Assembly (NCBI RefSeq): GCF_001720465.1
Contig: NZ_CP017113.1
Span: forward strand, 124,001-188,000
DNA: 64,000 nt
Direction: 5' to 3'
DNA from: Porphyrobacter sp. LM 6
GTDB taxonomy: Bacteria; Pseudomonadota; Alphaproteobacteria; Sphingomonadales; Sphingomonadaceae
Part shown: piece after piece, positions 1 to 64,000 of the stretch
Layout of the letters: the number at the start of each line of letters is the position of its first letter
Numbering within the stretch: the first letter of the stretch is position 1
Made by a program: the position numbers and the translations under genes
Notes under the pieces: generated by a model
What the model was told of the DNA's origin: nothing
The model's database searches: none
The model's input: only the letters and a program-made list of their open reading frames with translations

Positions 1-52
1 TCGAGGACCGGCATTGACCCCGATTTTCGTTTCCCGGTCGCGGCAGGGGCTC

Positions 53-75
53 GATTGGCCGCAGGATTGCCAATC
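53..75. repeat. 7-bp inverted repeat upstream of the first gene
   Basis: GATTGGC at 53-59 is repeated in inverted orientation as GCCAATC at 69-75, with a 9-nt spacer. It lies about 80 bp before the serine hydrolase gene and has no U-tract, so it could be an operator or simply a hairpin. The first 155 bases otherwise hold no gene that I can support. Confidence 0.3.
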
Positions 76-155
76 AATGCTTGCGGCGGGGAATCGCCCG
101 TGACTAGGATATGTCCGTTAAGCCGTCCGAAACCCTGATGGAGTAGCCTGTCTCT

Positions 156-1187
156 ATGGCACGACCTCGTTTCCTTGCCTCCGTGACCGGAATTGCCGCA
201 GCTTTTGCGGTGCTTGCCACGCCGGCAGCCGCGGGTAACGATGATCTTCAGGCCAGTTTCGACAGCGCTTTCGGCACGCAGGTGCGCCAGCCGCAGTCGT
301 TCGAGGCGCTCTATGCCTCGAGCTTCGAGCAGCGGATCGCCGATCTTGCCAACCCTGCACAGGGCCGCATCGGGGTCGCCGCGATCGATCTGGCGACGGG
401 CGAGGAAATCGCCGTACTTGGCGATCAGCTGTTCCCGATGGCTTCGACCAGCAAGGTTGCAGTCGCTGCCACCTATCTCGAAATGGTCGAAAAGGGCCGC
501 TTTTCGCTCACATCCGAATTCCCGCTGATGATGCCGGTGGCGTCCGCCAAGTTCTCCACGGCCAAGGCGCCGGTGCGCGCCGGGCAGGCGATGCCCGCGA
601 TCGACCTGATCGAGATCATGATCACCCGGTCCAGCAATCCGGCCACCGATGCGCTGCTCGCCGCAGTCGGCGGGCCGGGCGTCGTCAACGACTGGATGCG
701 CCGCCAGGGGATCAAGGAATTCAGCATCAACCGCGATATCGCGACGCTGGTGCGCGATGATGGCGAATACAACCCGGCCTATCACATCGACAAGCGCGAC
801 GCGGCGACCCCGCGCGCGATGGTGCGGCTGCTCGCCGGGCTCTACAAGGGCGAATTCCTGTCGGAGCAGAGCCGTCAGGTGCTGCTCGGGGCGATGAGCC
901 GCACGGTGACCGGCAAGCGCCGCATTCCGGCACACATCCCGCTGGAAGCGCGGGTCAGCCACAAGACCGGCTCGCTCAACAACACCTCGAGCGACGTCGG
1001 AATCATCGAATGTCCCGACGGGCGCACCATCGCCGTGGCGATCTACGTGACCGGTCAGGGATCGAAGCAGGCCCGCGAAGAGCGGATCGCGGCGATTGCC
1101 CGCGCGCTGTATGACGGGTTCGCCGTGCGCGCCCAGCAAAGCCCGGTGCGCAACTGGGCCAGCGCGCCCTACGGCACCGGCGGCTAA
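156..1187 (+). CDS. serine hydrolase of the class A beta-lactamase fold
   Basis: A 343-residue exported protein with a hydrophobic signal peptide (about residues 8-26, ending near AAAG). It carries the three signature elements of class A beta-lactamase-like hydrolases in order: S-x-x-K as STSK (residues 97-100), an SDN-like SSN (159-161) and K-T-G (270-272). The usual omega-loop glutamate motif is not obvious, so a true beta-lactam hydrolase is uncertain; a penicillin-binding or D,D-peptidase-like periplasmic enzyme is equally possible. The GGAG at 139-142 is rather far from the ATG. Its downstream neighbour is convergent, and the gene appears monocistronic. Confidence 0.85.
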   Translation: MARPRFLASVTGIAAAFAVLATPAAAGNDDLQASFDSAFGTQVRQPQSFEALYASSFEQRIADLANPAQGRIGVAAIDLATGEEIAVLGDQLFPMASTSKVAVAATYLEMVEKGRFSLTSEFPLMMPVASAKFSTAKAPVRAGQAMPAIDLIEIMITRSSNPATDALLAAVGGPGVVNDWMRRQGIKEFSINRDIATLVRDDGEYNPAYHIDKRDAATPRAMVRLLAGLYKGEFLSEQSRQVLLGAMSRTVTGKRRIPAHIPLEARVSHKTGSLNNTSSDVGIIECPDGRTIAVAIYVTGQGSKQAREERIAAIARALYDGFAVRAQQSPVRNWASAPYGTGG

Positions 1188-1220
1188 GCCCGCCACACCG
1201 CAAAAAGAGCCACGAAAAAA

Positions 1221-1244
1221 GGGCGGCGCCTCGCGGCACCGCCC
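1221..1244. terminator. bidirectional terminator hairpin
   Basis: GGGCGGCGCC (1221-1230) pairs with GGCACCGCCC (1235-1244), with one G-U type mismatch. On the minus strand the stem is followed by a run of six U, a good intrinsic terminator for the lipoprotein gene; on the plus strand only TTCTTC follows. It lies between two convergent genes. Confidence 0.7.
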
Positions 1245-1287
1245 TTCTTCATGACCGCGCCGCCGGAGCAGCGCGGATCACATCCGA

Positions 1288-1563
1288 TTACTCGGCAGCC
1301 TTGGCGGCTTCTTCAGCGGTCGCGGCAGCGGCGTCAGCAGCTTCGGTCGCGGTCGCAGCAGCAGCGTCAGCAGCGCCTTCAACGGCTTCGCCAGCAGCGT
1401 CGGTGGCTTCAGCAGCAGCGTCGACAGCGGCGTCGGCGTTGGCTTCGGCGTCAGCAGCCATCGCGTCGGTGGCTTCTTCGGTTTCGGTGGCGGTTTCGCC
1501 CGAGCAAGCAGCAAGGCCGAGGGCCGAGGTGGCGATCGCGGCAGCAAGAATGATCTTACGCAT
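1288..1563 (-). CDS. small alanine-rich lipoprotein
   Basis: A 91-residue protein starting at the ATG at 1563. It has a short signal peptide with a lipobox (LAAC, cysteine about residue 20), so the mature form is probably membrane-anchored. After the cysteine it is almost entirely Ala, Glu, Asp and Thr in irregular heptad-like units (AADAAAEATDA-type), which should form a long acidic helix. An upstream in-frame extension to 1719 lacks a signal peptide and is rejected. The composition resembles small envelope lipoproteins of the Lpp or entericidin sort, but I do not recognise a named family. It is divergent from polA and closed by the hairpin at 1221-1244. Confidence 0.7.
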   Translation of the reverse strand: MRKIILAAAIATSALGLAACSGETATETEEATDAMAADAEANADAAVDAAAEATDAAGEAVEGAADAAAATATEAADAAAATAEEAAKAAE

Positions 1564-1808
1564 AGTGTGATGTCCTTCTTCAGCGAATGTCACGCACCCC
1601 AGGAGGGAGAGCGTCGAGACCGGTTTTGATCCCCGGTTCGCTTGTCTAAATAATGGCAGGAATAAGGCAGCGCAAGGGATTAAGGCGGCCTCGCCCGAAT
1701 ATCGCCATATTTTCGCCACACTTTTCGCACGCTCCGGCGCTGGCCCGCAACCGGTGAAAGGGCGCCGAGGCCCCTACCCCCGCTGCACGCGCGATGCTAG
1801 CAGACCGC

Positions 1809-4658
1809 ATGGCCGAAAAGCAGCATCTCTATCTCGTCGATGGCTCGTCCTACATCTTTCGCGCCTATCACCGGCTGCCGCCGCTGACCAATCCGGAAGG
1901 CACGCCCGTCGGCGCAGTCTATGGCTATACCACGATGCTGTGGAAGCTCGCCGCCGATCTCGATGCGGCCGAGGGGCCGACACACCTTGCCGTGATCCTC
2001 GATGCGAGCGGGGTCAGCTTCCGCAACCACATCTACGAATACTACAAAGCCAACCGCCCCGAGCCGCCCGAGGACCTGCGCCCGCAGTTCCCGCTGATCC
2101 GCGACGCCACCCGCGCCTTCAGCCTGCCGTGCATCGAAGTCGAGGGGCTCGAGGCCGACGACCTGATCGCCACCTATGCCCGCCGCGCGCAGGAACAGGG
2201 CTGGGACGTGACCATCGTCTCGTCCGACAAGGACCTGATGCAGCTGATCGGCGAGGTCGATACGCCGCACGGCACGGCACGCATCGATATGCTCGACACG
2301 ATGAAGAACCAGCGCATCTGGCTGGAGGAGGTCGAGGAGAAGTTCGGCGTCGGCCCCGACCTTGTGGGCGATGTGCTGGCCTTGATGGGCGATGCGGTCG
2401 ACAATGTGCCGGGCATCTACGGCATCGGCCCTAAAACCGCCTCCAAGCTGATCGCCGAACACGGCTCGCTCACCGCAGCGCTCGATGCCGCGCCGGAGAT
2501 GAAGCCTTCCAAATTGAAGGACCGATTGATCGAAGGCCGCGCCGACGCCGAATTGTCGAAGGTGCTGGTGACGCTGAAAGAGGATTGCGACCTTCCCCAG
2601 CCGCTCGAGTCCATGAAGCTCGGACCTGTGCCGCCCGAGCCGCTGGCCGCCTTCCTTGAAAAGCACGGCTTCACCTCGCTGCTGCGGCGGCTGGATGCTG
2701 GGCACGGCAGCCCCTCGCGCCCGACCGATCTCAATCCGCCCAAGCCCACCACCGCCGGCGACAAGGCATCGGATGCCGGTGCCAACCGCCAGCCGCTTCC
2801 GGAAATGCCCCCGGTTGATCACAGCGCCTATGAAACCGTGCAGACGCTGGAGCAGCTCGAAGCATGGGTCGCCCGCGCCACCGCCGCGCGGCTGGTCGCG
2901 GTCGATACCGAAACCACTTCGCTCGATTCCATCCGCGCCGAACTGGTAGGGGTCAGCCTGGCGCTCGGGCCGAACGATGCCTGCTACATTCCGCTAGCGC
3001 ACGGCGGCAGCGATATGTTCGCGCAAAAGCCGCAGCAGGTGCCGCTGGCCGATGCGCTCGCCGCGCTGAAGCCGCTGCTCGAGGATGAAAGCGTCCTCAA
3101 GGTGTTCCAGAACGGCAAGTATGATTTGAACGTGCTGGCGCGCGTCGGCATCGCTGTCGCCCCGATCGATGACACGATGGTGATCAGCTTCGCGCTCGAT
3201 GCCGGTCGCGGCGAGGAAGGCATGGGGGGCGGCCACGGGATGGACGAGCTTTCCCAGCGCCATCTCGGCCACACGCCGATCGCGTTCAAGGATGTGTGCG
3301 GCACCGGCAAGAAGGCCATCAGCTTTGCCGAAGTGCCCTTGGACCGCGCCACCGCCTATGCCGCCGAGGATGCCGACGTTACCTTAAGGCTCTATCGCCA
3401 CCTGAAGCCGCGCCTTGCCATCGAAGGCGGGAGCCGGGTCTATGAACGGGTTGATCGCCCGCTGATCCCGGTGGTCGCGGCGATGGAGCGCGAGGGCATC
3501 CGTGTCGACCGCGCGCGCCTGTCCAAGCTGTCGGAGGAATTCGCGCGCGAGATCGCGCGGCTCGAAGGCGAAATCCACGCGGCTGCGGGGCAGGAATTCA
3601 CCGTCGGCAGCCCCAAGCAACTCGGCGACATCCTGTTCGACAAGCTCGGCTACAAGGGCGGCAAGAAGGGCAAGAGCGGACAATATTCGACCGACGTGTC
3701 GGTTCTGGAGAAGCTGGCTGCCGAAGGCGCTGCGGTGCCCAAACTGGTGCTCGAATGGCGCCAGCTCGCCAAGCTCAAATCGACCTATACCGATGCGCTG
3801 CAAGAGGCGATCAATCCGGCAACGGGCCGCGTGCATACGAGCTACAGCCTTGTCGGCGCGCAGACCGGGCGGCTGTCCTCGACCGATCCCAACTTGCAGA
3901 ACATCCCGATCCGCACCGCCATCGGCCGCCAGATCCGCGAGGCTTTTGTGCCCGAACCGGGCAATGTGCTGCTGGCGGCGGACTATTCGCAGATCGAACT
4001 GCGGCTGGCGGCACACATGGCCGGAGTCGATAGTCTGAAGGAAGCCTTCGCCCACGGCGAGGACATCCACGCCCGCACCGCGCAGGAAATGTTCGGCGAG
4101 GTAACCCGCGATACCCGCGCGCGGGCCAAGACGATCAACTTCGCGATCCTCTACGGCATCAGCCGCTGGGGCCTCGCCGCGCGGCTGGAAGTGCCGCCGG
4201 AAGAAGCTCAGGCGATGATCGATACCTATTTCCAGCGCTTCCCGGGCATCCAGCGCTATATCCACGAAACGCTCGAAAGCGTGCGGGCCAATGGCTATTC
4301 GGAGACGCTGTTCGGGCGCAAGACGTGGTTCCCGCGGATCAATTCCAAGAACCAGGCCGAACGGCAGGGGTCGGAACGCGCGGCGATCAATGCGCCGATC
4401 CAGGGCACCAGCGCCGACATCATCAAGCGCGCGATGGCGCGGATGCTTCCCGCGCTGGCCGAGGCGGGGCTGCACGATGTGCGGATGCTGTTGCAGGTGC
4501 ACGACGAACTGGTGTTCGAACTGCCCGAAGCCCGCGTCGAGGCGGCGACCCCGATCATCCGGGCCGTGATGGCGGAAGCGGCCTTGCCGTCGGTCGAACT
4601 TACCGTGCCGCTCGGGGTCGAAATCGGCACCGGGGCAAGCTGGGATGCGGCGCACTAG
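1809..4658 (+). CDS. polA: DNA polymerase I
   Basis: A 949-residue repair and Okazaki-processing polymerase with all three PolA modules. The N-terminal 5'-3' exonuclease starts HLYLVDGSSYIFRAYH. A 3'-5' exonuclease domain follows, with its DxE motif intact (VDTETTSLD, about residue 365), so proofreading is probably active. The polymerase has motif A DYSQIELR (about 725), motif B (RAKTINFAILYG) and motif C VHDELVFE (about 897). The ATG at 1809 puts the LVDGSSY motif at the family-typical distance; an in-frame ATG at 1794 adds five residues. Neither has a strong ribosome site. Immediately downstream come the 11-bp repeats and parS. Confidence 0.97.
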   Translation: MAEKQHLYLVDGSSYIFRAYHRLPPLTNPEGTPVGAVYGYTTMLWKLAADLDAAEGPTHLAVILDASGVSFRNHIYEYYKANRPEPPEDLRPQFPLIRDATRAFSLPCIEVEGLEADDLIATYARRAQEQGWDVTIVSSDKDLMQLIGEVDTPHGTARIDMLDTMKNQRIWLEEVEEKFGVGPDLVGDVLALMGDAVDNVPGIYGIGPKTASKLIAEHGSLTAALDAAPEMKPSKLKDRLIEGRADAELSKVLVTLKEDCDLPQPLESMKLGPVPPEPLAAFLEKHGFTSLLRRLDAGHGSPSRPTDLNPPKPTTAGDKASDAGANRQPLPEMPPVDHSAYETVQTLEQLEAWVARATAARLVAVDTETTSLDSIRAELVGVSLALGPNDACYIPLAHGGSDMFAQKPQQVPLADALAALKPLLEDESVLKVFQNGKYDLNVLARVGIAVAPIDDTMVISFALDAGRGEEGMGGGHGMDELSQRHLGHTPIAFKDVCGTGKKAISFAEVPLDRATAYAAEDADVTLRLYRHLKPRLAIEGGSRVYERVDRPLIPVVAAMEREGIRVDRARLSKLSEEFAREIARLEGEIHAAAGQEFTVGSPKQLGDILFDKLGYKGGKKGKSGQYSTDVSVLEKLAAEGAAVPKLVLEWRQLAKLKSTYTDALQEAINPATGRVHTSYSLVGAQTGRLSSTDPNLQNIPIRTAIGRQIREAFVPEPGNVLLAADYSQIELRLAAHMAGVDSLKEAFAHGEDIHARTAQEMFGEVTRDTRARAKTINFAILYGISRWGLAARLEVPPEEAQAMIDTYFQRFPGIQRYIHETLESVRANGYSETLFGRKTWFPRINSKNQAERQGSERAAINAPIQGTSADIIKRAMARMLPALAEAGLHDVRMLLQVHDELVFELPEARVEAATPIIRAVMAEAALPSVELTVPLGVEIGTGASWDAAH

Positions 4659-4663
4659 GTCGT

Positions 4664-4704
4664 TCTAGACCCCTGCTAGACCCCCTCTAGACCCCCTTAG
4701 CCCC
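4664..4704. repeat. 11-bp-period CTAGACCCC iterons next to parS
   Basis: The unit CTAGACCCC(C) occurs at 4665, 4676 and 4687, with a degenerate fourth copy TTAGCCCC at 4698, so the period is exactly 11 bp, about one helical turn. A GC palindrome CCCCGCGGGG (4701-4710) follows. The array begins six bases after the polA stop and ends 34 bp before parS. The same unit in the opposite orientation flanks the parS at 25354. Its function is unknown; it could also act as the end of the polA transcript. Confidence 0.6.
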
Positions 4705-4731
4705 GCGGGGGCGGGACAAAAGCAGGCGCTG

Positions 4732-4759
4732 CGCCAATGTTCCACGTGGAACATTGGCG
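4732..4759. other. parS centromere-like site 1
   Basis: Bases 4738-4753 read TGTTCCACGTGGAACA, an exact match to the ParB-binding consensus TGTTNCACGTGNAACA. The palindrome is perfect over 28 bp (4732-4759). It sits in the convergent gap between polA and the CDC48 gene, so it is free of coding constraint. ParB spreading and SMC loading from such sites drive origin segregation, and these sites normally cluster near the origin. Confidence 0.9.
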
Positions 4760-4764
4760 GCAGG

Positions 4765-7071
4765 TTAATCGTGCTTCTTGTCGCGGGTCGGGGTCAGCAT
4801 ATCGGGTGACAGGAAACCGATCGGCTGGACGGCAGCGGCCCGCTTTTTAAGCTCGCCGCGCATCTTGAGATACTCGTCCTCCATCTCGACCGTCACTGTA
4901 GCGCGCGAATCCTTGAGCGCCGCGTCGAAGTCGCGGGCCTCGACCGCGTTCACCTCACCGCCCACGCGCCGCAGCGCGGCAAGCCCCGCGCGACGCACCA
5001 GATCTTCCAGATCCGCCCCGGTAAACCGCTCGGTTTGTGCAGCAATTCCAGCGAGATCAACATCCTTGCCGAGCGGCATCTTGCCCGTGTGGATGCCCAG
5101 AATATGCTCGCGCCCCGCCTTGTCCGGGGTGCCGACATAGACCAACTCATCGAACCGGCCCGGGCGCAGCAAGGCCGGATCGACCAGCGTCGGCCGGTTG
5201 GTCGCGCCGATCACGACCACGGATTGCAGCTCTTCCAGCCCGTCCATCTCGGCGAGGATAGTGTTGACCACCCGGCCCGTAACCTGCGGTTCGCCCTGCC
5301 CGCTGCCGCGCGCGGGAACGAGGCTGTCGATCTCGTCGATGAAAAGGACACAGGGTGCCACCGCACGGGCGCGGGCGAACAGGCGCGCGATCTGCTGCTC
5401 GCTTTCGCCGTACCACTTTGACAGCAAGTCGCTGCTTTTCATGGAGATAAAGTTCGCCTCGGCTTCCTTGGCCACCGCCTTGGCGAGCAGGGTCTTACCC
5501 GTGCCGGGCGGGCCGTAGAGCAGGAAGCCCTTGGCCGGACGAATGCCCAGCCGCCGGAACGCCTCGGGGTTCTTGAGCGGGAGCTCGATCCCCTCTTTGA
5601 GCTTGTCGATCGCCTCGCCCGCGCCGCCGATATCGTCCCACGACACATTGGGCACCTGCACCATCACCTCGCGCATCGCCGAGGGCTGGATGCGCTTCAG
5701 CGCGGCGAGGAAATCGTCGCGGGAAACGCACAGGTCTTCCAGCACTTCGGGCGGAATGGTGCGCTCGTCGAGATCAAGGCGCGGCATGATCCGCCGGACG
5801 GCCTCGATCGCCGCCTCGCGCGCCAGCGCGGCAATATCCGCGCCGACGAAGCCATGGGTCACGCGCGCCAGTTCGTCGAGATCGACCGCGCTCTCGAGCG
5901 GCATGCCGCGGGTGTGGATGCCGAGAATCTCGCGCCGCCCGCGCTGGTCGGGGACGCCGATCACGATCTCGCGGTCGAACCGGCCGGGGCGGCGCAGCGC
6001 CTCGTCGATGGCATCGGGTCGGTTGGTGGCGGCGATGACGACAAGGTTGGCGCGCTTCTCTAGCCCGTCCATCAGCGTCAGCAGCTGGGCGACAAGGCGC
6101 TTTTCCGCCTCTCCGGGGACCTGCGTGCGCTTGGGCGCGATCGAATCGATCTCGTCGATGAAGATGATCGCAGGCGCGGCGCGGGTGGCTTCCTCGAACA
6201 CTTCGCGCAGGCGCTTCTCGCTCTCGCCATAGCCCGACCCCATGATTTCCGGGCCGTTGATGGTGAAGAAGGTCGCATCGCTCTCGTTCGCGACGGCCTG
6301 CGCCAGCCGGGTCTTGCCGGTGCCCGGCGGGCCGTGGAGCAGCACGCCCTTGGGCGGTTCGACCCCGAGGCGGATGAACAGTTCGGGATAGCGCAGCGGC
6401 AGTTCGACCATTTCGCGCAGGGCACGGATGGTCTCCTCCATGCCGCCGACATCGTCGTAATTGACCACCGCCCGGCCATCGCGCGGTTCTTCGAATTCGG
6501 CGCGCAGTTCGACCTCGGTGTTCTCGTCGATATGGACGATTCCCTTGGGGCTGGTCGAGGCAACGGTGAGCCTGATCTGGGTCAAGGCATAGGCTGGCGC
6601 GCGCAACAGCTGGCGAACGTCAGCCGGCATGTTCTGCACCGGCTGCTGCCCGGTGGTCGCGACCAGATCGCCGGCGACGAGCGGACGGCGGAAGAAATTG
6701 CGCTTCAACGCCTGGGTCGGCCCCTGAAGGCGCATCTCGCGCTGGGCGGGAGCGAACACGACACGGGTGGCCGGACGCGATTCGGCGCGCGCGATTTCGA
6801 CATGCTCACCCGATCCCGCCTCGGCATTGCCGCGCTGGAGACCATCGAGCCGCACGACATCAAGCGCATCGTCTTCCGGATAGGCGGCCATCGCGATCGC
6901 GGCGGTCACGCGCTTGCCCTTGATCTCGACCACATCGCCTTCGGTAATGCCGAGCTTCTGGAAGGCCGAGCGCGGCATGCGGGCAATGCCTTGTCCGGAT
7001 TCCTCCTGCCGCGCAGGCGCGACCTGCAATCTGACAGTGCGGACCGAAGTGGCAGTTTCGCGGTCGGCCAT
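4765..7071 (-). CDS. CDC48/VAT-family double AAA ATPase
   Basis: A 768-residue protein with the CDC48 layout: an N-terminal double-psi-barrel substrate domain (about 1-190), D1 with Walker A GPPGTGKT (about 247), Walker B FIDEID (about 305) and an Arg-finger region (ATNRP...RRPGRFD), then D2 with a second GPPGTGKT (about 519), FIDEID and LLRPGRFD. Both rings therefore look catalytically competent. Such unfoldases extract or remodel proteins; partners in bacteria are poorly known. The C-terminus ends in a charged DKKHD rather than the HbYX proteasome-docking motif. The ATG at 7071 has a good AGGGAA ribosome site; an upstream in-frame start at 7140 is rejected. Confidence 0.93.
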   Translation of the reverse strand: MADRETATSVRTVRLQVAPARQEESGQGIARMPRSAFQKLGITEGDVVEIKGKRVTAAIAMAAYPEDDALDVVRLDGLQRGNAEAGSGEHVEIARAESRPATRVVFAPAQREMRLQGPTQALKRNFFRRPLVAGDLVATTGQQPVQNMPADVRQLLRAPAYALTQIRLTVASTSPKGIVHIDENTEVELRAEFEEPRDGRAVVNYDDVGGMEETIRALREMVELPLRYPELFIRLGVEPPKGVLLHGPPGTGKTRLAQAVANESDATFFTINGPEIMGSGYGESEKRLREVFEEATRAAPAIIFIDEIDSIAPKRTQVPGEAEKRLVAQLLTLMDGLEKRANLVVIAATNRPDAIDEALRRPGRFDREIVIGVPDQRGRREILGIHTRGMPLESAVDLDELARVTHGFVGADIAALAREAAIEAVRRIMPRLDLDERTIPPEVLEDLCVSRDDFLAALKRIQPSAMREVMVQVPNVSWDDIGGAGEAIDKLKEGIELPLKNPEAFRRLGIRPAKGFLLYGPPGTGKTLLAKAVAKEAEANFISMKSSDLLSKWYGESEQQIARLFARARAVAPCVLFIDEIDSLVPARGSGQGEPQVTGRVVNTILAEMDGLEELQSVVVIGATNRPTLVDPALLRPGRFDELVYVGTPDKAGREHILGIHTGKMPLGKDVDLAGIAAQTERFTGADLEDLVRRAGLAALRRVGGEVNAVEARDFDAALKDSRATVTVEMEDEYLKMRGELKKRAAAVQPIGFLSPDMLTPTRDKKHD

Positions 7072-7213
7072 GGAATTCCCTTGTGCTGCTGGAACGAGTG
7101 CGTGTGCCAGATAGCTAGGAACGGGACAAAGCGAATGCAATCAGACAGGCGGCAGGCAGCCCCGTCCTCGCCGCGAGGTCAGCCTGGAGAGCCGAACGGG
7201 GCCGAAAAGAAAA

Positions 7214-7236
7214 AAGCCCGGCACGAGGCCGGGCTT
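7214..7236 (-). terminator. strong intrinsic terminator facing left, with no obvious gene upstream of it
   Basis: AAGCCCGGC (7214-7222) pairs perfectly with GCCGGGCTT (7228-7236) around a 5-nt loop. Read on the minus strand the stem is followed by a U-rich run (TTTTTTCTTTT), while the plus-strand side is not U-rich. A transcript ending here would have to start in 7237-7576, where no protein gene lies, so a small RNA or antisense leader is possible. Confidence 0.7.
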
Positions 7237-7576
7237 GAAAGTTTGGGAGAGGATGCCTGAAAGGCCCTTTCCATATGCAGGGCAGGGTTTGATTGTGCAA
7301 GTGCGAAATCACCCTTTTTGATGCAAAGAATGCAAGTATGTGGCCGAAATGCCTAGTTTTATGCAAAACATTGCACAGAACTGCCTTTAAAAGCGGCAGT
7401 TGCACATATTATGTGCAGAAAATTGGCCCTCACGCCATGCTGCATCGCACCATATTTGCCCGATGCGATAACCGAGTCGTGGGCGTGACAGCCGCGGTGT
7501 AACCCACTAATCACCCCGCAGGATCCCGCCTGAGGGATCGATCTCGCAAACCACACCGACGAGGCGGGCAGGCCCC
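7237..7576. other. gene-free leader of the sco operon
   Basis: About 340 bases without a credible gene on either strand, clearly more AT-rich than its surroundings. It holds the TGCAA/TTGCA box cluster (7296-7404), an inverted repeat TGCACAT-ATT-ATGTGCA at 7401-7417, and presumably the promoter of the CoA-transferase operon, plus the source of whatever transcript ends at the terminator at 7214-7236. Confidence 0.5.
7296..7404. promoter_or_regulatory. cluster of six TGCAA/TTGCA boxes upstream of scoA
   Basis: TGCAA occurs at 7296, 7322, 7331 and 7362, and TTGCA at 7371 and 7400; one pair forms TGCAA-AACA-TTGCA. ScfR/RamB-type short-chain acyl-CoA regulators of alphaproteobacteria are reported to bind TTTGCAAA-like repeats, which would suit a CoA-transferase operon, but that assignment is inference. 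Similar boxes recur at 20318-20377. Confidence 0.4.
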
Positions 7577-8299
7577 ATGACCAAGCTTTATCCCGATGCG
7601 GCAAGCGCGCTGGAAGGCGTGCTCAAGAACGATATGCTGATCGCCGCAGGCGGGTTCGGCCTGTGCGGCATTCCCGAAAGGCTGCTGGACGCCATACGTG
7701 ACAGCGGTGTGACGGGGCTGACCTTCGCCAGCAATAATGCCGGGATCGATAACGAGGGCATCGGCAAGCTGCTCCGCACCCGTCAGGTGAAGAAGATGAT
7801 CAGCTCCTACGTCGGCGAGAACAAGGAATTCGAGCGGCAGTATCTGGCCGGCGAGCTCGAAGTCGAGTTCTGCCCGCAGGGCACGCTGGCCGAACGCATG
7901 CGCGCAGGCGGCGCGGGCATCCCCGGGTTCTACACCCGCACCGGGGTCGGCACCGAAGTCGCCAAGGGCAAGGAGCACAAGCAATTCCCCGACCGCGACG
8001 GGGTGATGCAGACCTATATCCTCGAGCAGGGCATCTTCGCCGACCTGGCGATCATCAAGGCGTGGAAGGCCGATACCACCGGTAATCTCGTGTTCCGCAA
8101 GACCGCGCGCAACTTCAACCTTCCCGCCGCCACCTGCGGCAAGGTCTGCATTGCCGAGGTCGAAGAAGTCGTGCCGGCAGGATCGCTCGATCCTGACCAG
8201 ATCCATCTCGCGGGCGTGTTCGTGAACCGCATCGTCTGCGGCGCACCCTACGACAAGAAGATCGAGTTCCGCACCGTGCGGGAGCGTGAGACGGCATGA
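7577..8299 (+). CDS. scoA: 3-oxoacid CoA-transferase, subunit A
   Basis: A 240-residue alpha subunit of a family I CoA-transferase (SCOT/AtoD/PcaI group). It shows the N-terminal glycine-rich FGLCGIP segment, SNNAGID and the conserved GIPGFYTRTGVGTEVAKGKE block. Together with the B subunit it moves CoA from succinyl-CoA to acetoacetate or another 3-oxoacid, feeding ketone-body or polyhydroxybutyrate breakdown products into thiolysis. SCOT is favoured over the 3-oxoadipate enzyme because no beta-ketoadipate genes are nearby. Its stop overlaps the next start by 4 bp (ATGA), the first of four such overlaps in this operon. Confidence 0.9.
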   Translation: MTKLYPDAASALEGVLKNDMLIAAGGFGLCGIPERLLDAIRDSGVTGLTFASNNAGIDNEGIGKLLRTRQVKKMISSYVGENKEFERQYLAGELEVEFCPQGTLAERMRAGGAGIPGFYTRTGVGTEVAKGKEHKQFPDRDGVMQTYILEQGIFADLAIIKAWKADTTGNLVFRKTARNFNLPAATCGKVCIAEVEEVVPAGSLDPDQIHLAGVFVNRIVCGAPYDKKIEFRTVRERETA

Positions 8300-9084
8300 T
8301 CCGCCGCGGGGCTGCAACGTGGCCCATGCTGGCGCTGGCAGCGGCGGCGCTGTCCGGCTGCGGCGGCGTTATCCCGCAGGTAGCGCCCGCTGCGAAACCG
8401 GCACCACCAGCAGCAGCGGCCCCGGCGCCCGCGCCGATGCTGGTCCTGCCTACGTTCTCGACCCAGGAGGCGGCTGCTCTGCGCGCGCCCGCACCTGAAG
8501 CGCCCGCGCAGCGCGGCTTTGCCCAGTTTGTCCGCTATGCCCGCAATATCGCCATTGCAGCGAAAGGCGGCGGCGCGCCGCTCTCGGCGATGCTGACCGA
8601 TCCGGTCGCGCTCGACGGGCGTCGGCGGACTTGTGCACCCGGAGCTCAGCCGGTGGCCCTGATCGATCTCGATCCGGCAGGCGGCCTGTTCGCGCCGCCG
8701 GCCAATCCTGCCCAGTTGCCCGGGCTCGCGCTCGGGCTCGCCGTGCTGCGCGAGGCCGGTGTGGCGATTGCCTGGCGATCCGATCTCCCAGTCGAAGAGA
8801 CAGGCCCCTTGCGCACCGCGTTGGAGCGGGCCGGGCTTGATCCGCGCGGGCAGGACATCGTCTCGCTCCGCCGCGATGCCGACGATCGCAAACAGGCGCG
8901 GCTGGATAGTCTCGCCGCGACTGCGTGCATCGTCGCCATCGCCGCCGACGAACGCTCTGATTTCGACGAACGGTTCCGCTACCTGCGAACCCCCGAAGCC
9001 GCAGCAGGTCTTGAACCGCTGTTCGGCGACGGCTGGTTCATGGTGGAACCGGTGTTTCTCAAGGAAGGACAGCAGACCCAATGA
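8296..9084 (+). CDS. putative lipoprotein with degenerate HAD (class B acid phosphatase-like) features
   Basis: A 262-residue protein with a signal peptide and lipobox (LSGC, cysteine about residue 24), then an Ala/Pro-rich linker. The remainder resembles the secreted HAD acid phosphatase fold: ALIDLDPAG is in the place of motif I (DxD kept), [19 protein letters not shown]...L...GLD is like motif II, and [16 protein letters not shown] is like motif IV. The usual T/S of motif II appears as RSD. I infer a periplasmic hydrolase or a former one; no family name can be given with certainty. It overlaps both CoA-transferase subunit genes by 4 bp, which is an odd place for an exported protein. Confidence 0.65.
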
Positions 9085-9731
9085 CTGCACTGCCGCAAGG
9101 CTGGACCCGCGACGAAATGGCCGCTCGCGCCGCGCGCGAGCTGAAGGACGGCTATTACGTCAATCTCGGCATCGGCATCCCGACGCTGGTGGCGAACCAC
9201 ATCCCCGAAGGGATGCTGGTGACGCTCCAGAGCGAGAACGGCATGCTCGGCATCGGGCCGTTCCCCTATGACGACGAAGTCGATCCCGATCTGATCAATG
9301 CCGGCAAGCAGACGATCTCCGAACTGCCGCACAGCGCCTATTTCGACAGCGCGACCAGCTTCGCGATGATCCGCGGCGGGCATATCGACCTCACCGTGCT
9401 CGGCGCGATGGAGGTGGCCGAGAATGGCGACATTGCCAACTGGATGATCCCGGGCAAGATGATCAAGGGCATGGGCGGGGCGATGGACCTTGTCGCCGGG
9501 GTGAAGAAGATCATCGTGGTTATGGATCACACCTCGAAGGACGGGACGCCGAAGTTCATCCCAGCCTGCACTCTGCCGCTAACCGGCGCGGGCGTGGTCG
9601 ACATGGTGATCACCAATCTCGCGGTGTTCCAGCGGCCCGACCATAACTCGCCCTTCCGCCTGATCGAAATGGCTCCCGGTGTGACCGAAGCCGATATCGC
9701 GGCGACCACCACCGCGCATTACGTGGCGTGA
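9081..9731 (+). CDS. scoB: 3-oxoacid CoA-transferase, subunit B
   Basis: A 216-residue beta subunit. It carries the SENG motif ([12 protein letters not shown]) whose glutamate forms the covalent CoA thioester in family I CoA-transferases, and the ISGG-type region [19 protein letters not shown]. With ScoA it makes the active enzyme in the cytoplasm. It overlaps the upstream lipoprotein gene and the downstream esterase gene by 4 bp each, so translation is probably coupled along the operon. The separation of the two subunits by another gene departs from the usual adjacent AB order. Confidence 0.92.
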
Positions 9732-10615
9732 TGCGGCGTGGGATTGTTGTCGCCGCGCTGGCACTGGCCGTCATGATCGGAACCCTGCTCGCCCTTACTT
9801 CGCCGCCACGGCTGCTGTCACTCTATGACCGGGTAACAGGCGGCGGCAGCGGCGCGCGGCTGGTGGCGGAAGGAGTCACCTTCGGGCGCAACGGGCAGAC
9901 GCTCGACATCTGGGCACCGGCCGAAGCGTCGGGAGGCAAGCTCCCGGTCGTCATCTTCTGGTATGGCGGCGGCTGGGCCAACGGGGATCGCACGTCCTAC
10001 GCCTTTGCCGGGCGCGCACTGGCGCGGGAAGGGTTCCTCGTCGTCATTCCTGATTACCGCAAAGTGCCGCAAGTGCGCTTTCCGGCCTTCCTCGACGACG
10101 GGAGCGAGGCGGTGGCATGGGTCGAAGACAGGATCGCAGATCACGGCGGTGATCCGGCACGGGTGGCGTTCATGGGCCATTCGGCGGGTGCCTATCAGGC
10201 GGTGATGCTCGCGCTGGATAGCGAGCGTCTTGCGGCGGCAGGAGCAGATCCAGGGATCGTCAAGGCGGCGGTCGGACTGTCCGGCCCCTATGACTTCCAC
10301 CCCTTCACTTCCGACCGCGCGATCGATGCCATGAGCCACTGGCCGCGCCCGGAAGAGACGCAGCCGATCACCTTCGCCCGCGCCGACGCACCGCCGCTGC
10401 TGCTGGTCACCTCCGATGGCGACGAGACCGTGCGCGCGAGGAACGCCAACAATCTCGGTGCCAAACTGAAGGGCCTTGGCGCGCCTGTCGAGGTGAGGAA
10501 CTACGGCGCACTCGATCACGAGGAAGTGGTGATGGCGCTTTCGGTACCGTTCCGCAGCAAGGGGCCGGTGCTCGCCGACAGCGTCGCCTTCCTGCGTGCG
10601 CGGCTGGGGCAATGA
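9728..10615 (+). CDS. alpha/beta hydrolase (carboxylesterase/BD-FAE-like)
   Basis: A 295-residue protein with an N-terminal hydrophobic anchor (residues 5-25) and an alpha/beta-hydrolase domain. The oxyanion segment is FWYGGGW, in place of the HGGGW of the hormone-sensitive lipase branch; the nucleophile elbow is GHSAG, and a late aspartate (TSDGDETV) and histidine (LDHEEV) complete a plausible triad. It is probably a membrane-tethered esterase acting on small acyl esters. In a CoA-transferase operon, one attractive but unproven substrate class is hydroxyalkanoate oligomers. Four-base overlaps at both ends place it firmly in the operon. Confidence 0.8.
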
Positions 10616-11778
10616 CGATGTGGCTGACTGAACCGCGCAATCCCAACGCGCCGCTTGCCGGGCTCAAGGTGGTCGAACTCGCCCGCGTGCTGGCAGGGCC
10701 GTTCTGCGGACAGATCCTCGCCGATCTCGGCGCGGATGTGATCAAGGTCGAAAGTCCGGAAGGCGACGGCACCCGGCTATGGGGGCCGCCCTGGGTCGAG
10801 CGCACCGACGCAAGCGGGAAAGTTCACCGCGAGGCGGCCTATTACCACGCCTGCAACCGCGGCAAGCGTTCGATCATCGCGGACTTCGGCGATGCCGACG
10901 ACCTCTCCCGGGTGCGCGCGTTGTGTGTCGAAGCCGACGTGGTGATCGAGAACTTCAAGACCGGAAGTCTCGCCAAGTTCGGGCTCGATTACGCCAGCCT
11001 TTCAGCGACCAATCCCGGCCTTGTCTATTGCTCGATCACCGGCTTCGGCCAGACCGGACCGCGCGCGCACGAGGCGGGCTATGACTTCGTGGTGCAGGGC
11101 ATGAGCGGTTTCATGTCGCTGACCGGCGAGCCGGAAGGTCATCCGGTCAAGATGGGCGTGTCGATCTCTGATCTTGCCACCGGCGTCTGGGCGGCCAACG
11201 GCGTGCAGGCGGCGCTGCTGATGCGCGCACGCACGGGCAAAGGCCAGCAGGTCGACATGAGCCTGATGGACTGTTCGGTCGGCCTCCTGGCCAATCAGGC
11301 GAGCTACTTCTTCACCACCGGCGAAAACCCGCCGCGGATGGGCAATGCCCACGCGCAGGTCGCGCCTTACGGGGTGTTCGCGGTGAGCGACGGGCACGTG
11401 ATCCTCGCCCCCGCCAACGACGGGCTGTTCCACAAACTGATGGCGGTGCTGGGCCGGAGCGAGCTGTGCGACGATCCGCGCTTCCTCACCAATGGCGATC
11501 GCACTGCCAACGCCAGGGCGCTCGATGCCGAGATCGCCACCGCAACGGCAGGCTGGACCAAGCAAGGCCTCCTCGATGCCTGCCACGCCGCCGGCGTCCC
11601 CGCCGGCCCGATTAACCGCCTGGACGAGGTCTTCGCAGATCCGCAGGTGATCGCGCGCGGCCTCAGGATCGAGCTTGGGGGGATGGCAGGCATCCGCAGC
11701 CCGTTCGTCTTCTCGGACGCCGAACTGGCGCTCGATCGCCCTTCGCCGATCCACGGCGCGGACGATCCGGCACTCTGA
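10612..11778 (+). CDS. CaiB/BaiF family (family III) CoA-transferase
   Basis: A 388-residue family III CoA-transferase. It shows PLAGLKVVELARVLAGPFCGQILADLGADVIKVE at the N-terminus and NRGKRSIIADF, then the catalytic aspartate region (LMDCSVGLL, with D in the usual position) and GNAHAQVAPYGVFAVSDG. These enzymes exchange CoA between acyl-CoA and free acids such as succinate or formate; the substrate cannot be read from the sequence. It is the last gene of the sco operon, overlaps the esterase gene by 4 bp, and faces metK convergently. Confidence 0.9.
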   Translation: MTMWLTEPRNPNAPLAGLKVVELARVLAGPFCGQILADLGADVIKVESPEGDGTRLWGPPWVERTDASGKVHREAAYYHACNRGKRSIIADFGDADDLSRVRALCVEADVVIENFKTGSLAKFGLDYASLSATNPGLVYCSITGFGQTGPRAHEAGYDFVVQGMSGFMSLTGEPEGHPVKMGVSISDLATGVWAANGVQAALLMRARTGKGQQVDMSLMDCSVGLLANQASYFFTTGENPPRMGNAHAQVAPYGVFAVSDGHVILAPANDGLFHKLMAVLGRSELCDDPRFLTNGDRTANARALDAEIATATAGWTKQGLLDACHAAGVPAGPINRLDEVFADPQVIARGLRIELGGMAGIRSPFVFSDAELALDRPSPIHGADDPAL

Positions 11779-11787
11779 AGCAGGCGA

Positions 11788-11803
11788 CGGGGCAAACGCC
11801 CCG
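11788..11803. terminator. short hairpin between convergent genes
   Basis: CGGGGC (11788-11793) pairs with GCCCCG (11798-11803) around AAAC. It lies in the 32-bp gap between the CaiB gene and metK. No U-tract is present on either side, so terminator function is tentative. Confidence 0.35.
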
Positions 11804-11810
11804 ATCGCTA

Positions 11811-13022
11811 TCAGGCGAGCGCAGCCTTCAGATCGTCAACCAGATCGAGCCGCTCCCACGGGAAGAAATCGCCTTCGGGCTTGCGGCCGAAGTGGCCATA
11901 GGCCGCCGTCGGCTGATAGATCGGCTTGTTGAGCCCGAGATGCGTGCGGATCGAACGCGGGGTCAGCCCGCCAAGCTTGGCAATGCCGAGGATCGCCTGT
12001 TCGATCTTGTCGTCGCCAACCGTGCCGGTCTCGTGCGTATCGACATAGAGCGACAGCGGCTTCGACACGCCGATCGCATAGGCGATCTGGATCGTGCAGC
12101 GCGTCGCCAGTCCTGCGGCCACGACGTTCTTGGCGAGGTAACGGGTGATGTAGGCGGCCGAGCGGTCGACCTTGGTCGGATCCTTGCCGCTGAACGCGCC
12201 GCCGCCATGCGGGGCCGCACCGCCATAGGTATCGACGATAATCTTGCGACCCGTCAGGCCCGCGTCACCATCCGGTCCGCCGATTTCGAAGCTGCCGGTG
12301 GGATTGATGAAATACTCGGTCTCGCGCAGCAGCACCGGCGGGATCACGTCGGCGATCACGCCCTTCACGTAAGTCTCGAGCTCGGCCTGCTTGGCCGGGT
12401 CGTTCTCGTCATAACCCTTCTTGTGCTGGGTCGAAACGACGATCGCGGTCGCAGCGACCGGCAGCGAACCTTCGTAGCGCAGGGTCACCTGGCTCTTGGC
12501 ATCGGGCTCAAGAAACGGCGCCGCACCCGAGTGGCGATCCGCCGCCATCCGCTCGAGGATCTTGTGGCTGTAATAGAGCGTTGCGGGCATGAGGCCGGGG
12601 GTTTCGTCGGTCGCGTAACCGAACATGATGCCTTGATCGCCCGCGCCCTCATCCTTGTTCGCCCCCGCGTCCACGCCCTGCGCGATGTGCGCCGACTGGC
12701 CGTGCAGGTTGTTCTCGAAGCGGAAAGTTTCCCAGTGGAAGCCGGTCTGCTCGTAGCCGATGCGCTTCACCGTCTGGCGGACGACCTGTTCGATCTCTTC
12801 CTTCGCGCCCGGCGCCCATTCGTCGTTCTCGTAGACTCCCTTGCAGCGGATTTCGCCCGCCAGCACCACCAGTTGCGTGGTGGTCAGGGTTTCGCAAGCG
12901 ATGCGCGCCTCGGGGTCCTTAGACAGGAACAGATCGACGATCGCATCCGAAATCTGGTCGGCGACCTTGTCGGGGTGGCCTTCGGAAACGCTTTCGGAGG
13001 TGAACAGATATTCGGTGCGCAT
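11811..13022 (-). CDS. metK: S-adenosylmethionine synthase
   Basis: A 403-residue enzyme making SAM from methionine and ATP. It starts [27 protein letters not shown] and contains [12 protein letters not shown], the P-loop-like hexapeptide GGGAFSGKD and the C-terminal FPWE. It is somewhat longer than the E. coli enzyme, as usual in alphaproteobacteria, because of an insertion around the dimer interface ([10 protein letters not shown]...). It begins right after an array of ATAAGG/CCTTAT half-sites (13075-13102), which is a likely operator. Confidence 0.97.
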
Positions 13023-13074
13023 GGGGCCTCCGGGGTGAGGGCTGGTGGGATCAGGATCAGCGACGGATTAAGGC

Positions 13075-13102
13075 CCTTATGCAGATATAAGGAAACCTTT
13101 AT
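13075..13102. promoter_or_regulatory. candidate operator of metK (ATAAGG/CCTTAT half-sites)
   Basis: CCTTAT (13075-13080) and ATAAGG (13087-13092) form a perfect 6-6-6 inverted repeat. A third half-site, CCTTTAT (13096-13102), follows three bases later. The array is 53-80 bp upstream of the metK start. Reading minus, it resembles the ATAAAG/CTTTAT-containing sites described for SahR-type ArsR-family methionine regulators of Proteobacteria, which is inference. No known SAM or SAH riboswitch fold was recognised here. Confidence 0.4.
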
Positions 13103-13125
13103 GTCCGACTTTCTACCCGTCCGCC

Positions 13126-14736
13126 CTAGCCGCGCGCGCGGGTCAGCGCAAGCATTCTCGGCAGGCTGAGGCCGAGGATCAGGAACAGCGCCGCCCAAGC
13201 CAGCGTCAAGGCATGCCCGAACCGCGCGAACAGCGTCGGCGGCGCAGCCACGGGGACAACGCCTTCGAGCTTGTCAGCCTTGCCGGGTGCAATTGCCCCG
13301 CGCACCACGCCTCTTGCGTCGATCACCGCGCTGATCCCGGTCGTGGTGGAGCGTAGCACCGGCAGCCCTTCCTCGATCGCCCGCATCCGCGCCTGCGCAA
13401 GGTGCTGCGGCGGGCCCCATGTGCCGAACCAGCCGTCGTTGGATGGGTTGAAGATGTAGTCGGGCCGGTTGGCCTCATCCGCGACCGCACCCGAGAAGAC
13501 GATCTCGTAGCAGATCATCACCCCGACCTTGCCGTGCTGCTTGAGGTCAAGCGTGCGCGGGCCGGGGCCGGGCAGATAGTCGATGCTCCCCGCCACCAGC
13601 CGCGACAGGCCAAGCGGCTCGAGCAGCAGGCGCATTGGCAGGTATTCGCCATAAGGCACAAGGTGCGCCTTGTCGTAGCCGCCGACGATTGTGCCCGCGC
13701 CGTCGATCGCCATTACCGAATTGCGCGCGCTGACCGCGCCTTTGCTGCCATCGGGGCGAGTGCCGATATTGAGGTTCACCACCCCCGCAAGCAGGGTCGA
13801 TTGCGGGCCGATCACCTCGCCGATGCGCTTGCGCGCCAGCACCGGATCAGCCCCGGCGGTCATCTGGAGGTAGTAGCGCTCGGGGTAACCTTCCTCGAGG
13901 TAATCGGGCACCGCGCTTTCCGGCCACAGCACGATCCGCGAGCGGTTGCGCCCGGGCGCGGTGAGCCGGGCAAGCCGCGCGAACTGCTCCTCGAACTTCG
14001 ATCCGTCGTTAATTTCCGACTGGGGGATATAGGGCTGGACGAGGGTGTAACTCAGACCGCCCACTGGCAGGGTCAACGTGATTATCGGGATGTGCATGGC
14101 GCCCGCGACGACCAGAACGCCCGCGCCAGCGATGCGCCAGCGGCGCTCGATAAGGGTCCACGCCAGCAGGCCGGCAATCGCCATAGCCAAACCCGACAGC
14201 GCATAGGTGCCGAACCAGGGGAGCACCGAAGCGAGACCCGGCGTATTCCACCCGCCCAGCAGCATCAGCCCCAGCGGCGGCCACGGATAGCCAGTGAACA
14301 CCCAGCCGCGCAGCCATTCGGTAACGATCCAGGCTCCTGCAAGCACCAGCCCGAACGCCCACGACGGGCGCTTCTTCGCCAGCAGATGCGCCGTCAGCGC
14401 TGCAAAGGCGGGATACCACGCAAGGTAGATGCACAGCAGCGGCACCGCGACCCAGCCCAAGGCCTCGGGCATTTGCGCCTGATGGGTGAAGGCTGTCGCG
14501 ATCCAGTTGTTCGCGAGCGTCAAATGCGCCCAACCGAACCACCAGCCGCGCCAGAGCGCCTGCCGCCAGTTGTCAGCGGAATGGATCAGCCACGCGAACC
14601 CCGCAAGCGCGGCGATGCCGAGTGGCCACAGATGCAGCGGCGGATAGGCGCAGGCGGCAATCAGCCCCAGCACGATCGCGGCCAGCGCCGGAAAGCGCTG
14701 CGCCAGCGCAGGCACCGCAGCCAGCCGCTCGATCAT
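13126..14736 (-). CDS. lnt: apolipoprotein N-acyltransferase
   Basis: A 536-residue inner-membrane enzyme that adds the third acyl chain to lipoproteins. About six transmembrane helices fill the first 220 residues, followed by a periplasmic nitrilase-fold domain with the catalytic triad visible: Glu in LWPESAVPDYL, Lys in GGYDKAHLVPYGEYLP and Cys in VGVMICYEIVFSG. One more helix ends the protein. Lipoproteins in this same window (8296, 1288) would be its substrates. It is followed in the same direction by metK, 104 bp away. Confidence 0.95.
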   Translation of the reverse strand: MIERLAAVPALAQRFPALAAIVLGLIAACAYPPLHLWPLGIAALAGFAWLIHSADNWRQALWRGWWFGWAHLTLANNWIATAFTHQAQMPEALGWVAVPLLCIYLAWYPAFAALTAHLLAKKRPSWAFGLVLAGAWIVTEWLRGWVFTGYPWPPLGLMLLGGWNTPGLASVLPWFGTYALSGLAMAIAGLLAWTLIERRWRIAGAGVLVVAGAMHIPIITLTLPVGGLSYTLVQPYIPQSEINDGSKFEEQFARLARLTAPGRNRSRIVLWPESAVPDYLEEGYPERYYLQMTAGADPVLARKRIGEVIGPQSTLLAGVVNLNIGTRPDGSKGAVSARNSVMAIDGAGTIVGGYDKAHLVPYGEYLPMRLLLEPLGLSRLVAGSIDYLPGPGPRTLDLKQHGKVGVMICYEIVFSGAVADEANRPDYIFNPSNDGWFGTWGPPQHLAQARMRAIEEGLPVLRSTTTGISAVIDARGVVRGAIAPGKADKLEGVVPVAAPPTLFARFGHALTLAWAALFLILGLSLPRMLALTRARG

Positions 14737-14742
14737 CGCGGA

Positions 14743-15450
14743 TCAGTCGACCGTTTCGAGAGCGCCGTCGGTTTCGCCGGATCCGGAGTCGTCGCCACGG
14801 ATCGAGGGCGGGAGGATCGAGCTGTCGATGCCGCGCTGATCGCCGTCATCGTCGGCTTTGCGCGGCTTGCGGCTACGTGCAGGCTTGTCGCCGCGCTCCT
14901 GACGGTCGCCGCGCTTTTCATTGCGCTCGCCACGCTCCTGACGGTCGCCACGGTTACCGTCGCGTTCCTTGCGAGGCTGGCGACGCTGACCGTTCTGGCG
15001 ATTGTCACCCCGATCCTCGCCACGATCTTCGCTCAGGAAGCTTTCACCCTCCTGCCCCGGTTCGCCCTCGGTCACGTCGGTGTTGCCGGCGTTGTCGGGC
15101 TGTTCATAGGGGGAGCGGGTCGGCGTGTCGCCGCGGCGGCCGAAATCGAAATCGTCCTCGAAATCTTCGATCTGCTCGCGCTCATCGTTGCGGCGACCCC
15201 CACGCTGCTCGTCCTGACGCGACTTGTTGTCGGCGATCACGCGGAAATAGTGGTCGGCAAACTGCAGATAGTATTCCATCTGCACCCGGTCGCCGTTGTG
15301 CTGCGCGTCCTGGGCAAGCTTCTTGTACTTGTCGAGCATCTGCGGTGCATTGCCGCGCGCCCGGCTGTCGATCCGGTTCATCTGTGCAGGATTGCCGCCC
15401 TGGTTGCGGTTGCCGCGCCCGCGACGACGGTTATTGCGATTGTTATTCAA
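14743..15450 (-). CDS. DUF4167 domain protein
   Basis: A 235-residue protein. The N-terminal 75 residues (NNRRRGRGNRN..., then DSRARGNAPQMLDKYKKLAQDA and MEYYLQFADHYFRVI) match DUF4167, an alphaproteobacterial family of unknown function. The rest is low-complexity and strongly charged (Arg, Glu, Asp, Gly repeats such as RGDRQERG), so it is likely disordered and possibly RNA-binding. It lies six bases upstream of lnt in the same direction. The 291-bp gap before prmC holds nothing I can identify beyond a probable promoter. Confidence 0.85.
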   Translation of the reverse strand: MNNNRNNRRRGRGNRNQGGNPAQMNRIDSRARGNAPQMLDKYKKLAQDAQHNGDRVQMEYYLQFADHYFRVIADNKSRQDEQRGGRRNDEREQIEDFEDDFDFGRRGDTPTRSPYEQPDNAGNTDVTEGEPGQEGESFLSEDRGEDRGDNRQNGQRRQPRKERDGNRGDRQERGERNEKRGDRQERGDKPARSRKPRKADDDGDQRGIDSSILPPSIRGDDSGSGETDGALETVD

Positions 15451-15741
15451 GGAAGCATTTCCTCATCAGCGACCTGGCGCACACCCTGTCTGCACCCGCG
15501 GTCAACGGACCCCTTGCCCTTGCGCGCTATTGCCAAAGCGTGACCGGGTGGTCTCGCAAAGGCTTGCCGCACGCTCCGTGCTGCTGTGGCCGGGGACGCG
15601 CCCTGACGGCCGTTTCAGCTGAGTTTAGGAGCTCGGCCCAGCGACTTGCGCCCTTCGCAGGTCGTCTGGCCTGATTCGGGAGGTAGCGATGGTTAGGCGC
15701 TTTGCCAAGCCCTGCGGCGCTTTATCCTCCGCCCAGCCGTG

Positions 15742-16566
15742 TCAACTGAGCAACAGTGCCCGCGGGCGTCCCGCCAGATCACGGCGCAGTTTCGCACTGA
15801 AACCTGCCGCTGCAGCGATACCGGTGACCGCTTCGGCCTGAGTGTAGCCAATCTCGAAAATGGCGACTGCACCCGGGTTCATCAGTGCCCGCAGTTGCGG
15901 CAAAAGGATGCGATAGTCATCGAGCCCCTCCGGTCCGGCGAAGAGCGCGCTGGCGGGTTCGAAATCGCGCACATCGGGGTCGAGGTCGGCATCGTCTTCG
16001 ACATAGGGCGGGTTGCACAGGATGAGGTCGAAGGTGCCGAGAACGTCGGCCCAGCCGGGTGTGCGCCAGCTTTGGTGGTGCCACGCGCTACGATCCGCCA
16101 GCCCCAGCGCAGCCGCGTTCGCCGATGCGACTGCCAGTGCCGCGCCGGAAGCATCAATCCCGACACCCGTCCAGCCGCTCCGGTTCGCCAGCAAGGCCAG
16201 CAGCAAGGCCCCTGATCCGGTACCAAGGTCGATTGCCCGACCCACCTCGCCCGCGAACTCCAGCGCCGCCTCGACCAACGTTTCGCTATCGCTCCGGGGG
16301 ATCAGGGTCGCCGGAGTGACCTGGAGCGAAAGCCCGTAAAACTCGGCTTCTCCGGTGATGTAGCCTAGCGGTTCATGGCCCAAGCGCCGCTCGACTAGCG
16401 CGGCGAAGCTCTTGGGCGTGGGGTCGCGCATTGCCTTCAGGAGCATCTCCGAACGGCCCACCCCGAGCGCATGGGCCATCAGCATTTCGGCATCGAGCCG
16501 CGCAGTATCGCTGGTAACCACGAGGCGTTCTGCGGCGGCGCGGATGGCTTCGCCAACCGTCATCAT
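15742..16566 (-). CDS. prmC: peptide chain release factor N5-glutamine methyltransferase
   Basis: A 274-residue SAM-dependent methyltransferase that methylates the GGQ glutamine of release factors. An N-terminal substrate-binding helical domain precedes a Rossmann domain with [16 protein letters not shown] (SAM site) and the diagnostic NPPYVE motif. It overlaps the prfA stop by 4 bp, so its substrate RF1 is encoded directly upstream in the same operon, the common arrangement. Confidence 0.95.
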
Positions 16567-17645
16567 TCCGCGAGCGCCGCCAGCCGCTTGGCCTCGTCTT
16601 CGGCGATCAGGGCGTCGATCAATTCGGCCAGCCCCGGCCCTGCCAGCACTTCCTCAAGTTTGTGCAGGGTCAGCCCGATGCGATGATCGGTCACGCGCCC
16701 CTGGGGGAAGTTATACGTGCGGATACGCTCGGAACGGTCGCCGCTGCCGACCATCGCCTTGCGCGCCTCGGCCTCGGCGCCCTGTGTCGCCTCGCGCTGC
16801 GCGTCATAGAGCCGCGTGCGGAGCACCTGCATCGCCTTCTCGCGGTTCTTGTGCTGGCTGCGCCCGTCCTGACAGGTGACGACTGTGCCAGTCGGCAGGT
16901 GCGTAATGCGGACAGCTGAATCGGTGGTGTTGACGTGCTGGCCTCCGGCGCCGCTGGCGCGATAGACGTCGATCTTGAGGTCTTTCTCTTCGATGCTGAC
17001 ATCCACCTCGTCCGGCTCGGGCAGCACCGCTACCGTCGCCGCCGAGGTGTGGATGCGCCCGCCGCTCTCGGTCACGGGCACACGCTGCACGCGGTGGACG
17101 CCGCTTTCGAACTTGAGCTTGGCGAAGACGCCCGTGCCGGTGACGTTGGCGATCACTTCCTTGTAGCCGCCGATGTCGCTGGCATTGATGCTGACTGGCT
17201 CGACCTTCCAGCCCTGTTCGGCGGCGTAGCGTTCGTACATGCGGTAGAGATCGGCAGCGAAAAGCGCGGCTTCATCGCCCCCGGTCCCGGCACGGATTTC
17301 GAGCATAGCGGGTTTGGCGTCGGCGGCATCGCGCGGGAGCAATGCGACCGCGAGCTGGCGTTCGAGCGCGGGCAGCTCCTCGCGGATCTTGGCGAGTTCC
17401 TCCTGCGCCATCGCGCGAAATTCGGGGTCTTCACGCATGGCTTCGAGCGCCAGCACCTCCTCACGCATCGCCGCCACCAGTCCGGCCGCCTTGGCGACAG
17501 GCTCAAGCTCGGCATAGTCGCGGCTTGCGCGCACGAAGGCCTCGCCCTCGAGCGTACCGGACGCCATGCGCGCTTCCAGCTCCGCAAAGCGGTGCGCGAT
17601 CTGGTCAAGGCGTTCGGGGGGGATTTGCACTTCGGTTTCTTCCAT
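16563..17645 (-). CDS. prfA: peptide chain release factor 1
   Basis: A 360-residue class I release factor recognising UAA and UAG. The codon-recognition tripeptide is PVT ([12 protein letters not shown]), typical of RF1 rather than RF2, and the catalytic loop GGQ appears in [18 protein letters not shown]. The length and the C-terminal [18 protein letters not shown] are normal. It is the first gene of a two-gene unit with prmC. Confidence 0.97.
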
Positions 17646-17649
17646 CGTC

Positions 17650-17729
17650 GGCCCGCACTTGATGCGGGCCTTGGCTTTCTAGTGGCGGGCGAAGGAAAAG
17701 TAAGCCCAGCCCCGGATCAAGTCCGGGGC
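17650..17729. repeat. inverted pair of REP-like palindromes
   Basis: Two hairpins face each other: GGCCCGCA-CTTGA-TGCGGGCC (17650-17670) and GCCCCGGA-TCAAG-TCCGGGGC (17709-17729). Both have 8-bp perfect stems and loops that are reverse complements (CTTGA/TCAAG), and each is flanked on its outer side by TCGTCG or CGACGA. This is the layout of a REP pair (BIME-like). It sits between hisS and prfA. Confidence 0.7.
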
Positions 17730-17751
17730 GACGATTGGGGGGATGGCGTTG

Positions 17752-19011
17752 CTAACGAGCAAGCAACTCAGGAATTAACCCATCGAGCCGATGGTAAAGC
17801 TGTTCGTCGCCAGAGGTGGTTAGAAGAAAGCCACGATCTATGAGGTCTACACCGAGGGTCACGATACATCCGGGATCATGCTTTACTGCCTTGTCACGCC
17901 GCTTTCTTACCGAACCTGTCGTGACTAATTCCACGCTGATGCCTAACGTGCGGAGCGCAGCGCCGAGTTTTTGGGCGTTTCGGACGCTGACATCGTCGTT
18001 CGTGACGATCGCCACATCAAGCCGCTCCTCCTCCAGCGCCCCCACCAGCATCGCCAGCCGCTCGATCCCCGCAGCCCAGCCGACCGCAGGCGTCGGCGCG
18101 CCGCCGAGGGATTCCATCAGCCCGTCATAGCGCCCGCCGCCCAGCACCGTGCTCTGGCTCCCCAAAGCCGCCGCCGAAGCGCTGCCCTCGTCAGGGATGA
18201 ACTCGAAGGCCGTGTGCCGGTAGTAGTCGAGGCCGCGCACGAGGCTCTCCGCGCGCACCCACTTCACGCCCGCCGCATCCAGCCCGCTGGTGACAGCGGC
18301 GAAGAAGGCGCTCGCCTCCTCCGACAGAAACGCGTCGATCTTTGGCGCGTCGGCGAGGAACGGCTTGTCGCGCGGGTCCTTGGAATCGAGGATCCGCAGC
18401 GGGTTCTTCTCCAGCCGCTCCTGCGATTCTTCGGACAGCTGATCTTTGACCGCCCGGAAATACTCGATCAGCGCCGTGCGCCACGCTTCGCGGCTCGCGG
18501 CATCGCCCAGCGTGTTGAGGTGCAGCGTGACATCGTGGATGCCCAGCTCCTTCAACAGTTGGTCGGCCATCGCCAGCAGCTCGACATCGGCCTGCGGCTC
18601 GCCCGCGCCGATCACCTCGGCGTCGATTTGGTGGAACTGGCGGTAGCGGCCCTTTTGCGGGCGCTCGTAGCGGAACAGCGGGCCGTGCGTCGCGACTTTC
18701 AGCGGCGCATATTGCTGCCAGCCGTTGGTGAGGAAGGCGCGGGCAATCCCGGCGGTGAATTCGGGGCGCAGGGTCAGGCTCTCGCCGCCGCGGTCCTCGA
18801 AGGAATACATCTCCTTCGACACCACGTCGGTCGTCTCGCCCAGCGAGCGCGCGAAGACCTCGGTCTTTTCGAACACCGGCATTTCCACCCGGCGAAAGCG
18901 ATAAAGGCGGCGGACACGCTCGAAGGTCTCCACCACGAAGGCGAAGGCTTCGGCATCGGCGCCGAAAATATCCTGGGTGCCGCGAATGGCCTGAGGTGTC
19001 TTCTTGCTCAT
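17752..19011 (-). CDS. hisS: histidyl-tRNA synthetase
   Basis: A 419-residue class II synthetase. It contains the class II motif 2 region ([15 protein letters not shown]), the HisRS-specific [12 protein letters not shown] and LGGGRYDGL, and a C-terminal anticodon-binding domain. The start [17 protein letters not shown] is family-typical. It is divergent from ppa across a 104-bp promoter region. Confidence 0.97.
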
Positions 19012-19115
19012 AGGGGAGCGCGATTAGGCCCACACGGGGTCTTTCGCAATCCTGTGGCACCGATTAAGGGGCCGCGCGTTACCTCTCTCAAACGCAAGCC
19101 ATAAAGAGACCAACC

Positions 19116-19646
19116 ATGCGCATCGACAAGATCCCCACCGGCGTGAACCCGCCCGACGATCTCAACGTGATCATCGAAGTGCCGACCGGCGGCGAACCGG
19201 TGAAGTACGAATTCGACAAGGAAAGCGGCGCGTTGTTCGTCGACCGCATCCTGCACACCCCGATGCGCTATCCGGCCAATTACGGCTTCGTGCCGCACAC
19301 CCTGTCGCCAGACGGCGATCCGCTCGATGCGCTGGTGATCTCGCGTTCGCCCTTCATCCCGGGCTGCGTGGTGCGTGCGCGCCCGATCGGCGTGCTCAAC
19401 CTTGAAGACGAGCAGGGCGGCGATGAAAAGCTGGTCTGCGTGCCGGTGAACGAGACCTTCCCCTATTACGCCGAAGTGATCGAGACCAGCGACCTGCCTG
19501 ACATCATCTGCCAGCAGATCGAGCACTTCTTCACCCACTACAAGGATCTGGAAGCCGAAAAGTGGGTGCGCGTGGGCAAGTGGGGCGATGCCGCCGAAGC
19601 GCGCAAGATTACGATCGAAGCGATCGAGCGCTATAAGGAGTCCTGA
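19116..19646 (+). CDS. ppa: inorganic pyrophosphatase
   Basis: A 176-residue family I soluble pyrophosphatase hydrolysing PPi made by biosynthetic reactions. The family signature DGDPLDALV lies within YGFVPHTLSPDGDPLDAL, and other metal-site residues (KYEFDKE, YPANYG) are kept. The length matches the bacterial hexameric enzyme. The gene is followed by a chain of hairpins (19786-19876). Confidence 0.97.
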   Translation: MRIDKIPTGVNPPDDLNVIIEVPTGGEPVKYEFDKESGALFVDRILHTPMRYPANYGFVPHTLSPDGDPLDALVISRSPFIPGCVVRARPIGVLNLEDEQGGDEKLVCVPVNETFPYYAEVIETSDLPDIICQQIEHFFTHYKDLEAEKWVRVGKWGDAAEARKITIEAIERYKES

Positions 19647-19785
19647 TCGCGCAGCCGCCTCCGCAGCTGCGTCCTCGGTACTGTTCTCGTGGCTTGCGCC
19701 ACGCGGCACCTGCGGCTCGCTCCGTGCGCTCGCGGTCGCTTGCGCGCCCGACGTAAGCACCCGTTACAGGCTTAGCGCTGATTTC

Positions 19786-19876
19786 GGTCGCGTAGCGACC
19801 GCAAGCCCGAACGGGCGCCCGCAGCGATGCGGCCTTCAGGCCGTATGAGCGAGGATTTGCATCGCGCAGGCGATGC
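19786..19876. repeat. chain-of-hairpins element, copy A
   Basis: Four perfect hairpins in 91 nt: GGTCGC-GTA-GCGACC (19786-19800), GCCCG-AA-CGGGC (19805-19816), CGGCC-TTCA-GGCCG (19830-19843) and GCATCGC-GCAG-GCGATGC (19859-19876). The second is flanked by CCGCAA and GCCCG exactly as in copy B at 59854-59950. It fills the gap between convergent ppa and the following membrane-protein gene, so it could terminate or stabilise transcripts. Confidence 0.6.
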
Positions 19877-19881
19877 GGGAC

Positions 19882-20259
19882 TCAAAAAACGCTGAGCAAA
19901 GCCTTGAAGATCAAGGTCAGCCCGAAGGGCAGGCCGATCACCATCGCCCACAGCGCAGTGATGTCGCGGCGAAACTCCGGTGCGAAGGCGGGATCGGCAG
20001 CCTGAGCATCATCAAGACCGGCCCAGCGCTTTTCGTACCAGCGACAAACCGGGATGATCCCTGCGACAAGCACGACCAGCGCCAGATAGGGCAGAAGGCC
20101 CGATGTGCCTTCGGACAGCGCTTTGACAGTCACGAAAATCTGCAAGGCCGTGTAGGCGAGCAGCCCGTATGCGACGTGATCGCTCATCGACCGGCGCCAG
20201 TCGCGCGGCTTGGCGGTGGCTATTGCGCGGCTGCCGCGCCCCTCGGTGATTTTCCCCAT
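19882..20259 (-). CDS. small membrane protein of unknown function
   Basis: A 125-residue protein starting at the ATG at 20259, preceded by GGGGAGC; an upstream TTG at 20274 is less likely. After a basic N-terminus (GKITEGRGSRAIATAKPRDWRRS) it has three predicted membrane helices (about 32-48, 58-76 and 104-122 by eye). No family is recognised. It is divergent from lptB, and the intergenic region contains four TTGCA boxes. Confidence 0.6.
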   Translation of the reverse strand: MGKITEGRGSRAIATAKPRDWRRSMSDHVAYGLLAYTALQIFVTVKALSEGTSGLLPYLALVVLVAGIIPVCRWYEKRWAGLDDAQAADPAFAPEFRRDITALWAMVIGLPFGLTLIFKALLSVF

Positions 20260-20317
20260 GATGCCGCTCCCCAACGGTCAGATGTGCGGGGTACACTATC
20301 GCAAAGGCGTCACGGAG

Positions 20318-20377
20318 TTGCAATAAGTCTTGCAAACTCGTGCGCGTGTTGCACTGCGCGCAATCCAGCTGATGCAA
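20318..20377. promoter_or_regulatory. cluster of four TTGCA(A) boxes upstream of lptB
   Basis: TTGCAA at 20318 and 20330 (direct repeats with a 12-bp period), TTGCA at 20349 and TGCAA at 20373. They lie between the divergent membrane-protein gene and lptB. The same box is clustered upstream of scoA at 7296-7404, which suggests one regulator for both, though the target genes share no obvious pathway. Confidence 0.35.
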
Positions 20378-20509
20378 GTGCAGCAGATTCCACGCGCTTT
20401 ATTTGCGGAGGCCCAGAGCTGGCGCACCAATCAGCGCACTAAGCAAAAATCCTGCCAAACGCGCTGGAGGTCTTTCCTGCAGCATCAGGACTGCTAAAGA
20501 CATTTGCGC

Positions 20510-21289
20510 ATGAGCACTTCGACACTCTCTTCCGCGCCCGCTGATGTGGCATCGCCCGAACCGCTGGGCAGCGGTCTGGAAGTCATTTCGATCGCCAAGA
20601 GCTACGACAAGCGCGCGGTGCTGACCGATATCTCGCTGACGGTAGCGAAGGGCGAAGTGCTTGGCCTGCTCGGCCCTAACGGGGCAGGCAAGACCACCTG
20701 CTTCTATTCGATCATGGGCTTGGTGAAGCCGGATTCGGGCCGCATCCTGATGGACGGCGAGGATGTCACCAAGCTGCCGATGTATCGCCGCGCGATCCTC
20801 GGCCTCGGTTACCTGCCGCAGGAGACCAGCATCTTCCGCGGCATGACGGTCGAGCAGAACATCAACTGCGTGCTCGAGCTGGTCGAACCCGATCCTGCGA
20901 CCCGCGCAGCCGAACTGGAGCGCCTGCTCGGCGAATTCGGTCTGACCCGACTGCGCGAATCGCCGGCGATGGCGTTGTCGGGCGGCGAGCGGCGTCGCTG
21001 CGAGATTGCCCGCGCGCTGGCGGCCAAGCCGTCGATCATGCTGCTCGACGAACCCTTCGCGGGCATCGATCCGCTCTCGATCAGCGACATCCGCGATCTG
21101 GTGAAGGATCTGAAGCAGCGCGGCATCGGCGTGCTGATCACCGATCACAACGTGCGCGAAACACTCGACATCGTCGACCGCGCCTGCATCATCTATGGCG
21201 GGCAGGTGCTGTTTGCCGGCTCCCCGCAGGAACTGGTCGCCGACGAGAACGTCCGGCGGCTCTATCTCGGCGAGAGCTTCACGCTCTAG
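20510..21289 (+). CDS. lptB: LPS export ABC transporter ATP-binding protein
   Basis: A 259-residue ATPase driving lipopolysaccharide (or, in sphingomonads, mainly glycolipid) extraction from the inner membrane with LptFG. Walker A is GPNGAGKTT, the Q-loop LPQETSIFRGMTV, the signature LSGGERRR, Walker B LLDEPFAGIDP and the switch His in ITDHNVRE. The LptB-typical YLPQE and the ending RRLYLGESF are present. The usual upstream lptC-lptA genes are absent here, but rpoN follows 11 bp later, as in many Proteobacteria. The ATG at 20510 is preferred to a TTG at 20504. Confidence 0.95.
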   Translation: MSTSTLSSAPADVASPEPLGSGLEVISIAKSYDKRAVLTDISLTVAKGEVLGLLGPNGAGKTTCFYSIMGLVKPDSGRILMDGEDVTKLPMYRRAILGLGYLPQETSIFRGMTVEQNINCVLELVEPDPATRAAELERLLGEFGLTRLRESPAMALSGGERRRCEIARALAAKPSIMLLDEPFAGIDPLSISDIRDLVKDLKQRGIGVLITDHNVRETLDIVDRACIIYGGQVLFAGSPQELVADENVRRLYLGESFTL

Positions 21290-21300
21290 CGCGAACAGGC

Positions 21301-22797
21301 ATGGCGCTCGGCCCCCGCCTCGATATCCGGCAAACGCAATCGCTGGTAATGACGCCGCAATTGCAGCAGGCGATCAAGTTGCTGGCGGCCTCCAACCTCG
21401 AGATCGAAACCTTCATTGCCGAGGCGATGGAAGCCAACCCGCTGCTCGACACCGGCGGGCCTGCCGATCCGGGCGAGCCAGAACGCATCGAGATTGCCGC
21501 CCCGGCGGGGGAAGATGCCACCGCCGACCAGTTGATGCTGGCAGGCGGGGGTGAGGGCGATGCGCCGCTCGATCTCGGCGCGGTCGATCGCGATTTCGAT
21601 ACCGGGGACGGCGAAGGCCCCTCGATGCGCGACGCCGAATGGGGTGCAGCGAGCGGCTCGGTTGGCGATTTCGACGACATGCCCGACTGGGAGCAGCTGC
21701 GCGCCGCCGAAGTCACCCTCGCCGAGCATCTCGAAGGCCAGATCGGCGCAGCTGCCAGCGACGCACAGACAGCCTTCATCGCACGCCACATCATCGGGCT
21801 GCTCGACGAGGCGGGCTACCTTACCGTGCCGCTGCAAGAGGTGGCGGACGAGCTCCGGGTCGATATTTTCGATGCCAAGGCGGGCTTGAGACTGGTGCAA
21901 TCGCTCGACCCTTCGGGCGTCGGTGCGCGCAATCTGGCCGAGTGCATCGCCATCCAGGCGCGCGAGGCGGATCGTTACGACCCCTGCATGAAGGCTTTGA
22001 TCGACAATCTCGATCTGGTCGCGCGCGGCGAGGTCGAGCGTCTCAAGCGCTTGTGCCGGGTGGATGACGAGGATTTCGCCGACATGCTGCGCGAGCTGCG
22101 CAGCTACAATCCTCGCCCCGGCCTCGCCTTCGCACCCGCCGAGACGGGCACGGTGGTGCCCGACATTCTGCTTACCGCCAATGCCGGTGGTGGCTGGGAT
22201 CTCGCAATCAACGAGGACACCCTGCCCAAGCTGATCGTCAACCGCGGCTACTATCTGGAACTGAATTCAGGGGCGACCAACAAGGAATCGCAGAGCTGGC
22301 TCAAGGAAAAGCTGGCCGATGCACACTGGCTGATCCGTGCCCTCGACCAGCGGCAGAAGACGATCCTCAAGACCGCCGCCGAGATCGTGAAGCAGCAGGA
22401 CGGATTCTTCCGCCGCGGCGTATCCGAGCTGCGCCCGCTGACATTGCGCGAAGTGGCCGAGCAGATCGGGATGCACGAAAGCACGGTCAGCCGGGTGACG
22501 AGCAACAAGTACCTCGCCTGCGCGCGCGGGACGTTCGAACTGAAGTACTTCTTCACCAGCGGCGTTGCCTCCGCCGACGGCGAGGGCGCATCCTCGGCGG
22601 CGATCAAGGCCCGGATCAAGGCGCTGATTGATGCCGAAACAGTGAAGAATATCCTGTCTGACCAGCAGCTTGCCGAAATGCTCCAGAAGGAAGGTTTCGA
22701 CCTCGCTCGGCGTACGGTGGCCAAGTACCGCGAAGCCATCGGCCTCGGCTCCAGCGCCGAGCGGCGGCGCGCGAAGAAGCTCGCGGGAGCCTCCTAG
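21301..22797 (+). CDS. rpoN: RNA polymerase sigma-54 factor
   Basis: A 498-residue sigma-54. Region I is glutamine-rich (QTQSLVMTPQLQQAIKLL), region II is acidic, the core-binding domain follows, and a helix-turn-helix (LREVAEQIGMHESTVSRVTSNKY) precedes the diagnostic RpoN box ARRTVAKYRE for the -24 element. It directs nitrogen and other enhancer-dependent promoters. A consensus -24/-12 promoter drives glnK-amtB in this same window (61934-61950). It is transcribed with lptB. Confidence 0.97.
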   Translation: MALGPRLDIRQTQSLVMTPQLQQAIKLLAASNLEIETFIAEAMEANPLLDTGGPADPGEPERIEIAAPAGEDATADQLMLAGGGEGDAPLDLGAVDRDFDTGDGEGPSMRDAEWGAASGSVGDFDDMPDWEQLRAAEVTLAEHLEGQIGAAASDAQTAFIARHIIGLLDEAGYLTVPLQEVADELRVDIFDAKAGLRLVQSLDPSGVGARNLAECIAIQAREADRYDPCMKALIDNLDLVARGEVERLKRLCRVDDEDFADMLRELRSYNPRPGLAFAPAETGTVVPDILLTANAGGGWDLAINEDTLPKLIVNRGYYLELNSGATNKESQSWLKEKLADAHWLIRALDQRQKTILKTAAEIVKQQDGFFRRGVSELRPLTLREVAEQIGMHESTVSRVTSNKYLACARGTFELKYFFTSGVASADGEGASSAAIKARIKALIDAETVKNILSDQQLAEMLQKEGFDLARRTVAKYREAIGLGSSAERRRAKKLAGAS

Positions 22798-22837
22798 AAA
22801 CCTTTTAGAGCAGCCAGCGAACCCTCTTTCGGAGTGT

Positions 22838-22887
22838 GACTCGAAAGACTCACTCCAAAAAGTTAACGCGCTAAACTTCTTATTAAC
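22838..22887 (+). promoter_or_regulatory. ctrA promoter region with two GANTC and a near-consensus CtrA box
   Basis: GACTC at 22838 and 22847 are two CcrM-type GANTC methylation sites nine bases apart. TAAA-CTTCTTA-TTAAC (22872-22887) matches the CtrA box TTAA-N7-TTAA with one mismatch, and further TTAA tetramers lie at 22863 and 22912. In Caulobacter, ctrA P1 is sensitive to CcrM methylation and ctrA is autoregulated; the same logic is inferred here. Confidence 0.6.
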
Positions 22888-22971
22888 CTTTTTTGGTGAG
22901 AAGTGGCGTGGTTAACAGACGGCAATCTCTCCTAAGCGGGGGTTACCGAAGGGCAAGACAGGGGACCAGCG

Positions 22972-23667
22972 ATGCGTGTGCTGCTGATCGAAGACGAACC
23001 GACGACCGCCAAGGCGATTGAGCTGATGCTCACGACCGAAGGCTTCAATGTCTATTCGACCGACCTGGGCGAAGAGGGCTTGGACCTGGGCAAGCTGTAT
23101 GATTACGACATCATCCTGCTCGACCTGAACCTGCCCGATATGCATGGTTACGACGTGCTCAAGAAGCTGCGCGTCGCCAAGGTGCAGACCCCGGTGCTGA
23201 TCCTTTCGGGCATCAGCGAAATGGATTCGAAGATCCGCAGCTTCGGCTTCGGCGCTGACGATTACGTCACCAAGCCGTTCCATCGCGAAGAACTGGTCGC
23301 CCGCATCTATGCCGTGGTGCGCCGTTCGAAGGGCCATTCGCAGTCGGTCATCCGCACCGGCAAGCTCGCCGTCAACCTCGACGCCAAGACCGTCGAAGTC
23401 GATGGTGCCCGCGTGCACCTGACCGGCAAGGAATACGCGATGCTCGAGCTGCTTTCGCTCCGCAAGGGCACCACGCTCACCAAGGAAATGTTCCTCAACC
23501 ACCTCTATGGCGGGATGGACGAGCCGGAACTCAAGATCATCGACGTGTTCATCTGCAAGCTGCGCAAGAAGCTCTCGCTGGCCTGCGGCGGGGACAACTA
23601 CATTGAAACCGTGTGGGGCCGCGGCTACGTGCTGCGCGACGCGGACGAGGATGCCGTTGCTGCCTAA
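22972..23667 (+). CDS. ctrA: cell cycle response regulator CtrA
   Basis: A 231-residue OmpR-family regulator. The receiver has the acidic pair in LLIEDEP, the phospho-acceptor Asp51 ([13 protein letters not shown]) and Lys in VTKPF; the winged-helix domain reads [17 protein letters not shown]...[10 protein letters not shown]...[10 protein letters not shown]. The receiver and DNA-binding segments closely match CtrA as I know it. In alphaproteobacteria it controls division, flagella and, in some, replication initiation; in sphingomonads it mainly governs motility and gene-transfer-like traits. DivK, which antagonises it, is encoded at 44450. Confidence 0.95.
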
Positions 23668-23711
23668 CTGATTGCGGGGACGCGGGCCTGACCCCGTGCC
23701 TTGAACATTCC

Positions 23712-23744
23712 GAACGCCCGGAGCCTCGATGGTTCCGGGCGTTC
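23712..23744. terminator. hairpin terminator after ctrA
   Basis: GAACGCCCGGA (23712-23722) pairs perfectly over 11 bp with TCCGGGCGTTC (23734-23744), with an 11-nt loop. Only a weak U-rich tail (TGCATTT) follows. It lies between convergent ctrA and the LuxR-type gene and may serve both. Confidence 0.7.
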
Positions 23745-23750
23745 TGCATT

Positions 23751-24563
23751 TCAGCCCACCCGGTTAAAGGTCGTCGTCACGATGGGCGGCATTCCTTCGG
23801 CGGCCCAGACGATCGTTTCCGTCATCGTCTTCTTGTCCTTCGCGACCGTGTAGACGCGGGTCGAGACCCTTTTGCCGTCCTTGCCCAGTGTCATCACCAG
23901 CGTGCCGGGTTCGGGCTGGCGCAGAGAGACGGAATCGATCTCCGCCATCGAACCGCCCACCGGCACCGCCACCCCGTCGAGCGCCGCGGTCGATTCCGCC
24001 TTGATCATCGCGCCGTCGCGGTTTTCGATGATGACCAGCGTATGCCACTGCCCATTGGCTTCCGGCGTGAAGGTGATCGTGACCGCAGCGGGCCGCTGGT
24101 CTTCGGGGAGCTTCCCGACATCCAGCGACCAGCGCCCGGCGAGGGGCGATTTGGCCGCACGGGCGACCGCGACCGGAGCGGCGGGGCGCTCTTGCTCGTT
24201 GGCGTTTGTTACCAGCAGCCCTGCAGCTGCGAGCGGGATTGCAATCAGCATCATCATCCGTCCTTTCGACCAGCGGCCGCGCTTTTGTGGCGGCCCCTGC
24301 CGGGTCTCGGACGATGATGCGGCGTCTGATAGATCAGATTTCCTGTCCCAGATTTTCTGTTCCGCAAGCAGCCGTGCCAGCTCGCGGCTGCTGCCCACGC
24401 CGGTCTTGCGCCGCGCGTCGCGCAGACGCTCGTTGATCGAGGCCTCCGAACGGCCGAGCCCCGCCGCGATAGACTTCACCGTGTGCCCTTCCGCGAGCAG
24501 GCGGAGGGCCTCGAGCTCCCTTTCGGTCAGCGCGGCGGACGAGACAGGTGACGGCGATGTCAT
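23751..24563 (-). CDS. membrane-anchored LuxR-type (GerE) HTH regulator
   Basis: A 270-residue protein. Residues 12-66 form a LuxR/GerE helix-turn-helix (LTERELEALRLLAEGHTVKSIA...SINERLRDARRKTGV). A charged linker leads to one membrane helix (about 104-121, MMMLIAIPLAAAGLLVT), and a 145-residue C-terminal part would be periplasmic, beta-rich and shaped like a small lipocalin or barrel domain (LAGRWSLDVGKLPEDQRPAA...). The order DNA-binding, helix, exterior sensor is that of ToxR/CadC-type one-component regulators but with a LuxR-type HTH. The ligand and targets are unknown. It is convergent with ctrA and divergent from trmB. Confidence 0.75.
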   Translation of the reverse strand: MTSPSPVSSAALTERELEALRLLAEGHTVKSIAAGLGRSEASINERLRDARRKTGVGSSRELARLLAEQKIWDRKSDLSDAASSSETRQGPPQKRGRWSKGRMMMLIAIPLAAAGLLVTNANEQERPAAPVAVARAAKSPLAGRWSLDVGKLPEDQRPAAVTITFTPEANGQWHTLVIIENRDGAMIKAESTAALDGVAVPVGGSMAEIDSVSLRQPEPGTLVMTLGKDGKRVSTRVYTVAKDKKTMTETIVWAAEGMPPIVTTTFNRVG

Positions 24564-24647
24564 GCGCGTGAATCACCACAGCCTGCGCGCCCGCGTCCAG
24601 CACGATTTTCTTGTGCCGCGCTGGCCCGCGTGCCAAGCGCCCTGGCC

Positions 24648-25349
24648 ATGACGGCATTCAAGGAAGGCGATCCGACCACCATCGCGCGGCTTTACGGCCG
24701 GAGCGTCGGCAAGAAGTTGCGCAAGTATCAGCAGGGGCTGGTCGATAATCTCCTGCCCCAGATCAGCGTGCCCACTGAAGGCCCGGTGACGAGCGAGGGG
24801 CTGTTCGGCGATGCTCGCCCTCTGCATTTCGAGATCGGCTTCGGTGGGGGCGAGCATCTTGCCTATCGTGCAGACCTGCTACCCGATCACGGCTTCATTG
24901 GGGCCGAGCCTTTCGTCAATGGCGTGGCGCAGGCGCTCACCCACATTGCCGACCAGCGGCTCGCCAATGTCCGGCTGCATCATGGCGATGCTTTGGAGGT
25001 GCTCCAGCGTATTCCGGATGGCGCACTGACGATGCTCTATCTGCTCCACCCAGACCCGTGGCCCAAGGCGCGCCATGCCAAGCGTCGGATGATGAACGAT
25101 GGGCCGGTTCGGCTGTTCGCGCAGAAGATGAAGCCCGGCGGCGAATTCCGCTTCGGCACCGACCATGCGGTCTACCTGCGCCATGCCCTGATGGTGATGC
25201 AGCGCCATACCGACCTGTTCGAATGGGTGGTCGAGAAGCCCGCCGACTGGCAGGTGCGCCCCTCCGGCTGGCCCGAGACCCGCTACGAGCACAAGGCCCG
25301 CACGGTATATGGCCACGAGGTGTGGTATTTCAGGTTCCGACGCCGCTAG
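24648..25349 (+). CDS. trmB: tRNA (guanine-N7-)-methyltransferase
   Basis: A 233-residue SAM-dependent enzyme making m7G46 in tRNA variable loops. It shows LHFEIGFGGGEHL (SAM-binding motif), FIGAEPFVNGVA, the TrmB-specific LLHPDPWPKARHAKRRM and GGEFRFGTDH. The N-terminal segment (RLYGRSVGKKLRKYQQGLVD) is typical of sphingomonad TrmB. The ATG at 24648 is preferred over an upstream GTG at 24630. It ends two bases before the second parS palindrome. Confidence 0.95.
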   Translation: MTAFKEGDPTTIARLYGRSVGKKLRKYQQGLVDNLLPQISVPTEGPVTSEGLFGDARPLHFEIGFGGGEHLAYRADLLPDHGFIGAEPFVNGVAQALTHIADQRLANVRLHHGDALEVLQRIPDGALTMLYLLHPDPWPKARHAKRRMMNDGPVRLFAQKMKPGGEFRFGTDHAVYLRHALMVMQRHTDLFEWVVEKPADWQVRPSGWPETRYEHKARTVYGHEVWYFRFRRR

Positions 25350-25350
25350 G

Positions 25351-25372
25351 CGATGTTCCACGTGGAACATCG
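25351..25372. other. parS centromere-like site 2
   Basis: Bases 25354-25369 are TGTTCCACGTGGAACA, identical to site 1, and lie inside a 22-bp perfect palindrome (25351-25372). It falls in the short gap between convergent trmB and a membrane-protein gene. Copies of the GGGTCTA repeat begin about 20 bp downstream, mirroring site 1. Confidence 0.9.
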
Positions 25373-25391
25373 AGCAAGCGCGACCTAAGCC

Positions 25392-25419
25392 GGGTCTAAT
25401 GGGGGTCTAGGCGGGTCTG
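25392..25419. repeat. GGGTCTAG iterons next to parS 2
   Basis: GGGTCTA at 25392, GGGTCTAG at 25403 and GGGTCTG at 25413 have spacings of 11 and 10 bp, with a weaker copy (ACCTA) one turn earlier. This is the reverse complement of the unit at 4664-4704, and it lies on the opposite side of its parS. The minus-strand gene here uses the TAG inside the second repeat as its stop codon. Confidence 0.55.
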
Positions 25420-25805
25420 ACCCCGCGCACCCGCCACCACGGCATCAGCGCGAACACGATTTGCCCCGTCAGCCCGACCGCCGCGTGCGGCTGGCCGAAA
25501 TCGGCGAGCCACTGGCCGACCGTCAGCCCCATCATCCCTACGCCCAGCGCGTATTCCGCCGCCATCAGCAGCACAAAGGCGAGGAGCCCGACAGCCAGCG
25601 CCTCGCCGCCACCCGCAATTTCGAAGCGCCGCAACAGCCAGCCGCTCGCCAGCCAGCTCGCGCCCAGCATCACCGGCAGTTCGATGAGGGTAGCGGGCAG
25701 CATACCCACCTGCGGCGCAAGCCACAGCACCCTGATGGTTCCCAGCACAAACCCCAGCGCGAAGACCACCGCCCAATAGGCAATGGCAGCGCGCAGGATT
25801 GTCAC
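25407..25805 (-). CDS. four-helix membrane protein of unknown function
   Basis: A 132-residue, very hydrophobic protein with four predicted membrane helices (about 5-25, 33-60, 66-88 and 108-122). The segment GFVLGTIRVLWLAPQVG suggests relation to a family of uncharacterised inner-membrane proteins in alphaproteobacteria, but I cannot name it. Its ATG overlaps the stop of maeB by 4 bp, so it is probably co-translated with malic enzyme. Confidence 0.65.
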   Translation of the reverse strand: MTILRAAIAYWAVVFALGFVLGTIRVLWLAPQVGMLPATLIELPVMLGASWLASGWLLRRFEIAGGGEALAVGLLAFVLLMAAEYALGVGMMGLTVGQWLADFGQPHAAVGLTGQIVFALMPWWRVRGVRPA

Positions 25806-28063
25806 CCCACGACCCCCGCGCCGGCCAGCACCGCAAGCGTAAGCACATCGGGCACCGCCGCTGTCATCGGCACGATCTGCACCGGCTTTTCCATGCCGAT
25901 CAGCATCGGACCGATAGTCGCGTTGCTGCCGAGTTCGCGCAGCAGCTTTGCCGAGAGGTTGGCTGATTGCAGTCCCGGCATGATCAGCACATTGGCCGGG
26001 CCGGATAGGCGGCTGAACGGATAGAGCGCCATGACCTTGGGATTGAGCGCAGCATCGGGCGCCATTTCGCCTTCATATTCGAAGCCCGGATCCTCGCGGT
26101 CGAGGATCGCCACCGCCTCGCGGATACTGCCAAGCCACTGGCCCGACGGATTGCCGAAGGTCGAATAGGACAGGAACGCCACCCGCGGTTCATGCCCCAT
26201 GCGCCGCGCGACCGCAGCGGTTTCCTTGGCGATGTGAGCCAGCGCCTCGGCATCGGGCCGTTCGTTGATGGTGGTATCGGCGAGGAACGTCGTATGGTTC
26301 TTGCCGATCATCATGTGGATGCCGAACGGCAGCGCGCCTTCCTTGGGATCGAGCACCAGGTTCACCTCGCGCACGGTCTGCGCGAAGGTGCGGGTCATGC
26401 CGGTGATCATGCCATCACCGTGGCCGAGCGCGACCAGCAGCGAGGCGAAGACGTTGCGGTCCTGATTGACCATGCGCCGCACATCGCGCTCGGTGAACCC
26501 GCGCCGCTGGAGCCGCTTGTAAAGGTAGCTCACCATGGCCGGCACGTGTTCGCTGTCAGCCGAGTTCTGGATCTCGAAGCTGCCTGGGTCACCCACCGAA
26601 AGCTGGTGCAGCTTGTCGAGCACCGCCTTGGTGCGGCCGACCAGAATGGGTGTGCCATAGCCGAAATCGCGGAACTGGATCGCGGCGCGCAGCACCACTT
26701 CTTCCTCGGCCTCGGCGAACACCATCCGCTTGGGATTGGCCTGCGCCACTTCGTAGACCCCGCTCAGCACCGAAGTGGTCGGGTTGAGGCGCGAACGCAG
26801 CTGGAGCCGGTAGGCATCGAAATCCTCGATGCGCGCGCGCGCCACGCCCGAATCCATCGCAGCCTTGGCAACGGCCGAGGAAACGACCTCGATCAGGCGC
26901 GGATCGAAGGGGGCAGGGATGATGTAATTGGTGCCGAACTTGTGATTCTTGCCATAGGCGCTGGCGACTTCCTCGGGCACCTGCTGGCGCGCCAGCTCGG
27001 CGATCGCCTGCGCTGCGGCAATCTTCATTTCCTCGTTGATGGTCGTCGCCTGCACATCCAGCGCGCCGCGGAAGATGAAGGGGAAGCCCAGCACGTTGTT
27101 GACCTGGTTGGGGAAATCGCTGCGCCCGGTGGCGATGATCGCATCGGGGCGAACGGCCTTGGCTTCGTCAGGCATGATTTCCGGCACCGGGTTGGCCATC
27201 GCGAAGATGATCGGCTTGTTCGCCATCTTGCGAACCCATTCGGGCTTCAGCGCGCCCGCCGCAGACAGGCCGAGGAAGATGTCCGCACCCACCAGCGCTT
27301 CTTCAAGGCTGCGCGCCTCGGTCGGCACGGCGTGCGCGCTCTTCCACTGGTCCACATCCGCGCGGCCCGGATAGATCGGGCCGGTACGATCGCACACGAT
27401 CACGTTTTCGTGCCGCACGCCCATCGCCTTGATCAGAGCAGTGCACGCCAGCGCGGATGCCCCCGCGCCGTTCACCACCATGCGAACATCCTTGAGGTCG
27501 CGTCCGGTCAGGTGGCAGGCGTTGATCAGACCGGCCGCCGCGATGATCGCGGTGCCGTGCTGGTCATCATGCATCACCGGGATCTTCATGCGTTCGCGAA
27601 GAGCCTGCTCGATGATGAAGCACTCGGGCGCCTTGATGTCTTCGAGATTGATGCCGCCGAAGGTCGGCTCCATCAGGGCAACAGCGTTGATGAAGGCTTC
27701 GGGATCCTCGGTCGCCAGCTCGATATCGATCGAATCCACGTCGGCGAAGCGCTTGAACAGCACCGCCTTGCCTTCCATCACCGGCTTGGACGCAAGCGCG
27801 CCAAGATTGCCGAGGCCGAGGATCGCGGTGCCGTTGGAAATCACCGCAACCAGATTGCCCTTGGCGGTATAGCGCGCCGCAAGCGCGGGGTCCGCAGCGA
27901 TCGCTTCAACCGGAGCCGCCACACCGGGCGAATAGGCCAGGCTGAGATCGCGCTGCGAGGTCATCGGCTTGGTGGCGACGATCTCCAGTTTCCCCGGGCG
28001 GATCGTCTCGTGATAGAACAGCGCCTCACGCGTGGTGAAGCCGCCCTTGTTCTCTTCGGCCAT
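25802..28063 (-). CDS. maeB: NADP-dependent malic enzyme
   Basis: A 753-residue two-domain enzyme that oxidatively decarboxylates malate to pyruvate, giving NADPH. Residues 1-430 are the malic enzyme domain (LSLAYSPGVAAP, the dinucleotide fold VVNGAGASALAC, FALANP-like FAMANPVPE); the C-terminal 320 residues are a phosphotransacetylase-like domain (MVFAEAEEEVVLRAA...NVLIMPGLQSAN) without PTA activity in studied homologues, where it mediates acetyl-CoA regulation. The start at 28063 (MAEENKGG) is family-typical; an upstream ATG at 28180 adds 39 unrelated residues. Confidence 0.95.
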   Translation of the reverse strand: MAEENKGGFTTREALFYHETIRPGKLEIVATKPMTSQRDLSLAYSPGVAAPVEAIAADPALAARYTAKGNLVAVISNGTAILGLGNLGALASKPVMEGKAVLFKRFADVDSIDIELATEDPEAFINAVALMEPTFGGINLEDIKAPECFIIEQALRERMKIPVMHDDQHGTAIIAAAGLINACHLTGRDLKDVRMVVNGAGASALACTALIKAMGVRHENVIVCDRTGPIYPGRADVDQWKSAHAVPTEARSLEEALVGADIFLGLSAAGALKPEWVRKMANKPIIFAMANPVPEIMPDEAKAVRPDAIIATGRSDFPNQVNNVLGFPFIFRGALDVQATTINEEMKIAAAQAIAELARQQVPEEVASAYGKNHKFGTNYIIPAPFDPRLIEVVSSAVAKAAMDSGVARARIEDFDAYRLQLRSRLNPTTSVLSGVYEVAQANPKRMVFAEAEEEVVLRAAIQFRDFGYGTPILVGRTKAVLDKLHQLSVGDPGSFEIQNSADSEHVPAMVSYLYKRLQRRGFTERDVRRMVNQDRNVFASLLVALGHGDGMITGMTRTFAQTVREVNLVLDPKEGALPFGIHMMIGKNHTTFLADTTINERPDAEALAHIAKETAAVARRMGHEPRVAFLSYSTFGNPSGQWLGSIREAVAILDREDPGFEYEGEMAPDAALNPKVMALYPFSRLSGPANVLIMPGLQSANLSAKLLRELGSNATIGPMLIGMEKPVQIVPMTAAVPDVLTLAVLAGAGVVG

Positions 28064-28215
28064 GTTGCCTGAACCCTTCTTGCTGCGCTTAGCGAAAATC
28101 GCCCACCGCTTAGCGAGGTGCGCGCGGCTGCGATAGGGCGGAAATAACGCAACTTCGGGGAAAGCCGTAAGGGCAGACATTCCGAATCGCTGCTGGCGTG
28201 GCTAGGCCCTTCCCC

Positions 28216-30882
28216 ATGGCCGCCCGCGACGACTCCCAGACCTCCGGCAAGCCCACCCCGATGATGGCGCAATACCTCGCGTTGCGCGAGGAAGCGGGCG
28301 ATGCGCTGCTGTTCTACCGGATGGGCGATTTCTTCGAACTGTTCTTCGAGGATGCCAAGCGCGCCGCTGCAATCCTCGATATCGCGCTGACGACCCGCGG
28401 CGAGCATGGCGGCGAACCGATCCCGATGTGCGGCGTGCCGGTGCATTCGGCGGAAGGCTATCTGGCGCGGCTGATCAAGGCCGGGTGCCGGGTGGCGATC
28501 GCCGAACAGGTCGAAACGCCAGACGAGGCCAAGGCGCGGGCCAAGCGCGAAGGCACGCCTTCCTCCAAGGCGCTGGTCGGCCGAGCGATTGTGCGCCTGG
28601 TCACGGCGGGAACGCTGACGGAAGAGGCGCTGCTTGAACCGCGCCGCGCCAATGTGCTGGCGGCGCTCGCAGAGCTGCGCGGGGTCATCGGGATTGCCGC
28701 CTGTGATGTTTCAACCGGGGCGATGGTGCTCGAGGAATGCACACCGGACCGCCTCGGCGCAGCGTTGGCGCGGCTGTCGCCGAGCGAAGTCGTGGTTCCC
28801 GAGGATTGGGACGCCGAAAGGTTCGGGGGGCCTGATGACGTGATCTGGCGCCCCCGCAGCACCTTCGCCAGCGATGCCGGAATCGAACGATTGAAGGCGC
28901 TCCACGGCGTTGCGACGCTGGATGCCTTTGGCGAATTCAGCCGCGCCATGCTCGCCGCCGCCGGGGGGCTGATCGCCTATCTCGACCATGTCGGGCGCGG
29001 CAGCCTGCCCTTGCTGCTGCCGCCGGTGCTGCGCTCGGCAGAAGCGGGCATGGCGATGGACGAGGCGACCCGCGCGAGCCTCGAAATCCTCGAAAGCACC
29101 ACCGGCGGACGGGCCGGCAGCCTGATCGGCGCGGTGGATCGCTGTGTGACTGGCGCAGGGTCGCGTCTGCTGGCCGAGGATCTTTCCGCACCTCTGCTCG
29201 ATTGCGCCGCCATCGAGGCGCGGCTGGCGCTGGTGCAATTCTGGCGCGACCGCCCGATCGAACGCGCGCAATTGCGCGATATCCTGCGCGCCATCCCCGA
29301 TCTCGGACGCGCGCTGGGCCGCGTGGTGGCGGGACGGGGGAGCCCGCGCGATCTCGGCCAGCTGCGCGACGGGCTCTCGCACGCCGCGCGGTTGCATCAC
29401 TGGCTCAGTGGCGCGCCCGACCGGCCCGCCTTGCTCGATGATGCGCTAGCCCGGCTGACAGGGCACGGCGCACTGACCGATTGGCTCGAGCGCGCACTCG
29501 TGCCTTCGCCGCCGACCGAGCGATCAGGCGGTGGTTTCATCGCCGATGGCTACGACGCTGCGCTCGATGAACTGCGCGCCACATCGGGCGATGCGCGCCG
29601 CGCGATTGCCGCGATGGAAGCGCGCTATCGTGACGAGACCGGCATCGCCACGCTCAAGATCCGGCACAACGGCGTGCTGGGCTATTTCATCGAAGTCGGC
29701 GCGCGCCATGCCGATCGCCTGATGGCGGCCGAAAGCGGCTTCACCCACCGGCAGACAATGAAAGACGTTGTGCGCTTCAACTCGCTGAAGCTGCACGAAG
29801 AAGCCGCCCGTATTGCCGAGGCGGGCGGTCACGCGCTGGCAGCAGAAGAAGCCCATTTCGCCGAACTGGTGAGCGCCGTCGTCGCCGCACGCGAAGGGAT
29901 CGCCGCGACCGCCGCCGCCCTTGCGCGGATCGACGTCGCCGCCGCCAATGCCGAACGCGCTGCGGAAAGCGATTGGTGTCGCCCGGACATCACCGAGGAT
30001 GTTACGCTCGCGATCACCGGCGGACGGCATCCCGTGGTTGAGGCCGCGCTTGCCCGCACCGGCGAGCGCTTTGTCGCCAATGATTGTGCGCTCGGCACGG
30101 ACAATCGGCTGTGGCTGATCGGCGGCCCGAACATGGGGGGCAAATCGACCTTCCTGCGGCAGAACGCGCTGATTGTGTTGATGGCGCAGGCAGGATGCTT
30201 CGTGCCAGCCGCCTCCGCGCGGATCGGCCTCGTCGACCGCCTGTTCAGCCGGGTTGGCGCGGCGGACAATCTTGCACGCGGGCGTTCCACCTTCATGGTC
30301 GAGATGGTCGAGACGGCCGCGATCCTCGCGCAGGCCACACCCCGCAGCTTCGTGATCCTCGATGAAGTCGGGCGCGGGACTTCGACCTATGATGGTCTGG
30401 CACTCGCCTGGGCGGTGGCCGAGGCGGTGCATTCGCAGATCGCCTGCCGCTGCCTGTTCGCGACGCACTATCACGAGCTGGCGCGGCTGGCCGACACCTG
30501 CGGGGCGCTGTCGCTCCACCATGTGCGCGCGCGCGAATGGCAGGGCGATCTGGTCCTGCTGCACGAACTTGCAGAAGGGCCGGCGGATCGGTCTTACGGC
30601 CTTGCCGTTGCACGGCTGGCGGGCGTTCCGGCGACGGTGGTCAACCGCGCCAAGGCGGTGCTCGAAAAGCTCGAGGCCACCCGGACAGCCACCGGGGGCA
30701 TCGCCGCAGGGCTGGGCGACCTGCCGCTTTTTGCGGCAATGCGCGAAGAACCTGTAGCGCCCTCGCCCGAGCAGGAACTGGCCATCGCCCTTCGCGCAGC
30801 CGATCTTGATGCGCTGACCCCGCGCGAGGCGCTCGATTTGCTGTATGAATGGAAGCGCGCGCTGCCCGATACAAAGCGCTGA
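28216..30882 (+). CDS. mutS: DNA mismatch repair protein MutS
   Basis: An 888-residue mismatch sensor. The N-terminal domain has the MMAQYLALREEAGDALLFYRMGDFFELFFEDA block including the Phe-x-Glu mismatch-reading motif (FFELFFEDA), followed by connector, lever and clamp regions. The ATPase has Walker A GGPNMGGKSTFLRQ (about residue 636), DEVGRGTSTYDG and ATHYHEL. The C-terminus keeps the dimer/tetramer tail (LDALTPREALDLLYEWK). The start at ATG 28216 is preferred to a GTG at 28198. It is divergent from maeB. Confidence 0.97.
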   Translation: MAARDDSQTSGKPTPMMAQYLALREEAGDALLFYRMGDFFELFFEDAKRAAAILDIALTTRGEHGGEPIPMCGVPVHSAEGYLARLIKAGCRVAIAEQVETPDEAKARAKREGTPSSKALVGRAIVRLVTAGTLTEEALLEPRRANVLAALAELRGVIGIAACDVSTGAMVLEECTPDRLGAALARLSPSEVVVPEDWDAERFGGPDDVIWRPRSTFASDAGIERLKALHGVATLDAFGEFSRAMLAAAGGLIAYLDHVGRGSLPLLLPPVLRSAEAGMAMDEATRASLEILESTTGGRAGSLIGAVDRCVTGAGSRLLAEDLSAPLLDCAAIEARLALVQFWRDRPIERAQLRDILRAIPDLGRALGRVVAGRGSPRDLGQLRDGLSHAARLHHWLSGAPDRPALLDDALARLTGHGALTDWLERALVPSPPTERSGGGFIADGYDAALDELRATSGDARRAIAAMEARYRDETGIATLKIRHNGVLGYFIEVGARHADRLMAAESGFTHRQTMKDVVRFNSLKLHEEAARIAEAGGHALAAEEAHFAELVSAVVAAREGIAATAAALARIDVAAANAERAAESDWCRPDITEDVTLAITGGRHPVVEAALARTGERFVANDCALGTDNRLWLIGGPNMGGKSTFLRQNALIVLMAQAGCFVPAASARIGLVDRLFSRVGAADNLARGRSTFMVEMVETAAILAQATPRSFVILDEVGRGTSTYDGLALAWAVAEAVHSQIACRCLFATHYHELARLADTCGALSLHHVRAREWQGDLVLLHELAEGPADRSYGLAVARLAGVPATVVNRAKAVLEKLEATRTATGGIAAGLGDLPLFAAMREEPVAPSPEQELAIALRAADLDALTPREALDLLYEWKRALPDTKR

Positions 30883-30885
30883 GAC

Positions 30886-31755
30886 TTAGCGGGTCGGAAC
30901 CGGCACTTCGCCCGTGTAATCGTAGAAGCCCCGGCCCGTCTTGCGGCCGAGCCAGCCGGCCTCGACATACTTCACCAGCAGCGGCGCCGGGCGATACTTG
31001 CTGTCGCGGGTGGTCTTGTAGAGCACCTTGATGATGTCGAGACAGGTGTCGAGCCCGACGAAATCGGCGAGCTGCAACGGCCCCATCGGGTGATTGAGGC
31101 CAAGCCGGCAACCCTTGTCGATATCCTCGATGCCGGCGGTCGCCTGACCAAGCACGAAGACCGCCTCGTTGATCATCGGCAGGAGGATGCGGTTGACGAC
31201 AAAGCCGGGTTCATCCTGGCTCAACACCACTTCCTTGCCGAGACCCTTGGCGAAGGCGGTCACGCGGTCGGTGGTGTCCTTCGACGTCGCGAGGCCGGGG
31301 ATGACCTCGATCAAGCCCATCACCGGCACCGGATTGAAGAAGTGCAGGCCGATGAACCGCGCCGGATCGGGCGAATGGTTGGCCATGCGGGTGATCGGGA
31401 TCGACGAGGTGTTCGAGGCCATGATCGCATCGGCAGCCAGCACTTTGCCCGCGGCTTCGAAGATCGCGTTCTTGATCTCCTCGCGCTCGGTTGCGGCTTC
31501 GATGATCAGGTCGGCATCGGCCATCGGCGCGTAATCGGCAACCGGGGTGATCCTTGCGAGCAGGCTTTCGGCCTCGTGCGCCTCGATCTTGCCACGGCCC
31601 ATCAGCTTTGCCAGCGCCTTCTCGATCGCGGTCTTGCCGGCCTCGGCACGGGCCAGATCGACGTCGGAGAGCAGAACGGTCATCCCGTGGGCCGCAACGG
31701 TCTGGGCAATCCCCGACCCCATCTGACCCGCCCCGATAACGGCGATCTTCCGCAT
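30886..31755 (-). CDS. 3-hydroxybutyryl-CoA dehydrogenase
   Basis: A 289-residue NAD(P)-dependent enzyme of the HbdA/PaaH family interconverting acetoacetyl-CoA and 3-hydroxybutyryl-CoA. The N-terminal Rossmann motif is [22 protein letters not shown] and the catalytic [15 protein letters not shown] and GFVVNRIL blocks are present. The start at 31755 has an AAGGA ribosome site. Functionally it could connect with the 3-oxoacid CoA-transferase operon at 7.6 kb through acetoacetyl-CoA. It is tail-to-tail with mutS, with only three bases between stops. Confidence 0.93.
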
Positions 31756-31817
31756 GGCTTCAATCCTTCGCAAGTGCAGCAATGGCCCGCGCTGTTAGCG
31801 GCGGGAATGCGCAAAAG

Positions 31818-32393
31818 CTAGCGATTAGCGCCGGGGACCCACTTCACGTCGGCACGGCCATCGTCGTTCATGACGCGGGCAAGCACGAACAGCAGGTCGG
31901 ACAGACGGTTGATATAGGCGAGCGCGGCCGGGTTGACCGGATCCTGCGCCGCCAGAGCGACCATCGCGCGTTCCGCCGCGCGGGTGGTGGCGCGAGCGAC
32001 ATGGACACGCGCGGCCGCCTCGCTCCCGCCGGGCAGCACGAAGCTGGTCAGCGGTTCGAGCCGTTCATTGAGCGCATCAATCTGCGCCTCGATCCATTCC
32101 GGCTGCGAGGACACGATCCGCAGCACCATCTCTGACGGGGAGAAATCCCCGTCGGCGGCGGGGGTCGCAAGATCCGCCCCGAGATCGAACATATCATTCT
32201 GCACCCGGGTGAGCAGAGCCTTGTGCGCTTCGTCGGCGATCGCGCAGACCGCCAGACCGATCGCGCTGTTGGCTTCATCGACCAGACCCATCGCCGCAAT
32301 CCGCGCCGAATGCTTGGGGCAGCGCGAGCCATCGACGAGGCCCGTCGTGCCATCATCCCCGGTGCGGGTGTAAATCCGGTTGAGTTTGACCAT
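31818..32393 (-). CDS. cob(I)alamin adenosyltransferase, PduO type
   Basis: A 191-residue enzyme that adenosylates cobalamin to coenzyme B12. The ATP-binding N-terminus RIYTRTGDDGTTGLVDG and the helical SSDLLFVLAR-like LSDLLFVLARVMN motif, with RATTRAAERAMVAL, mark the PduO family. It likely serves B12 enzymes such as methylmalonyl-CoA mutase elsewhere. It is five bases from the upstream HIG1-like gene and 62 bp before the 3-hydroxybutyryl-CoA dehydrogenase gene, so the three may form an operon. Confidence 0.92.
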   Translation of the reverse strand: MVKLNRIYTRTGDDGTTGLVDGSRCPKHSARIAAMGLVDEANSAIGLAVCAIADEAHKALLTRVQNDMFDLGADLATPAADGDFSPSEMVLRIVSSQPEWIEAQIDALNERLEPLTSFVLPGGSEAAARVHVARATTRAAERAMVALAAQDPVNPAALAYINRLSDLLFVLARVMNDDGRADVKWVPGANR

Positions 32394-32398
32394 TGCGC

Positions 32399-32629
32399 TC
32401 AGCGCGAGACGGCAAGCAGGATCGCCACCACGACAATGGCCAGCGCCTGATACTTGATCCGCGCGAACATCGCCTTGTTTTGGGCAAGCTGCATATCGGT
32501 GGCAGTTGTGCCTTCGCCGGTTTCGAGGTCGATCTTGGTCGTCTTCAGAAAGGCGACGATGCCCTTGATCAGCGAAAAGGCCACCAGTCCCATAAGGACG
32601 AGCAGGACGGGGATGAGGACATAGGTCAT
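32399..32629 (-). CDS. twin-transmembrane small protein (HIG1-like)
   Basis: A 76-residue protein with two membrane helices: 3-25 (LIPVLLVLMGLVAFSLIKGIVAF) and about 55-73. The loop is charged (KTTKIDLETGEG), and LAQNKAMFARIKYQA precedes the second helix. The organisation and the RxKxQ-like segment match HIG1-domain and 'twin transmembrane helix' small proteins of alphaproteobacteria, which associate with respiratory complexes in mitochondria; the bacterial role is unproven. It is probably the first gene of the unit with the adenosyltransferase. Confidence 0.75.
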   Translation of the reverse strand: MTYVLIPVLLVLMGLVAFSLIKGIVAFLKTTKIDLETGEGTTATDMQLAQNKAMFARIKYQALAIVVVAILLAVSR

Positions 32630-32653
32630 GATGCCTAAATGAACGCTTGGGCC

Positions 32654-33496
32654 TCAGGTTCCAAGTGACAAAAGTTGCACTCTGAGTTGTTCGGCGAGCA
32701 TTCGTCCATCCTCGCCCGCCTCTCGCCGTTCGGCCAGCGCGGGCGAACCGCGGCGTTTGGCCAGTTTTTCGCCGCTCTCGTCCATGATCAGCGGATGGTG
32801 ATACCAGCGCGGCACCGGCAGGCCGAGCAGGGCTTGCAAGGTGCGGTGGACATGGCTCGCCGCGAACAGATCGGCGCCGCGCGTGACCAGTGTGACCCCG
32901 TCGGCGGCGTCATCCAGGGTGACGGCAAGGTGATAGCTGGCAGGCAGATCCTTGCGCACCAGCACCACATCGCCAAGGCCCGAGAGGTCGACCGCCTGCG
33001 AACCGGCCAGTTCATCCTCCCACACCAGCGGCCCGGTCTCGGCTAGCGCCTTTTCCGCATCGAGCCGCCACGCCGCAGGCAGCGCCGGATCGGAGGCGAT
33101 GCGCTTGCAGGTGCCGGGGTAGATCAGGCCATCGGACCCATCGATAGCGCCTGCTTCCTCGATCTGTTTGCGGGTGCAGGTGCAGGGGTAGAGGAGCACG
33201 CGCGCTTTCAGCGCTTCGGCAGCGGCGGCGTAGCTCGCCAGCCGGGTCGATTGCGCGGGAACGTCCTCCCATTCCAGTCCCAGCCATTCAAGATCGCGGC
33301 GGAATTCGTCGGCCAGCTCCGGCTGCGAGCGCGGCCCGTCGATATCCTCGATCCGCAGCAGGAACCGCCCCCCGCTCGCCTTTGCCAGATCGTGAGCGAT
33401 GATCGCCGAGAGCGCATGGCCGAGATGCAGCCGCCCGTTGGGGCTCGGCGCGAAACGGGTCACGAAGGGCGCAGGGTCAACCATCGCCAGCGCCAT
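32654..33496 (-). CDS. gluQRS: glutamyl-Q tRNA(Asp) synthetase
   Basis: A 280-residue class I synthetase paralogue lacking an anticodon domain. It attaches glutamate to queuosine in tRNA(Asp). The class I HIGH motif appears as HLGH (SPNGRLHLGHALSA), the KMSKS-like motif as KLAKR, and the GluQ-specific zinc site as CTC...YPGTCKR. Its need for queuosine makes the apparent frameshift in queC at 51.5 kb notable. An alternative ATG at 33484 would remove four residues. Confidence 0.93.
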   Translation of the reverse strand: MALAMVDPAPFVTRFAPSPNGRLHLGHALSAIIAHDLAKASGGRFLLRIEDIDGPRSQPELADEFRRDLEWLGLEWEDVPAQSTRLASYAAAAEALKARVLLYPCTCTRKQIEEAGAIDGSDGLIYPGTCKRIASDPALPAAWRLDAEKALAETGPLVWEDELAGSQAVDLSGLGDVVLVRKDLPASYHLAVTLDDAADGVTLVTRGADLFAASHVHRTLQALLGLPVPRWYHHPLIMDESGEKLAKRRGSPALAERREAGEDGRMLAEQLRVQLLSLGT

Positions 33497-33517
33497 GCCA
33501 CACGACAGATTGTTTCG

Positions 33518-33555
33518 CTATCCACAGCCTCTCCACAGCCCGTCCCTGTGGATAC
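33518..33555. other. cluster of three DnaA-box-like sequences
   Basis: Compared with TTATCCACA: CTATCCACA (33518-33526, one mismatch), CTCTCCACA (33529-33537, two mismatches) and, on the minus strand, GTATCCACA (33547-33555, one mismatch). The outer two form a perfect 9-bp inverted repeat, TATCCACAG/CTGTGGATA. A GACTC (GANTC) site lies at 33574. The cluster fills the short divergent gap between gluQRS and the HNH gene. It could be part of an origin, a DnaA-titration site or a DnaA-controlled promoter. Confidence 0.45.
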
Positions 33556-33628
33556 CCACTCTGTCACGGCTTTGACTCTTTGGTTTGCCACGTCAGGATG
33601 CAGGTCAATCAGGGAGGAACGCAGAGCC

Positions 33629-34237
33629 GTGTTCAATGCCGAACTGATCGAGAAAGCAGCCCGGTTCCGCGGTGTCGATGAAGACCCGACCCGCAACCTT
33701 TCGGTTTGTCCGGCGCTGGTGCTCAACGCCGATTACACCCCGCTGTCCTACTACCCGCTCAGCCTGTGGCCATGGCAGACCGCGATCAAGGCGGTGTTCC
33801 TCGACCGGGTGGACATTGTCGCCAGCTATGACCGCGAGGTCCATTCGCCCAGCCTCGACATGAAAATCCCGAGCGTCATCGCGCTCCGGCAATATGTGAA
33901 GCAGAGCGAATTTCCCGCCTTCACCCGCTTCAACGTGTTCCTGCGGGATCGCTTCCAATGCCAGTACTGTGGCAGCCACGAGCATCTCACCTTCGACCAC
34001 GTGATCCCGCGCCGCCTTGGCGGGCGCACCACGTGGGAGAACATCATCACCGCCTGCGCGCCGTGCAACATGAAGAAGGGCGGGCGCACGCCGAAGCAGG
34101 CGGGTATGCCGGTGCACCAGGCTCCGATCCGCCCGACCAGTTGGCAATTGCAGCAGGCGGGCAAGTTGTTCCCGCCCGGCTATCTGCACGAAACGTGGCG
34201 CGACTGGCTCTACTGGGATGTCGAGCTGGAGGCTTGA
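33629..34237 (+). CDS. HNH endonuclease family protein
   Basis: A 202-residue protein beginning at a GTG (33629) preceded by GGGAGGA. The N-terminal half (RNLSVCPALVLNADYTPLSYYPLSLWPWQTAIKAVFLDRVDIV) is a highly conserved alphaproteobacterial segment. The HNH core follows with zinc cysteines and catalytic residues: CQYCG, LTFDHVIPR, TTWENIITACAPCNMKK. This is a chromosomal housekeeping-type HNH protein rather than an obvious homing or restriction enzyme, and its substrate is unknown. A long in-frame extension upstream to 33251 runs antisense through gluQRS and is rejected. Confidence 0.88.
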   Translation: MFNAELIEKAARFRGVDEDPTRNLSVCPALVLNADYTPLSYYPLSLWPWQTAIKAVFLDRVDIVASYDREVHSPSLDMKIPSVIALRQYVKQSEFPAFTRFNVFLRDRFQCQYCGSHEHLTFDHVIPRRLGGRTTWENIITACAPCNMKKGGRTPKQAGMPVHQAPIRPTSWQLQQAGKLFPPGYLHETWRDWLYWDVELEA

Positions 34238-34249
34238 GGCCGCATTGGG

Positions 34250-34831
34250 TTACTTCGCGCCAAGCCGGTCCCATGTCTCCCACGGAATGGCTCGCCCGGG
34301 ATAGGCGACATTGTTGAAGCGCCAATCTTTTGCGATCCAGGCTTTGGTCCAGGCATAGAGCTCGGCATCGAAGCCAGCGTCGAACTCGGCTTTGGTCACC
34401 CATAGGCGCACCTCGGCATCGTAGCCCGGTACCGTGCCGGGATAGACATAGACACATCCGCGCTCGCGCGTGCCATCAGGGGTCAGCACCGCATAGGCAA
34501 AAGACTCCCGCCGCGCGAACCGGCCTTGCTCGGTGAGCATATCGGTCATCGCTTCGGCAGTGGTGATATCGGCGCGCGGCCAGCCCTTCGAGCGCGTGAA
34601 GGTCTGCTGGAGATGCTCGATCGAGGACATGTAAGCCGCGAAATCGATGTCGACCAAGGCGGGCCCCAGCGGGACCAGCTTGAAGCCCGGACCCTCGACA
34701 AGCGTGGGAACCTGAAAGTCTGCGGCAATGAAGGGGGCCGGCGGCACCGCCGTGCCGGGCTCCTGAGCAGCAATCGGCGTTGCGGTGAGCGCCGCTAGCG
34801 CCAATGCCGCCCCAATCACGCGTGCGATCAT
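34250..34831 (-). CDS. exported protein, possibly GNAT-fold
   Basis: A 193-residue protein starting at the ATG at 34831 behind GGAGGGCAGGGC. It has a clear signal peptide (MIARVIGAALALAALTATPIAAQ). The mature part (HLQQTFTRSKGWPRADITTAEAMTDMLTEQGRFARRESFAYAVLTPDGTRERGCVYVYPG) looks like an acyl-CoA N-acetyltransferase strand order, which would be unusual outside the cytoplasm, so the fold assignment is tentative. No catalytic residues can be named. It lies downstream of kynU by 47 bp and may be read through from the kyn operon. Confidence 0.6.
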   Translation of the reverse strand: MIARVIGAALALAALTATPIAAQEPGTAVPPAPFIAADFQVPTLVEGPGFKLVPLGPALVDIDFAAYMSSIEHLQQTFTRSKGWPRADITTAEAMTDMLTEQGRFARRESFAYAVLTPDGTRERGCVYVYPGTVPGYDAEVRLWVTKAEFDAGFDAELYAWTKAWIAKDWRFNNVAYPGRAIPWETWDRLGAK

Positions 34832-34878
34832 GCCCTGCCCTCCGTAAGTGCTCGGCCCGATGCGGCCTGCGGACGGCA

Positions 34879-36114
34879 TTACGTCACCGCGGCCCGTTGG
34901 TTGAATTCGTCATTTCGCCACTCTCCGCTCGCCAGCACTTCGGCGATGTGGCGGGCAGCGGCGGCGATATCGGCAAAGCTCAGATAGGCGGGCGCAAAGC
35001 CCAGTCGCAGCACGTCGGGATCTCGGAAGTCCCCGATCACACCGCGCGCGATCAGGGCCTGACAGATCGCATAGGCGTGCGGATGGCGGAACGAGAGCTG
35101 GCTGCCCCGTGCGTTGCTGACCGGCGGGCTGACCAGTTCGAGCGCGACGTCATGCGCCATCAGGCTCTCCAGCAGAAACTCGGAGAGCGCCTGCGATTTG
35201 GCGTAGAGCCGCTCGGCCCCGATGCCCGCAATCAGATCGACACCGACTTCGAGCGCCGCCAGCCCGAGCACCGGCGAGGTGCCGCACAGCATCCGCTCGA
35301 TCCCCGGCGCATCGGCGTAATCGTCCGAAAAGGCAAAGGGTGCCGCATGGCCAAACCAGCCGGTGAGCGGCTGTTCGAGCCGCGCATGATGGCGCTCTGC
35401 GACAAAGGCAAAGGCGGGTGCGCCCGGTCCGCCGCACAGGTATTTGTAGCCGCAGCCGACGGCGAAATCGGCTCCCACCGCGTTCAGATCGACGGGCACC
35501 GCTCCGGTCGAATGCGACAGATCCCACAGCACCAGCGCCCCCGCTGCATGCGCCGCGCGGGTCAGCGCGGCCATATCGTGCAACGCGCCAGTCTTGTAAT
35601 GAACGTGGGTGAGCATCAGCAGCGCGACATCATCGCCGAGCGCCTCAACCAGCCTGTCGCGCGGGGCGAGCCGCCGCTCGGCAAGGCCCTGCCGCTCCAG
35701 CCCGGCTATCATGTAGAGATCGGTCGGGAAATTGCCGGGCTCGGACAGGATCACCTTTCGGCCGGGGCGCATCTGCAGCGCCGCCGCGATCAGCTTGAAC
35801 AGGTTCACGCTGGTCGAATCGCAGGCAACAACCTCGTTCTGCGCGGCACCGATCAGCGGTGCAATTTTGCCCCCGACGCGGCTTGCCGCTGAGAACCATC
35901 CGGCCCCAAATTCACTGGCATTCCACGAGCGGATCAGCCCCTCGCCCCACTCCCGCTCAACCACACGCCGCATCACGTCAGGCGTGGCCTTGGGCAGTGC
36001 GCCGAGCGAGTTGCCATCAAGATAGATCACGTCGGCCGGCAGGGTGAAGCACTCGCGGTAGTGCGCCAACGGGTCGGCGGCATCGAATTCGGCGGCGCGC
36101 TGTTCGGGTGTCAT
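34879..36114 (-). CDS. kynU: kynureninase
   Basis: A 411-residue PLP enzyme cleaving kynurenine to anthranilate and alanine (or 3-hydroxykynurenine to 3-hydroxyanthranilate). The N-terminus has YLDGNSLGALP, and the aminotransferase-fold core has LVLWDLSHSTGAVPVDL (PLP ring aspartate) and the Schiff-base lysine in GCGYKYLCGGPGAPAF. It is third in the operon kynA-kynB-kynU, with its ATG overlapping the kynB stop by 4 bp. Confidence 0.95.
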   Translation of the reverse strand: MTPEQRAAEFDAADPLAHYRECFTLPADVIYLDGNSLGALPKATPDVMRRVVEREWGEGLIRSWNASEFGAGWFSAASRVGGKIAPLIGAAQNEVVACDSTSVNLFKLIAAALQMRPGRKVILSEPGNFPTDLYMIAGLERQGLAERRLAPRDRLVEALGDDVALLMLTHVHYKTGALHDMAALTRAAHAAGALVLWDLSHSTGAVPVDLNAVGADFAVGCGYKYLCGGPGAPAFAFVAERHHARLEQPLTGWFGHAAPFAFSDDYADAPGIERMLCGTSPVLGLAALEVGVDLIAGIGAERLYAKSQALSEFLLESLMAHDVALELVSPPVSNARGSQLSFRHPHAYAICQALIARGVIGDFRDPDVLRLGFAPAYLSFADIAAAARHIAEVLASGEWRNDEFNQRAAVT

Positions 36115-36749
36115 GACAGCTCCCGCAGCACTGCGCGCACCGGCGAGGCATCCCCGCCGACGATGGGTAGCGGCAGAGCGATCAGCTCGTAACGGCCCGG
36201 CAGGACATCATCGAGAACCAGGCCTTCCAGCACCCGGATATCGTGACGCAGCACGGCCAGATGTGCGTCCATCATCTTGGAAGATTGCGGATCGATCGAT
36301 GGGCCATCAAGCCCCACCAGCCGCACGCCTGCTGCCGCCAGCACATCGATGGTTGCCGGAGCAATGGCGGTGGTTTCATCCACCCATGCCTGATGCGGGA
36401 ATGCCTCGAAGGTGCGGAACAGGACTCGCTCAACGCCGGCGAGATCGGGCAGGTGATCGGGCAGGATCAGCGGCCCTGCACCGCGCGCATCGACCACCAG
36501 ACATTCGCCGAGATAGGGCGAAAGATCGACACTCGCGATATCGGGCGCGGCGGCGGCATAATGCAGCGGCGCGTCGGCATGGGCGCCCGAATGGGTCGAC
36601 ATGGTCAACGCCGACACGTTGACCGGCGAGCCGTCACCGATCTGCCACGTGCCGGCTTGCGCAAAGGCGGTATCGCCCGGCCACACCGGAAGGCCGCAAT
36701 GCAGCGGCTGGGAGATATCCCAGATACGCCGCCGGATCGCAGCGCTCAT
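36111..36749 (-). CDS. kynB: kynurenine formamidase
   Basis: A 212-residue metal-dependent cyclase-family hydrolase converting N-formylkynurenine to kynurenine. It begins WDISQPLHCGLPVWPGDTAF and has the metal-binding signature HSGAHADAPLHY. It overlaps kynA upstream and kynU downstream by 4 bp each, giving a tightly coupled three-step pathway from tryptophan to anthranilate. Confidence 0.95.
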   Translation of the reverse strand: MSAAIRRRIWDISQPLHCGLPVWPGDTAFAQAGTWQIGDGSPVNVSALTMSTHSGAHADAPLHYAAAAPDIASVDLSPYLGECLVVDARGAGPLILPDHLPDLAGVERVLFRTFEAFPHQAWVDETTAIAPATIDVLAAAGVRLVGLDGPSIDPQSSKMMDAHLAVLRHDIRVLEGLVLDDVLPGRYELIALPLPIVGGDASPVRAVLRELS

Positions 36750-37537
36750 ATCGCCGTTCTCACGCTCAGCAGCTCAGGGAAAAAGGCCTGCTTCAGCACC
36801 CCTTCGAGATAGGGCACGCCCGGTGTCCCGCCCGTGCCGCGCTTGAACCCGATGACCCGTTCGACCGTCTTGAGATGGCCGAACCGCCAGCGCTGGAAGT
36901 GGTATTCCAGATCAACCAGCTTCTCGGCGAGTTCATAGAGATCCCAGTGGCTATGGGGATCGCGGTAAACCTCGGCCCATGCCGCCTCGACGCTGGCATT
37001 GTGGACATAGGCTGCGGCCGGATCACGCGTCAGCGCTGCGGAATCGACGGCTAACCCGCGCCGTGCCAGCAGCCGGATCGCGGCATCATAGAGGCTCGCC
37101 CGCCCGCACTCGGCCTCCAGCCGCTCAGCCCAGTCCTCGTTGCCGCGATGCAGCCGCACGTGCTTGCCATCGCGCCCGCCGAGCATGAATTCCATCATCC
37201 GGTATTGCGCCGACTGAAACCCGCTCGACGCACCGAGATGCGGTCGCACCGCCGAATAGTCGTGCGGCGTCATGGTGCTGAGAACGTCCCAGCTCTGGAT
37301 GAGCTGCTGCTGCGCCCGCGCCACCCGCGCCAGCATTTTGAACGCGGGGCGCAGCGTGTCCGCTTCGATACATTCGCGCGCGGCGGTGAGTTCGTGCAGG
37401 CACAGCTTGAGCCAAAGCTCGCTCGCCTGGTGGACGATGATGAACAGCAGCTCGTCATGGGCTTCGGACGCAGGGTGCTGGGCCGCAAGAATGCGGTCGA
37501 GATCGAGATAGCTCGCGTAGGTGACGTTTTCGGCCAT
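36746..37537 (-). CDS. kynA: tryptophan 2,3-dioxygenase
   Basis: A 263-residue heme dioxygenase opening the indole ring of tryptophan. Conserved blocks are present: TYASYLDLDRILAAQHP, HDELLFIIVHQASELWLKLCLHEL, SGFQSAQYRMMEFMLG, and near the end the heme-ligand region YHFQRWRFGHLKTVERVIGFKRGTGGTPGVPYL. It is the first gene of the kynABU operon, with its promoter in or before the 39-bp gap to the DUF4112 gene. Confidence 0.96.
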   Translation of the reverse strand: MAENVTYASYLDLDRILAAQHPASEAHDELLFIIVHQASELWLKLCLHELTAARECIEADTLRPAFKMLARVARAQQQLIQSWDVLSTMTPHDYSAVRPHLGASSGFQSAQYRMMEFMLGGRDGKHVRLHRGNEDWAERLEAECGRASLYDAAIRLLARRGLAVDSAALTRDPAAAYVHNASVEAAWAEVYRDPHSHWDLYELAEKLVDLEYHFQRWRFGHLKTVERVIGFKRGTGGTPGVPYLEGVLKQAFFPELLSVRTAI

Positions 37538-37576
37538 AATCCATGCGCTCCTAGCGCGTGGCTGCGGCCAAGGAAA

Positions 37577-38008
37577 CTATCCCTCGATCACCCGCGCTTC
37601 GGGATGATGCTTGTCGATGTGCTTGAGGATGATCTTGAGGTTCTTGCTGTTCGAACGGAACACAAAGTCCGCAGCATCGCCCACCAGCGGGATCGCACCG
37701 ATCGCGGTATCGAACAGGACATTCAGCCCCATACGCGCCTGCTGCCAGCGGGACATGCCCAGATTGCGCGCTTCCCACACGATGTAAGCGCCCAGCGCCG
37801 TCGTCACGACATCGCCAAGCACCGGAACCAACCCGATCAGCGCATCAAGTCCCACCGGCATGTTCACCCCGGGCAGCACGAAGCTGCGCTCGAGCAACTG
37901 CTCCAGCGCGGTAATCCGGGCGCGCACCGAGGCGGGATCGCGCCCGGTGGGCAAGGTCTGGATCATCGGGCGCGGCGCCTGCGGGCGACCATTGGTGTTC
38001 ATCGTCAT
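37577..38008 (-). CDS. DUF4112 family protein
   Basis: A 143-residue protein with the DUF4112 hallmark segments PGVNMPVGLDALIGLVPVLGDV and LFDTAIGAIPLVGDAADFVFRSNSKNLKIIL, each carrying the repeated hydrophobic 'LIGLVPVLGD' hairpin that suggests membrane association. The function is unknown. It lies five bases after the stop-distal neighbour (solute-binding protein) and 39 bp before kynA, in the same direction. Confidence 0.88.
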   Translation of the reverse strand: MTMNTNGRPQAPRPMIQTLPTGRDPASVRARITALEQLLERSFVLPGVNMPVGLDALIGLVPVLGDVVTTALGAYIVWEARNLGMSRWQQARMGLNVLFDTAIGAIPLVGDAADFVFRSNSKNLKIILKHIDKHHPEARVIEG

Positions 38009-38013
38009 ACAGC

Positions 38014-39477
38014 TTAGGTGGGAGGCTCAGACAGCGCGAACAAGGGGTGGAGCCCCCACTGGTTGGGCAGGTAATTGCGGATCGACCCGCGCACCAACGA
38101 CCAGCGCACCGGCGCACCCAACGGAATGAAGGCCTCGCGCGCCATCAGGGCAGCATGGGCTTCAACCAGCAGCCGTTCGCGACGGGCGGCATCACGCTCT
38201 TCCAGAGACCGCCGCACGAGCGCATCGGCTTCGGACGAGCACAGGCTTGTCCGCAGGCTGCAGTTGAACTGGTTAAGGAACCAGCGCGGCGAGGCATAAC
38301 GCGCGAGCGTATCGCGCAGCTCTAGATCGGCGCGCTCACCCGGCCGCGCGCGCACGACCCGCACCCCGATCGCGTTCCAGCTTTCGGTCAGCTGTTCGAA
38401 CAGCAGGTCGCTGCCCGGCCCGCTCGGCAGCGCCACGCGGATCGTCGGCTCGCGCCCTGCCTGCGCCGACCATGCGCGCACCCGTGCTGCAGCAACTCGG
38501 CGCCGATCATCAAGCGAAGCGCCGCTCCAGCGGTCGTCGGAATAAGGCGCAGCGGCATAGATCTGCGGCGGCACGATCCAGCTCGTCGAACGCCAGCCGT
38601 TGAGCCCGAAGGGCTGGATCAGACCGGCGCGGTCAATCGCCATCGACAAAGCCTGACGCCGTAGCGGATCGGCAAGAAAGCCGCTGTCTGACCGGAACGC
38701 CAAACCGAACAGGCCGATCGCCGGATCAACCTGAATCGTCCCGCGCGACAGAGGACCAACTTCGGCGAGCGGGAAATCCGGCAGCGTGCCGTTGAGCACA
38801 AGATCGACATCGCCGCGAGAGAATGCCTCGGTCGCCTCGCCGGCCGGCAAGGCCCGCACTGCAATCGGGCGGGCAACATCTTCCCAGTCCTCCCGCGCGG
38901 GAAGTCCGCGGGCTTCCGGAGGGAGCGCCGTCAGCAGTGCAATCGGCCCGCGGTTCTTGCCGGAAAGCGCCATCGGCCCTGTGCCGCTCCCATTGCGGTC
39001 GAGCCCCAATTCCGGCTGGGCGAGCAATTGCAGGAAATCGGGCATCGGCGAGGACAGGCGGATCTCGATAACACGGCCGGTCATCGCGCGGATCTCGCGC
39101 ACCTTGCCGAGATCGAGCCCGAGCGACGTGCCACGCACCCTTGCCAATGCCTCGCGCAGGAGCAGCCGGACTTCCGGAGCTGTGATTTCCTGACCGCCGG
39201 GCCAGGTGCTGTCGCGCAGGCGGAAGATGTAACTCTGGCCGTCTTCGGTCACGATCCAGCGTTCGGCAATCGCCGGGACGACCTGCCCCGCCTGATCGAG
39301 CGCCACAAGGCCTTCATGCGTTGCCGCGCGCAGGTGCTGCGCGGGCGGAGCCAGCCGCACGCCCTTTTGGTAGAGGCTGTCGGGCGCGCCGATGACAGCC
39401 ACTTCGACCGGGCCGCCGCCCGACGGGCCGCAGGAAGCAACACTCAGCGCAGCAAGCAGGAAAAGCCAGAATCGCAT
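38014..39477 (-). CDS. ABC-type peptide/solute-binding lipoprotein (SBP family 5)
   Basis: A 487-residue periplasmic binding protein of the DppA/OppA superfamily. A short signal peptide ends in the lipobox SVASC. Family features include HLRAATHEGLVALDQAGQVVPAIAERW, DGQSYIFRLRDSTWPGGQEITAPEVR and the C-terminal region with LRTSLCSSEADALVRR. No permease or ATPase genes are adjacent, so it is an orphan; it may work with a distant transporter or bind something for sensing. Confidence 0.85.
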   Translation of the reverse strand: MRFWLFLLAALSVASCGPSGGGPVEVAVIGAPDSLYQKGVRLAPPAQHLRAATHEGLVALDQAGQVVPAIAERWIVTEDGQSYIFRLRDSTWPGGQEITAPEVRLLLREALARVRGTSLGLDLGKVREIRAMTGRVIEIRLSSPMPDFLQLLAQPELGLDRNGSGTGPMALSGKNRGPIALLTALPPEARGLPAREDWEDVARPIAVRALPAGEATEAFSRGDVDLVLNGTLPDFPLAEVGPLSRGTIQVDPAIGLFGLAFRSDSGFLADPLRRQALSMAIDRAGLIQPFGLNGWRSTSWIVPPQIYAAAPYSDDRWSGASLDDRRRVAAARVRAWSAQAGREPTIRVALPSGPGSDLLFEQLTESWNAIGVRVVRARPGERADLELRDTLARYASPRWFLNQFNCSLRTSLCSSEADALVRRSLEERDAARRERLLVEAHAALMAREAFIPLGAPVRWSLVRGSIRNYLPNQWGLHPLFALSEPPT

Positions 39478-39570
39478 CGCGATCCTGCCTAGCAGGTTGG
39501 AACGCCGCGGTCAGCGGGTGGCATCAATCGGCTGTGCAGTGGCGTGCAGAACGCCGGTCGGGATTGCTGG

Positions 39571-39948
39571 TCAGATCTTGCGCAGCTGCGAGGGCGCAAC
39601 CGGAGCAGGCGCACGGTGCACCCACGAGCGGTCAACAAGGCCCAGGCCCGGATCTTCGTCGGCCTGCAACGGCCGCCGTGCCAGCTGGGAATCGATCTCT
39701 TCATCGAAGGCGACGCCGAAGCGATTGTCCTGGACCCACGCAACGGTACCGGCAATCAGGCCGACATTGCGCAGCTGGATGGCCAACCGGTGCCCGCGCA
39801 TCACGCGCAGATTGCCCTCACCCATCATGCCCCCGTCCGAAAGATTTCGGACGCGCACCTTGTGGGTTTCAGAGTTCTGCTCGACTCGCACTTCAGCCAG
39901 CAGGAACAGGCTGTCACGCGAAACACTGCGTGTCTCAATACCTGTCAT
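39571..39948 (-). CDS. PilZ domain protein
   Basis: A 125-residue protein starting at the ATG at 39948 behind GGGAGGCGG. The core (ETHKVRVRNLSDGGMMGEGNLRVMRGHRLAIQLRNVGLIAGTVAWVQDNRFGVAFDEEID) is a PilZ fold with the (D/N)xSxxG motif as NLSDGG. The upstream RxxxR motif that wraps c-di-GMP is absent (SRDSLFLLAEV instead), so nucleotide binding is doubtful. A longer in-frame start at 40137 overlaps dksA and is not preferred. Confidence 0.75.
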   Translation of the reverse strand: MTGIETRSVSRDSLFLLAEVRVEQNSETHKVRVRNLSDGGMMGEGNLRVMRGHRLAIQLRNVGLIAGTVAWVQDNRFGVAFDEEIDSQLARRPLQADEDPGLGLVDRSWVHRAPAPVAPSQLRKI

Positions 39949-40133
39949 ATTCGGACCGCCTCCCGCGCCACAAACCATATGTCGCGCCAGCCCGAACCAT
40001 AGCGGCTCGCCCGGACGCGCGCCAATGTTCGTGCGCCGATTGCGGTTAACGGATGGTAAAAATCGGGCTCGCAGGGGGCACCGACCGTTAGCGCGTCCCA
40101 GCGCGGCACAGGTCGCGCCGCGCGGGTTAGCGA

Positions 40134-40595
40134 TCAATCGTCGCGCGAGACCTTTTCACGGCGTTCATGGGCTTCCTGCGCCTCGACCGTCATGGTCGCT
40201 ACAGGGCGCGCGATGAGGCGGCGCAGGCCGATCGGATCGCCGGTGACCTCGCAGTAGCCATATTCGCCCGAGTCGATCCGGCGCAGCGCCGAGTCGATTT
40301 TGGCGACCAGCTTGCGCTGGCGATCACGGGTGCGCAGTTCGATGCCCCAATCGGTCTCGCTCGAGGCGCGGTCGGTCAGATCGGCTTCGCGGATCGGGCC
40401 ATCGGCGAGCGATTGCAGGGTCTGTCCGGCGGCGGAATGGATCGAGCGCTTCCATTCGATCAGCAGCATCCGGAAATAGGCCTGCTGGCGCTCGTTCATG
40501 TATTCCTCGTCCTCGCTCGGCACATAATCCGGCGCGAGCAGGCGCTTGGCCTTTTCGAGGACATCGATGTCGTCAGACGCGGAGGTTGGCATCAA
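40134..40595 (-). CDS. dksA: RNA polymerase-binding protein DksA (one-cysteine type)
   Basis: A 153-residue DksA/TraR protein: a coiled-coil hairpin (EYMNERQQAYFRMLLIEWKRSI...ETDWGIELRTRDRQRKLVAKIDSALRRI) that enters the polymerase secondary channel, followed by GEYGYCEVTGDPIGLRRLIARPVATMTVEAQEAHERREK. Three of the four zinc cysteines are replaced, as in other alphaproteobacterial DksA proteins; the fold persists without zinc. It would act with ppGpp in starvation control. It is divergent from the Sel1-like gene across 261 bp. Confidence 0.93.
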   Translation of the reverse strand: MMPTSASDDIDVLEKAKRLLAPDYVPSEDEEYMNERQQAYFRMLLIEWKRSIHSAAGQTLQSLADGPIREADLTDRASSETDWGIELRTRDRQRKLVAKIDSALRRIDSGEYGYCEVTGDPIGLRRLIARPVATMTVEAQEAHERREKVSRDD

Positions 40596-40770
40596 GCTCT
40601 CTCATCCCGTGGCCCGCTGGGGAGACCTTCGCGTCCTGACGCCATGAATTTTTCCATTGGCTCACTTGGTCCCAGCAAGGTGAAGCAATGCGCGCCCTAT
40701 AGGGAAGGCCCCCTAAGCGCACAAGCGGGTTTGGGAATGAGATGGGGGCAAACACAAAGTGCGGATCACG

Positions 40771-40785
40771 TTAACCAATTATTGA
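40771..40785. promoter_or_regulatory. near-consensus CtrA box
   Basis: TTAA-CCAATTA-TTGA (40771-40785) matches the CtrA box TTAA-N7-TTAA at seven of eight positions. It lies about 75 bp before the start of the Sel1-like gene that contains parS 3, within the divergent region shared with dksA. Confidence 0.4.
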
Positions 40786-40856
40786 CCATGTTAGCCGACT
40801 TCTGAGCCTCGCAAGGTCGCCTGGGGGGTGACCAGGTGACGAAGGGGTAAACCGGA

Positions 40857-41186
40857 ATGAACATCATCGCGATTGGCGCCAAGAGTGCGAATGTTGCACG
40901 TGGAACATCGGGCGAAGCGCTACTTACGGCATGGCTGGCTGCGGCTAGCCAGGGTCAAGCAGGGGCCTGCTTCGATCTCGGCGTGGCCTTCTCGACCGGC
41001 AGCAACGGCGCGCCCTGCGATCTAATCGAAGCCCACAAGTGGTTCAACCTCGCCGCCGCGCGCGGTCACGAGGAAGCCGGCCATTGCCGCGCCGACATTT
41101 CGGAAGAGATGACCGCCCGCGAAATCGCCGAAGCCCAGCGCCGTGCGCGCCAGTGGCTCGCCGAAGGCCGCCTGCGCGCCGCTTAA
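40857..41186 (+). CDS. small Sel1-repeat-like protein carrying parS 3
   Basis: A 109-residue protein with one and a half Sel1/TPR-like repeats: QGQAGACFDLGVAFSTGSNGAPCDLIEAHKWFNLAAARGHEEAG. It has a family-typical tail REIAEAQRRARQWLAEGR. Sel1 proteins mediate protein contacts, and this short form is common in sphingomonads without a known role. Codons 13-17 (Val-Ala-Arg-Gly-Thr) and adjoining bases spell a parS site. The stop overlaps the convergent GNAT gene by 4 bp. Confidence 0.8.
   Translation: MNIIAIGAKSANVARGTSGEALLTAWLAAASQGQAGACFDLGVAFSTGSNGAPCDLIEAHKWFNLAAARGHEEAGHCRADISEEMTAREIAEAQRRARQWLAEGRLRAA
40892..40907. other. parS centromere-like site 3 (intragenic)
   Basis: TGTTGCACGTGGAACA matches TGTTNCACGTGNAACA with G at both variable positions, so it is the only one of the three sites that is not a perfect palindrome at every base. 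It lies inside the Sel1-like gene, and no GGGTCTAG repeats flank it. Confidence 0.8.
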
Positions 41187-42322
41187 TCGTTTTTGCGAAA
41201 CGGCGTGCGGCTGCCGAGATACAGCTGGTCGCTCGCCACCCCTTCGCGCTCGCGTTCGAGAAAATCGGCGACCGCCGCGCGAAACCCCGGATCGGCGATC
41301 CAGTGCGCCGACCATGTCTGCACCGGCTCATACCCGCGCGCCAGCTTGTGCCCGCCCTGTGCGCCTGCCTCGACACGGCCTAGGCCTCGCGCGATCGCGG
41401 CATCGATCGCCTGATAATAGCACAGCTCGAAATGCAGGAAGCGCACCTCACGGGTGCAACCCCAATAGCGTCCGTAGAGCGCATCCTTGCCGACAAAGTT
41501 CAGCGCCCCGGCAATCGGCTCCGCCCCGTCATAGGCGAGGATCAGAACGATCCGATCCCCCATCCGCGCGCCCAGCAGGCTGAAGGCCTCGCGCGTCAGA
41601 TAGGGATGGCCCCATTTGCGCGCGCCGGTATCCTGATAGAACCGCCAGAAGGCATCCCAATGCTCCTCGCGGATGTCGCCGCCAGTGAGATGGCGGATGG
41701 TCAGCCCCTCCACCGCGCTGCTGCGTTCCTTCCGCAAATCCTTGCGCTTCCTCGACGACAGCGCGCCGAGGAAGTCCTCAAAGCTCGCATAACCGCGGTT
41801 GAACCAGTGGAACTGGATGTCCGAGCGCAGCAGCCAGCCGGCATCTTCGAACAGCGGCAGCTGGGCCGGTTCGATGAAAGTCGCGTGGGCGGACGACATG
41901 GTGTTTTGCAGGCACACCGCCTCGGCCCCCTTCAAAAGATGCGTGGCGAGGCTTTCGTCTGACAGCAGCAGGCGCGGCCCCGTTGCGGGGGTGAAGGGCG
42001 CGGCGATCTGGAGCTTGGGGTAATAGCGCCCGCCCGCGCGGTGCCAGGCATCCGCCCACGAATGGTCGAACACATATTCGCCCTGAGAGTGCCCCTTGGC
42101 ATATGACGGCATGGCGGCAAGCAGACGGCCCGCATCATCGGTGATCGCAATCGGAGCCGATTCCCAGCCGGTGCCGGGGCCGACGCTGCCGGAATCCTCC
42201 ATCGCGGTCAGGAATTCGTGGGCAACGAAGGGATTGTCGTTCCCGCCTAGCGCGTTCCATTCGTCGCGGTCGAAACTGCCGACCGAAGAGGCAATGCGGA
42301 CCGTCAGCTCGCGGTCACTCAC
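41183..42322 (-). CDS. GNAT/FemAB-like acyltransferase (DUF482 family)
   Basis: A 379-residue protein starting at a GTG (42322) that overlaps the stop of the upstream phosphodiesterase gene. It belongs to the peptidogalycan-biosynthesis/FemAB-like group with two GNAT-type halves. Characteristic segments are NPFVAHEFLTAMEDSGSVGPGTGW near the start, FDHSWADAWHRAGGRYYPKLQIAAPFTPATGPRLL, SSRKRKDLRKER and HFELCYYQAIDAAIARGLGRVEAGAQGGHKLARGYEP. It may transfer aminoacyl or acyl groups to an envelope component; the substrate is unknown. Confidence 0.85.
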   Translation of the reverse strand: MSDRELTVRIASSVGSFDRDEWNALGGNDNPFVAHEFLTAMEDSGSVGPGTGWESAPIAITDDAGRLLAAMPSYAKGHSQGEYVFDHSWADAWHRAGGRYYPKLQIAAPFTPATGPRLLLSDESLATHLLKGAEAVCLQNTMSSAHATFIEPAQLPLFEDAGWLLRSDIQFHWFNRGYASFEDFLGALSSRKRKDLRKERSSAVEGLTIRHLTGGDIREEHWDAFWRFYQDTGARKWGHPYLTREAFSLLGARMGDRIVLILAYDGAEPIAGALNFVGKDALYGRYWGCTREVRFLHFELCYYQAIDAAIARGLGRVEAGAQGGHKLARGYEPVQTWSAHWIADPGFRAAVADFLEREREGVASDQLYLGSRTPFRKND

Positions 42323-43047
42323 GCCAGCCCGTCCCCCTCGGCAATCAAGGCATCCGCGTGGGCAGCACCGCGCGCGCGGGTTTCGGGCGAACGGACCGTC
42401 CAGGTCAGCAGCGGGCGGCCGGTTTCGCGCCACAGACCGGTCAAGGCGTTGGGGATATCGCGCACATCGCTGGCGAGGAAATCGGGCGCGGCGCGCTCCA
42501 GCGCATGGGGCATCCGCCATGCGTTTTTGTAGCCGTGATCAAGCGTATCGGTGATGACCAGCCCGCGCACCATCGCGGGCGCGTGCTTGGCGAACCATTC
42601 GCCCATCCGCAGATCGAAGCTCATCACCGCGAACGGCCCGGCATAATCCGCCAGCACCTTGGCAATCGCCATGCAGGGTTCGGCGAGCGACAAATGCGGC
42701 TGCGCCTTCACTTCGATCAGGATCGGCACCCGGCCAGCGACCAGTTCGAGCAGATCGGTGAGCGGCCAGATCGTCTGCGCGGAGTCCAGCAGCGGGATGC
42801 GGCACAGATCATCGGCGGTACGCGCGCCGACCTTGCCGCGTTCCTTGGTCAGCCGGTCAAGCTCCCAGTCGTGGAACACCAGCGGCACATTGTCGCGGCT
42901 CATCTGGATATCGCATTCGATCCCCATGCCCGCAGCAATCGCGCCCTCGGCAGCGGCGCGCGAGTTTTCCGGCGCGCCCGCATTGTGCAGCCCGCGATGG
43001 GCGTATTCCCACTGCGTCAGCCAGTCCGGGGCGGGCCTTGCGATCAT
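42319..43047 (-). CDS. glycerophosphodiester phosphodiesterase
   Basis: A 242-residue GDPD-family enzyme hydrolysing glycerophosphodiesters to glycerol-3-phosphate and an alcohol. The metal and catalytic motif is AHRGLH...PENS...GIECDIQMSRDNVPLVFHDWELDRLT, followed by a TIM-barrel pattern (VPILIEVKAQPHL, FAVMSFD). No signal peptide is seen, so it is cytoplasmic (UgpQ-like). It overlaps RidA upstream by 4 bp and the GNAT gene downstream. Confidence 0.92.
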   Translation of the reverse strand: MIARPAPDWLTQWEYAHRGLHNAGAPENSRAAAEGAIAAGMGIECDIQMSRDNVPLVFHDWELDRLTKERGKVGARTADDLCRIPLLDSAQTIWPLTDLLELVAGRVPILIEVKAQPHLSLAEPCMAIAKVLADYAGPFAVMSFDLRMGEWFAKHAPAMVRGLVITDTLDHGYKNAWRMPHALERAAPDFLASDVRDIPNALTGLWRETGRPLLTWTVRSPETRARGAAHADALIAEGDGLA

Positions 43048-43499
43048 GCCTTGAGCGCGACCACCGCATCGACTTCCACCGCCGCGCCGCGCGGCAGGGC
43101 GGGCACGCCCACGGCGGCGCGGGCGTGCTTGCCGGCATCGCCGAACACCTGCTCCATCAGATCCGACGCGCCATTGGCGACTTCGGGCTGATCGGTGAAA
43201 TCGCCGGTGCAGTTGATGAAGGCGCCGAGCTTGACGATCCGCTCGACCTTTTCGAGCAGGCCCGCCGCCTCAAGCTGCGCGACGATCATCAGCGCGCAGG
43301 CGCGCGCGGCGGCCTGTCCTTCGGCCACGCTCACGTCATCTCCCAGCCGGCCCTTGACCACCTGCCCGTCAACGAAGGGGAGCTGGCCCGAAACATGGGC
43401 AAAGCCGCCATGCACCACCACCGGCACATAGCTCGCCACCGGAGCAGCCGCCTTGGGCAGGGTGATGCCGAGTTCGGCGAGTTTGGCAGCAACAGTCAT
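43044..43499 (-). CDS. RidA family protein
   Basis: A 151-residue YjgF/YER057c/UK114 protein. Conserved segments are VHGGFAHVSGQLPFVDGQVVKGRLGDDVSVAEGQAAARACALMIVAQL and GIPALPRGAAVEVDAVV-type C-terminus (VGVPALPRGAAVEVDAVVAL). The enamine-deaminase arginine of RidA proper is replaced by glycine in the ALPRGA region by eye, so it may be a paralogous subfamily. The ATG at 43499 has GGAGA upstream. It is in a tight operon with the HAD and GDPD genes. Confidence 0.88.
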   Translation of the reverse strand: MTVAAKLAELGITLPKAAAPVASYVPVVVHGGFAHVSGQLPFVDGQVVKGRLGDDVSVAEGQAAARACALMIVAQLEAAGLLEKVERIVKLGAFINCTGDFTDQPEVANGASDLMEQVFGDAGKHARAAVGVPALPRGAAVEVDAVVALKA

Positions 43500-43501
43500 T
43501 C

Positions 43502-44122
43502 TCAATTCTCCAGTCGTTCAAGCAGCCACGGCAGGGCTTCGTCCCAGCGGTCGATCCGGGCTTCGGCATGGCCTGCCTTGTGGGCGCAATCAATGGCGTG
43601 GGCGATCATCGGCTCGCCGCACAGGTGCAGCCGCGTGACGTGCGGCGTGATTTCGGCAACCGAGGCATGGTGCTGGGCCAGATCGTCGATGAAGACTGCG
43701 CGGGTGGGCGCATATTCGTCGATGATCGCCTTCAGCGCCGGGCCTTTCGGCCCTTGGTTGGTGAACACCCGCGCGTTGATCCCGACATTGGCGAGCTGTT
43801 CGGCGCGCTTGTTGCGACGTTCATCGACAAGGTTCGTCAGGATCACGATGTCGGCCTTTTCGGCGAGCGTGTTGATCCCCTCGACCGCGCCGGCAATCGG
43901 CATCTGGCTGTCCATCTGGGTATCGAAGAAGCGGCCCAGCATCTTCCAGATATCGGGCGGGGCCAGCAGCTCGCCGCTCGCCTGCCAGCGCAGCGCCTCG
44001 GCGAAGTTGTGGCCTTCGAGGTTGAAGGCGACGCCCTGGGTTGCCTCCAGCCAGTCCTTGAAGGGCGCAACCATGTGCAGCAGCACTTCGTCGCAGTCGG
44101 AGATGATCAGGGGGCGGGTCAT
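43502..44122 (-). CDS. HAD superfamily hydrolase
   Basis: A 206-residue cytoplasmic HAD phosphatase-like protein. Motif I is SDCDEVLL (D9, D11), motif II VILTNLVD (Thr), motif III the lysine in GPKGPALKAI, and motif IV AVFIDDLAQHH. The substrate is unknown. Its start overlaps the DUF3572 stop by 4 bp and its stop lies two bases before the RidA start. Confidence 0.85.
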   Translation of the reverse strand: MTRPLIISDCDEVLLHMVAPFKDWLEATQGVAFNLEGHNFAEALRWQASGELLAPPDIWKMLGRFFDTQMDSQMPIAGAVEGINTLAEKADIVILTNLVDERRNKRAEQLANVGINARVFTNQGPKGPALKAIIDEYAPTRAVFIDDLAQHHASVAEITPHVTRLHLCGEPMIAHAIDCAHKAGHAEARIDRWDEALPWLLERLEN

Positions 44123-44328
44123 ACGAGTAAAGCGTCCTTGGCGGCGACCAGTTCCTCGGGCGTGACAGCCAGGGCCTCGGCCGCGCGGATCAGATCGGGT
44201 TCGTGATTGGCGAGAAATTCGAGCGCGGAGGCGAGGATCGCCGGATTGCCCAGCCCGGCCCGCAAGGTATCGGGATCAAGTCCGGTCAATTCAAGGTAGC
44301 GCTCGGCGCGTTCCTCGGATTCAAGCAC
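44119..44328 (-). CDS. DUF3572 protein with an undefined start
   Basis: From the GTG at 44328 the frame encodes 69 residues (LESEERAERYLELTGLDPDTLRAGLGNPAILASALEFLANHE...), matching DUF3572. In the same frame upstream the sequence reads NPQTLALAALGW, which is the conserved N-terminus of the family, back to a stop at 44410-44412. No ATG, GTG or TTG lies in that stretch. Translation may start at an unusual codon (ATC at 44394 follows AAGGACAGG), or one base is missing, since a GTG at 44384 in another frame would fit after a one-base insertion. It is divergent from divK. Confidence 0.7.
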   Translation of the reverse strand: MLESEERAERYLELTGLDPDTLRAGLGNPAILASALEFLANHEPDLIRAAEALAVTPEELVAAKDALLV

Positions 44329-44449
44329 CCAGCCGAGCGCGGCCAGCGCCAGCGTCTGCGGGTTGACGGGGTCGGGGCGATCACGAAGCGGGATTGTCCT
44401 GTCCTTCGGTCAGGGTTAATCGTAAGGCGGGTGTTATGCGGGGCGTTCA

Positions 44450-44821
44450 GTGACAAAGCGGATCATGGTTGTCGAGGACAATGACCTCAACCGGAAATTG
44501 TTCTGCGATGTGCTGCGCGCCAACGGGTTCGAGGTGGAGCCGGTGGCCGACGGGCACAAGGTGCTGGAAACCGCGCGCGCCATTTCGCCCGATCTGATCA
44601 TCATGGATATCCAGCTCGGCGGGGTTTCGGGCGTCGATCTGATCGAGGCGGCCAAGCGCGACCGGGTGCTGAGCGCGATTCCCGTGCTCGCCGTGACCGC
44701 CTTCGCCGCCAAGGGAGATGAAGAACGCATCCGGGCAGCCGGGGCGGCGGGGTATCTTTCGAAGCCCGTGTCGATCAGTCCGTTCATGAACGCGGTGCGC
44801 GAACTGCTCCCGGCGGCCTAG
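44450..44821 (+). CDS. divK: single-domain response regulator DivK
   Basis: A 123-residue stand-alone receiver from a GTG start. It has VVEDNDLNRKLF, the phospho-acceptor Asp53 (IIMDIQLGGVSG), VLAVTAFAAKGDEERIRAAGAAGYLSKPVS and no output domain. MDIQL, VTAFAxKGDEERI and YxSKP are the DivK hallmarks. In Caulobacter DivK~P engages DivL and blocks the CckA kinase activity that feeds CtrA. The divergent DUF3572 neighbour is a frequent partner of divK in alphaproteobacteria. Confidence 0.93.
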   Translation: MTKRIMVVEDNDLNRKLFCDVLRANGFEVEPVADGHKVLETARAISPDLIIMDIQLGGVSGVDLIEAAKRDRVLSAIPVLAVTAFAAKGDEERIRAAGAAGYLSKPVSISPFMNAVRELLPAA

Positions 44822-45360
44822 ACCGCGTTTTCGACCACGAAGACGGCCAGCGTCAGCACCAGCCCGCCAAGGAACAGGTGATAGGCCAGCGCCAGCAGCC
44901 GGAACTTGCGCCGATGGAGCACCTGACCGTTCTGGTAGAGATCGCGCAGCATCACTTCGTAGAGCGTCTCGTCAGCGCGCAACTTTTCGATCAGGTCGGC
45001 CCGCCATTCCTCCTCGCTTATGGTAGAGAAATGGCTGAAGAACAGCGGGTTGAACTGCTCCTTCGGCACGGCCTTGGCGCGCAACGGCGGCGTGATCGCC
45101 AGCACAGCGAAGATCGCCGACAGGAAGGCGGTGACGGCGAGGCAGATCACCGACCACTTCACCTCGCCGGAAAAGGCCTGGGTGATCACCAAGGAAAACA
45201 CCACAAACGTCGCGCCGATCAGGATATTGGCTTTCCCGTCGGCCATCTGGGAGAGCGCCAGCGTGTTGGCCTGTGCGGTGCGGATAAGGTGGACGCTGTG
45301 AACCGAAAGCGGCGCTGCGGGCGATACCTGGTCTGCCTTGTCCGCTTGGTTTTCAGGCAT
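44818..45360 (-). CDS. DUF5706 (Pycsar-effector-like) membrane protein
   Basis: A 180-residue protein from the ATG at 45360. Membrane helices are at about 45-62, 69-90 and 154-176. Between them lie LSQMADGKANILIGATFVVFSL (the family's helix-1 lead with D-x-K-A), NPLFFSHFSTISEEEWRADLIEKL and YEVMLRDLYQNGQVLHRRKFRLL, all characteristic of DUF5706, the domain of the membrane effector PycTM in Pycsar anti-phage systems. No nucleotide cyclase gene is adjacent, so this may be a housekeeping relative. Its last bases overlap the divK stop. Confidence 0.85.
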   Translation of the reverse strand: MPENQADKADQVSPAAPLSVHSVHLIRTAQANTLALSQMADGKANILIGATFVVFSLVITQAFSGEVKWSVICLAVTAFLSAIFAVLAITPPLRAKAVPKEQFNPLFFSHFSTISEEEWRADLIEKLRADETLYEVMLRDLYQNGQVLHRRKFRLLALAYHLFLGGLVLTLAVFVVENAV

Positions 45361-45485
45361 CCCCCACCCCCAATTCGGCGCGCGAACCCGTCGAAAACTT
45401 GACAAGCCGCATCAACCGCCGCTTTGCAGCCGTATAGCATTGGGCGATCCCGTCCTTCAACCAAAGCAACGAAAGCGTGCATCCC

Positions 45486-45728
45486 ATGACCCCCGCAGAC
45501 GTCGATGCCTCCATCCGCAGTCTTGTCGAACCCTTCAACAAGAAGGGCGTGACGATCGAGGATGCGACCACCTTTGCCGGCGACCTGGAATTCGACAGCC
45601 TGACGGTGATGGATTTCGTCGCCGCGATCGAGGACGAGTTCGACATCATCATCTCGATGAACCAGCAGGCCGAGATCGAAAACTGGGGCCAGCTCGTCGC
45701 CGCAGTGCACAAGCTGCAGGATAGCTGA
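45486..45728 (+). CDS. acyl carrier protein for sphingolipid synthesis
   Basis: An 80-residue ACP whose phosphopantetheine serine is Ser38 in LEFDSLTVMDFVAAIEDEF. It begins MTPADVDASIRSLVEPFNKKGV; a GTG nine bases upstream is an alternative start. It lies 14 bp before the serine palmitoyltransferase gene. In sphingomonads and Caulobacter such a dedicated ACP is thought to deliver the acyl chain to SPT in place of acyl-CoA. Confidence 0.9.
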   Translation: MTPADVDASIRSLVEPFNKKGVTIEDATTFAGDLEFDSLTVMDFVAAIEDEFDIIISMNQQAEIENWGQLVAAVHKLQDS

Positions 45729-45742
45729 TAAAGGCCGCTGCC

Positions 45743-46969
45743 ATGACTGACACCATCGCCCCTGCCCAGCCCGTCGACCTGCTGGCGAAGTTTGATCCGA
45801 TCATCCAGACCCGCGAGCAGCTGCTCGCCGCCGGAGTGGAAGATCCGTTCAACCTCGTCATGGAACAGGTGCTCTCGCCCACCCGCGCGATCTGCAACGG
45901 GCGCGACACGATCCTGCTCGGCACCTACAACTACATGGGCATGACCTTCGACGATGATGTCATCGCCGCAGGCAAGCAGGCGATGGAAGACTTCGGCGCC
46001 GGCACCACCGGCAGCCGTGTGCTCAACGGCACCTTCCGCGATCACCGCGACGTGGAAGCCGCGCTGCGCGATTTCTACGGGATGGACCACGCGATGGTCT
46101 TCTCGACCGGCTACCAGGCCAATCTCGGAGTTATCTCGACCCTCGCGGGCAAGGGTGATTACATCATCCTCGACATCGATAGCCACGCCTCGATCTGGGA
46201 TGGCTGCAAGATGGGCGACGCGGAGGTCGTGCCGTTCAAGCACAACGACATCGAAGCCCTGGAAAAGCGGCTGAAGCGCGTGCCCGAAGGCGCGGGCAAG
46301 CTCGTGGTGCTCGAAGGCGTCTATTCCATGATGGGCGATGTCGCCCCGCTGAAAGAGATGGTCCGCATCGCCAAGGAAAACGGCGCGATGGTGCTGGTCG
46401 ACGAGGCGCACTCGATGGGCTTCATCGGCGAACACGGCCGCGGCGTGGCCGAAGAACAGGGCGTGCTGGACGATGTCGATTTCATCATCGGCACCTTCTC
46501 CAAGAGCGTCGGCACGGTCGGAGGCTTCTGCGTTTCCAACCACCCGAAGTTCGAAGTGATGCGCCTTGTGTGCCGTCCCTATGTCTTCACCGCCGCGCTA
46601 CCGCCTTCGGTGATGGCGAGCTCGGCCACCTCGATCCGCAAGCTGATGCACGGCGGGAACAAGCGCGCGCATCTGTGGGAGAACAGCCGCACGCTCCACA
46701 AGGGCCTGCGCGATCTCGGCTTCGAGCTCGGCACCGAAACCTCGCAGAGCGCGATCATCGCCGTCATCATGCCCGATCTCGAAAAGGGCGCGATGATGTG
46801 GGAGGCGCTGCTCAAGGAAGGCCTCTACGTCAACCTGGCCCGGCCGCCGGCGACGCCAGCCGGCATGACCCTGCTGCGCTGCTCGCTGTGCGCGGAACAT
46901 TCGGCCGAGCAGGTGCAGACCATCCTCGGCATGTTCGAACGCGCGGGCAAAGCGATCGGGATCATCTGA
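45743..46969 (+). CDS. spt: serine palmitoyltransferase
   Basis: A 408-residue alpha-oxoamine synthase that condenses L-serine with a C16 acyl thioester to 3-ketodihydrosphingosine, the first step of sphingolipid synthesis. PLP residues are visible: His148 (DIDSHASIWDG), Asp220 and His222 (VLVDEAHSMG) and the Schiff-base Lys254 in GTFSKSVGTVGG. NYMGM, GTTGSRVLNGT and PPATPAG also match the soluble sphingomonad SPT rather than BioF or KBL. The paired upstream ACP supports the assignment. Confidence 0.92.
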   Translation: MTDTIAPAQPVDLLAKFDPIIQTREQLLAAGVEDPFNLVMEQVLSPTRAICNGRDTILLGTYNYMGMTFDDDVIAAGKQAMEDFGAGTTGSRVLNGTFRDHRDVEAALRDFYGMDHAMVFSTGYQANLGVISTLAGKGDYIILDIDSHASIWDGCKMGDAEVVPFKHNDIEALEKRLKRVPEGAGKLVVLEGVYSMMGDVAPLKEMVRIAKENGAMVLVDEAHSMGFIGEHGRGVAEEQGVLDDVDFIIGTFSKSVGTVGGFCVSNHPKFEVMRLVCRPYVFTAALPPSVMASSATSIRKLMHGGNKRAHLWENSRTLHKGLRDLGFELGTETSQSAIIAVIMPDLEKGAMMWEALLKEGLYVNLARPPATPAGMTLLRCSLCAEHSAEQVQTILGMFERAGKAIGII

Positions 46970-47186
46970 CCCCACCGGCAGGCAACCAATCGCCGCCTCA
47001 CATCTCTGGTTACGCAGTTTCGGTCGCCCCTCGCACAGACGGGCGGCCGAATTGCTTTTGCGTGCCCTGCCCTTTGCGCTTGGCTCGCCTCAACTCCGCG
47101 TATAACCTATTTGGTCATTTATCTTGGCATCGTGACGCTCTTTGGTTAGAGATAGGCGCAGTCGAGAAATAGCGATTCGCCAGCGG

Positions 47187-47219
47187 GGCGGCCTTCCGGA
47201 TGGGAGTGCCGCCTTTTTT
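47187..47219 (+). terminator. intrinsic terminator with six U
   Basis: GGCGGC (47187-47192) pairs with GCCGCC (47208-47213), with a 15-nt loop, followed by TTTTTT (47214-47219). It lies 218 bp after spt and 24 bp before the HTH gene. The 217 bases between spt and this stem hold no protein gene; they could be a long 3' UTR or a small RNA. Confidence 0.65.
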
Positions 47220-47242
47220 GCATTCAATGCCGGAGACCTGCC

Positions 47243-47594
47243 ATGCCCAACCCCGGTCACCCGGATGAATGCGCCACCCACACCAACCGCCACTGGCGTG
47301 TGCGCTTTCTCGATTGCCTCGCCGAAAGCTCGAACGTCGCCAAGTCAGCTCGCCACGCCAACATCAGCGTAAGCCGCGCCTACAAGCTGCGGCGGGCTGA
47401 TCCCGAATTCGCCGGGCAATGGCTCGCCGCGCTGGCCGAGGGTTATCTCCATCTCGAGATGGAAGTGGCGCGTAACCGCCGCCCCGAGGCTGCCCACGAC
47501 AGGAAGCGTTGTCGATGCCGAAGCCCGCGCTACTCTGAGTCAACTGATGCAAACCCTACGCGAACTCGGCATTCTGGGAAGTACGGCAAGTTAG
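47243..47594 (+). pseudogene. frameshifted small HTH (terminase-small-subunit-like) gene
   Basis: The first frame gives HWRVRFLDCLAESSNVAKSARHANISVSRAYKLRRADPEFAGQWLAALAEGYLHLEMEVARNRR, a helix-turn-helix segment of the kind seen in phage terminase small subunits and related sphingomonad proteins, then dissolves into Arg/Cys-rich nonsense. A +1 frame from about 47465 continues sensibly as TGSVVDAEARATLSQLMQTL and REL...LGSTAS to a TAG at 47592-47594. A single frameshift near 47465-47480 therefore best explains it. No other phage genes are nearby. Confidence 0.6.
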
Positions 47595-47749
47595 CCGAGG
47601 CGCGTGCTTTTTGACATTGCATTTCTGGCAACCCCGGCGGGATAGCGGCATTCTTGCAACACCCTATAGGCATTGACCGCTTGCCTCGTGCATGGGGAGA
47701 AGATAGAGACACCCGGTGCCTCAAGTCTAATACAAAGGGGAAGATTGTA

Positions 47750-48892
47750 ATGCGCAAACTCGTCATTGGGATGGCGATGGCTTCGACCGCGCTGACCACG
47801 CCTGCCATGGCCCGCGACGGCCAATGGTACATCGAGGGCAGCGGCGGCGTGATGATCGTCGAAGACCAGAATTTGGACGTCAACGGCGCCAGCGCCAATG
47901 CGGCCGCCAACTACGACACCGGCTACGACTTCGGTGCTGCCGTGGGCTACGACTTCGGCGCATTCCGTCTCGAAGCTGAAACCAGCTACCGCGCTGCCGA
48001 CCTTCAGGATGTCCAGGCTGGCAGTCAGGGTCTTGCCCTGAACCCGATCACCGGCGGTGGCTTCAGCACCTTCACCGGCACCCGTCCGGCGACTGGCGAA
48101 GTCAATGCTCTGAGCTTCATGCTCAATGGCCTGTTCGATTTCGGCGACGATGACGGTCTGCAGGCGTTTGCCGGCGGCGGTATCGGCGTGGCACGCGTCG
48201 ACATGGACGGTGCTGTCAACACCACTGGCCCGGGCGTCTGGAATGATTCCGACACCGGCCTCGCTTGGCAGCTGCTTGCCGGCATCCGTGCGCCGATCAG
48301 CGATGCCTGGGACGTTGGCCTGAAGTATCGTTACTTCAATGCGCCGGACGTGGGTCTGGTCGATCCGCTGGGTCGTTCGCTCGACACCAAGCTGAGCACC
48401 CACTCGCTGATGGGCACCATCACTTACAACTTCGGCGGTGAAGCTCCGCCGCCGCCGCCGGTAGTGGCGCCGCCGGCTCCGCCGCCGCCGCCCCCGCCGC
48501 CGCCGCCCCCGCCGCCCCCGCCGCCCCCGCCCAAGGCGCCGTGCAACACGGGTCCGTACATCGTGTTCTTCGACTTCGATAAGTCGGACATCACGGCGGA
48601 AGCTGCGACCATCCTCAACAACGCTGTCACCGCTTACGCCAACTGCGGCGCAGCGAGCGTGATGCTGGCTGGTCACACCGACCGCGCTGGCACGCCGAAG
48701 TACAACACCGCTCTTGCTGAGCGTCGTAACACTTCGGTCCGCAGCTACCTGACCGGTCGCGGGATCCCCGATGGCCGCATCAGCAGCGAAGCCTTCGGCG
48801 AATCGCAGCCCCGCGTTCCGACCGCGGACGGCGTGCGCGAAGCGCAGAACCGTCGCGTCGAAGTGACCTACGGCCCGGGCTCGGGCATGTAA
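47750..48892 (+). CDS. OmpA family outer-membrane protein
   Basis: A 380-residue protein starting at 47750 behind AAGGGGA. It has a signal peptide (MRKLVIGMAMASTALTTPAMA), an eight-stranded porin-like barrel (aromatic-ended strands to about residue 230), a linker of about 29 residues made almost only of proline (233-261, encoded by CCG/CCC runs) and an OmpA C-terminal peptidoglycan-binding domain (YIVFFDFDKSDIT, GHTDRAGTPKYNTALAERRNTSVRSYL, NRRVEVTY). The linker length is likely to vary among strains through slippage. A strong terminator follows. Confidence 0.95.
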   Translation: MRKLVIGMAMASTALTTPAMARDGQWYIEGSGGVMIVEDQNLDVNGASANAAANYDTGYDFGAAVGYDFGAFRLEAETSYRAADLQDVQAGSQGLALNPITGGGFSTFTGTRPATGEVNALSFMLNGLFDFGDDDGLQAFAGGGIGVARVDMDGAVNTTGPGVWNDSDTGLAWQLLAGIRAPISDAWDVGLKYRYFNAPDVGLVDPLGRSLDTKLSTHSLMGTITYNFGGEAPPPPPVVAPPAPPPPPPPPPPPPPPPPPPKAPCNTGPYIVFFDFDKSDITAEAATILNNAVTAYANCGAASVMLAGHTDRAGTPKYNTALAERRNTSVRSYLTGRGIPDGRISSEAFGESQPRVPTADGVREAQNRRVEVTYGPGSGM

Positions 48893-49215
48893 GTCACCGT
48901 TCTACGGGAACATCGAAAGGGGCCGGAGAAATCCGGCCCCTTTTTTGTTGTGCTTCGGATGAGGTGGCAGCTGCAGCACCTTATAATGAAGAGCGCCTTT
49001 GCACTCCGCTCGTAGACTGCCCGGACCTGCCTCACAGACCACAGCGAGCGAAAGCGCTGGGCCCTATCGCTTGCCCCGCGTCACAACCCACTTTCGGATC
49101 AGCGAACACAGTCGCCCGAATCGACTGGATATTAGAGCGTTCCTGTGCACTCGATGGGGGAACTCTCCCAAGCAGCCATCATACTCGCGAGCAGACAGGA
49201 CCTGCAGTTCTTTGA
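48893..49215. other. gene-free gap between convergent genes
   Basis: About 320 bases between ompA-like and MFS genes, which converge. Apart from the terminator at 48919-48946 I see no gene, RNA or repeat. The base composition drops in GC relative to the genes. Confidence 0.5.
48919..48946 (+). terminator. strong intrinsic terminator of the OmpA gene
   Basis: GGGGCCGGA (48919-48927) pairs perfectly with TCCGGCCCC (48932-48940) around a GAAA tetraloop, followed by six T (48941-48946). It lies 27 bp after the stop codon. Confidence 0.92.
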
Positions 49216-50832
49216 CTAAAGAACTTCACCTGCCTTCTCGGCCTGCTCCCTGATTTGCCCAATCGCCTTGGGGAACAACACCATCGCCCCGATCAAGAGA
49301 GCAAGCCCTATCGGCGTCACAACAAGGGTCGAGAGCACCCCGGTCGCGAGGTCGTCGCCATTGATGGCCGATACATACCCCGCCATGAACGGCCCCAGCC
49401 CCAATCCAACCAGCGTTGTCGCAAGAAAAAAGGTCGCGGTCGCAACCCCGCGCATGCGCGGCAACACCAACGCCTGGCTGGAAGCGGCTGCGGCGCCCAG
49501 CGCTGAGGCGGTCAGCATTTGCGCGACGAAGCTCAGCACATAGAACACCGTCAGGCTGTCGGTGGTAAAGTTGATGTAGACCACCGGCACCGGCGTGATC
49601 AGCCCGAACATGATCACCAGTATTCGCCCATCAGCGCGGCGCTCGAGCAACCAGTCGGCCAGCCTTCCCCCAAGCACCACACCCAGAAACCCCGCAACGG
49701 CACCGGGCGCCCCAAGCAGCAAGCCAATCTCTGCCTTGGTTACCCCGAAGGTGCGTTCGGCATAGGGCGCTCCCCAGTAGGAACTGGCATAGGCCATGAA
49801 CGCCACCATGCCATAACCCAGAATCACGCACAGGAAAGCTGGCGATCCCCATGTCAGCCGGAAGGTCGGCAGGTCGCGCGCACGCAGCCCCATCGCCCAG
49901 CTGAATACCGCATAGTAGCCAACGCCAAGGAACAGCCATTGGTCTGAGACCTTGAAACTGCCATCCGGCCCGCCCGGGATAAGATTGGCCGATGCTGGCA
50001 CGACTTGCGATAGCATGAGTGCCAACACCGCGAAGAACGCGAGACCCGCCAGATTGATGGCCAAAGCGCGCGGCCCGCGTAGCGCCGCTCCAATCAGCGT
50101 GAATGGCGGAATGACCTCGACCAGTTCGCGCAAGAACCCGGCGAAAGGGGCGGGGTCTTCCGGCGTGGGCAAACCGTCAATCGCACCGCGCACAGGCTCC
50201 TTCAGAGACAGCACCCACAGCGCCAGAACCACCCCGGGGAGCCCGACTGCGAGAAACGCCGCCTGCCAGCCGACGAGCCCGAGCGGACCTCCATCCGGAA
50301 ATGCCGCATTCCACTTTTCAACGATGACCGCGCCAATCAGCAGCGAAATTCCGCCGCCGATATAAAGACCCGACGAATAGATCGCGAGCGCGGTGGCGCG
50401 CAGGCGTGCAGGAAACCAGTCTGAGATAAGTGAATAGGCCGAGGGGCTCGCGGTCGCTTCCCCCACACCGACGCCGATCCGCGCTACAGTGAGTACAGTC
50501 GCATTCTTGGCGAAGCCCGAAAGCGCCGTCATCGTCGACCAAAGCGCAAGGCCGACCGCGAGCAGTCGTGTCCTGCGCCAACTATCCGCCAGCTTACCCA
50601 GCGGAATCCCGAACAGCGAATAGAACACCGCAAAGGCGGTCCCGTAAAGAAAGCCCAGATAGGCATCGTCGACGCCGAGATCAGCCTTGATGTCGTTTGC
50701 GAGGATCGAGAGGATCTGCCGGTCGATGAAGTTCAGCACGTAGACCAGCACCAGCACGCCGAGCGCATACCAGCTATACGCCGGCACGGCTTTCTCATCG
50801 CGTCCATGCGCCGCGGTCGCTTCCTCGCTCAA
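49216..50832 (-). CDS. MFS transporter (Spinster-like family)
   Basis: A 538-residue permease with twelve predicted membrane helices. Helix 1 reads YSWYALGVLVLVYVLNFIDRQILSILA, and the MFS loop 2-3 motif appears as GIPLGKLADSWRRTRLLAVG. ARIGVGVGEATASPSAYSLISDWFP is the Spinster/sphingolipid-transporter type motif 4 region. Substrates of bacterial members are largely unknown. It lies in the same window as spt, but no close linkage supports a sphingolipid role. It is transcribed on its own. Confidence 0.88.
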   Translation of the reverse strand: MSEEATAAHGRDEKAVPAYSWYALGVLVLVYVLNFIDRQILSILANDIKADLGVDDAYLGFLYGTAFAVFYSLFGIPLGKLADSWRRTRLLAVGLALWSTMTALSGFAKNATVLTVARIGVGVGEATASPSAYSLISDWFPARLRATALAIYSSGLYIGGGISLLIGAVIVEKWNAAFPDGGPLGLVGWQAAFLAVGLPGVVLALWVLSLKEPVRGAIDGLPTPEDPAPFAGFLRELVEVIPPFTLIGAALRGPRALAINLAGLAFFAVLALMLSQVVPASANLIPGGPDGSFKVSDQWLFLGVGYYAVFSWAMGLRARDLPTFRLTWGSPAFLCVILGYGMVAFMAYASSYWGAPYAERTFGVTKAEIGLLLGAPGAVAGFLGVVLGGRLADWLLERRADGRILVIMFGLITPVPVVYINFTTDSLTVFYVLSFVAQMLTASALGAAAASSQALVLPRMRGVATATFFLATTLVGLGLGPFMAGYVSAINGDDLATGVLSTLVVTPIGLALLIGAMVLFPKAIGQIREQAEKAGEVL

Positions 50833-50884
50833 AGCTGATCCCCTATCCCGTCTTGTGTCTCGCTAACCGCCCTGCTTGGGCCGT

Positions 50885-51582
50885 TCAGGCGTTGTAGCGA
50901 GTGCTATCGACAATGCCGGCTTCGGCAAAACCCTTTTTCCGCAAGCGGCAGGAATCGCACAACCCGCAGGCAGTTCCTTCGACGGTCGGGTCGTAACATG
51001 ACCAACTCCACGACGGATCAAGACCAAGCCGCGCGCACTCGCGAGCGATATCGGCCTTGGTCATGTGCTGGAGCGGAGCGTGGATGGTGAACGGCGCACC
51101 CTCAACCCCGGCTTTGGTGCCAAGTCGCGCCGTTTCGGCGAAGCTCGCGATGAACCCCGGGCGGCAATCGGGGTATCCTGAATAGTCTAGTGCATTCACA
51201 CCGATGAACACATCGCGCGCGCCGGCCGCTTCGGCGCAGGCCGTAGTCAAGGCAAGGAACACGAGATTGCGCGCGGGCACGTACGTGACGGGGATGTCAT
51301 CTCCGACGCCGGTCTTGGGCACATCGATCGCATCGGTAAGCGCTGAGCCGCCGAAGGCTCTGAGATCGAGCGCGATACTGGTATGCTTGGCGAGACCCAG
51401 CTGGCCGGCAATCCGCGCCGCCGATTCAAGCTCAAGCCGGTGGCGCTGCCCGTAGTCGACCGTCAGCGCGTGCACGGAAAACCCGCGCTCCTGCGCCAAG
51501 GCCGCAGTGACCATCGAGTCCAGCCCCCCGACAGCAACACCACTGCGATCGGCCGCGATGACGATTGTTCAGGCTTGATCAT
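50885..51582 (-). pseudogene. queC: queC with a frameshift in the PP-loop (7-cyano-7-deazaguanine synthase)
   Basis: Residues from ATG 51514 (MVTAALAQERGFSVHALTVDYGQRHRLEL...) to the end match QueC, including the C-terminal zinc cysteines (CYDP...CGLCDSCRLRKKGF). The expected start at 51582 (MIKPEQSSSRPIAVVLLSGG) lies in another frame. The PP-loop motif SGGLDS would be restored by adding one base to the G6 tract (51524-51529 on the plus strand as C6). So either queC is broken, or a homopolymer sequencing error is present. Queuosine synthesis and gluQRS function depend on it. Confidence 0.8.
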
Positions 51583-51626
51583 CGCGCGGCCCTATCACGG
51601 GCAACGCCAAACGCAATCCGGCGCGC

Positions 51627-52055
51627 TCAACAAGGGCCGGTGCGACGCGCCTCAGCAACGAGCTGGAATGGCATCCCGTTATGGATGCCCTGGCTTTCAA
51701 GCTGCACGAGCGAACCGGTTTCGCGGCGGATACTCGTGCGGCCATAGCCGTTGCCCGGGCAGGTATACTGAACCGTCACGCGCGCCGCGCCATCCTCCAC
51801 TACGAACTGGTTGCAGCCAGCCTCGCGGTGCCGGAGCTGGATCAGTTCCTGCCCGGTCTTGAGGCAAATCTTGCGATCCGGCGCGCCGCCGCGCTGCTTG
51901 ATCGTCCATTCCCCCTTGGCCAGCGTTCCAAGCATGGCGAGGCCATTGCCCTGCGCAAATCCTGGCACCGCAAACCAAAGCGCAGCCCCGACGACAATGC
52001 CGCCGAGCGCAAGATCACGTGCGATGCGATTGGGTCTGCTCGTCATAATCATCAT
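51627..52055 (-). CDS. exported DUF3617-like protein
   Basis: A 142-residue protein with several possible starts (52055, 52052, 52046). It has a signal peptide or anchor (RDLALGGIVVGAALWFAVPGFAQ) and a beta-rich periplasmic part: GEWTIKQRGGAPDRKICLKTGQELIQLRHREAGCNQFVVEDGAARVTVQYTCPGNGYGRTSIRRETGSLVQLESQGIHNG. The cysteine pattern and 'GEW...R...C' layout resemble DUF3617, a family of small periplasmic proteins of unknown role. It follows hslO in the same direction. Confidence 0.65.
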   Translation of the reverse strand: MMIMTSRPNRIARDLALGGIVVGAALWFAVPGFAQGNGLAMLGTLAKGEWTIKQRGGAPDRKICLKTGQELIQLRHREAGCNQFVVEDGAARVTVQYTCPGNGYGRTSIRRETGSLVQLESQGIHNGMPFQLVAEARRTGPC

Positions 52056-52132
52056 CTTGCCCGCAAATGGCCTGCCGGGATTGCATATTTTGGTCTTTCC
52101 CGGGCGCAAAACAGGAATTTTTCGACGAACCG

Positions 52133-53032
52133 TCAGATTGCCAGCGCGAACGTCCTAGAACAGAACGCGCAATCGACCGCGATGATCCCTTCGTCGTTCC
52201 GCATGGCTTGCTGCTCTTCGGGCGGAAAACGCGCGATGATTGCGGCATAGTGCTCACTGCTGCACCGGCATCCGCGCGAAAGCTGCGCGCCCGGGAGCAC
52301 GCGCACCTCGTCTTCCTCATGGAACAACCGCCACGCGAGCGTCTCGAGCGACAGTCCGGCCTCGAGCAATTCGTCATGGCTGATCGATCCTGCCATTACC
52401 GCGACGTGCTCCCAATCGGGATGGTCGAGCCGGACGTGCAGGCGCTCGCGCCCTTCCTCGCCGTCGGCAAGGTGCTGGACCAAAAGCCCTGCCGCCATGC
52501 GACCACTCGCCCCCGCACGGCTAGCGACGCGGATGAGGGTCGGGATCTGTTCCGACTGGCTGAAATAGGACTCGCACGCCTGCGCCAGACTGTCCCCCTC
52601 TAGAGGAACGATCCCTTGATAGCGCTGGCGTTCCTCGGTTTCGTAAGTGATCGCGAGATAGCCCTCGCCGAACAGCGCCGACAGCGTCGGGTTCGCGCCG
52701 AGCTTGGCCAAGCGATCGGCATCGAAATCGGCATAGCCGCGCACCGCACCGTCGCGATAATCGCACACCAGCAGCCGGACGATACCGCCCGTCGTCTGCG
52801 CCTGCATGGTCAGCTGCGCCTGCTTGCCCTTCAGCAAGCCGCCCATCAGCGCCCCGAGCACCAGCGCATCGCTAAGCAGATGCGTGATCGGCGCGGGGTA
52901 ATCATGCGCTGACAAGACCGCATCGAGCACACCTTCAAGGCGCACGATCCGGCCGCGCGCATTGCGCGAAGGCAGCGTGAAGCCCATCAGAGCATCGGCG
53001 AAGGTCTCGGTGGCTTGAGTCATGTCGTTCAT
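52133..53032 (-). CDS. hslO: Hsp33 redox-regulated chaperone
   Basis: A 299-residue holdase activated by oxidation. The N-terminal fold contains YPAPITHLLSDALVLGALMGGLLKGKQAQLTMQAQT and GYLAITYET. The zinc switch at the C-terminus keeps the four cysteines, CxC (GCRCSSEHY) and CxxC (VDCAFCSRTF). The start at 53032 avoids overlap with argF; 53023 is an alternative. It lies downstream of argF in the same direction. Confidence 0.94.
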   Translation of the reverse strand: MNDMTQATETFADALMGFTLPSRNARGRIVRLEGVLDAVLSAHDYPAPITHLLSDALVLGALMGGLLKGKQAQLTMQAQTTGGIVRLLVCDYRDGAVRGYADFDADRLAKLGANPTLSALFGEGYLAITYETEERQRYQGIVPLEGDSLAQACESYFSQSEQIPTLIRVASRAGASGRMAAGLLVQHLADGEEGRERLHVRLDHPDWEHVAVMAGSISHDELLEAGLSLETLAWRLFHEEDEVRVLPGAQLSRGCRCSSEHYAAIIARFPPEEQQAMRNDEGIIAVDCAFCSRTFALAI

Positions 53033-53075
53033 CCGCCGCCATATGGGGACGCTTGCCCCCACACGGAAGACCCCG

Positions 53076-54023
53076 TCAGCTGCCGAGCAGTCCAAAGCTC
53101 CACAACAGCACCGATTTCTGTGCGTGGATGCGGTTCTCCGCCTCGTCGAACACCACCGACTGCGGGCCTTCGAACACCTCTTCGCTGACTTCGTCGCCGA
53201 CGTGAGCCGGCAGGCAGTGGAGGAACACGGCGTCGGGCTTCGCCTCAGCCATCAGCGCGGCATTGACCTGATAGGGCGCCATAGCTGCCTTTTTCTCCGC
53301 CGCATCGGCCTGACCCATCGAAATCCACGTGTCGGTGACCAGCACATCGGCTCCGCGCGCTGTTGCGGCGGCATCCTGGGTCAAGGTCACCGTCGCCCCG
53401 CCAGCACGCGCCAGTTCGACGAAGGCCGGGTCAGGCTCGTAACCCGCAGGCGTTGCCACCCGGACGTTGAACTTGAACAGCCCGGCCGCCTCGAGGATCG
53501 AGTGCAGCACGTTGTTCCCATCCCCGAACCACGCGACTTCAAGGCCGGGCAGCGCCTTGCCGTGCTCGATCACCGTGAGCAGATCGGCGACGATCTGGCA
53601 GGGGTGCGACATGTCGGTCAGGCCGTTGATCACCGGCACCGTGGCATGAGCCGCCATTTCCTCGATCTTGGCGTGATCGTCGGTCCGCAGCATGATGCCG
53701 TCGACCATCCGGCTGAGCACCCGCGCGGTATCGGCGATTGTCTCCCCCCGACCAAGCTGGCTTGAGCTCGAATCGAGCAGCAGCACAGATCCGCCCAGCT
53801 GGCGCATCGCGATGTCGAAGCTGACGCGGGTGCGGGTCGAATTCTTCTCGAACACCAGCGCCAGAACACGACCCGCCAGCGGCGCGTCCGCATCAGCCGC
53901 GCCCTTGGACTTGCCGCTGCGCGCCGCCTTGCGGTCGATCGCGTCGTTGATCATCGCCGCGACATCATCCGCGCCCGCATCCCCGAGATCGAGGAAGTGC
54001 CGATAGGCTCCCGAGGCGGCCAT
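53076..54023 (-). CDS. argF: ornithine carbamoyltransferase
   Basis: A 315-residue transferase forming citrulline from ornithine and carbamoyl phosphate. The carbamoyl-phosphate site is [12 protein letters not shown], with [12 protein letters not shown] and the ornithine-side [17 protein letters not shown]. Its start codon shares one base with the argD stop, so the two arginine genes form one operon. Confidence 0.96.
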
Positions 54024-55222
54024 CAGGCGGGCTCGGGCACCTTGAAGCTTGCGGCACCGGCCGAGAGCTTCTCGAAGAATTCGTCGACTTCGGCATCGCT
54101 GATCACCAGCGGCGGCAGAATGCGAATGGTGTTGTCACCCGCCGCCACGGTCAACAGCTGGTGATGATCGCGCAGGTGCACGTAGAACGGGCGGCTTTCC
54201 ATCTTCATCTTGATGCCGAGCATCAGACCCTTGCCGCGCACCAGTTCGAACAGCTCGGGGTAGTTGCCGATGAACTGCTCGAGCCGGGCGCGCAGCCGCT
54301 CGCCCTTTTCGGCGACGGACGCGAGGAAAGCCTCGTTCGCCACGGCCTCCATCACCGCCGTCCCCGCCGCCATCGCCAACGGGTTGCCGCCATAGGTCGA
54401 TCCGTGGGTGCCGAAGGTCATGCCGCGTGCGGCCTTCTCGGTCGCAATGCAGGCGCCGAGCGGGAAGCCGCCGCCGATGCCCTTGGCGGTCGCGAGAATA
54501 TCGGGCTCGATCCCGTAATGCTCGTAGGCGTAGAGCTTGCCGGTGCGCGCCACGCCGCACTGTACTTCATCCAGCACCAGCATCAGATCGAGCTCGTCGG
54601 CGAGCTTGCGCAGGCCCTGCATGAACTCCACCGACGCGGGGCGGATACCGCCCTCGCCCTGGATCGGTTCGACCAGGAAGCCCGCGGTGTTCGGCCCGAT
54701 CAGCGCCTTGGCCGCTTCGAGATCGTCGAACGGCGCATACTTGAACCCGGCGAGCAGCGGCGAGAAGCCGTGGTGCATCTTCTCCTGGTTCGAGGCGCTG
54801 ATGGTCGCCATCGTGCGGCCGTGGAAGGCGTTGTGGAAGGTAATCAGCTCGAAACGGTTCTTGTCGCCCGCATCCCCTGCATTCTGGTGATAGGCCCGGG
54901 CAGTCTTGATCGCCGCCTCGACCGCCTCCGCGCCGGAATTGGTGAAGAACACCGTGTCGCCGAAGGTGTTGTCGACCAGCGTCTGCGCCAGCTTCTCGCC
55001 TTGCGGGCTGCCGTAAAGGTTCGACACGTGCATCAGCGTCGCCGCCTGCTGCTGGATCGCGCCGATCAGGCCTTCATGCGAGTGGCCGAGCAGGTTGACC
55101 GCGATGCCGCTGGCGAAATCGAGATAGCGGGTGCCATCCTCGTCGATCAGATGGCAGTGCTCTCCGCGCACCGGCCGGACACCGCAACGCGGATAGACGG
55201 GCATGAGCGGGGTAATCGACAT
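54023..55222 (-). CDS. argD: acetylornithine aminotransferase
   Basis: A 399-residue class III PLP aminotransferase acting on N-acetylornithine (and possibly succinyldiaminopimelate). It has [36 protein letters not shown] with the PLP aspartate, and the Schiff-base lysine in [16 protein letters not shown]. The start at 55222 is preferred over a TTG at 55228. It is the first gene of argD-argF, with hslO probably following. Confidence 0.94.
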
Positions 55223-55265
55223 GGGCAAATTCCTGATTTGAGAAACGAGACGGGATGAAACGCAA

Positions 55266-55292
55266 ATGGCGGCCCTGAACCAGAGCCGCCAT
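55266..55292 (-). terminator. hairpin after the cold-shock gene
   Basis: ATGGCGGC (55266-55273) pairs with GCCGCCAT (55285-55292), loop 11 nt. On the minus strand a modest T-rich stretch (TTTGCGTTT) follows. A second, smaller hairpin AAACCG/CGGTTT (55328-55346) lies nearer the stop codon. Either or both may end the cold-shock transcript. Confidence 0.5.
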
Positions 55293-55354
55293 CCGCTTTA
55301 CCGTTAATCTTCCGCTGCCCCTTGGTCAAACCGCCGGGCGCGGTTTCGGCTGGG

Positions 55355-56125
55355 TCAGCCTTCGATCGGTGCCAGATTGACGGCGGAATACTTTCCGCGT
55401 CGATCGACTTCGAGATCGAATTCGTAACGCTCGCCTTCGTTCAGGCCCGACAGGCCCGACCGTTCGACCGCACTGATGTGCACGAAAGCATCCGGCTGGC
55501 CGTCATCGCGGACGAGGAAGCCGAAGCCCTTCATCGCGTTGAAGAACTTGACGGTGCCCTGCACGCGCTCGCCCGTCAGCTCGCGCTGCGGAGCGGCAGG
55601 CTTGGCCGCCACAGCGATGACATCACCGACAATCTGGAGATCCTGCGCCGACACCTTGCCGCCGCGATCCACGAGATTGTACTGGAGTTCCTGCCCTTCG
55701 GCGAGGCCTTCGAGACCGGCGCGCTCAACCGCGCTGATGTGAACGAACACATCTTCGCCGCCGCCATCCTGCTGGATGAAGCCGAAACCCTTCTGGCTGT
55801 TGAAGAACTTTACGGTGCCCTTGCCGGTGCCGACGATCTGGGCGGGCATGCGGCTGAAACCGCCGCCACCACCTGCGCCACCACCGCCGCCGCCGGGGCC
55901 ACGCGGGCCGCCGCCGAAGCCGCCGCCGCTGCGCTGGCCGCCGCCTCCGCCGCCGAAGCGATCACCGCCCCCGCCGCCGAAACGGTCACCACCACCAAAC
56001 CGGTCGCCTCCGAAATCGCGGGGAGGCGGAAAACCGTCATTCCCGCCACCAAACGGATCGAAACCTTCTTCGCCGAAACCGTCGCGCTTGTCGCGGCCGC
56101 GCCGACGTCCCCTATCATAACCCAT
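55355..56125 (-). CDS. twin cold-shock-domain protein with Gly-rich N-terminus
   Basis: A 256-residue protein. The first 95 residues are low complexity with repeats of GGDRFGGG and GGGG, similar to RNA-binding RGG tails. Two cold-shock domains follow, each with the RNP motifs: GTVKFFNSQKGFGFIQQD...DVFVHISAVER and GTVKFFNAMKGFGFLVRDD...DAFVHISAVER. Tandem CSD proteins are typical of alphaproteobacteria, but the Gly/Arg/Asp-Phe N-terminal extension is longer than usual and might drive condensation with RNA. It is divergent from the gene at 56386. Confidence 0.9.
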   Translation of the reverse strand: MGYDRGRRRGRDKRDGFGEEGFDPFGGGNDGFPPPRDFGGDRFGGGDRFGGGGGDRFGGGGGGQRSGGGFGGGPRGPGGGGGGAGGGGGFSRMPAQIVGTGKGTVKFFNSQKGFGFIQQDGGGEDVFVHISAVERAGLEGLAEGQELQYNLVDRGGKVSAQDLQIVGDVIAVAAKPAAPQRELTGERVQGTVKFFNAMKGFGFLVRDDGQPDAFVHISAVERSGLSGLNEGERYEFDLEVDRRGKYSAVNLAPIEG

Positions 56126-56385
56126 ATATCAGAACGTACCTTACCACACTGCCCGCCCTCCGATGCGCCGATGATGGGGACAGTGAGCCTCACCGGACAC
56201 AGACGCGCCGAACGAGTGGACCGGAGCGCACGTAGCTGAACCTATAGCGCACAACGAGTTGCTTTGCGAACGATTTTACCGGGACTGCAGAGCGGACGGC
56301 TGCGAGCCTGCCGCGCGAATGCTTGTGCATGACATCGCTCTTGGGCATGACGGCCCAGAACAAGGCACAAGGGAGCAGGAACATC

Positions 56386-56817
56386 ATGAGCGATTTTCGC
56401 CAACTCACCGAAAATGTGTTGGTCAGCCCGCAACTTGCGCTGGATGATGTGGCCGCTGCTGCCGCCGCCGGGGTGGCGATGATCGTCAACAACCGCCCCG
56501 ATGGTGAGGAGCCCTCGGCCCCGCAGGGCGACGAAATCGCCGCCGCTGCCGCCGCCGCAGGGCTCAATTACGTCGCCATCCCGATCGGCCATTCGGGCTT
56601 TTCCGAACCCCAGGTGAACGCGATGATCGCCGCGCTGGAACAAGCCGAAGGCCCGATTCTCGCCTATTGCCGCTCGGGCACTCGCTCCACTCTGCTGTGG
56701 GCGCTGGCTTCGGCCAAACAGGGCATGGATCCCGACACGATCGCCCGCACGGCGGCACAGGCGGGCTACGATGTCAGCCCGATTCGCAGCCTGATCGATA
56801 TGCTCGCTGCGCGCTGA
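56386..56817 (+). CDS. TIGR01244 family sulfur transferase/phosphatase-like protein
   Basis: A 143-residue protein from the ATG at 56386 (GGGAGCAGGA upstream). It has the phosphatase-like P-loop AYCRSGTRSTLLWALA (CxxGxR) and the N-terminal DFRQLTENVLVSPQL of the Blh/DUF442 group. Related proteins are persulfide or sulfide-handling enzymes; the true substrate is unknown. It has a 12-bp gap to the next gene, so the two may be co-transcribed. Confidence 0.85.
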   Translation: MSDFRQLTENVLVSPQLALDDVAAAAAAGVAMIVNNRPDGEEPSAPQGDEIAAAAAAAGLNYVAIPIGHSGFSEPQVNAMIAALEQAEGPILAYCRSGTRSTLLWALASAKQGMDPDTIARTAAQAGYDVSPIRSLIDMLAAR

Positions 56818-56828
56818 GGCGCTGCATC

Positions 56829-57257
56829 ATGGAGCTTCCGCCGCTCGTTGTGCAGACCGCCGGCTCGCTGGTCGCGATCCTCGCGCTGGCGGGATTGGCG
56901 TGGTGGATGCGGCTGGGCGGGTCGCCGCTGCTTGACAGCGATCATGCCGTCCAGCGGGCTGCGGGCGAGGTCGAGGACGGGTTCACTCCCGTAGCCATCG
57001 CCCGCGATGCAACGGGCCGCGCCGCGCTCGCCCGCGACGAAGCCGGACGGATCATGGTGATCAAGCGCCACGGCAACCGCTTTGCCGGCCGCGTGCTTGG
57101 TTCAGGAGCACAGGCGCGGTTATGGCGCGACCGGGGTGAAGCCGCGCTCGAAGTGGACCCCGGCGAGGCGCGTTTCGGCAAGGTGTTCCTCGACTCCCCC
57201 GACGCCGAGACTTGGGCCGACGCGATCAATCGGGTAAGCCGGACCGGCGATGCCTGA
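56829..57257 (+). CDS. membrane-anchored protein of unknown function
   Basis: A 142-residue protein with one N-terminal membrane helix (residues 6-26, VVQTAGSLVAILALAGLAWWM) and a soluble part (SDHAVQRAAGEVEDGFTPVAIARDATGRAALARDEAGRIMVIKRHGNRFAGRVLGSGAQARLWRD) with a repeated beta-strand pattern. No family is recognised with certainty. It overlaps the sterol-desaturase-like gene by 8 bp, which suggests a joint role. Confidence 0.75.
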   Translation: MELPPLVVQTAGSLVAILALAGLAWWMRLGGSPLLDSDHAVQRAAGEVEDGFTPVAIARDATGRAALARDEAGRIMVIKRHGNRFAGRVLGSGAQARLWRDRGEAALEVDPGEARFGKVFLDSPDAETWADAINRVSRTGDA

Positions 57258-58209
57258 CTTCAACCCCACCCAATATGCCGTGCCCCTGTTCGTGGTGGCG
57301 GTGCTGGCCGAGATGATCTGGGCGAAATTCCGCGCGCCCGAGGCCTATGAACCCAAGGACACGCTCGTCAGTCTTGCCTTCGGGCTCGGCTCGACGGTGG
57401 CAGGCGCGCTGCTCGGGGGTTTCGCGCTTACGGTCTTCATCAAAACCTACGACTACCGCATCTTCGATTTCGGCCCCGAGTGGTGGGCCGTGTGGTGGGC
57501 GTGGCCCGTCTGCTTCGTGCTCGATGACCTCAAGTACTACTGGGTTCACCGCGCCGGACACCGCATCCGCTGGATGTGGGCGAGCCATGTGAACCACCAT
57601 TCGAGCCAGCACTACAACCTGTCGACCGCGTTGCGGCAGACCTGGACCGGCGCGCTCACCTTCGGTTTCCTGTTCGCCGTCCCGCTGGTGCTGCTCGGCT
57701 TCCACCCCGCGATGATCGCGATCTGCGGCGGGTTCAACCTCATCTACCAGTTCTGGATTCACACCGAGGCGATCAAGCGGATGCCCGCGTGGTTCGAAGC
57801 GGTGATGAACACCCCCTCGCACCACCGCGTCCACCACGCCACCAACCCGCGCTATCTCGACAAGAACTACGCCGGGGTCTTCATCATCTGGGACCGGATG
57901 TTCGGCACCTTCGAGCCCGAGGTGAATGACGAGGCGATCCGCTATGGCATCGTCAAACAGCTCGGCAGCTTCAATCTGCTGTGGTCGGTGTTCCATGAAT
58001 GGATCGGTATGATCGCCGATATCTGGCGCGCGCCGTGGCGGTACAAGCTTTCCTATCTCCTTCGCGAACCCGGCTGGAGCCATGACGGCAGCCGCGAAAC
58101 CAGCGACATGATCCGCGAACGCTGGCGCGCGCGGGTCGGCGCGGTTGCGCCGCAAGCAACTTCAGTGGCTGATCGAAACCCGATTGCGGGCAGCGCGGAA
58201 GCTGCTTAA
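57250..58209 (+). CDS. sterol desaturase/fatty acid hydroxylase family protein
   Basis: A 319-residue membrane di-iron oxygenase. The histidine clusters are seen: HRAGH and HVNHHSSQHYN (HxxHH), then HTEAI and PSHHRVHHATNP (HHxxHH). Several membrane helices surround them. Bacterial members hydroxylate fatty acids, carotenoids or hopanoids; which one cannot be told. It is co-transcribed with the small membrane protein upstream, and the GMC oxidoreductase gene begins 24 bp downstream. Confidence 0.9.
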   Translation: MPDFNPTQYAVPLFVVAVLAEMIWAKFRAPEAYEPKDTLVSLAFGLGSTVAGALLGGFALTVFIKTYDYRIFDFGPEWWAVWWAWPVCFVLDDLKYYWVHRAGHRIRWMWASHVNHHSSQHYNLSTALRQTWTGALTFGFLFAVPLVLLGFHPAMIAICGGFNLIYQFWIHTEAIKRMPAWFEAVMNTPSHHRVHHATNPRYLDKNYAGVFIIWDRMFGTFEPEVNDEAIRYGIVKQLGSFNLLWSVFHEWIGMIADIWRAPWRYKLSYLLREPGWSHDGSRETSDMIRERWRARVGAVAPQATSVADRNPIAGSAEAA

Positions 58210-58233
58210 ACCTCCCTCACAAAGGGAGAGATC

Positions 58234-59823
58234 ATGGAAAGTTTCGACTACATCGTCATCGGCGGTGGCAGCGCGGGCAGCGCTGTGGCCGGGCGTCTCG
58301 CGGTGGACGGCACGCGCCGGGTGTGCCTGCTCGAAGCGGGCGGGCGCAACGACAATGTCTTCATCAAGACGCCGGGCTTCATGCCCTTCATCCCGGAAAA
58401 GTCGAACTACCGCTATGAAACCGTGCCCCAGAAGGGGCTGAACGGGCGCACCGGTTATCAGCCGCGCGGACGGGGCCTCGGCGGCTCTTCGGCGATCAAT
58501 GCGATGGTCTATATCCGCGGCAACCGCTGGGATTACGACAACTGGGCGGCGGAAGGCTGCACCGGCTGGGCCTATGACGACGTGCTGCCCTACTTCAAGC
58601 GCGCCGAGGCGAACGAGCGCGGCGGGGACGAATACCACGGCGCAGGCGGGCCGCTGTTCGTGTCCGACCAGACCGCCGCCAACCCCGCATCCCAAGCTTT
58701 TGTCGAAGCCGCCGCCGCGCTTCAGCTGCGCACCAACAGCGACTTCAACGGCGAACGACAGGACGGCTTCGGGCTTTACCAGGTGACCCAACGCAAGGGC
58801 GAACGCTGGTCGGCTGCGCGCGCCTATGTCGAGCCGATCCGCGGGTCGGGCAATTTCGCAATCCGCACCGATACGCTGGTCGAAAAGCTGGTGATCGAGA
58901 ACGGGCGTGTCACCGGCGTGCAGATCAAGCGCGGCGGCAAGCGCGAGACGCTGATGGCGCGGCGCGGCGTGGTGTTGAGCGCCGGCGCGTTCAACTCGCC
59001 CCAGATCCTGATGCTGTCCGGCATTGGCCAGGCCGAACATCTGAAGGCCCACGGCATCGACGTGGTGCTTGATCGTCCGGCGGTCGGCAGCAACCTCCAG
59101 GACCATATCGACTACGTCTCCGGCTGGGAGACCACAAGCGACGTTCCGATCGGCAGCACGCTCAAGGGCACCCTCCGGATGGCCGCAGCGATCGTCGAGC
59201 ATCGCCGCAAGCGCACTGGCGTGATGACCACCTGCTATGCCGAAGCCGGCGGATTCTGGACCGTGATGCCGGACAGCCCCGCACCCGATGTGCAGTGGCA
59301 CTTCGTCCCGGCCGTGCTCGAAGATCACGGGCGCGAGAAGGTCAAGGGGCACGGCTTTTCGCTCCATGCCTGCGTGCTGCGTCCCGAAAGCCGCGGCACT
59401 GTGCGGCTTGGCAGCGGCGATGCCGCAGCTGCGCCGGTGATCGATCCTAATTTCCTTGATGACGAGCGCGACATGGCCGTGCTGAGGGCAGGCGTGCGCC
59501 TGTCGCACCGGATCGCCGAAGCGCCGCCCTTGCAGGCGTTCGGACCGAAGGATCGCCATCCGGTCGACCTCAACGACGACGCCGCGCTCGACGCGCTAAT
59601 CCGCAGCCGCGCGGATACGGTCTATCACCCTGTCGGCACCTGCCGCATGGGCGCGGACGCAGATGCGGTGGTCGATCCGACGCTGAGGCTGAACGGGCTC
59701 GATGGTTTGTGGGTGGCGGATGCGAGCATCATGCCCAAGCTCGTCAGCGGCAACACCAACGCGCCCAGCATCATGATCGGTGAGCGGTGTGCGGACTTTG
59801 TGATCGCCGCTGAAAAGGCCTGA
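58234..59823 (+). CDS. GMC family FAD-dependent oxidoreductase
   Basis: A 529-residue choline dehydrogenase-like flavoenzyme. FAD binding is by VIGGGSAGSAVAGRLA at the N-terminus, the GMC signature is GRGLGGSSAINAMVYIRGNRWDYD, and the C-terminal HPVGTCRMGADADAVVD...LWVADASIMPKLVSGNTNAPSIMIGERCAD contains the active-site His/Asn region. The substrate is an alcohol of unknown identity. Genes for a betaine aldehyde dehydrogenase are not adjacent, so betA is not assigned. A hairpin-chain element follows. Confidence 0.92.
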   Translation: MESFDYIVIGGGSAGSAVAGRLAVDGTRRVCLLEAGGRNDNVFIKTPGFMPFIPEKSNYRYETVPQKGLNGRTGYQPRGRGLGGSSAINAMVYIRGNRWDYDNWAAEGCTGWAYDDVLPYFKRAEANERGGDEYHGAGGPLFVSDQTAANPASQAFVEAAAALQLRTNSDFNGERQDGFGLYQVTQRKGERWSAARAYVEPIRGSGNFAIRTDTLVEKLVIENGRVTGVQIKRGGKRETLMARRGVVLSAGAFNSPQILMLSGIGQAEHLKAHGIDVVLDRPAVGSNLQDHIDYVSGWETTSDVPIGSTLKGTLRMAAAIVEHRRKRTGVMTTCYAEAGGFWTVMPDSPAPDVQWHFVPAVLEDHGREKVKGHGFSLHACVLRPESRGTVRLGSGDAAAAPVIDPNFLDDERDMAVLRAGVRLSHRIAEAPPLQAFGPKDRHPVDLNDDAALDALIRSRADTVYHPVGTCRMGADADAVVDPTLRLNGLDGLWVADASIMPKLVSGNTNAPSIMIGERCADFVIAAEKA

Positions 59824-59853
59824 GCCTCAAACTAACCAAAGCGCACTGATCCG

Positions 59854-59950
59854 GTCCGCCACAGGACGGGCCGCAAGCGCGAACGCGCGCCCGGAGGGGT
59901 GGCCCGCAGGGCCGAGTCCCCGGAGGAAAGCCAAGCGCGCGGACGCGCGC
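59854..59950. repeat. chain-of-hairpins element, copy B
   Basis: Hairpins GTCC/GGAC (59854-59867), GCGCG-AA-CGCGC (59877-59888), GGCCC-GCA-GGGCC (59901-59913) and GCGCGCG-GA-CGCGCGC (59935-59950) follow in the same order as in copy A at 19786-19876. The second stem is flanked by CCGCAA and GCCCG as there, but its central C-G pair is exchanged for G-C. It lies between convergent genes. Confidence 0.6.
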
Positions 59951-59970
59951 GCCGGCGCTTGAGGCGCATT

Positions 59971-60004
59971 AAAAAAGGGCCGGAGAGCTTGCGCTACTCC
60001 GGCC
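59971..60004 (-). terminator. intrinsic terminator of the glnK-amtB operon
   Basis: GGCCGGAG (59978-59985) pairs with CTCCGGCC (59997-60004), loop 11 nt; on the minus strand it is followed by CTTTTTT. It lies 97 bp after the amtB stop. Confidence 0.85.
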
Positions 60005-60101
60005 GTCATAAGTTTGTTCGTTCGCAGGAGGAACAAGGTGAGGCGGGGGGAGGGGAGAGGGAGAGAGAGGCCTCCCCCCGCCAAGCTTGGTGGGTGTGCG
60101 C

Positions 60102-61538
60102 TTAGTTGTAGGCGCGCTCCCCGTGTTCGGAGATGTCGAGGCCGTTGGTTTCGGCTTCGGCGTCGGGACGCAGCCCGATGGTGTACTTGAGGGCGAGGAA
60201 CAGCACCGCCGAGACGACACCGGTCCAGGCAACGGTCACGCCGACTGCGTAGATCTGGGTGGTCACCTGACCGACGAGGTCGAAGGCGCCAGCCTTGGCC
60301 ACCGGTGCGGTGTAATCGATCCAGCCCTGGCCGCCGAGCGCGGGGTCGGCGACAATGCCGGTCCCGATCGCGCCGACGATCCCGCCAACAGCGTGGATGC
60401 CGAAGACATCGAGGCTATCGTCGTAGTTGAGCTTGTTCTTCACCGTGGTGACGAAGAAGTAGCAGATCACCGAAGCCACAGCGCCGAGGATGATCGCGGT
60501 GCCGGGGTGGGCGAAGCCTGCCGCCGGAGTGATCGCCACGAGGCCAGCCACCACACCCGACACGCCGCCGAGGAGCGAGGGCTTCTTGTGGGTGACCTGC
60601 TCGATCATCGCCCACGCCGCACCCGCCGCAGCGGTGGCAACGAAGGTGTTGACGAAGGCGAGCGCGGCGAAGGCGTTCGATTCGAGCGCCGAGCCGGCGT
60701 TGAACCCGAACCAGCCGATCCACAGCAGCGAGGCGCCGATCATGGTCATCACCAGGCTGTGCGGGGGCATGGGCTCCTTCTTGTAGCCGATGCGCGGGCC
60801 GATCACGAGGCAGCCGACCAGACCGGCGATACCCGCATTGATGTGCACCACGGTGCCACCGGCGAAGTCGAGCGCGCCCCAGCCCCACAGCAGACCATAG
60901 TCGGTCGGTGCAGTGTGGAGGAAGTCCGGGCCGGCCCAGTACCACACCATGTGTGCGATCGGGAAATAGGCGAGTGTCATCCACGCGACCACGAAGATGA
61001 TCAGCGGGGTGAACTTCACGCGTTCCGCGAATGCGCCGACGATCAGCGCGGGGGTGATGCAGGCGAAGGTCATCTGGAACATCACGAAGACCAGCTCGGG
61101 CAGGTACACCCCGTTTGAGAAGGTCGCGGCGAAGGTTCCCGGGTTAACCCCGGCGAGGAAGGCCTTGTCGAGGCCGCCGATGAACAGCGGATCAACCAGA
61201 CTGTTGGTCGAGGTGAAGGCCAGCGAGTAGCCCCAGCCGAACCACACCAGTGCGGCCACACAGACGATGGTGAGCACCTGCATCAGCACGCTTAGCATGT
61301 TCTTGGCGCGCACCAGGCCGCCGTAGAATAGCGCCAGCGCGGGCACGCTCATCATCAGAACGAGGGCGGTCGACACCATCATCCAGGCGACATCGCCCTT
61401 ATCGACCATTTCGGCCGTGGGCGTGAACACCGCAGGCGCGGCGGCGGCGGCTTCGGCCGCCGGAGCGGCAAAGGCCGGCGCCGAGAGCATCGCTGCCCCG
61501 GTTGCCAGCGTCGCCGCGATGGAGAAAATACGCTTCAT
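60102..61538 (-). CDS. amtB: ammonium transporter
   Basis: A 478-residue Amt channel with a cleavable signal peptide (MKRIFSIAATLATGAAMLSAPAFA) and eleven expected helices. The conserved WGWGALDFAGGTVVHINAG contains the essential aspartate, and LVMTMIGASLLWIGWFGFNAGSAL and FGIHAVGGIVGAIGTGI contain the Amt-specific histidine helices. It lies 13 bp downstream of glnK, whose PII protein gates it. Transcription should start at the sigma-54 promoter at 61934-61950. Confidence 0.96.
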   Translation of the reverse strand: MKRIFSIAATLATGAAMLSAPAFAAPAAEAAAAAPAVFTPTAEMVDKGDVAWMMVSTALVLMMSVPALALFYGGLVRAKNMLSVLMQVLTIVCVAALVWFGWGYSLAFTSTNSLVDPLFIGGLDKAFLAGVNPGTFAATFSNGVYLPELVFVMFQMTFACITPALIVGAFAERVKFTPLIIFVVAWMTLAYFPIAHMVWYWAGPDFLHTAPTDYGLLWGWGALDFAGGTVVHINAGIAGLVGCLVIGPRIGYKKEPMPPHSLVMTMIGASLLWIGWFGFNAGSALESNAFAALAFVNTFVATAAAGAAWAMIEQVTHKKPSLLGGVSGVVAGLVAITPAAGFAHPGTAIILGAVASVICYFFVTTVKNKLNYDDSLDVFGIHAVGGIVGAIGTGIVADPALGGQGWIDYTAPVAKAGAFDLVGQVTTQIYAVGVTVAWTGVVSAVLFLALKYTIGLRPDAEAETNGLDISEHGERAYN

Positions 61539-61551
61539 TGCTTGGGTCCCC

Positions 61552-61902
<351 letters not shown>

Positions 61903-61933
61903 TTACGCCGGATCATTCCGGTCGGAGGGACTG

Positions 61934-61950
61934 CAGCAACAAGCGTGCCA
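61934..61950 (-). promoter_or_regulatory. sigma-54 promoter of glnK-amtB
   Basis: On the minus strand the sequence reads TGGCACGCTTGTTGCTG, a full match to the -24/-12 consensus TGGCAC-N5-TTGC, with GG and GC exactly 10 bases apart. It lies 44 bp upstream of the glnK start. The GCAA-TAT-TTGC inverted repeat near 62050 further upstream could be part of an NtrC-type enhancer. The cognate rpoN is at 21301. Confidence 0.88.
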
Positions 61951-62086
61951 GAATCACCAAAACACCCTGACCCCGCGGAATCAGCGCGATTCTTCGCATC
62001 TGCAGCAGAAAATCTGCCTAATTTTTGAGCGCGTGATTAACGATTGGGCAATATTTGCGCCGTGCGCGCGAAAAAACGCTCAACGT

Positions 62087-62662
62087 TCAGTCCGCATCGC
62101 CGCAAATGTAGCGATCGGTGGCGCGGGTCGGCAGGCCATCGATGCTGCGGGTGCGCTTTGCCATCTTGGCCTCCCACTCGGCCGGGTCGGATTGTCGGTG
62201 CGCCTTCTTGAGCGTCTCGCGCTCGCCTTCGAGGGACATGAACGGCACGCCCCACCCGCATGAGGTCTGCACGCTTTCGACCGCGATGTCGAAGATCTGG
62301 CGCGTCCCTGGCAGCAGCGTGAACTGGCCCGCCAGCTCATCCCATCCGGCATCCTGCGGCAGCACCGGCCGGCCGCGCCCGTAAATCCTCAGGATCAGCG
62401 CCGGCTGCTGGAAGTTGCAGAACATCACCGTGATCCGGCCCGGATCGGCCTGATCGGCAGCAAGGTGCGCGTGGGTCTCGTTTCCCGACCCGCCAAGGTC
62501 GAGATAGGCCACCCGGGTGGGCGAGAGGACACGGAAGGCATCATAGCCCTTGGGGCTGAGGTTGATCCGCCCCTCGCCCGCCGCCGTCGCAACGAAGAAC
62601 ACCGGCTGGGCGGTGATCATGGCGATGTGCTTGTCGTTCAGTGCCTCGAAGAACTCCGCCAT
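62087..62662 (-). CDS. pyridoxamine 5'-phosphate oxidase family protein
   Basis: A 191-residue flavin-reductase/PNPOx split-barrel protein: AMITAQPVFFVATAAGEGRINLSPKGYDAFRVLSPTRVAYLDLGGSGNETHAHLAAD and GRITVMFCNFQQPALILRIYGRG. This is the general-stress FMN-binding type rather than PdxH, because the PLP-binding signature is missing. It is followed in the same direction by nothing close; its own start lies 17 bp after the alpha/beta hydrolase stop. Confidence 0.88.
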   Translation of the reverse strand: MAEFFEALNDKHIAMITAQPVFFVATAAGEGRINLSPKGYDAFRVLSPTRVAYLDLGGSGNETHAHLAADQADPGRITVMFCNFQQPALILRIYGRGRPVLPQDAGWDELAGQFTLLPGTRQIFDIAVESVQTSCGWGVPFMSLEGERETLKKAHRQSDPAEWEAKMAKRTRSIDGLPTRATDRYICGDAD

Positions 62663-62679
62663 CGCCTGTCTCCCTCAGC

Positions 62680-63561
62680 CTAGAGAAAATCGCGCAAGGT
62701 GGTGATGAAGCGGTCGAACTGGTCGTGATGGAGCCAGTGGCCCGCCTTCTCGAACTCGATCACCTCGGCGGTCTTGAAATGGACGATGCGCCCGTCCTTG
62801 GCCGGGTTCGAAGCCCAGCTATCCGCACCATAGAGCAGCAACGTCGGGCACGTGATCGCGCCCCACAGCGCCTCGACAAACTCGTCGCCGATATCCTCGA
62901 CCGGCCAGACGTTGAGGTGCGGATCGAACTTCCAGCTATAGGTGCCGTCCTCGTTACGGTTGACGCCGTGGACGGTCAGATGCCGCGCCTGCTCCTCGGT
63001 GAGGTAGGCGTTCTCCTCGATCATGCGGGCGAAAGCCGCTTCGATGCTTTCGTACTTGCGCGGGGTGCGCCCTGCGGCCTTGCGCTTCTTCTCGATCCAT
63101 TCGGCGAGCCGCTCCGGATAGGGCGTCGCGCGCTGCTTGGCCCGCATCTCGGGTGATGGGCCGAGACCCTCGATCGCCACGAGCTTGGTCACCATATCGG
63201 GGAAGGCGCCCGCATAGCGCAGCGCGACATTGCCGCCCATCGAATGCGCCACCATCCGCACCGGGCCGACGCCAAGCTGATGGATCAGCTGCGCCAGATC
63301 ATAGACCATGTCGGCAGCGGAATAGACTCCGTCCGAAACCCAGTCGCTATCGCCGTGGCCACGGTGGTCCATCGCGATGACGTGGTAATCCTCGCGCAGC
63401 GCCTCGGCGGTCCAGTCCCACGAACGCGCATGATCGCGACCGCCATGCACCAGCACCAGCGGCGGCTTACCCCTACCGCCCCAATCGACATAATTGAGGC
63501 GAAGGCGCTGCGAGATGAAGGTCTGCGACGTCGGTCCGGTGTGATGCATGGGCCTTGCCAT
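62680..63561 (-). CDS. alpha/beta hydrolase
   Basis: A 293-residue hydrolase starting near 63561 (ATG at 63549 also possible). The fold shows LVLVHGGRDHARSWDW (HG oxyanion), AMDHRGHGDSDWV, the nucleophile elbow AHSMGGNVAL and a late histidine in KAGHWLHHDQ. It is of the epoxide hydrolase/haloperoxidase-like branch without halide-specific features. The start of this gene lies just after the prfC stop (63588), so the two are probably co-transcribed. Confidence 0.88.
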   Translation of the reverse strand: MARPMHHTGPTSQTFISQRLRLNYVDWGGRGKPPLVLVHGGRDHARSWDWTAEALREDYHVIAMDHRGHGDSDWVSDGVYSAADMVYDLAQLIHQLGVGPVRMVAHSMGGNVALRYAGAFPDMVTKLVAIEGLGPSPEMRAKQRATPYPERLAEWIEKKRKAAGRTPRKYESIEAAFARMIEENAYLTEEQARHLTVHGVNRNEDGTYSWKFDPHLNVWPVEDIGDEFVEALWGAITCPTLLLYGADSWASNPAKDGRIVHFKTAEVIEFEKAGHWLHHDQFDRFITTLRDFL

Positions 63562-63587
63562 GCCGCGAACCCGCACGGCCCGCAAGC

Positions 63588-64000
63588 CTACCTTTCCTTC
63601 GTGGCCGAGAAGGTCAGTTCGGGGTTCTTCTCGACCTGATAGCTTACGTCCCACGGGCTCTTGGCCATGAACACATAGTCACCATCACGGTCGCGGGCGA
63701 GATTGGCGCGGTTGAAGCTGGCGAACGCATCCAGGGCCTTGTCGTCGCCCTTGATCCAGCGCGCGGTGGCGAAGGGCGAAGGTTCGAGCACGGCTTCGAC
63801 CTTGTACTCCGCCTCGAGCCGCGAGATCAGCACTTCGAGCTGCAACTGGCCGACCACGCCGACGATGTGCTGCGAGCCGATTTCGGGGTGGAATACCTGG
63901 ATCACGCCCTCTTCCGAAAGGTCGTCGAGCGCCTTGCGCAGCTGCTTCGTCTTGGTCGGGTCGCGCAATTGCACGCGGCGCAGAATCTCCGGCGCGAAGT
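63588..64000 (-). CDS. prfC: peptide chain release factor 3, C-terminal part (gene continues past the window)
   Basis: About 137 residues at the 3' end of a gene that runs off the right edge. FAPEILRRVQLRDPTKTKQLRKALDDLSEEGVIQVF, GSQHIVGVVGQLQLEVLISRLEAEYKVEAVLEPSPFATARW and the ending match the last domain of RF3, the translational GTPase that recycles RF1 and RF2. RF1 is encoded at 16.5 kb. The GTPase domain lies outside the window. Confidence 0.93.
   Translation of the reverse strand, partial: FAPEILRRVQLRDPTKTKQLRKALDDLSEEGVIQVFHPEIGSQHIVGVVGQLQLEVLISRLEAEYKVEAVLEPSPFATARWIKGDDKALDAFASFNRANLARDRDGDYVFMAKSPWDVSYQVEKNPELTFSATKER

Follow-up and report, generated by a model that had tools for sequence, protein, structure and literature searches.

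The question raised by this locus is whether three parS sites, of a kind that normally lies near the replication origin, mark an origin here or serve some other purpose. The stretch of DNA analysed (the window; 64,000 nucleotides of Porphyrobacter sp. LM 6, contig NZ_CP017113.1, positions 124,001 to 188,000) had been described in an earlier note as origin-proximal because of them. All three 16-mers were recovered with 0 mismatches to the 16-bp palindrome TGTTNCACGTGNAACA: site 1 (TGTTCCACGTGGAACA, 4738..4753, genome position 128738), site 2 (TGTTCCACGTGGAACA, 25354..25369, genome position 149354) and site 3 (TGTTGCACGTGGAACA, 40892..40907, genome position 164892), with no strand assigned to these sites or to the palindromes enclosing them. 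Their frequency is far above chance, as had been claimed: allowing up to 3 mismatches, the window holds 6 matches vs. a shuffle mean of 0.80 (6 being reached in 0/100 shuffles), and the chance expectation for parS is 0.003 per whole genome (14 fixed bases, 65% GC).

Two of the sites had also been described as lying in convergent gaps within longer perfect palindromes, and this holds for sites 1 and 2. Site 1 sits inside a 28-bp palindrome (4732..4759) between a DNA polymerase family A gene of polymerase I type (1794..4658, + strand) and a CDC48-type AAA ATPase gene (4765..7140, - strand) whose stop codon is 11 bp from parS, while site 2 sits inside a 22-bp palindrome (25351..25372) between a Methyltransf_4 family gene (24630..25349, + strand), which we take to be TrmB-like and whose stop codon is 4 bp from parS, and an ORF without a Pfam match (25407..25805, - strand). 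Each of these two sites is adjoined on one side by an 11-bp repeat array, a feature absent from the earlier note. On the polymerase side of site 1 (4664..4705, - strand; TAGACC on the + strand at 4666, 4677 and 4688, equivalent to GGTCTA on the - strand), units lie 44, 55 and 66 bp from parS, which is 0 mod 11 and a minority register; at site 2, on the side of the ORF without a Pfam match (25381..25420, + strand; GGTCTA at 25393 and 25404, with degenerate units on both sides), they lie 23 and 34 bp away, in the 1 mod 11 register. Site 3 has no array and lies within a small ORF (40857..41186, + strand) whose match to Sel1 is weak (E 6.9e-5, under the Pfam cut-off), where it is translated as the residues NVARGT; a relative (G223, locus L014) has a matching gene in which the corresponding position reads TGTTTCACGTGAAACA.

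A whole-genome scan ruled out the window's sites as origin markers. The 2.98 Mb genome, a member of the Erythrobacter/Porphyrobacter group, contains 56 perfect parS sites, 8 of which form a cluster within 4.8 kb (418348-423146) adjoining parB. This cluster is near the likely origin, and the proposed check against GC skew bore this out to the extent of a weak sign change nearby; the window sites themselves lie 253-294 kb from the cluster. The remaining 48 sites are evenly distributed in distance from the origin (KS p = 0.52), split 24/24 between the arms and number 17/10/11/10 per quartile from origin to terminus, an even scatter of the sort that the earlier note had named as speaking against its own reading. 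In G263, another genome in a single contig, there are 54 parS sites; the 46 scattered ones were tested (KS p = 0.33) and have quartile counts of 15/11/13/7. Even spacing between sites is weak in LM 6 (CV 0.76 vs. 0.97, P = 0.028) and absent in G263. The set is atypical because only the 8-site cluster is origin-proximal and the 48 scattered sites are not, but this leaves the type of site unaffected, and the identification as ParB-type parS stands, the 16-mer being that of the sites adjoining the genome's own parB. The inner bases are C and G in 45/48 scattered sites here and mostly T and A in relatives, their cluster sites included; across the sequences compared, these bases go with lineage.

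The ParB of this genome has ParB_N, HTH_ParB and ParB_C domains, and the gene directly upstream of parB is a ParA candidate. At its specificity positions, mapped by motif rather than by alignment to Caulobacter, ParB retains the parS-class residues R and G, with M and S at two permissive positions. A K found in this genome's ParB only, where 39/40 rows have R, falls at a position that motif mapping equates with a parS-contact residue of Caulobacter, as given in excerpts of PMC7383237. Searches of 15 parS-rich genomes (threshold E 1e-3) returned a single, ParB-strength match in 8, a weak match only in G274, and no ParB paralog common to the clade; the ParBs of G264, a genome with 14 sites, and E. 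oryzae COR-2 are identical. These observations bear on a rival explanation, a Noc-like use of ParB in which scattered ParB, perhaps with MipZ, would mark the nucleoid and keep the division machinery off unsegregated DNA. The genome-wide spread does resemble that of the Noc-binding sites (NBS) of Bacillus, which are likewise read by a ParB-family protein, and the portions of the literature consulted describe recruitment of MipZ by Caulobacter ParB. However, those portions also describe NBS as differing from parS at two positions and as absent near the terminus, whereas the scattered sites here are parS, neither genome is clearly depleted near the terminus by the quartile counts above, the Noc specificity residues (Q173, K179/K184, R201) are lacking from this ParB, which has R and G rather than Noc's Q and R, and no clade-wide paralog was seen. 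We consider this explanation unlikely.

Gene context brings in a second alternative, that of bidirectional terminators, in which the palindrome would fold into a hairpin in the transcript, Rho would load on the array's C-rich strand with its period of 11 nt, and the resemblance to parS would be secondary. Convergent gaps hold 27 of 40 intergenic sites, compared with 41 of 295 junctions, and in 20/24 convergent array-bearing sites the parS-side stop codon is 4-21 bp away. The palindromes frequently exceed 16 bp, with extra pairing above shuffles at arm positions 3 and 4 (p =.008 and.004, uncorrected, 20 positions tested). These features speak for terminators, but an orientation rule of the Rut type for the array is not supported: in tandem gaps the gene aimed at the element is on the array side in 6 and on the parS side in 5. 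Separate terminator-like hairpins (read by eye) adjoin several elements, some scattered sites lie inside coding sequence, and the 16-mer is that of the cluster parS down to its lineage-specific inner bases, all of which makes a terminator function improbable.

The array is itself a chromosome-wide feature. Exact GGTCTA with an 11-bp period occurs on one side of 41/48 scattered sites, with at least 2 units at 34, and at 0/8 sites of the parB-side cluster; the 7/41 arrays with a single exact unit may partly be chance. The first unit lies 2 mod 11 from parS at 30/41 sites, and 70/100 units overall are in this register. Array polarity relative to replication was absent (12/9/11/9), and a purpose in supplying stop codons in each unit was dropped because the GGGGTCTGG units of relatives have no stops. 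Unit variants go with the genome. We know of no counterpart to such phased 11-bp arrays elsewhere. Array doublets were found in 28/47 parS-rich, 1/4 middle and 0/63 parS-poor genomes of the genus, and the array is not obligatory, since parS-rich genomes without a doublet exist, such as G254 (30 parS), G256 (20), G319 (33) and G324 (34). Loci with an array and no parS might have shown that the two are independent, a reading mostly rejected: in relatives, 14 of 20 such loci inspected have a parS with 1 mismatch and 1 has 2 mismatches, leaving 5 without; in LM 6, 5 of 8 inspected lack parS, and for one of these 5 (L163) the matching locus in G252 does have parS. The array suggests some further factor and binding by ParB is a prediction, and another DNA-binding protein might read the scattered 16-mers with ParB uninvolved. 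We hold this to be very unlikely, given that the 16-mers are identical to the cluster parS, inner-base variant included, and that the paralog search yielded a lone ParB-strength match in the 8 genomes mentioned and no clade-wide second candidate.

Comparison with relatives bears on how the sites may have arisen and persisted. Counts of parS over 114 genus genomes are bimodal, with 63 genomes having 0-4 and 47 having 9-69, and the 15 parS-rich genomes taken into a ParB tree form a single clade. Taking as reference 53 sites of LM 6 (48 perfect and 5 with 1 mismatch), 44 of the 50 parS loci taken from 9 relatives adjoin a gene with a match in the DNA next to one of these sites, compared with 3/50 matching any of 88 control windows. 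Flank identity in matched-position pairs is 0.656 vs. 0.59 when shuffled, calculated over 17 pairs out of an initial list of 19 (omitting L015/L078 as well as L214/L044, L202's neighbour pair). As read from these genomes, the scattered positions are largely common to several species although the flanks have diverged. One site lies within an aminotransferase gene in 11/16 rich and 0/15 poor genomes, and an alignment of both (including G272, whose partial locus has a readable aligned segment) contains no indel at the site; loss of individual sites is seen in the other 5/16 clade members, which have no perfect parS there, one being off by 1 base. By this alignment, the aminotransferase parS originated in place without an indel. 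High parS number alone is not unique, because two other alphaproteobacteria among 387 exceed the count of this genome. A mobile or self-copying, REP/MITE-like repeat carrying parS by accident might explain why a single clade has dozens of copies, and in G732 and G550, two other alphaproteobacteria with many parS, the sites do lie within repeated palindromes in the stretches read, but this is hardly credible here, where copies share no sequence beyond parS, a few flanking bases and array units, positions are largely kept across species, the in-gene site came without an indel and array unit variants follow the genome.

We infer that the scattered sites are probably a selected, chromosome-wide ParB-loading network of one Erythrobacter/Porphyrobacter clade, with a second, putative factor on the array. 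The cell's ParB would bind scattered parS, load as a CTP clamp and slide away, and the putative array protein would abut ParB on one helical face and bound or polarise the clamp or its SMC recruitment, while the preferred placement at convergent gene ends would keep ParB and SMC off promoters. The function would be distributed chromosome organisation, with SMC loaded or ParB anchored at many points, while the parB-side cluster would still serve normal ParABS segregation. The 16-bp site, the ParB domains and a cluster by parB near the likely origin are shared with chromosomal ParABS of Caulobacter, Bacillus, Pseudomonas and Streptomyces; unlike in those systems, 48 further perfect sites cover the whole chromosome, whereas the sections of PMC7333895 and PMC5815017 on site number describe up to 20-23 origin-near sites. 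As in the proposed network, half-parS binding in Pseudomonas aeruginosa holds ParB far from the main parS, but the sites described in that part of PMC10419367 are heptamer half-sites rather than full 16-bp palindromes at cross-species positions. Dispersed short sites also organise a chromosome region in matS/MatP, although matS, in the excerpted account of PMC3330122, occurs solely within the Ter domain and has a different reader, MatP. More tentatively, and with some doubt, the composite may be a new class of chromosomal element, in which parS and an 11-bp iteron array bound by a putative protein in helical register with ParB would give the site polarity (one-way ParB sliding or SMC loading) and the chromosome a many-centromere, holocentric-like character, unlike other bacteria with their centromere at the origin only. 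Our literature searches found no earlier report of such a chromosome-wide network of parS and arrays.

Ectopic mid-arm parS is harmful in Caulobacter, according to the relevant part of PMC5815017, and because of this the tolerance of scattered parS here needs special explanation. For the Erythrobacter/Porphyrobacter group, parS alone is an unsafe origin marker, and the phased array hints at a further ParB partner. A clade with dozens of parS sites at largely conserved positions indicates that the origin-only rule can be broken, and provides a natural experiment on the reasons for parS clustering at the origin, on the number of SMC-loading sites that a chromosome tolerates and on the limits to ParB sliding.

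The three parS 16-mers of the window (4738-4753, 25354-25369 and 40892-40907) were confirmed as exact matches, but the earlier note's proposal that they mark an origin-proximal region gave way on a whole-genome scan. Across the single 2,979,257-base contig of Porphyrobacter sp. LM 6, of which the window is 124001-188000, we identified 56 perfect TGTTNCACGTGNAACA sites (63 at up to two mismatches), against a chance expectation of 0.003 perfect sites per genome. Eight of these form a cluster (418348-423146) just before a ParB gene (profile match to ParB_N, E 2.8e-33; domains ParB_N, HTH_ParB and ParB_C). In the sampled stretches GC skew is weak, with mainly positive values between ~0.42 and 2.0 Mb and mainly negative ones outside that interval, a sign pattern that places the origin near the cluster. 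Read against GC skew, the consensus scan therefore upheld origin proximity for the cluster but not for the other 48 sites, which are spread evenly by origin distance (KS p = 0.52; 24 per arm; quartiles 17/10/11/10). In G263, likewise a single-contig genome from this genus, 8 of 54 sites are clustered and the remaining 46 give KS p = 0.33. The portions available of two published accounts (PMC7333895, PMC5815017) describe chromosomal parS as origin-proximal and numbering up to 20-23, in contrast to the 56 sites here, 48 of them scattered, and we found no report in the open-licence literature of chromosome-wide parS in the Erythrobacter/Porphyrobacter group or of the repeat array that accompanies them.

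More than four sites were found in 7 of 249 genomes in a family search, and at least 20 in 3 of 387 alphaproteobacterial genomes: LM 6, G550 (79) and G732 (156). In the stretches inspected (L296-L307), perfect parS of G732 lie within repeated longer, AT-rich palindromes and G550 carries strings of parS-like palindromes, probably another kind of expansion. Among 114 genus genomes searched, part of them incomplete assemblies, 63 had 0-4 sites (poor), 4 had 5-8 (middle) and 47 had 9-69 (rich). Separately, three genomes searched from another genus of the family, g95, held 9-13 perfect sites (G101, G163, G212). The nearest named relatives of the LM 6 ParB are Erythrobacter/Porphyrobacter proteins, with that of E. 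oryzae, identical to the G264 ParB, at 79% identity. On a ParB tree, 15 rich genomes sampled from the 47 group with three named relatives in a single clade (support 100/98), and all 15 sampled poor genus genomes fall outside it, suggesting one gain of the parS-rich state; the nearest row outside is Erythrobacter sp. SCN 62-14, not among the counted poor genomes, and G274 (21 sites), which had no strong ParB match, was left out. The stem of this clade is long (0.37, where end branches have a median of 0.17); its members also share DNA-binding domain changes, such as A to V after a conserved Q (17/18 rows).

We then compared site positions using 50 parS loci from nine relatives, taken as first listed rather than drawn at random (15 of 32 perfect sites in G223, 12 of 30 in G254, 4 of 20 in G256, 4 of 30 in G252, and 3 each from G263, G317, G320, G321 and G331). 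Matching a gene within 400 bp of each locus to DNA within 1.5 kb of 53 LM 6 sites (48 perfect plus 5 at one mismatch), with orthology set at one-way similarity of at least 45% and usually above 70%, placed 44 of 50 loci at an LM 6 site (one, L207, on a sole match of 53%), vs. 3 of 50 matching any of 88 control windows. Site positions are for the most part conserved between species. Flanks of 17 orthologous pairs are 65.6% identical vs. 59% when shuffled, a comparison informative for flank divergence only, as both members were chosen for having parS. The two inner parS bases differ in all 17 pairs: 45 of the 48 scattered LM 6 sites have C and G there, relatives mostly T and A, cluster sites included, so these bases have changed jointly at many sites. 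One ParB residue is K in LM 6 alone (1/40 rows) and R in the others; the available text of PMC7383237 reports that the equivalent Caulobacter position, mapped by motif, contacts parS. As a single case, a tie between the two changes is only suggestive.

Most scattered sites are accompanied by a one-sided array: 41 of 48 have at least one exact GGTCTA within 110 bp and 34 have two or more, with none at the eight cluster sites. The unit, GGGGTCTARNG, has an 11-bp period and a purine at R in 98/98 cases, and is GGGGTCTGGNG in several other genomes. The first exact unit lies 2 mod 11 from parS in 30 of 41 sites and 1 mod 11 in 7 (all units: 70/100 at 2 mod 11), while the spacer itself is not conserved; the window's two arrays, beside the first and second sites, hold minority registers (0 and 1). 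General-unit doublets were detected in 28/47 rich, 1/4 middle and 0/63 poor genomes, leaving 19 rich genomes without any. Among 20 arrays of three relatives chosen as away from any listed perfect parS, 14 have a 1-mismatch parS, one a 2-mismatch parS and five none. Eight LM 6 arrays inspected without a perfect site showed a half-parS nearby in three and nothing in five, one of which (L163) matches a G252 parS locus; arrays accompanied by a half or split parS, not a full site, lie at G000:C1:967905, 2060078 and 2315502 (L162, L165, L167).

Gene context, called with a purpose-built simple gene finder, places the 40 intergenic scattered sites in 27 convergent, 11 tandem and 2 divergent gaps, vs. 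41 convergent among 295 junctions in 13 sampled stretches (p 1e-14). Of 24 convergent sites with an array, 20 have the stop codon of the parS-side gene at a distance of 4-21 bp, and by eye terminator-like hairpins adjoin several elements. A rut-like orientation rule was unsupported, the gene pointing at the element being array-side in 6 tandem gaps and parS-side in 5. The window also holds an Rfam match to the suhB/mmgR sRNA (RF00519; 7200-7272, minus strand; 44.4 bits, above the gathering score). Several parS lie in predicted coding sequence, encoding MFHVEH, NVPRET or NVARGT, although of eight sites called inside genes the three shortest, including one 48 bases long, could be miscalled. An aminotransferase class-V gene contains a perfect parS in 11 of 16 rich genomes, one more at one mismatch, and in 0 of 15 poor genomes. 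Its proteins align without indel there and several poor genomes already encode HVE, so substitution rather than insertion gave rise to this site. At L062 and L066, parS is on or abuts the predicted start codon and the proteins may begin MFHVEH; the G254 gene matching L066 is adjoined by parS (L191).

ParB is the likely reader of the scattered sites, judging from their identity with cluster sites, the inner bases they have in common, and a ParB search that revealed no paralog present across the clade. Two pairs of neighbouring additional ParB_N matches (1130609-1131786 and 1819975-1821169; L006, L007, L009, L010), without clade-wide counterparts in that search, perhaps derive, at a guess, from mobile elements. 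According to the portion available of PMC7333895, ParB loads at parS as a CTP clamp, slides and recruits SMC. The chromosome would then carry about fifty extra ParB loading stations, sited at gene ends so as to spare promoters, with the array holding a putative second protein in register with ParB; the effect might be on SMC loading, on how the nucleoid is organised or on the control of division. Since mid-arm parS is harmful in Caulobacter, as the available part of PMC5815017 describes, this clade has presumably altered some aspect of ParB, ParA, MipZ or SMC handling.
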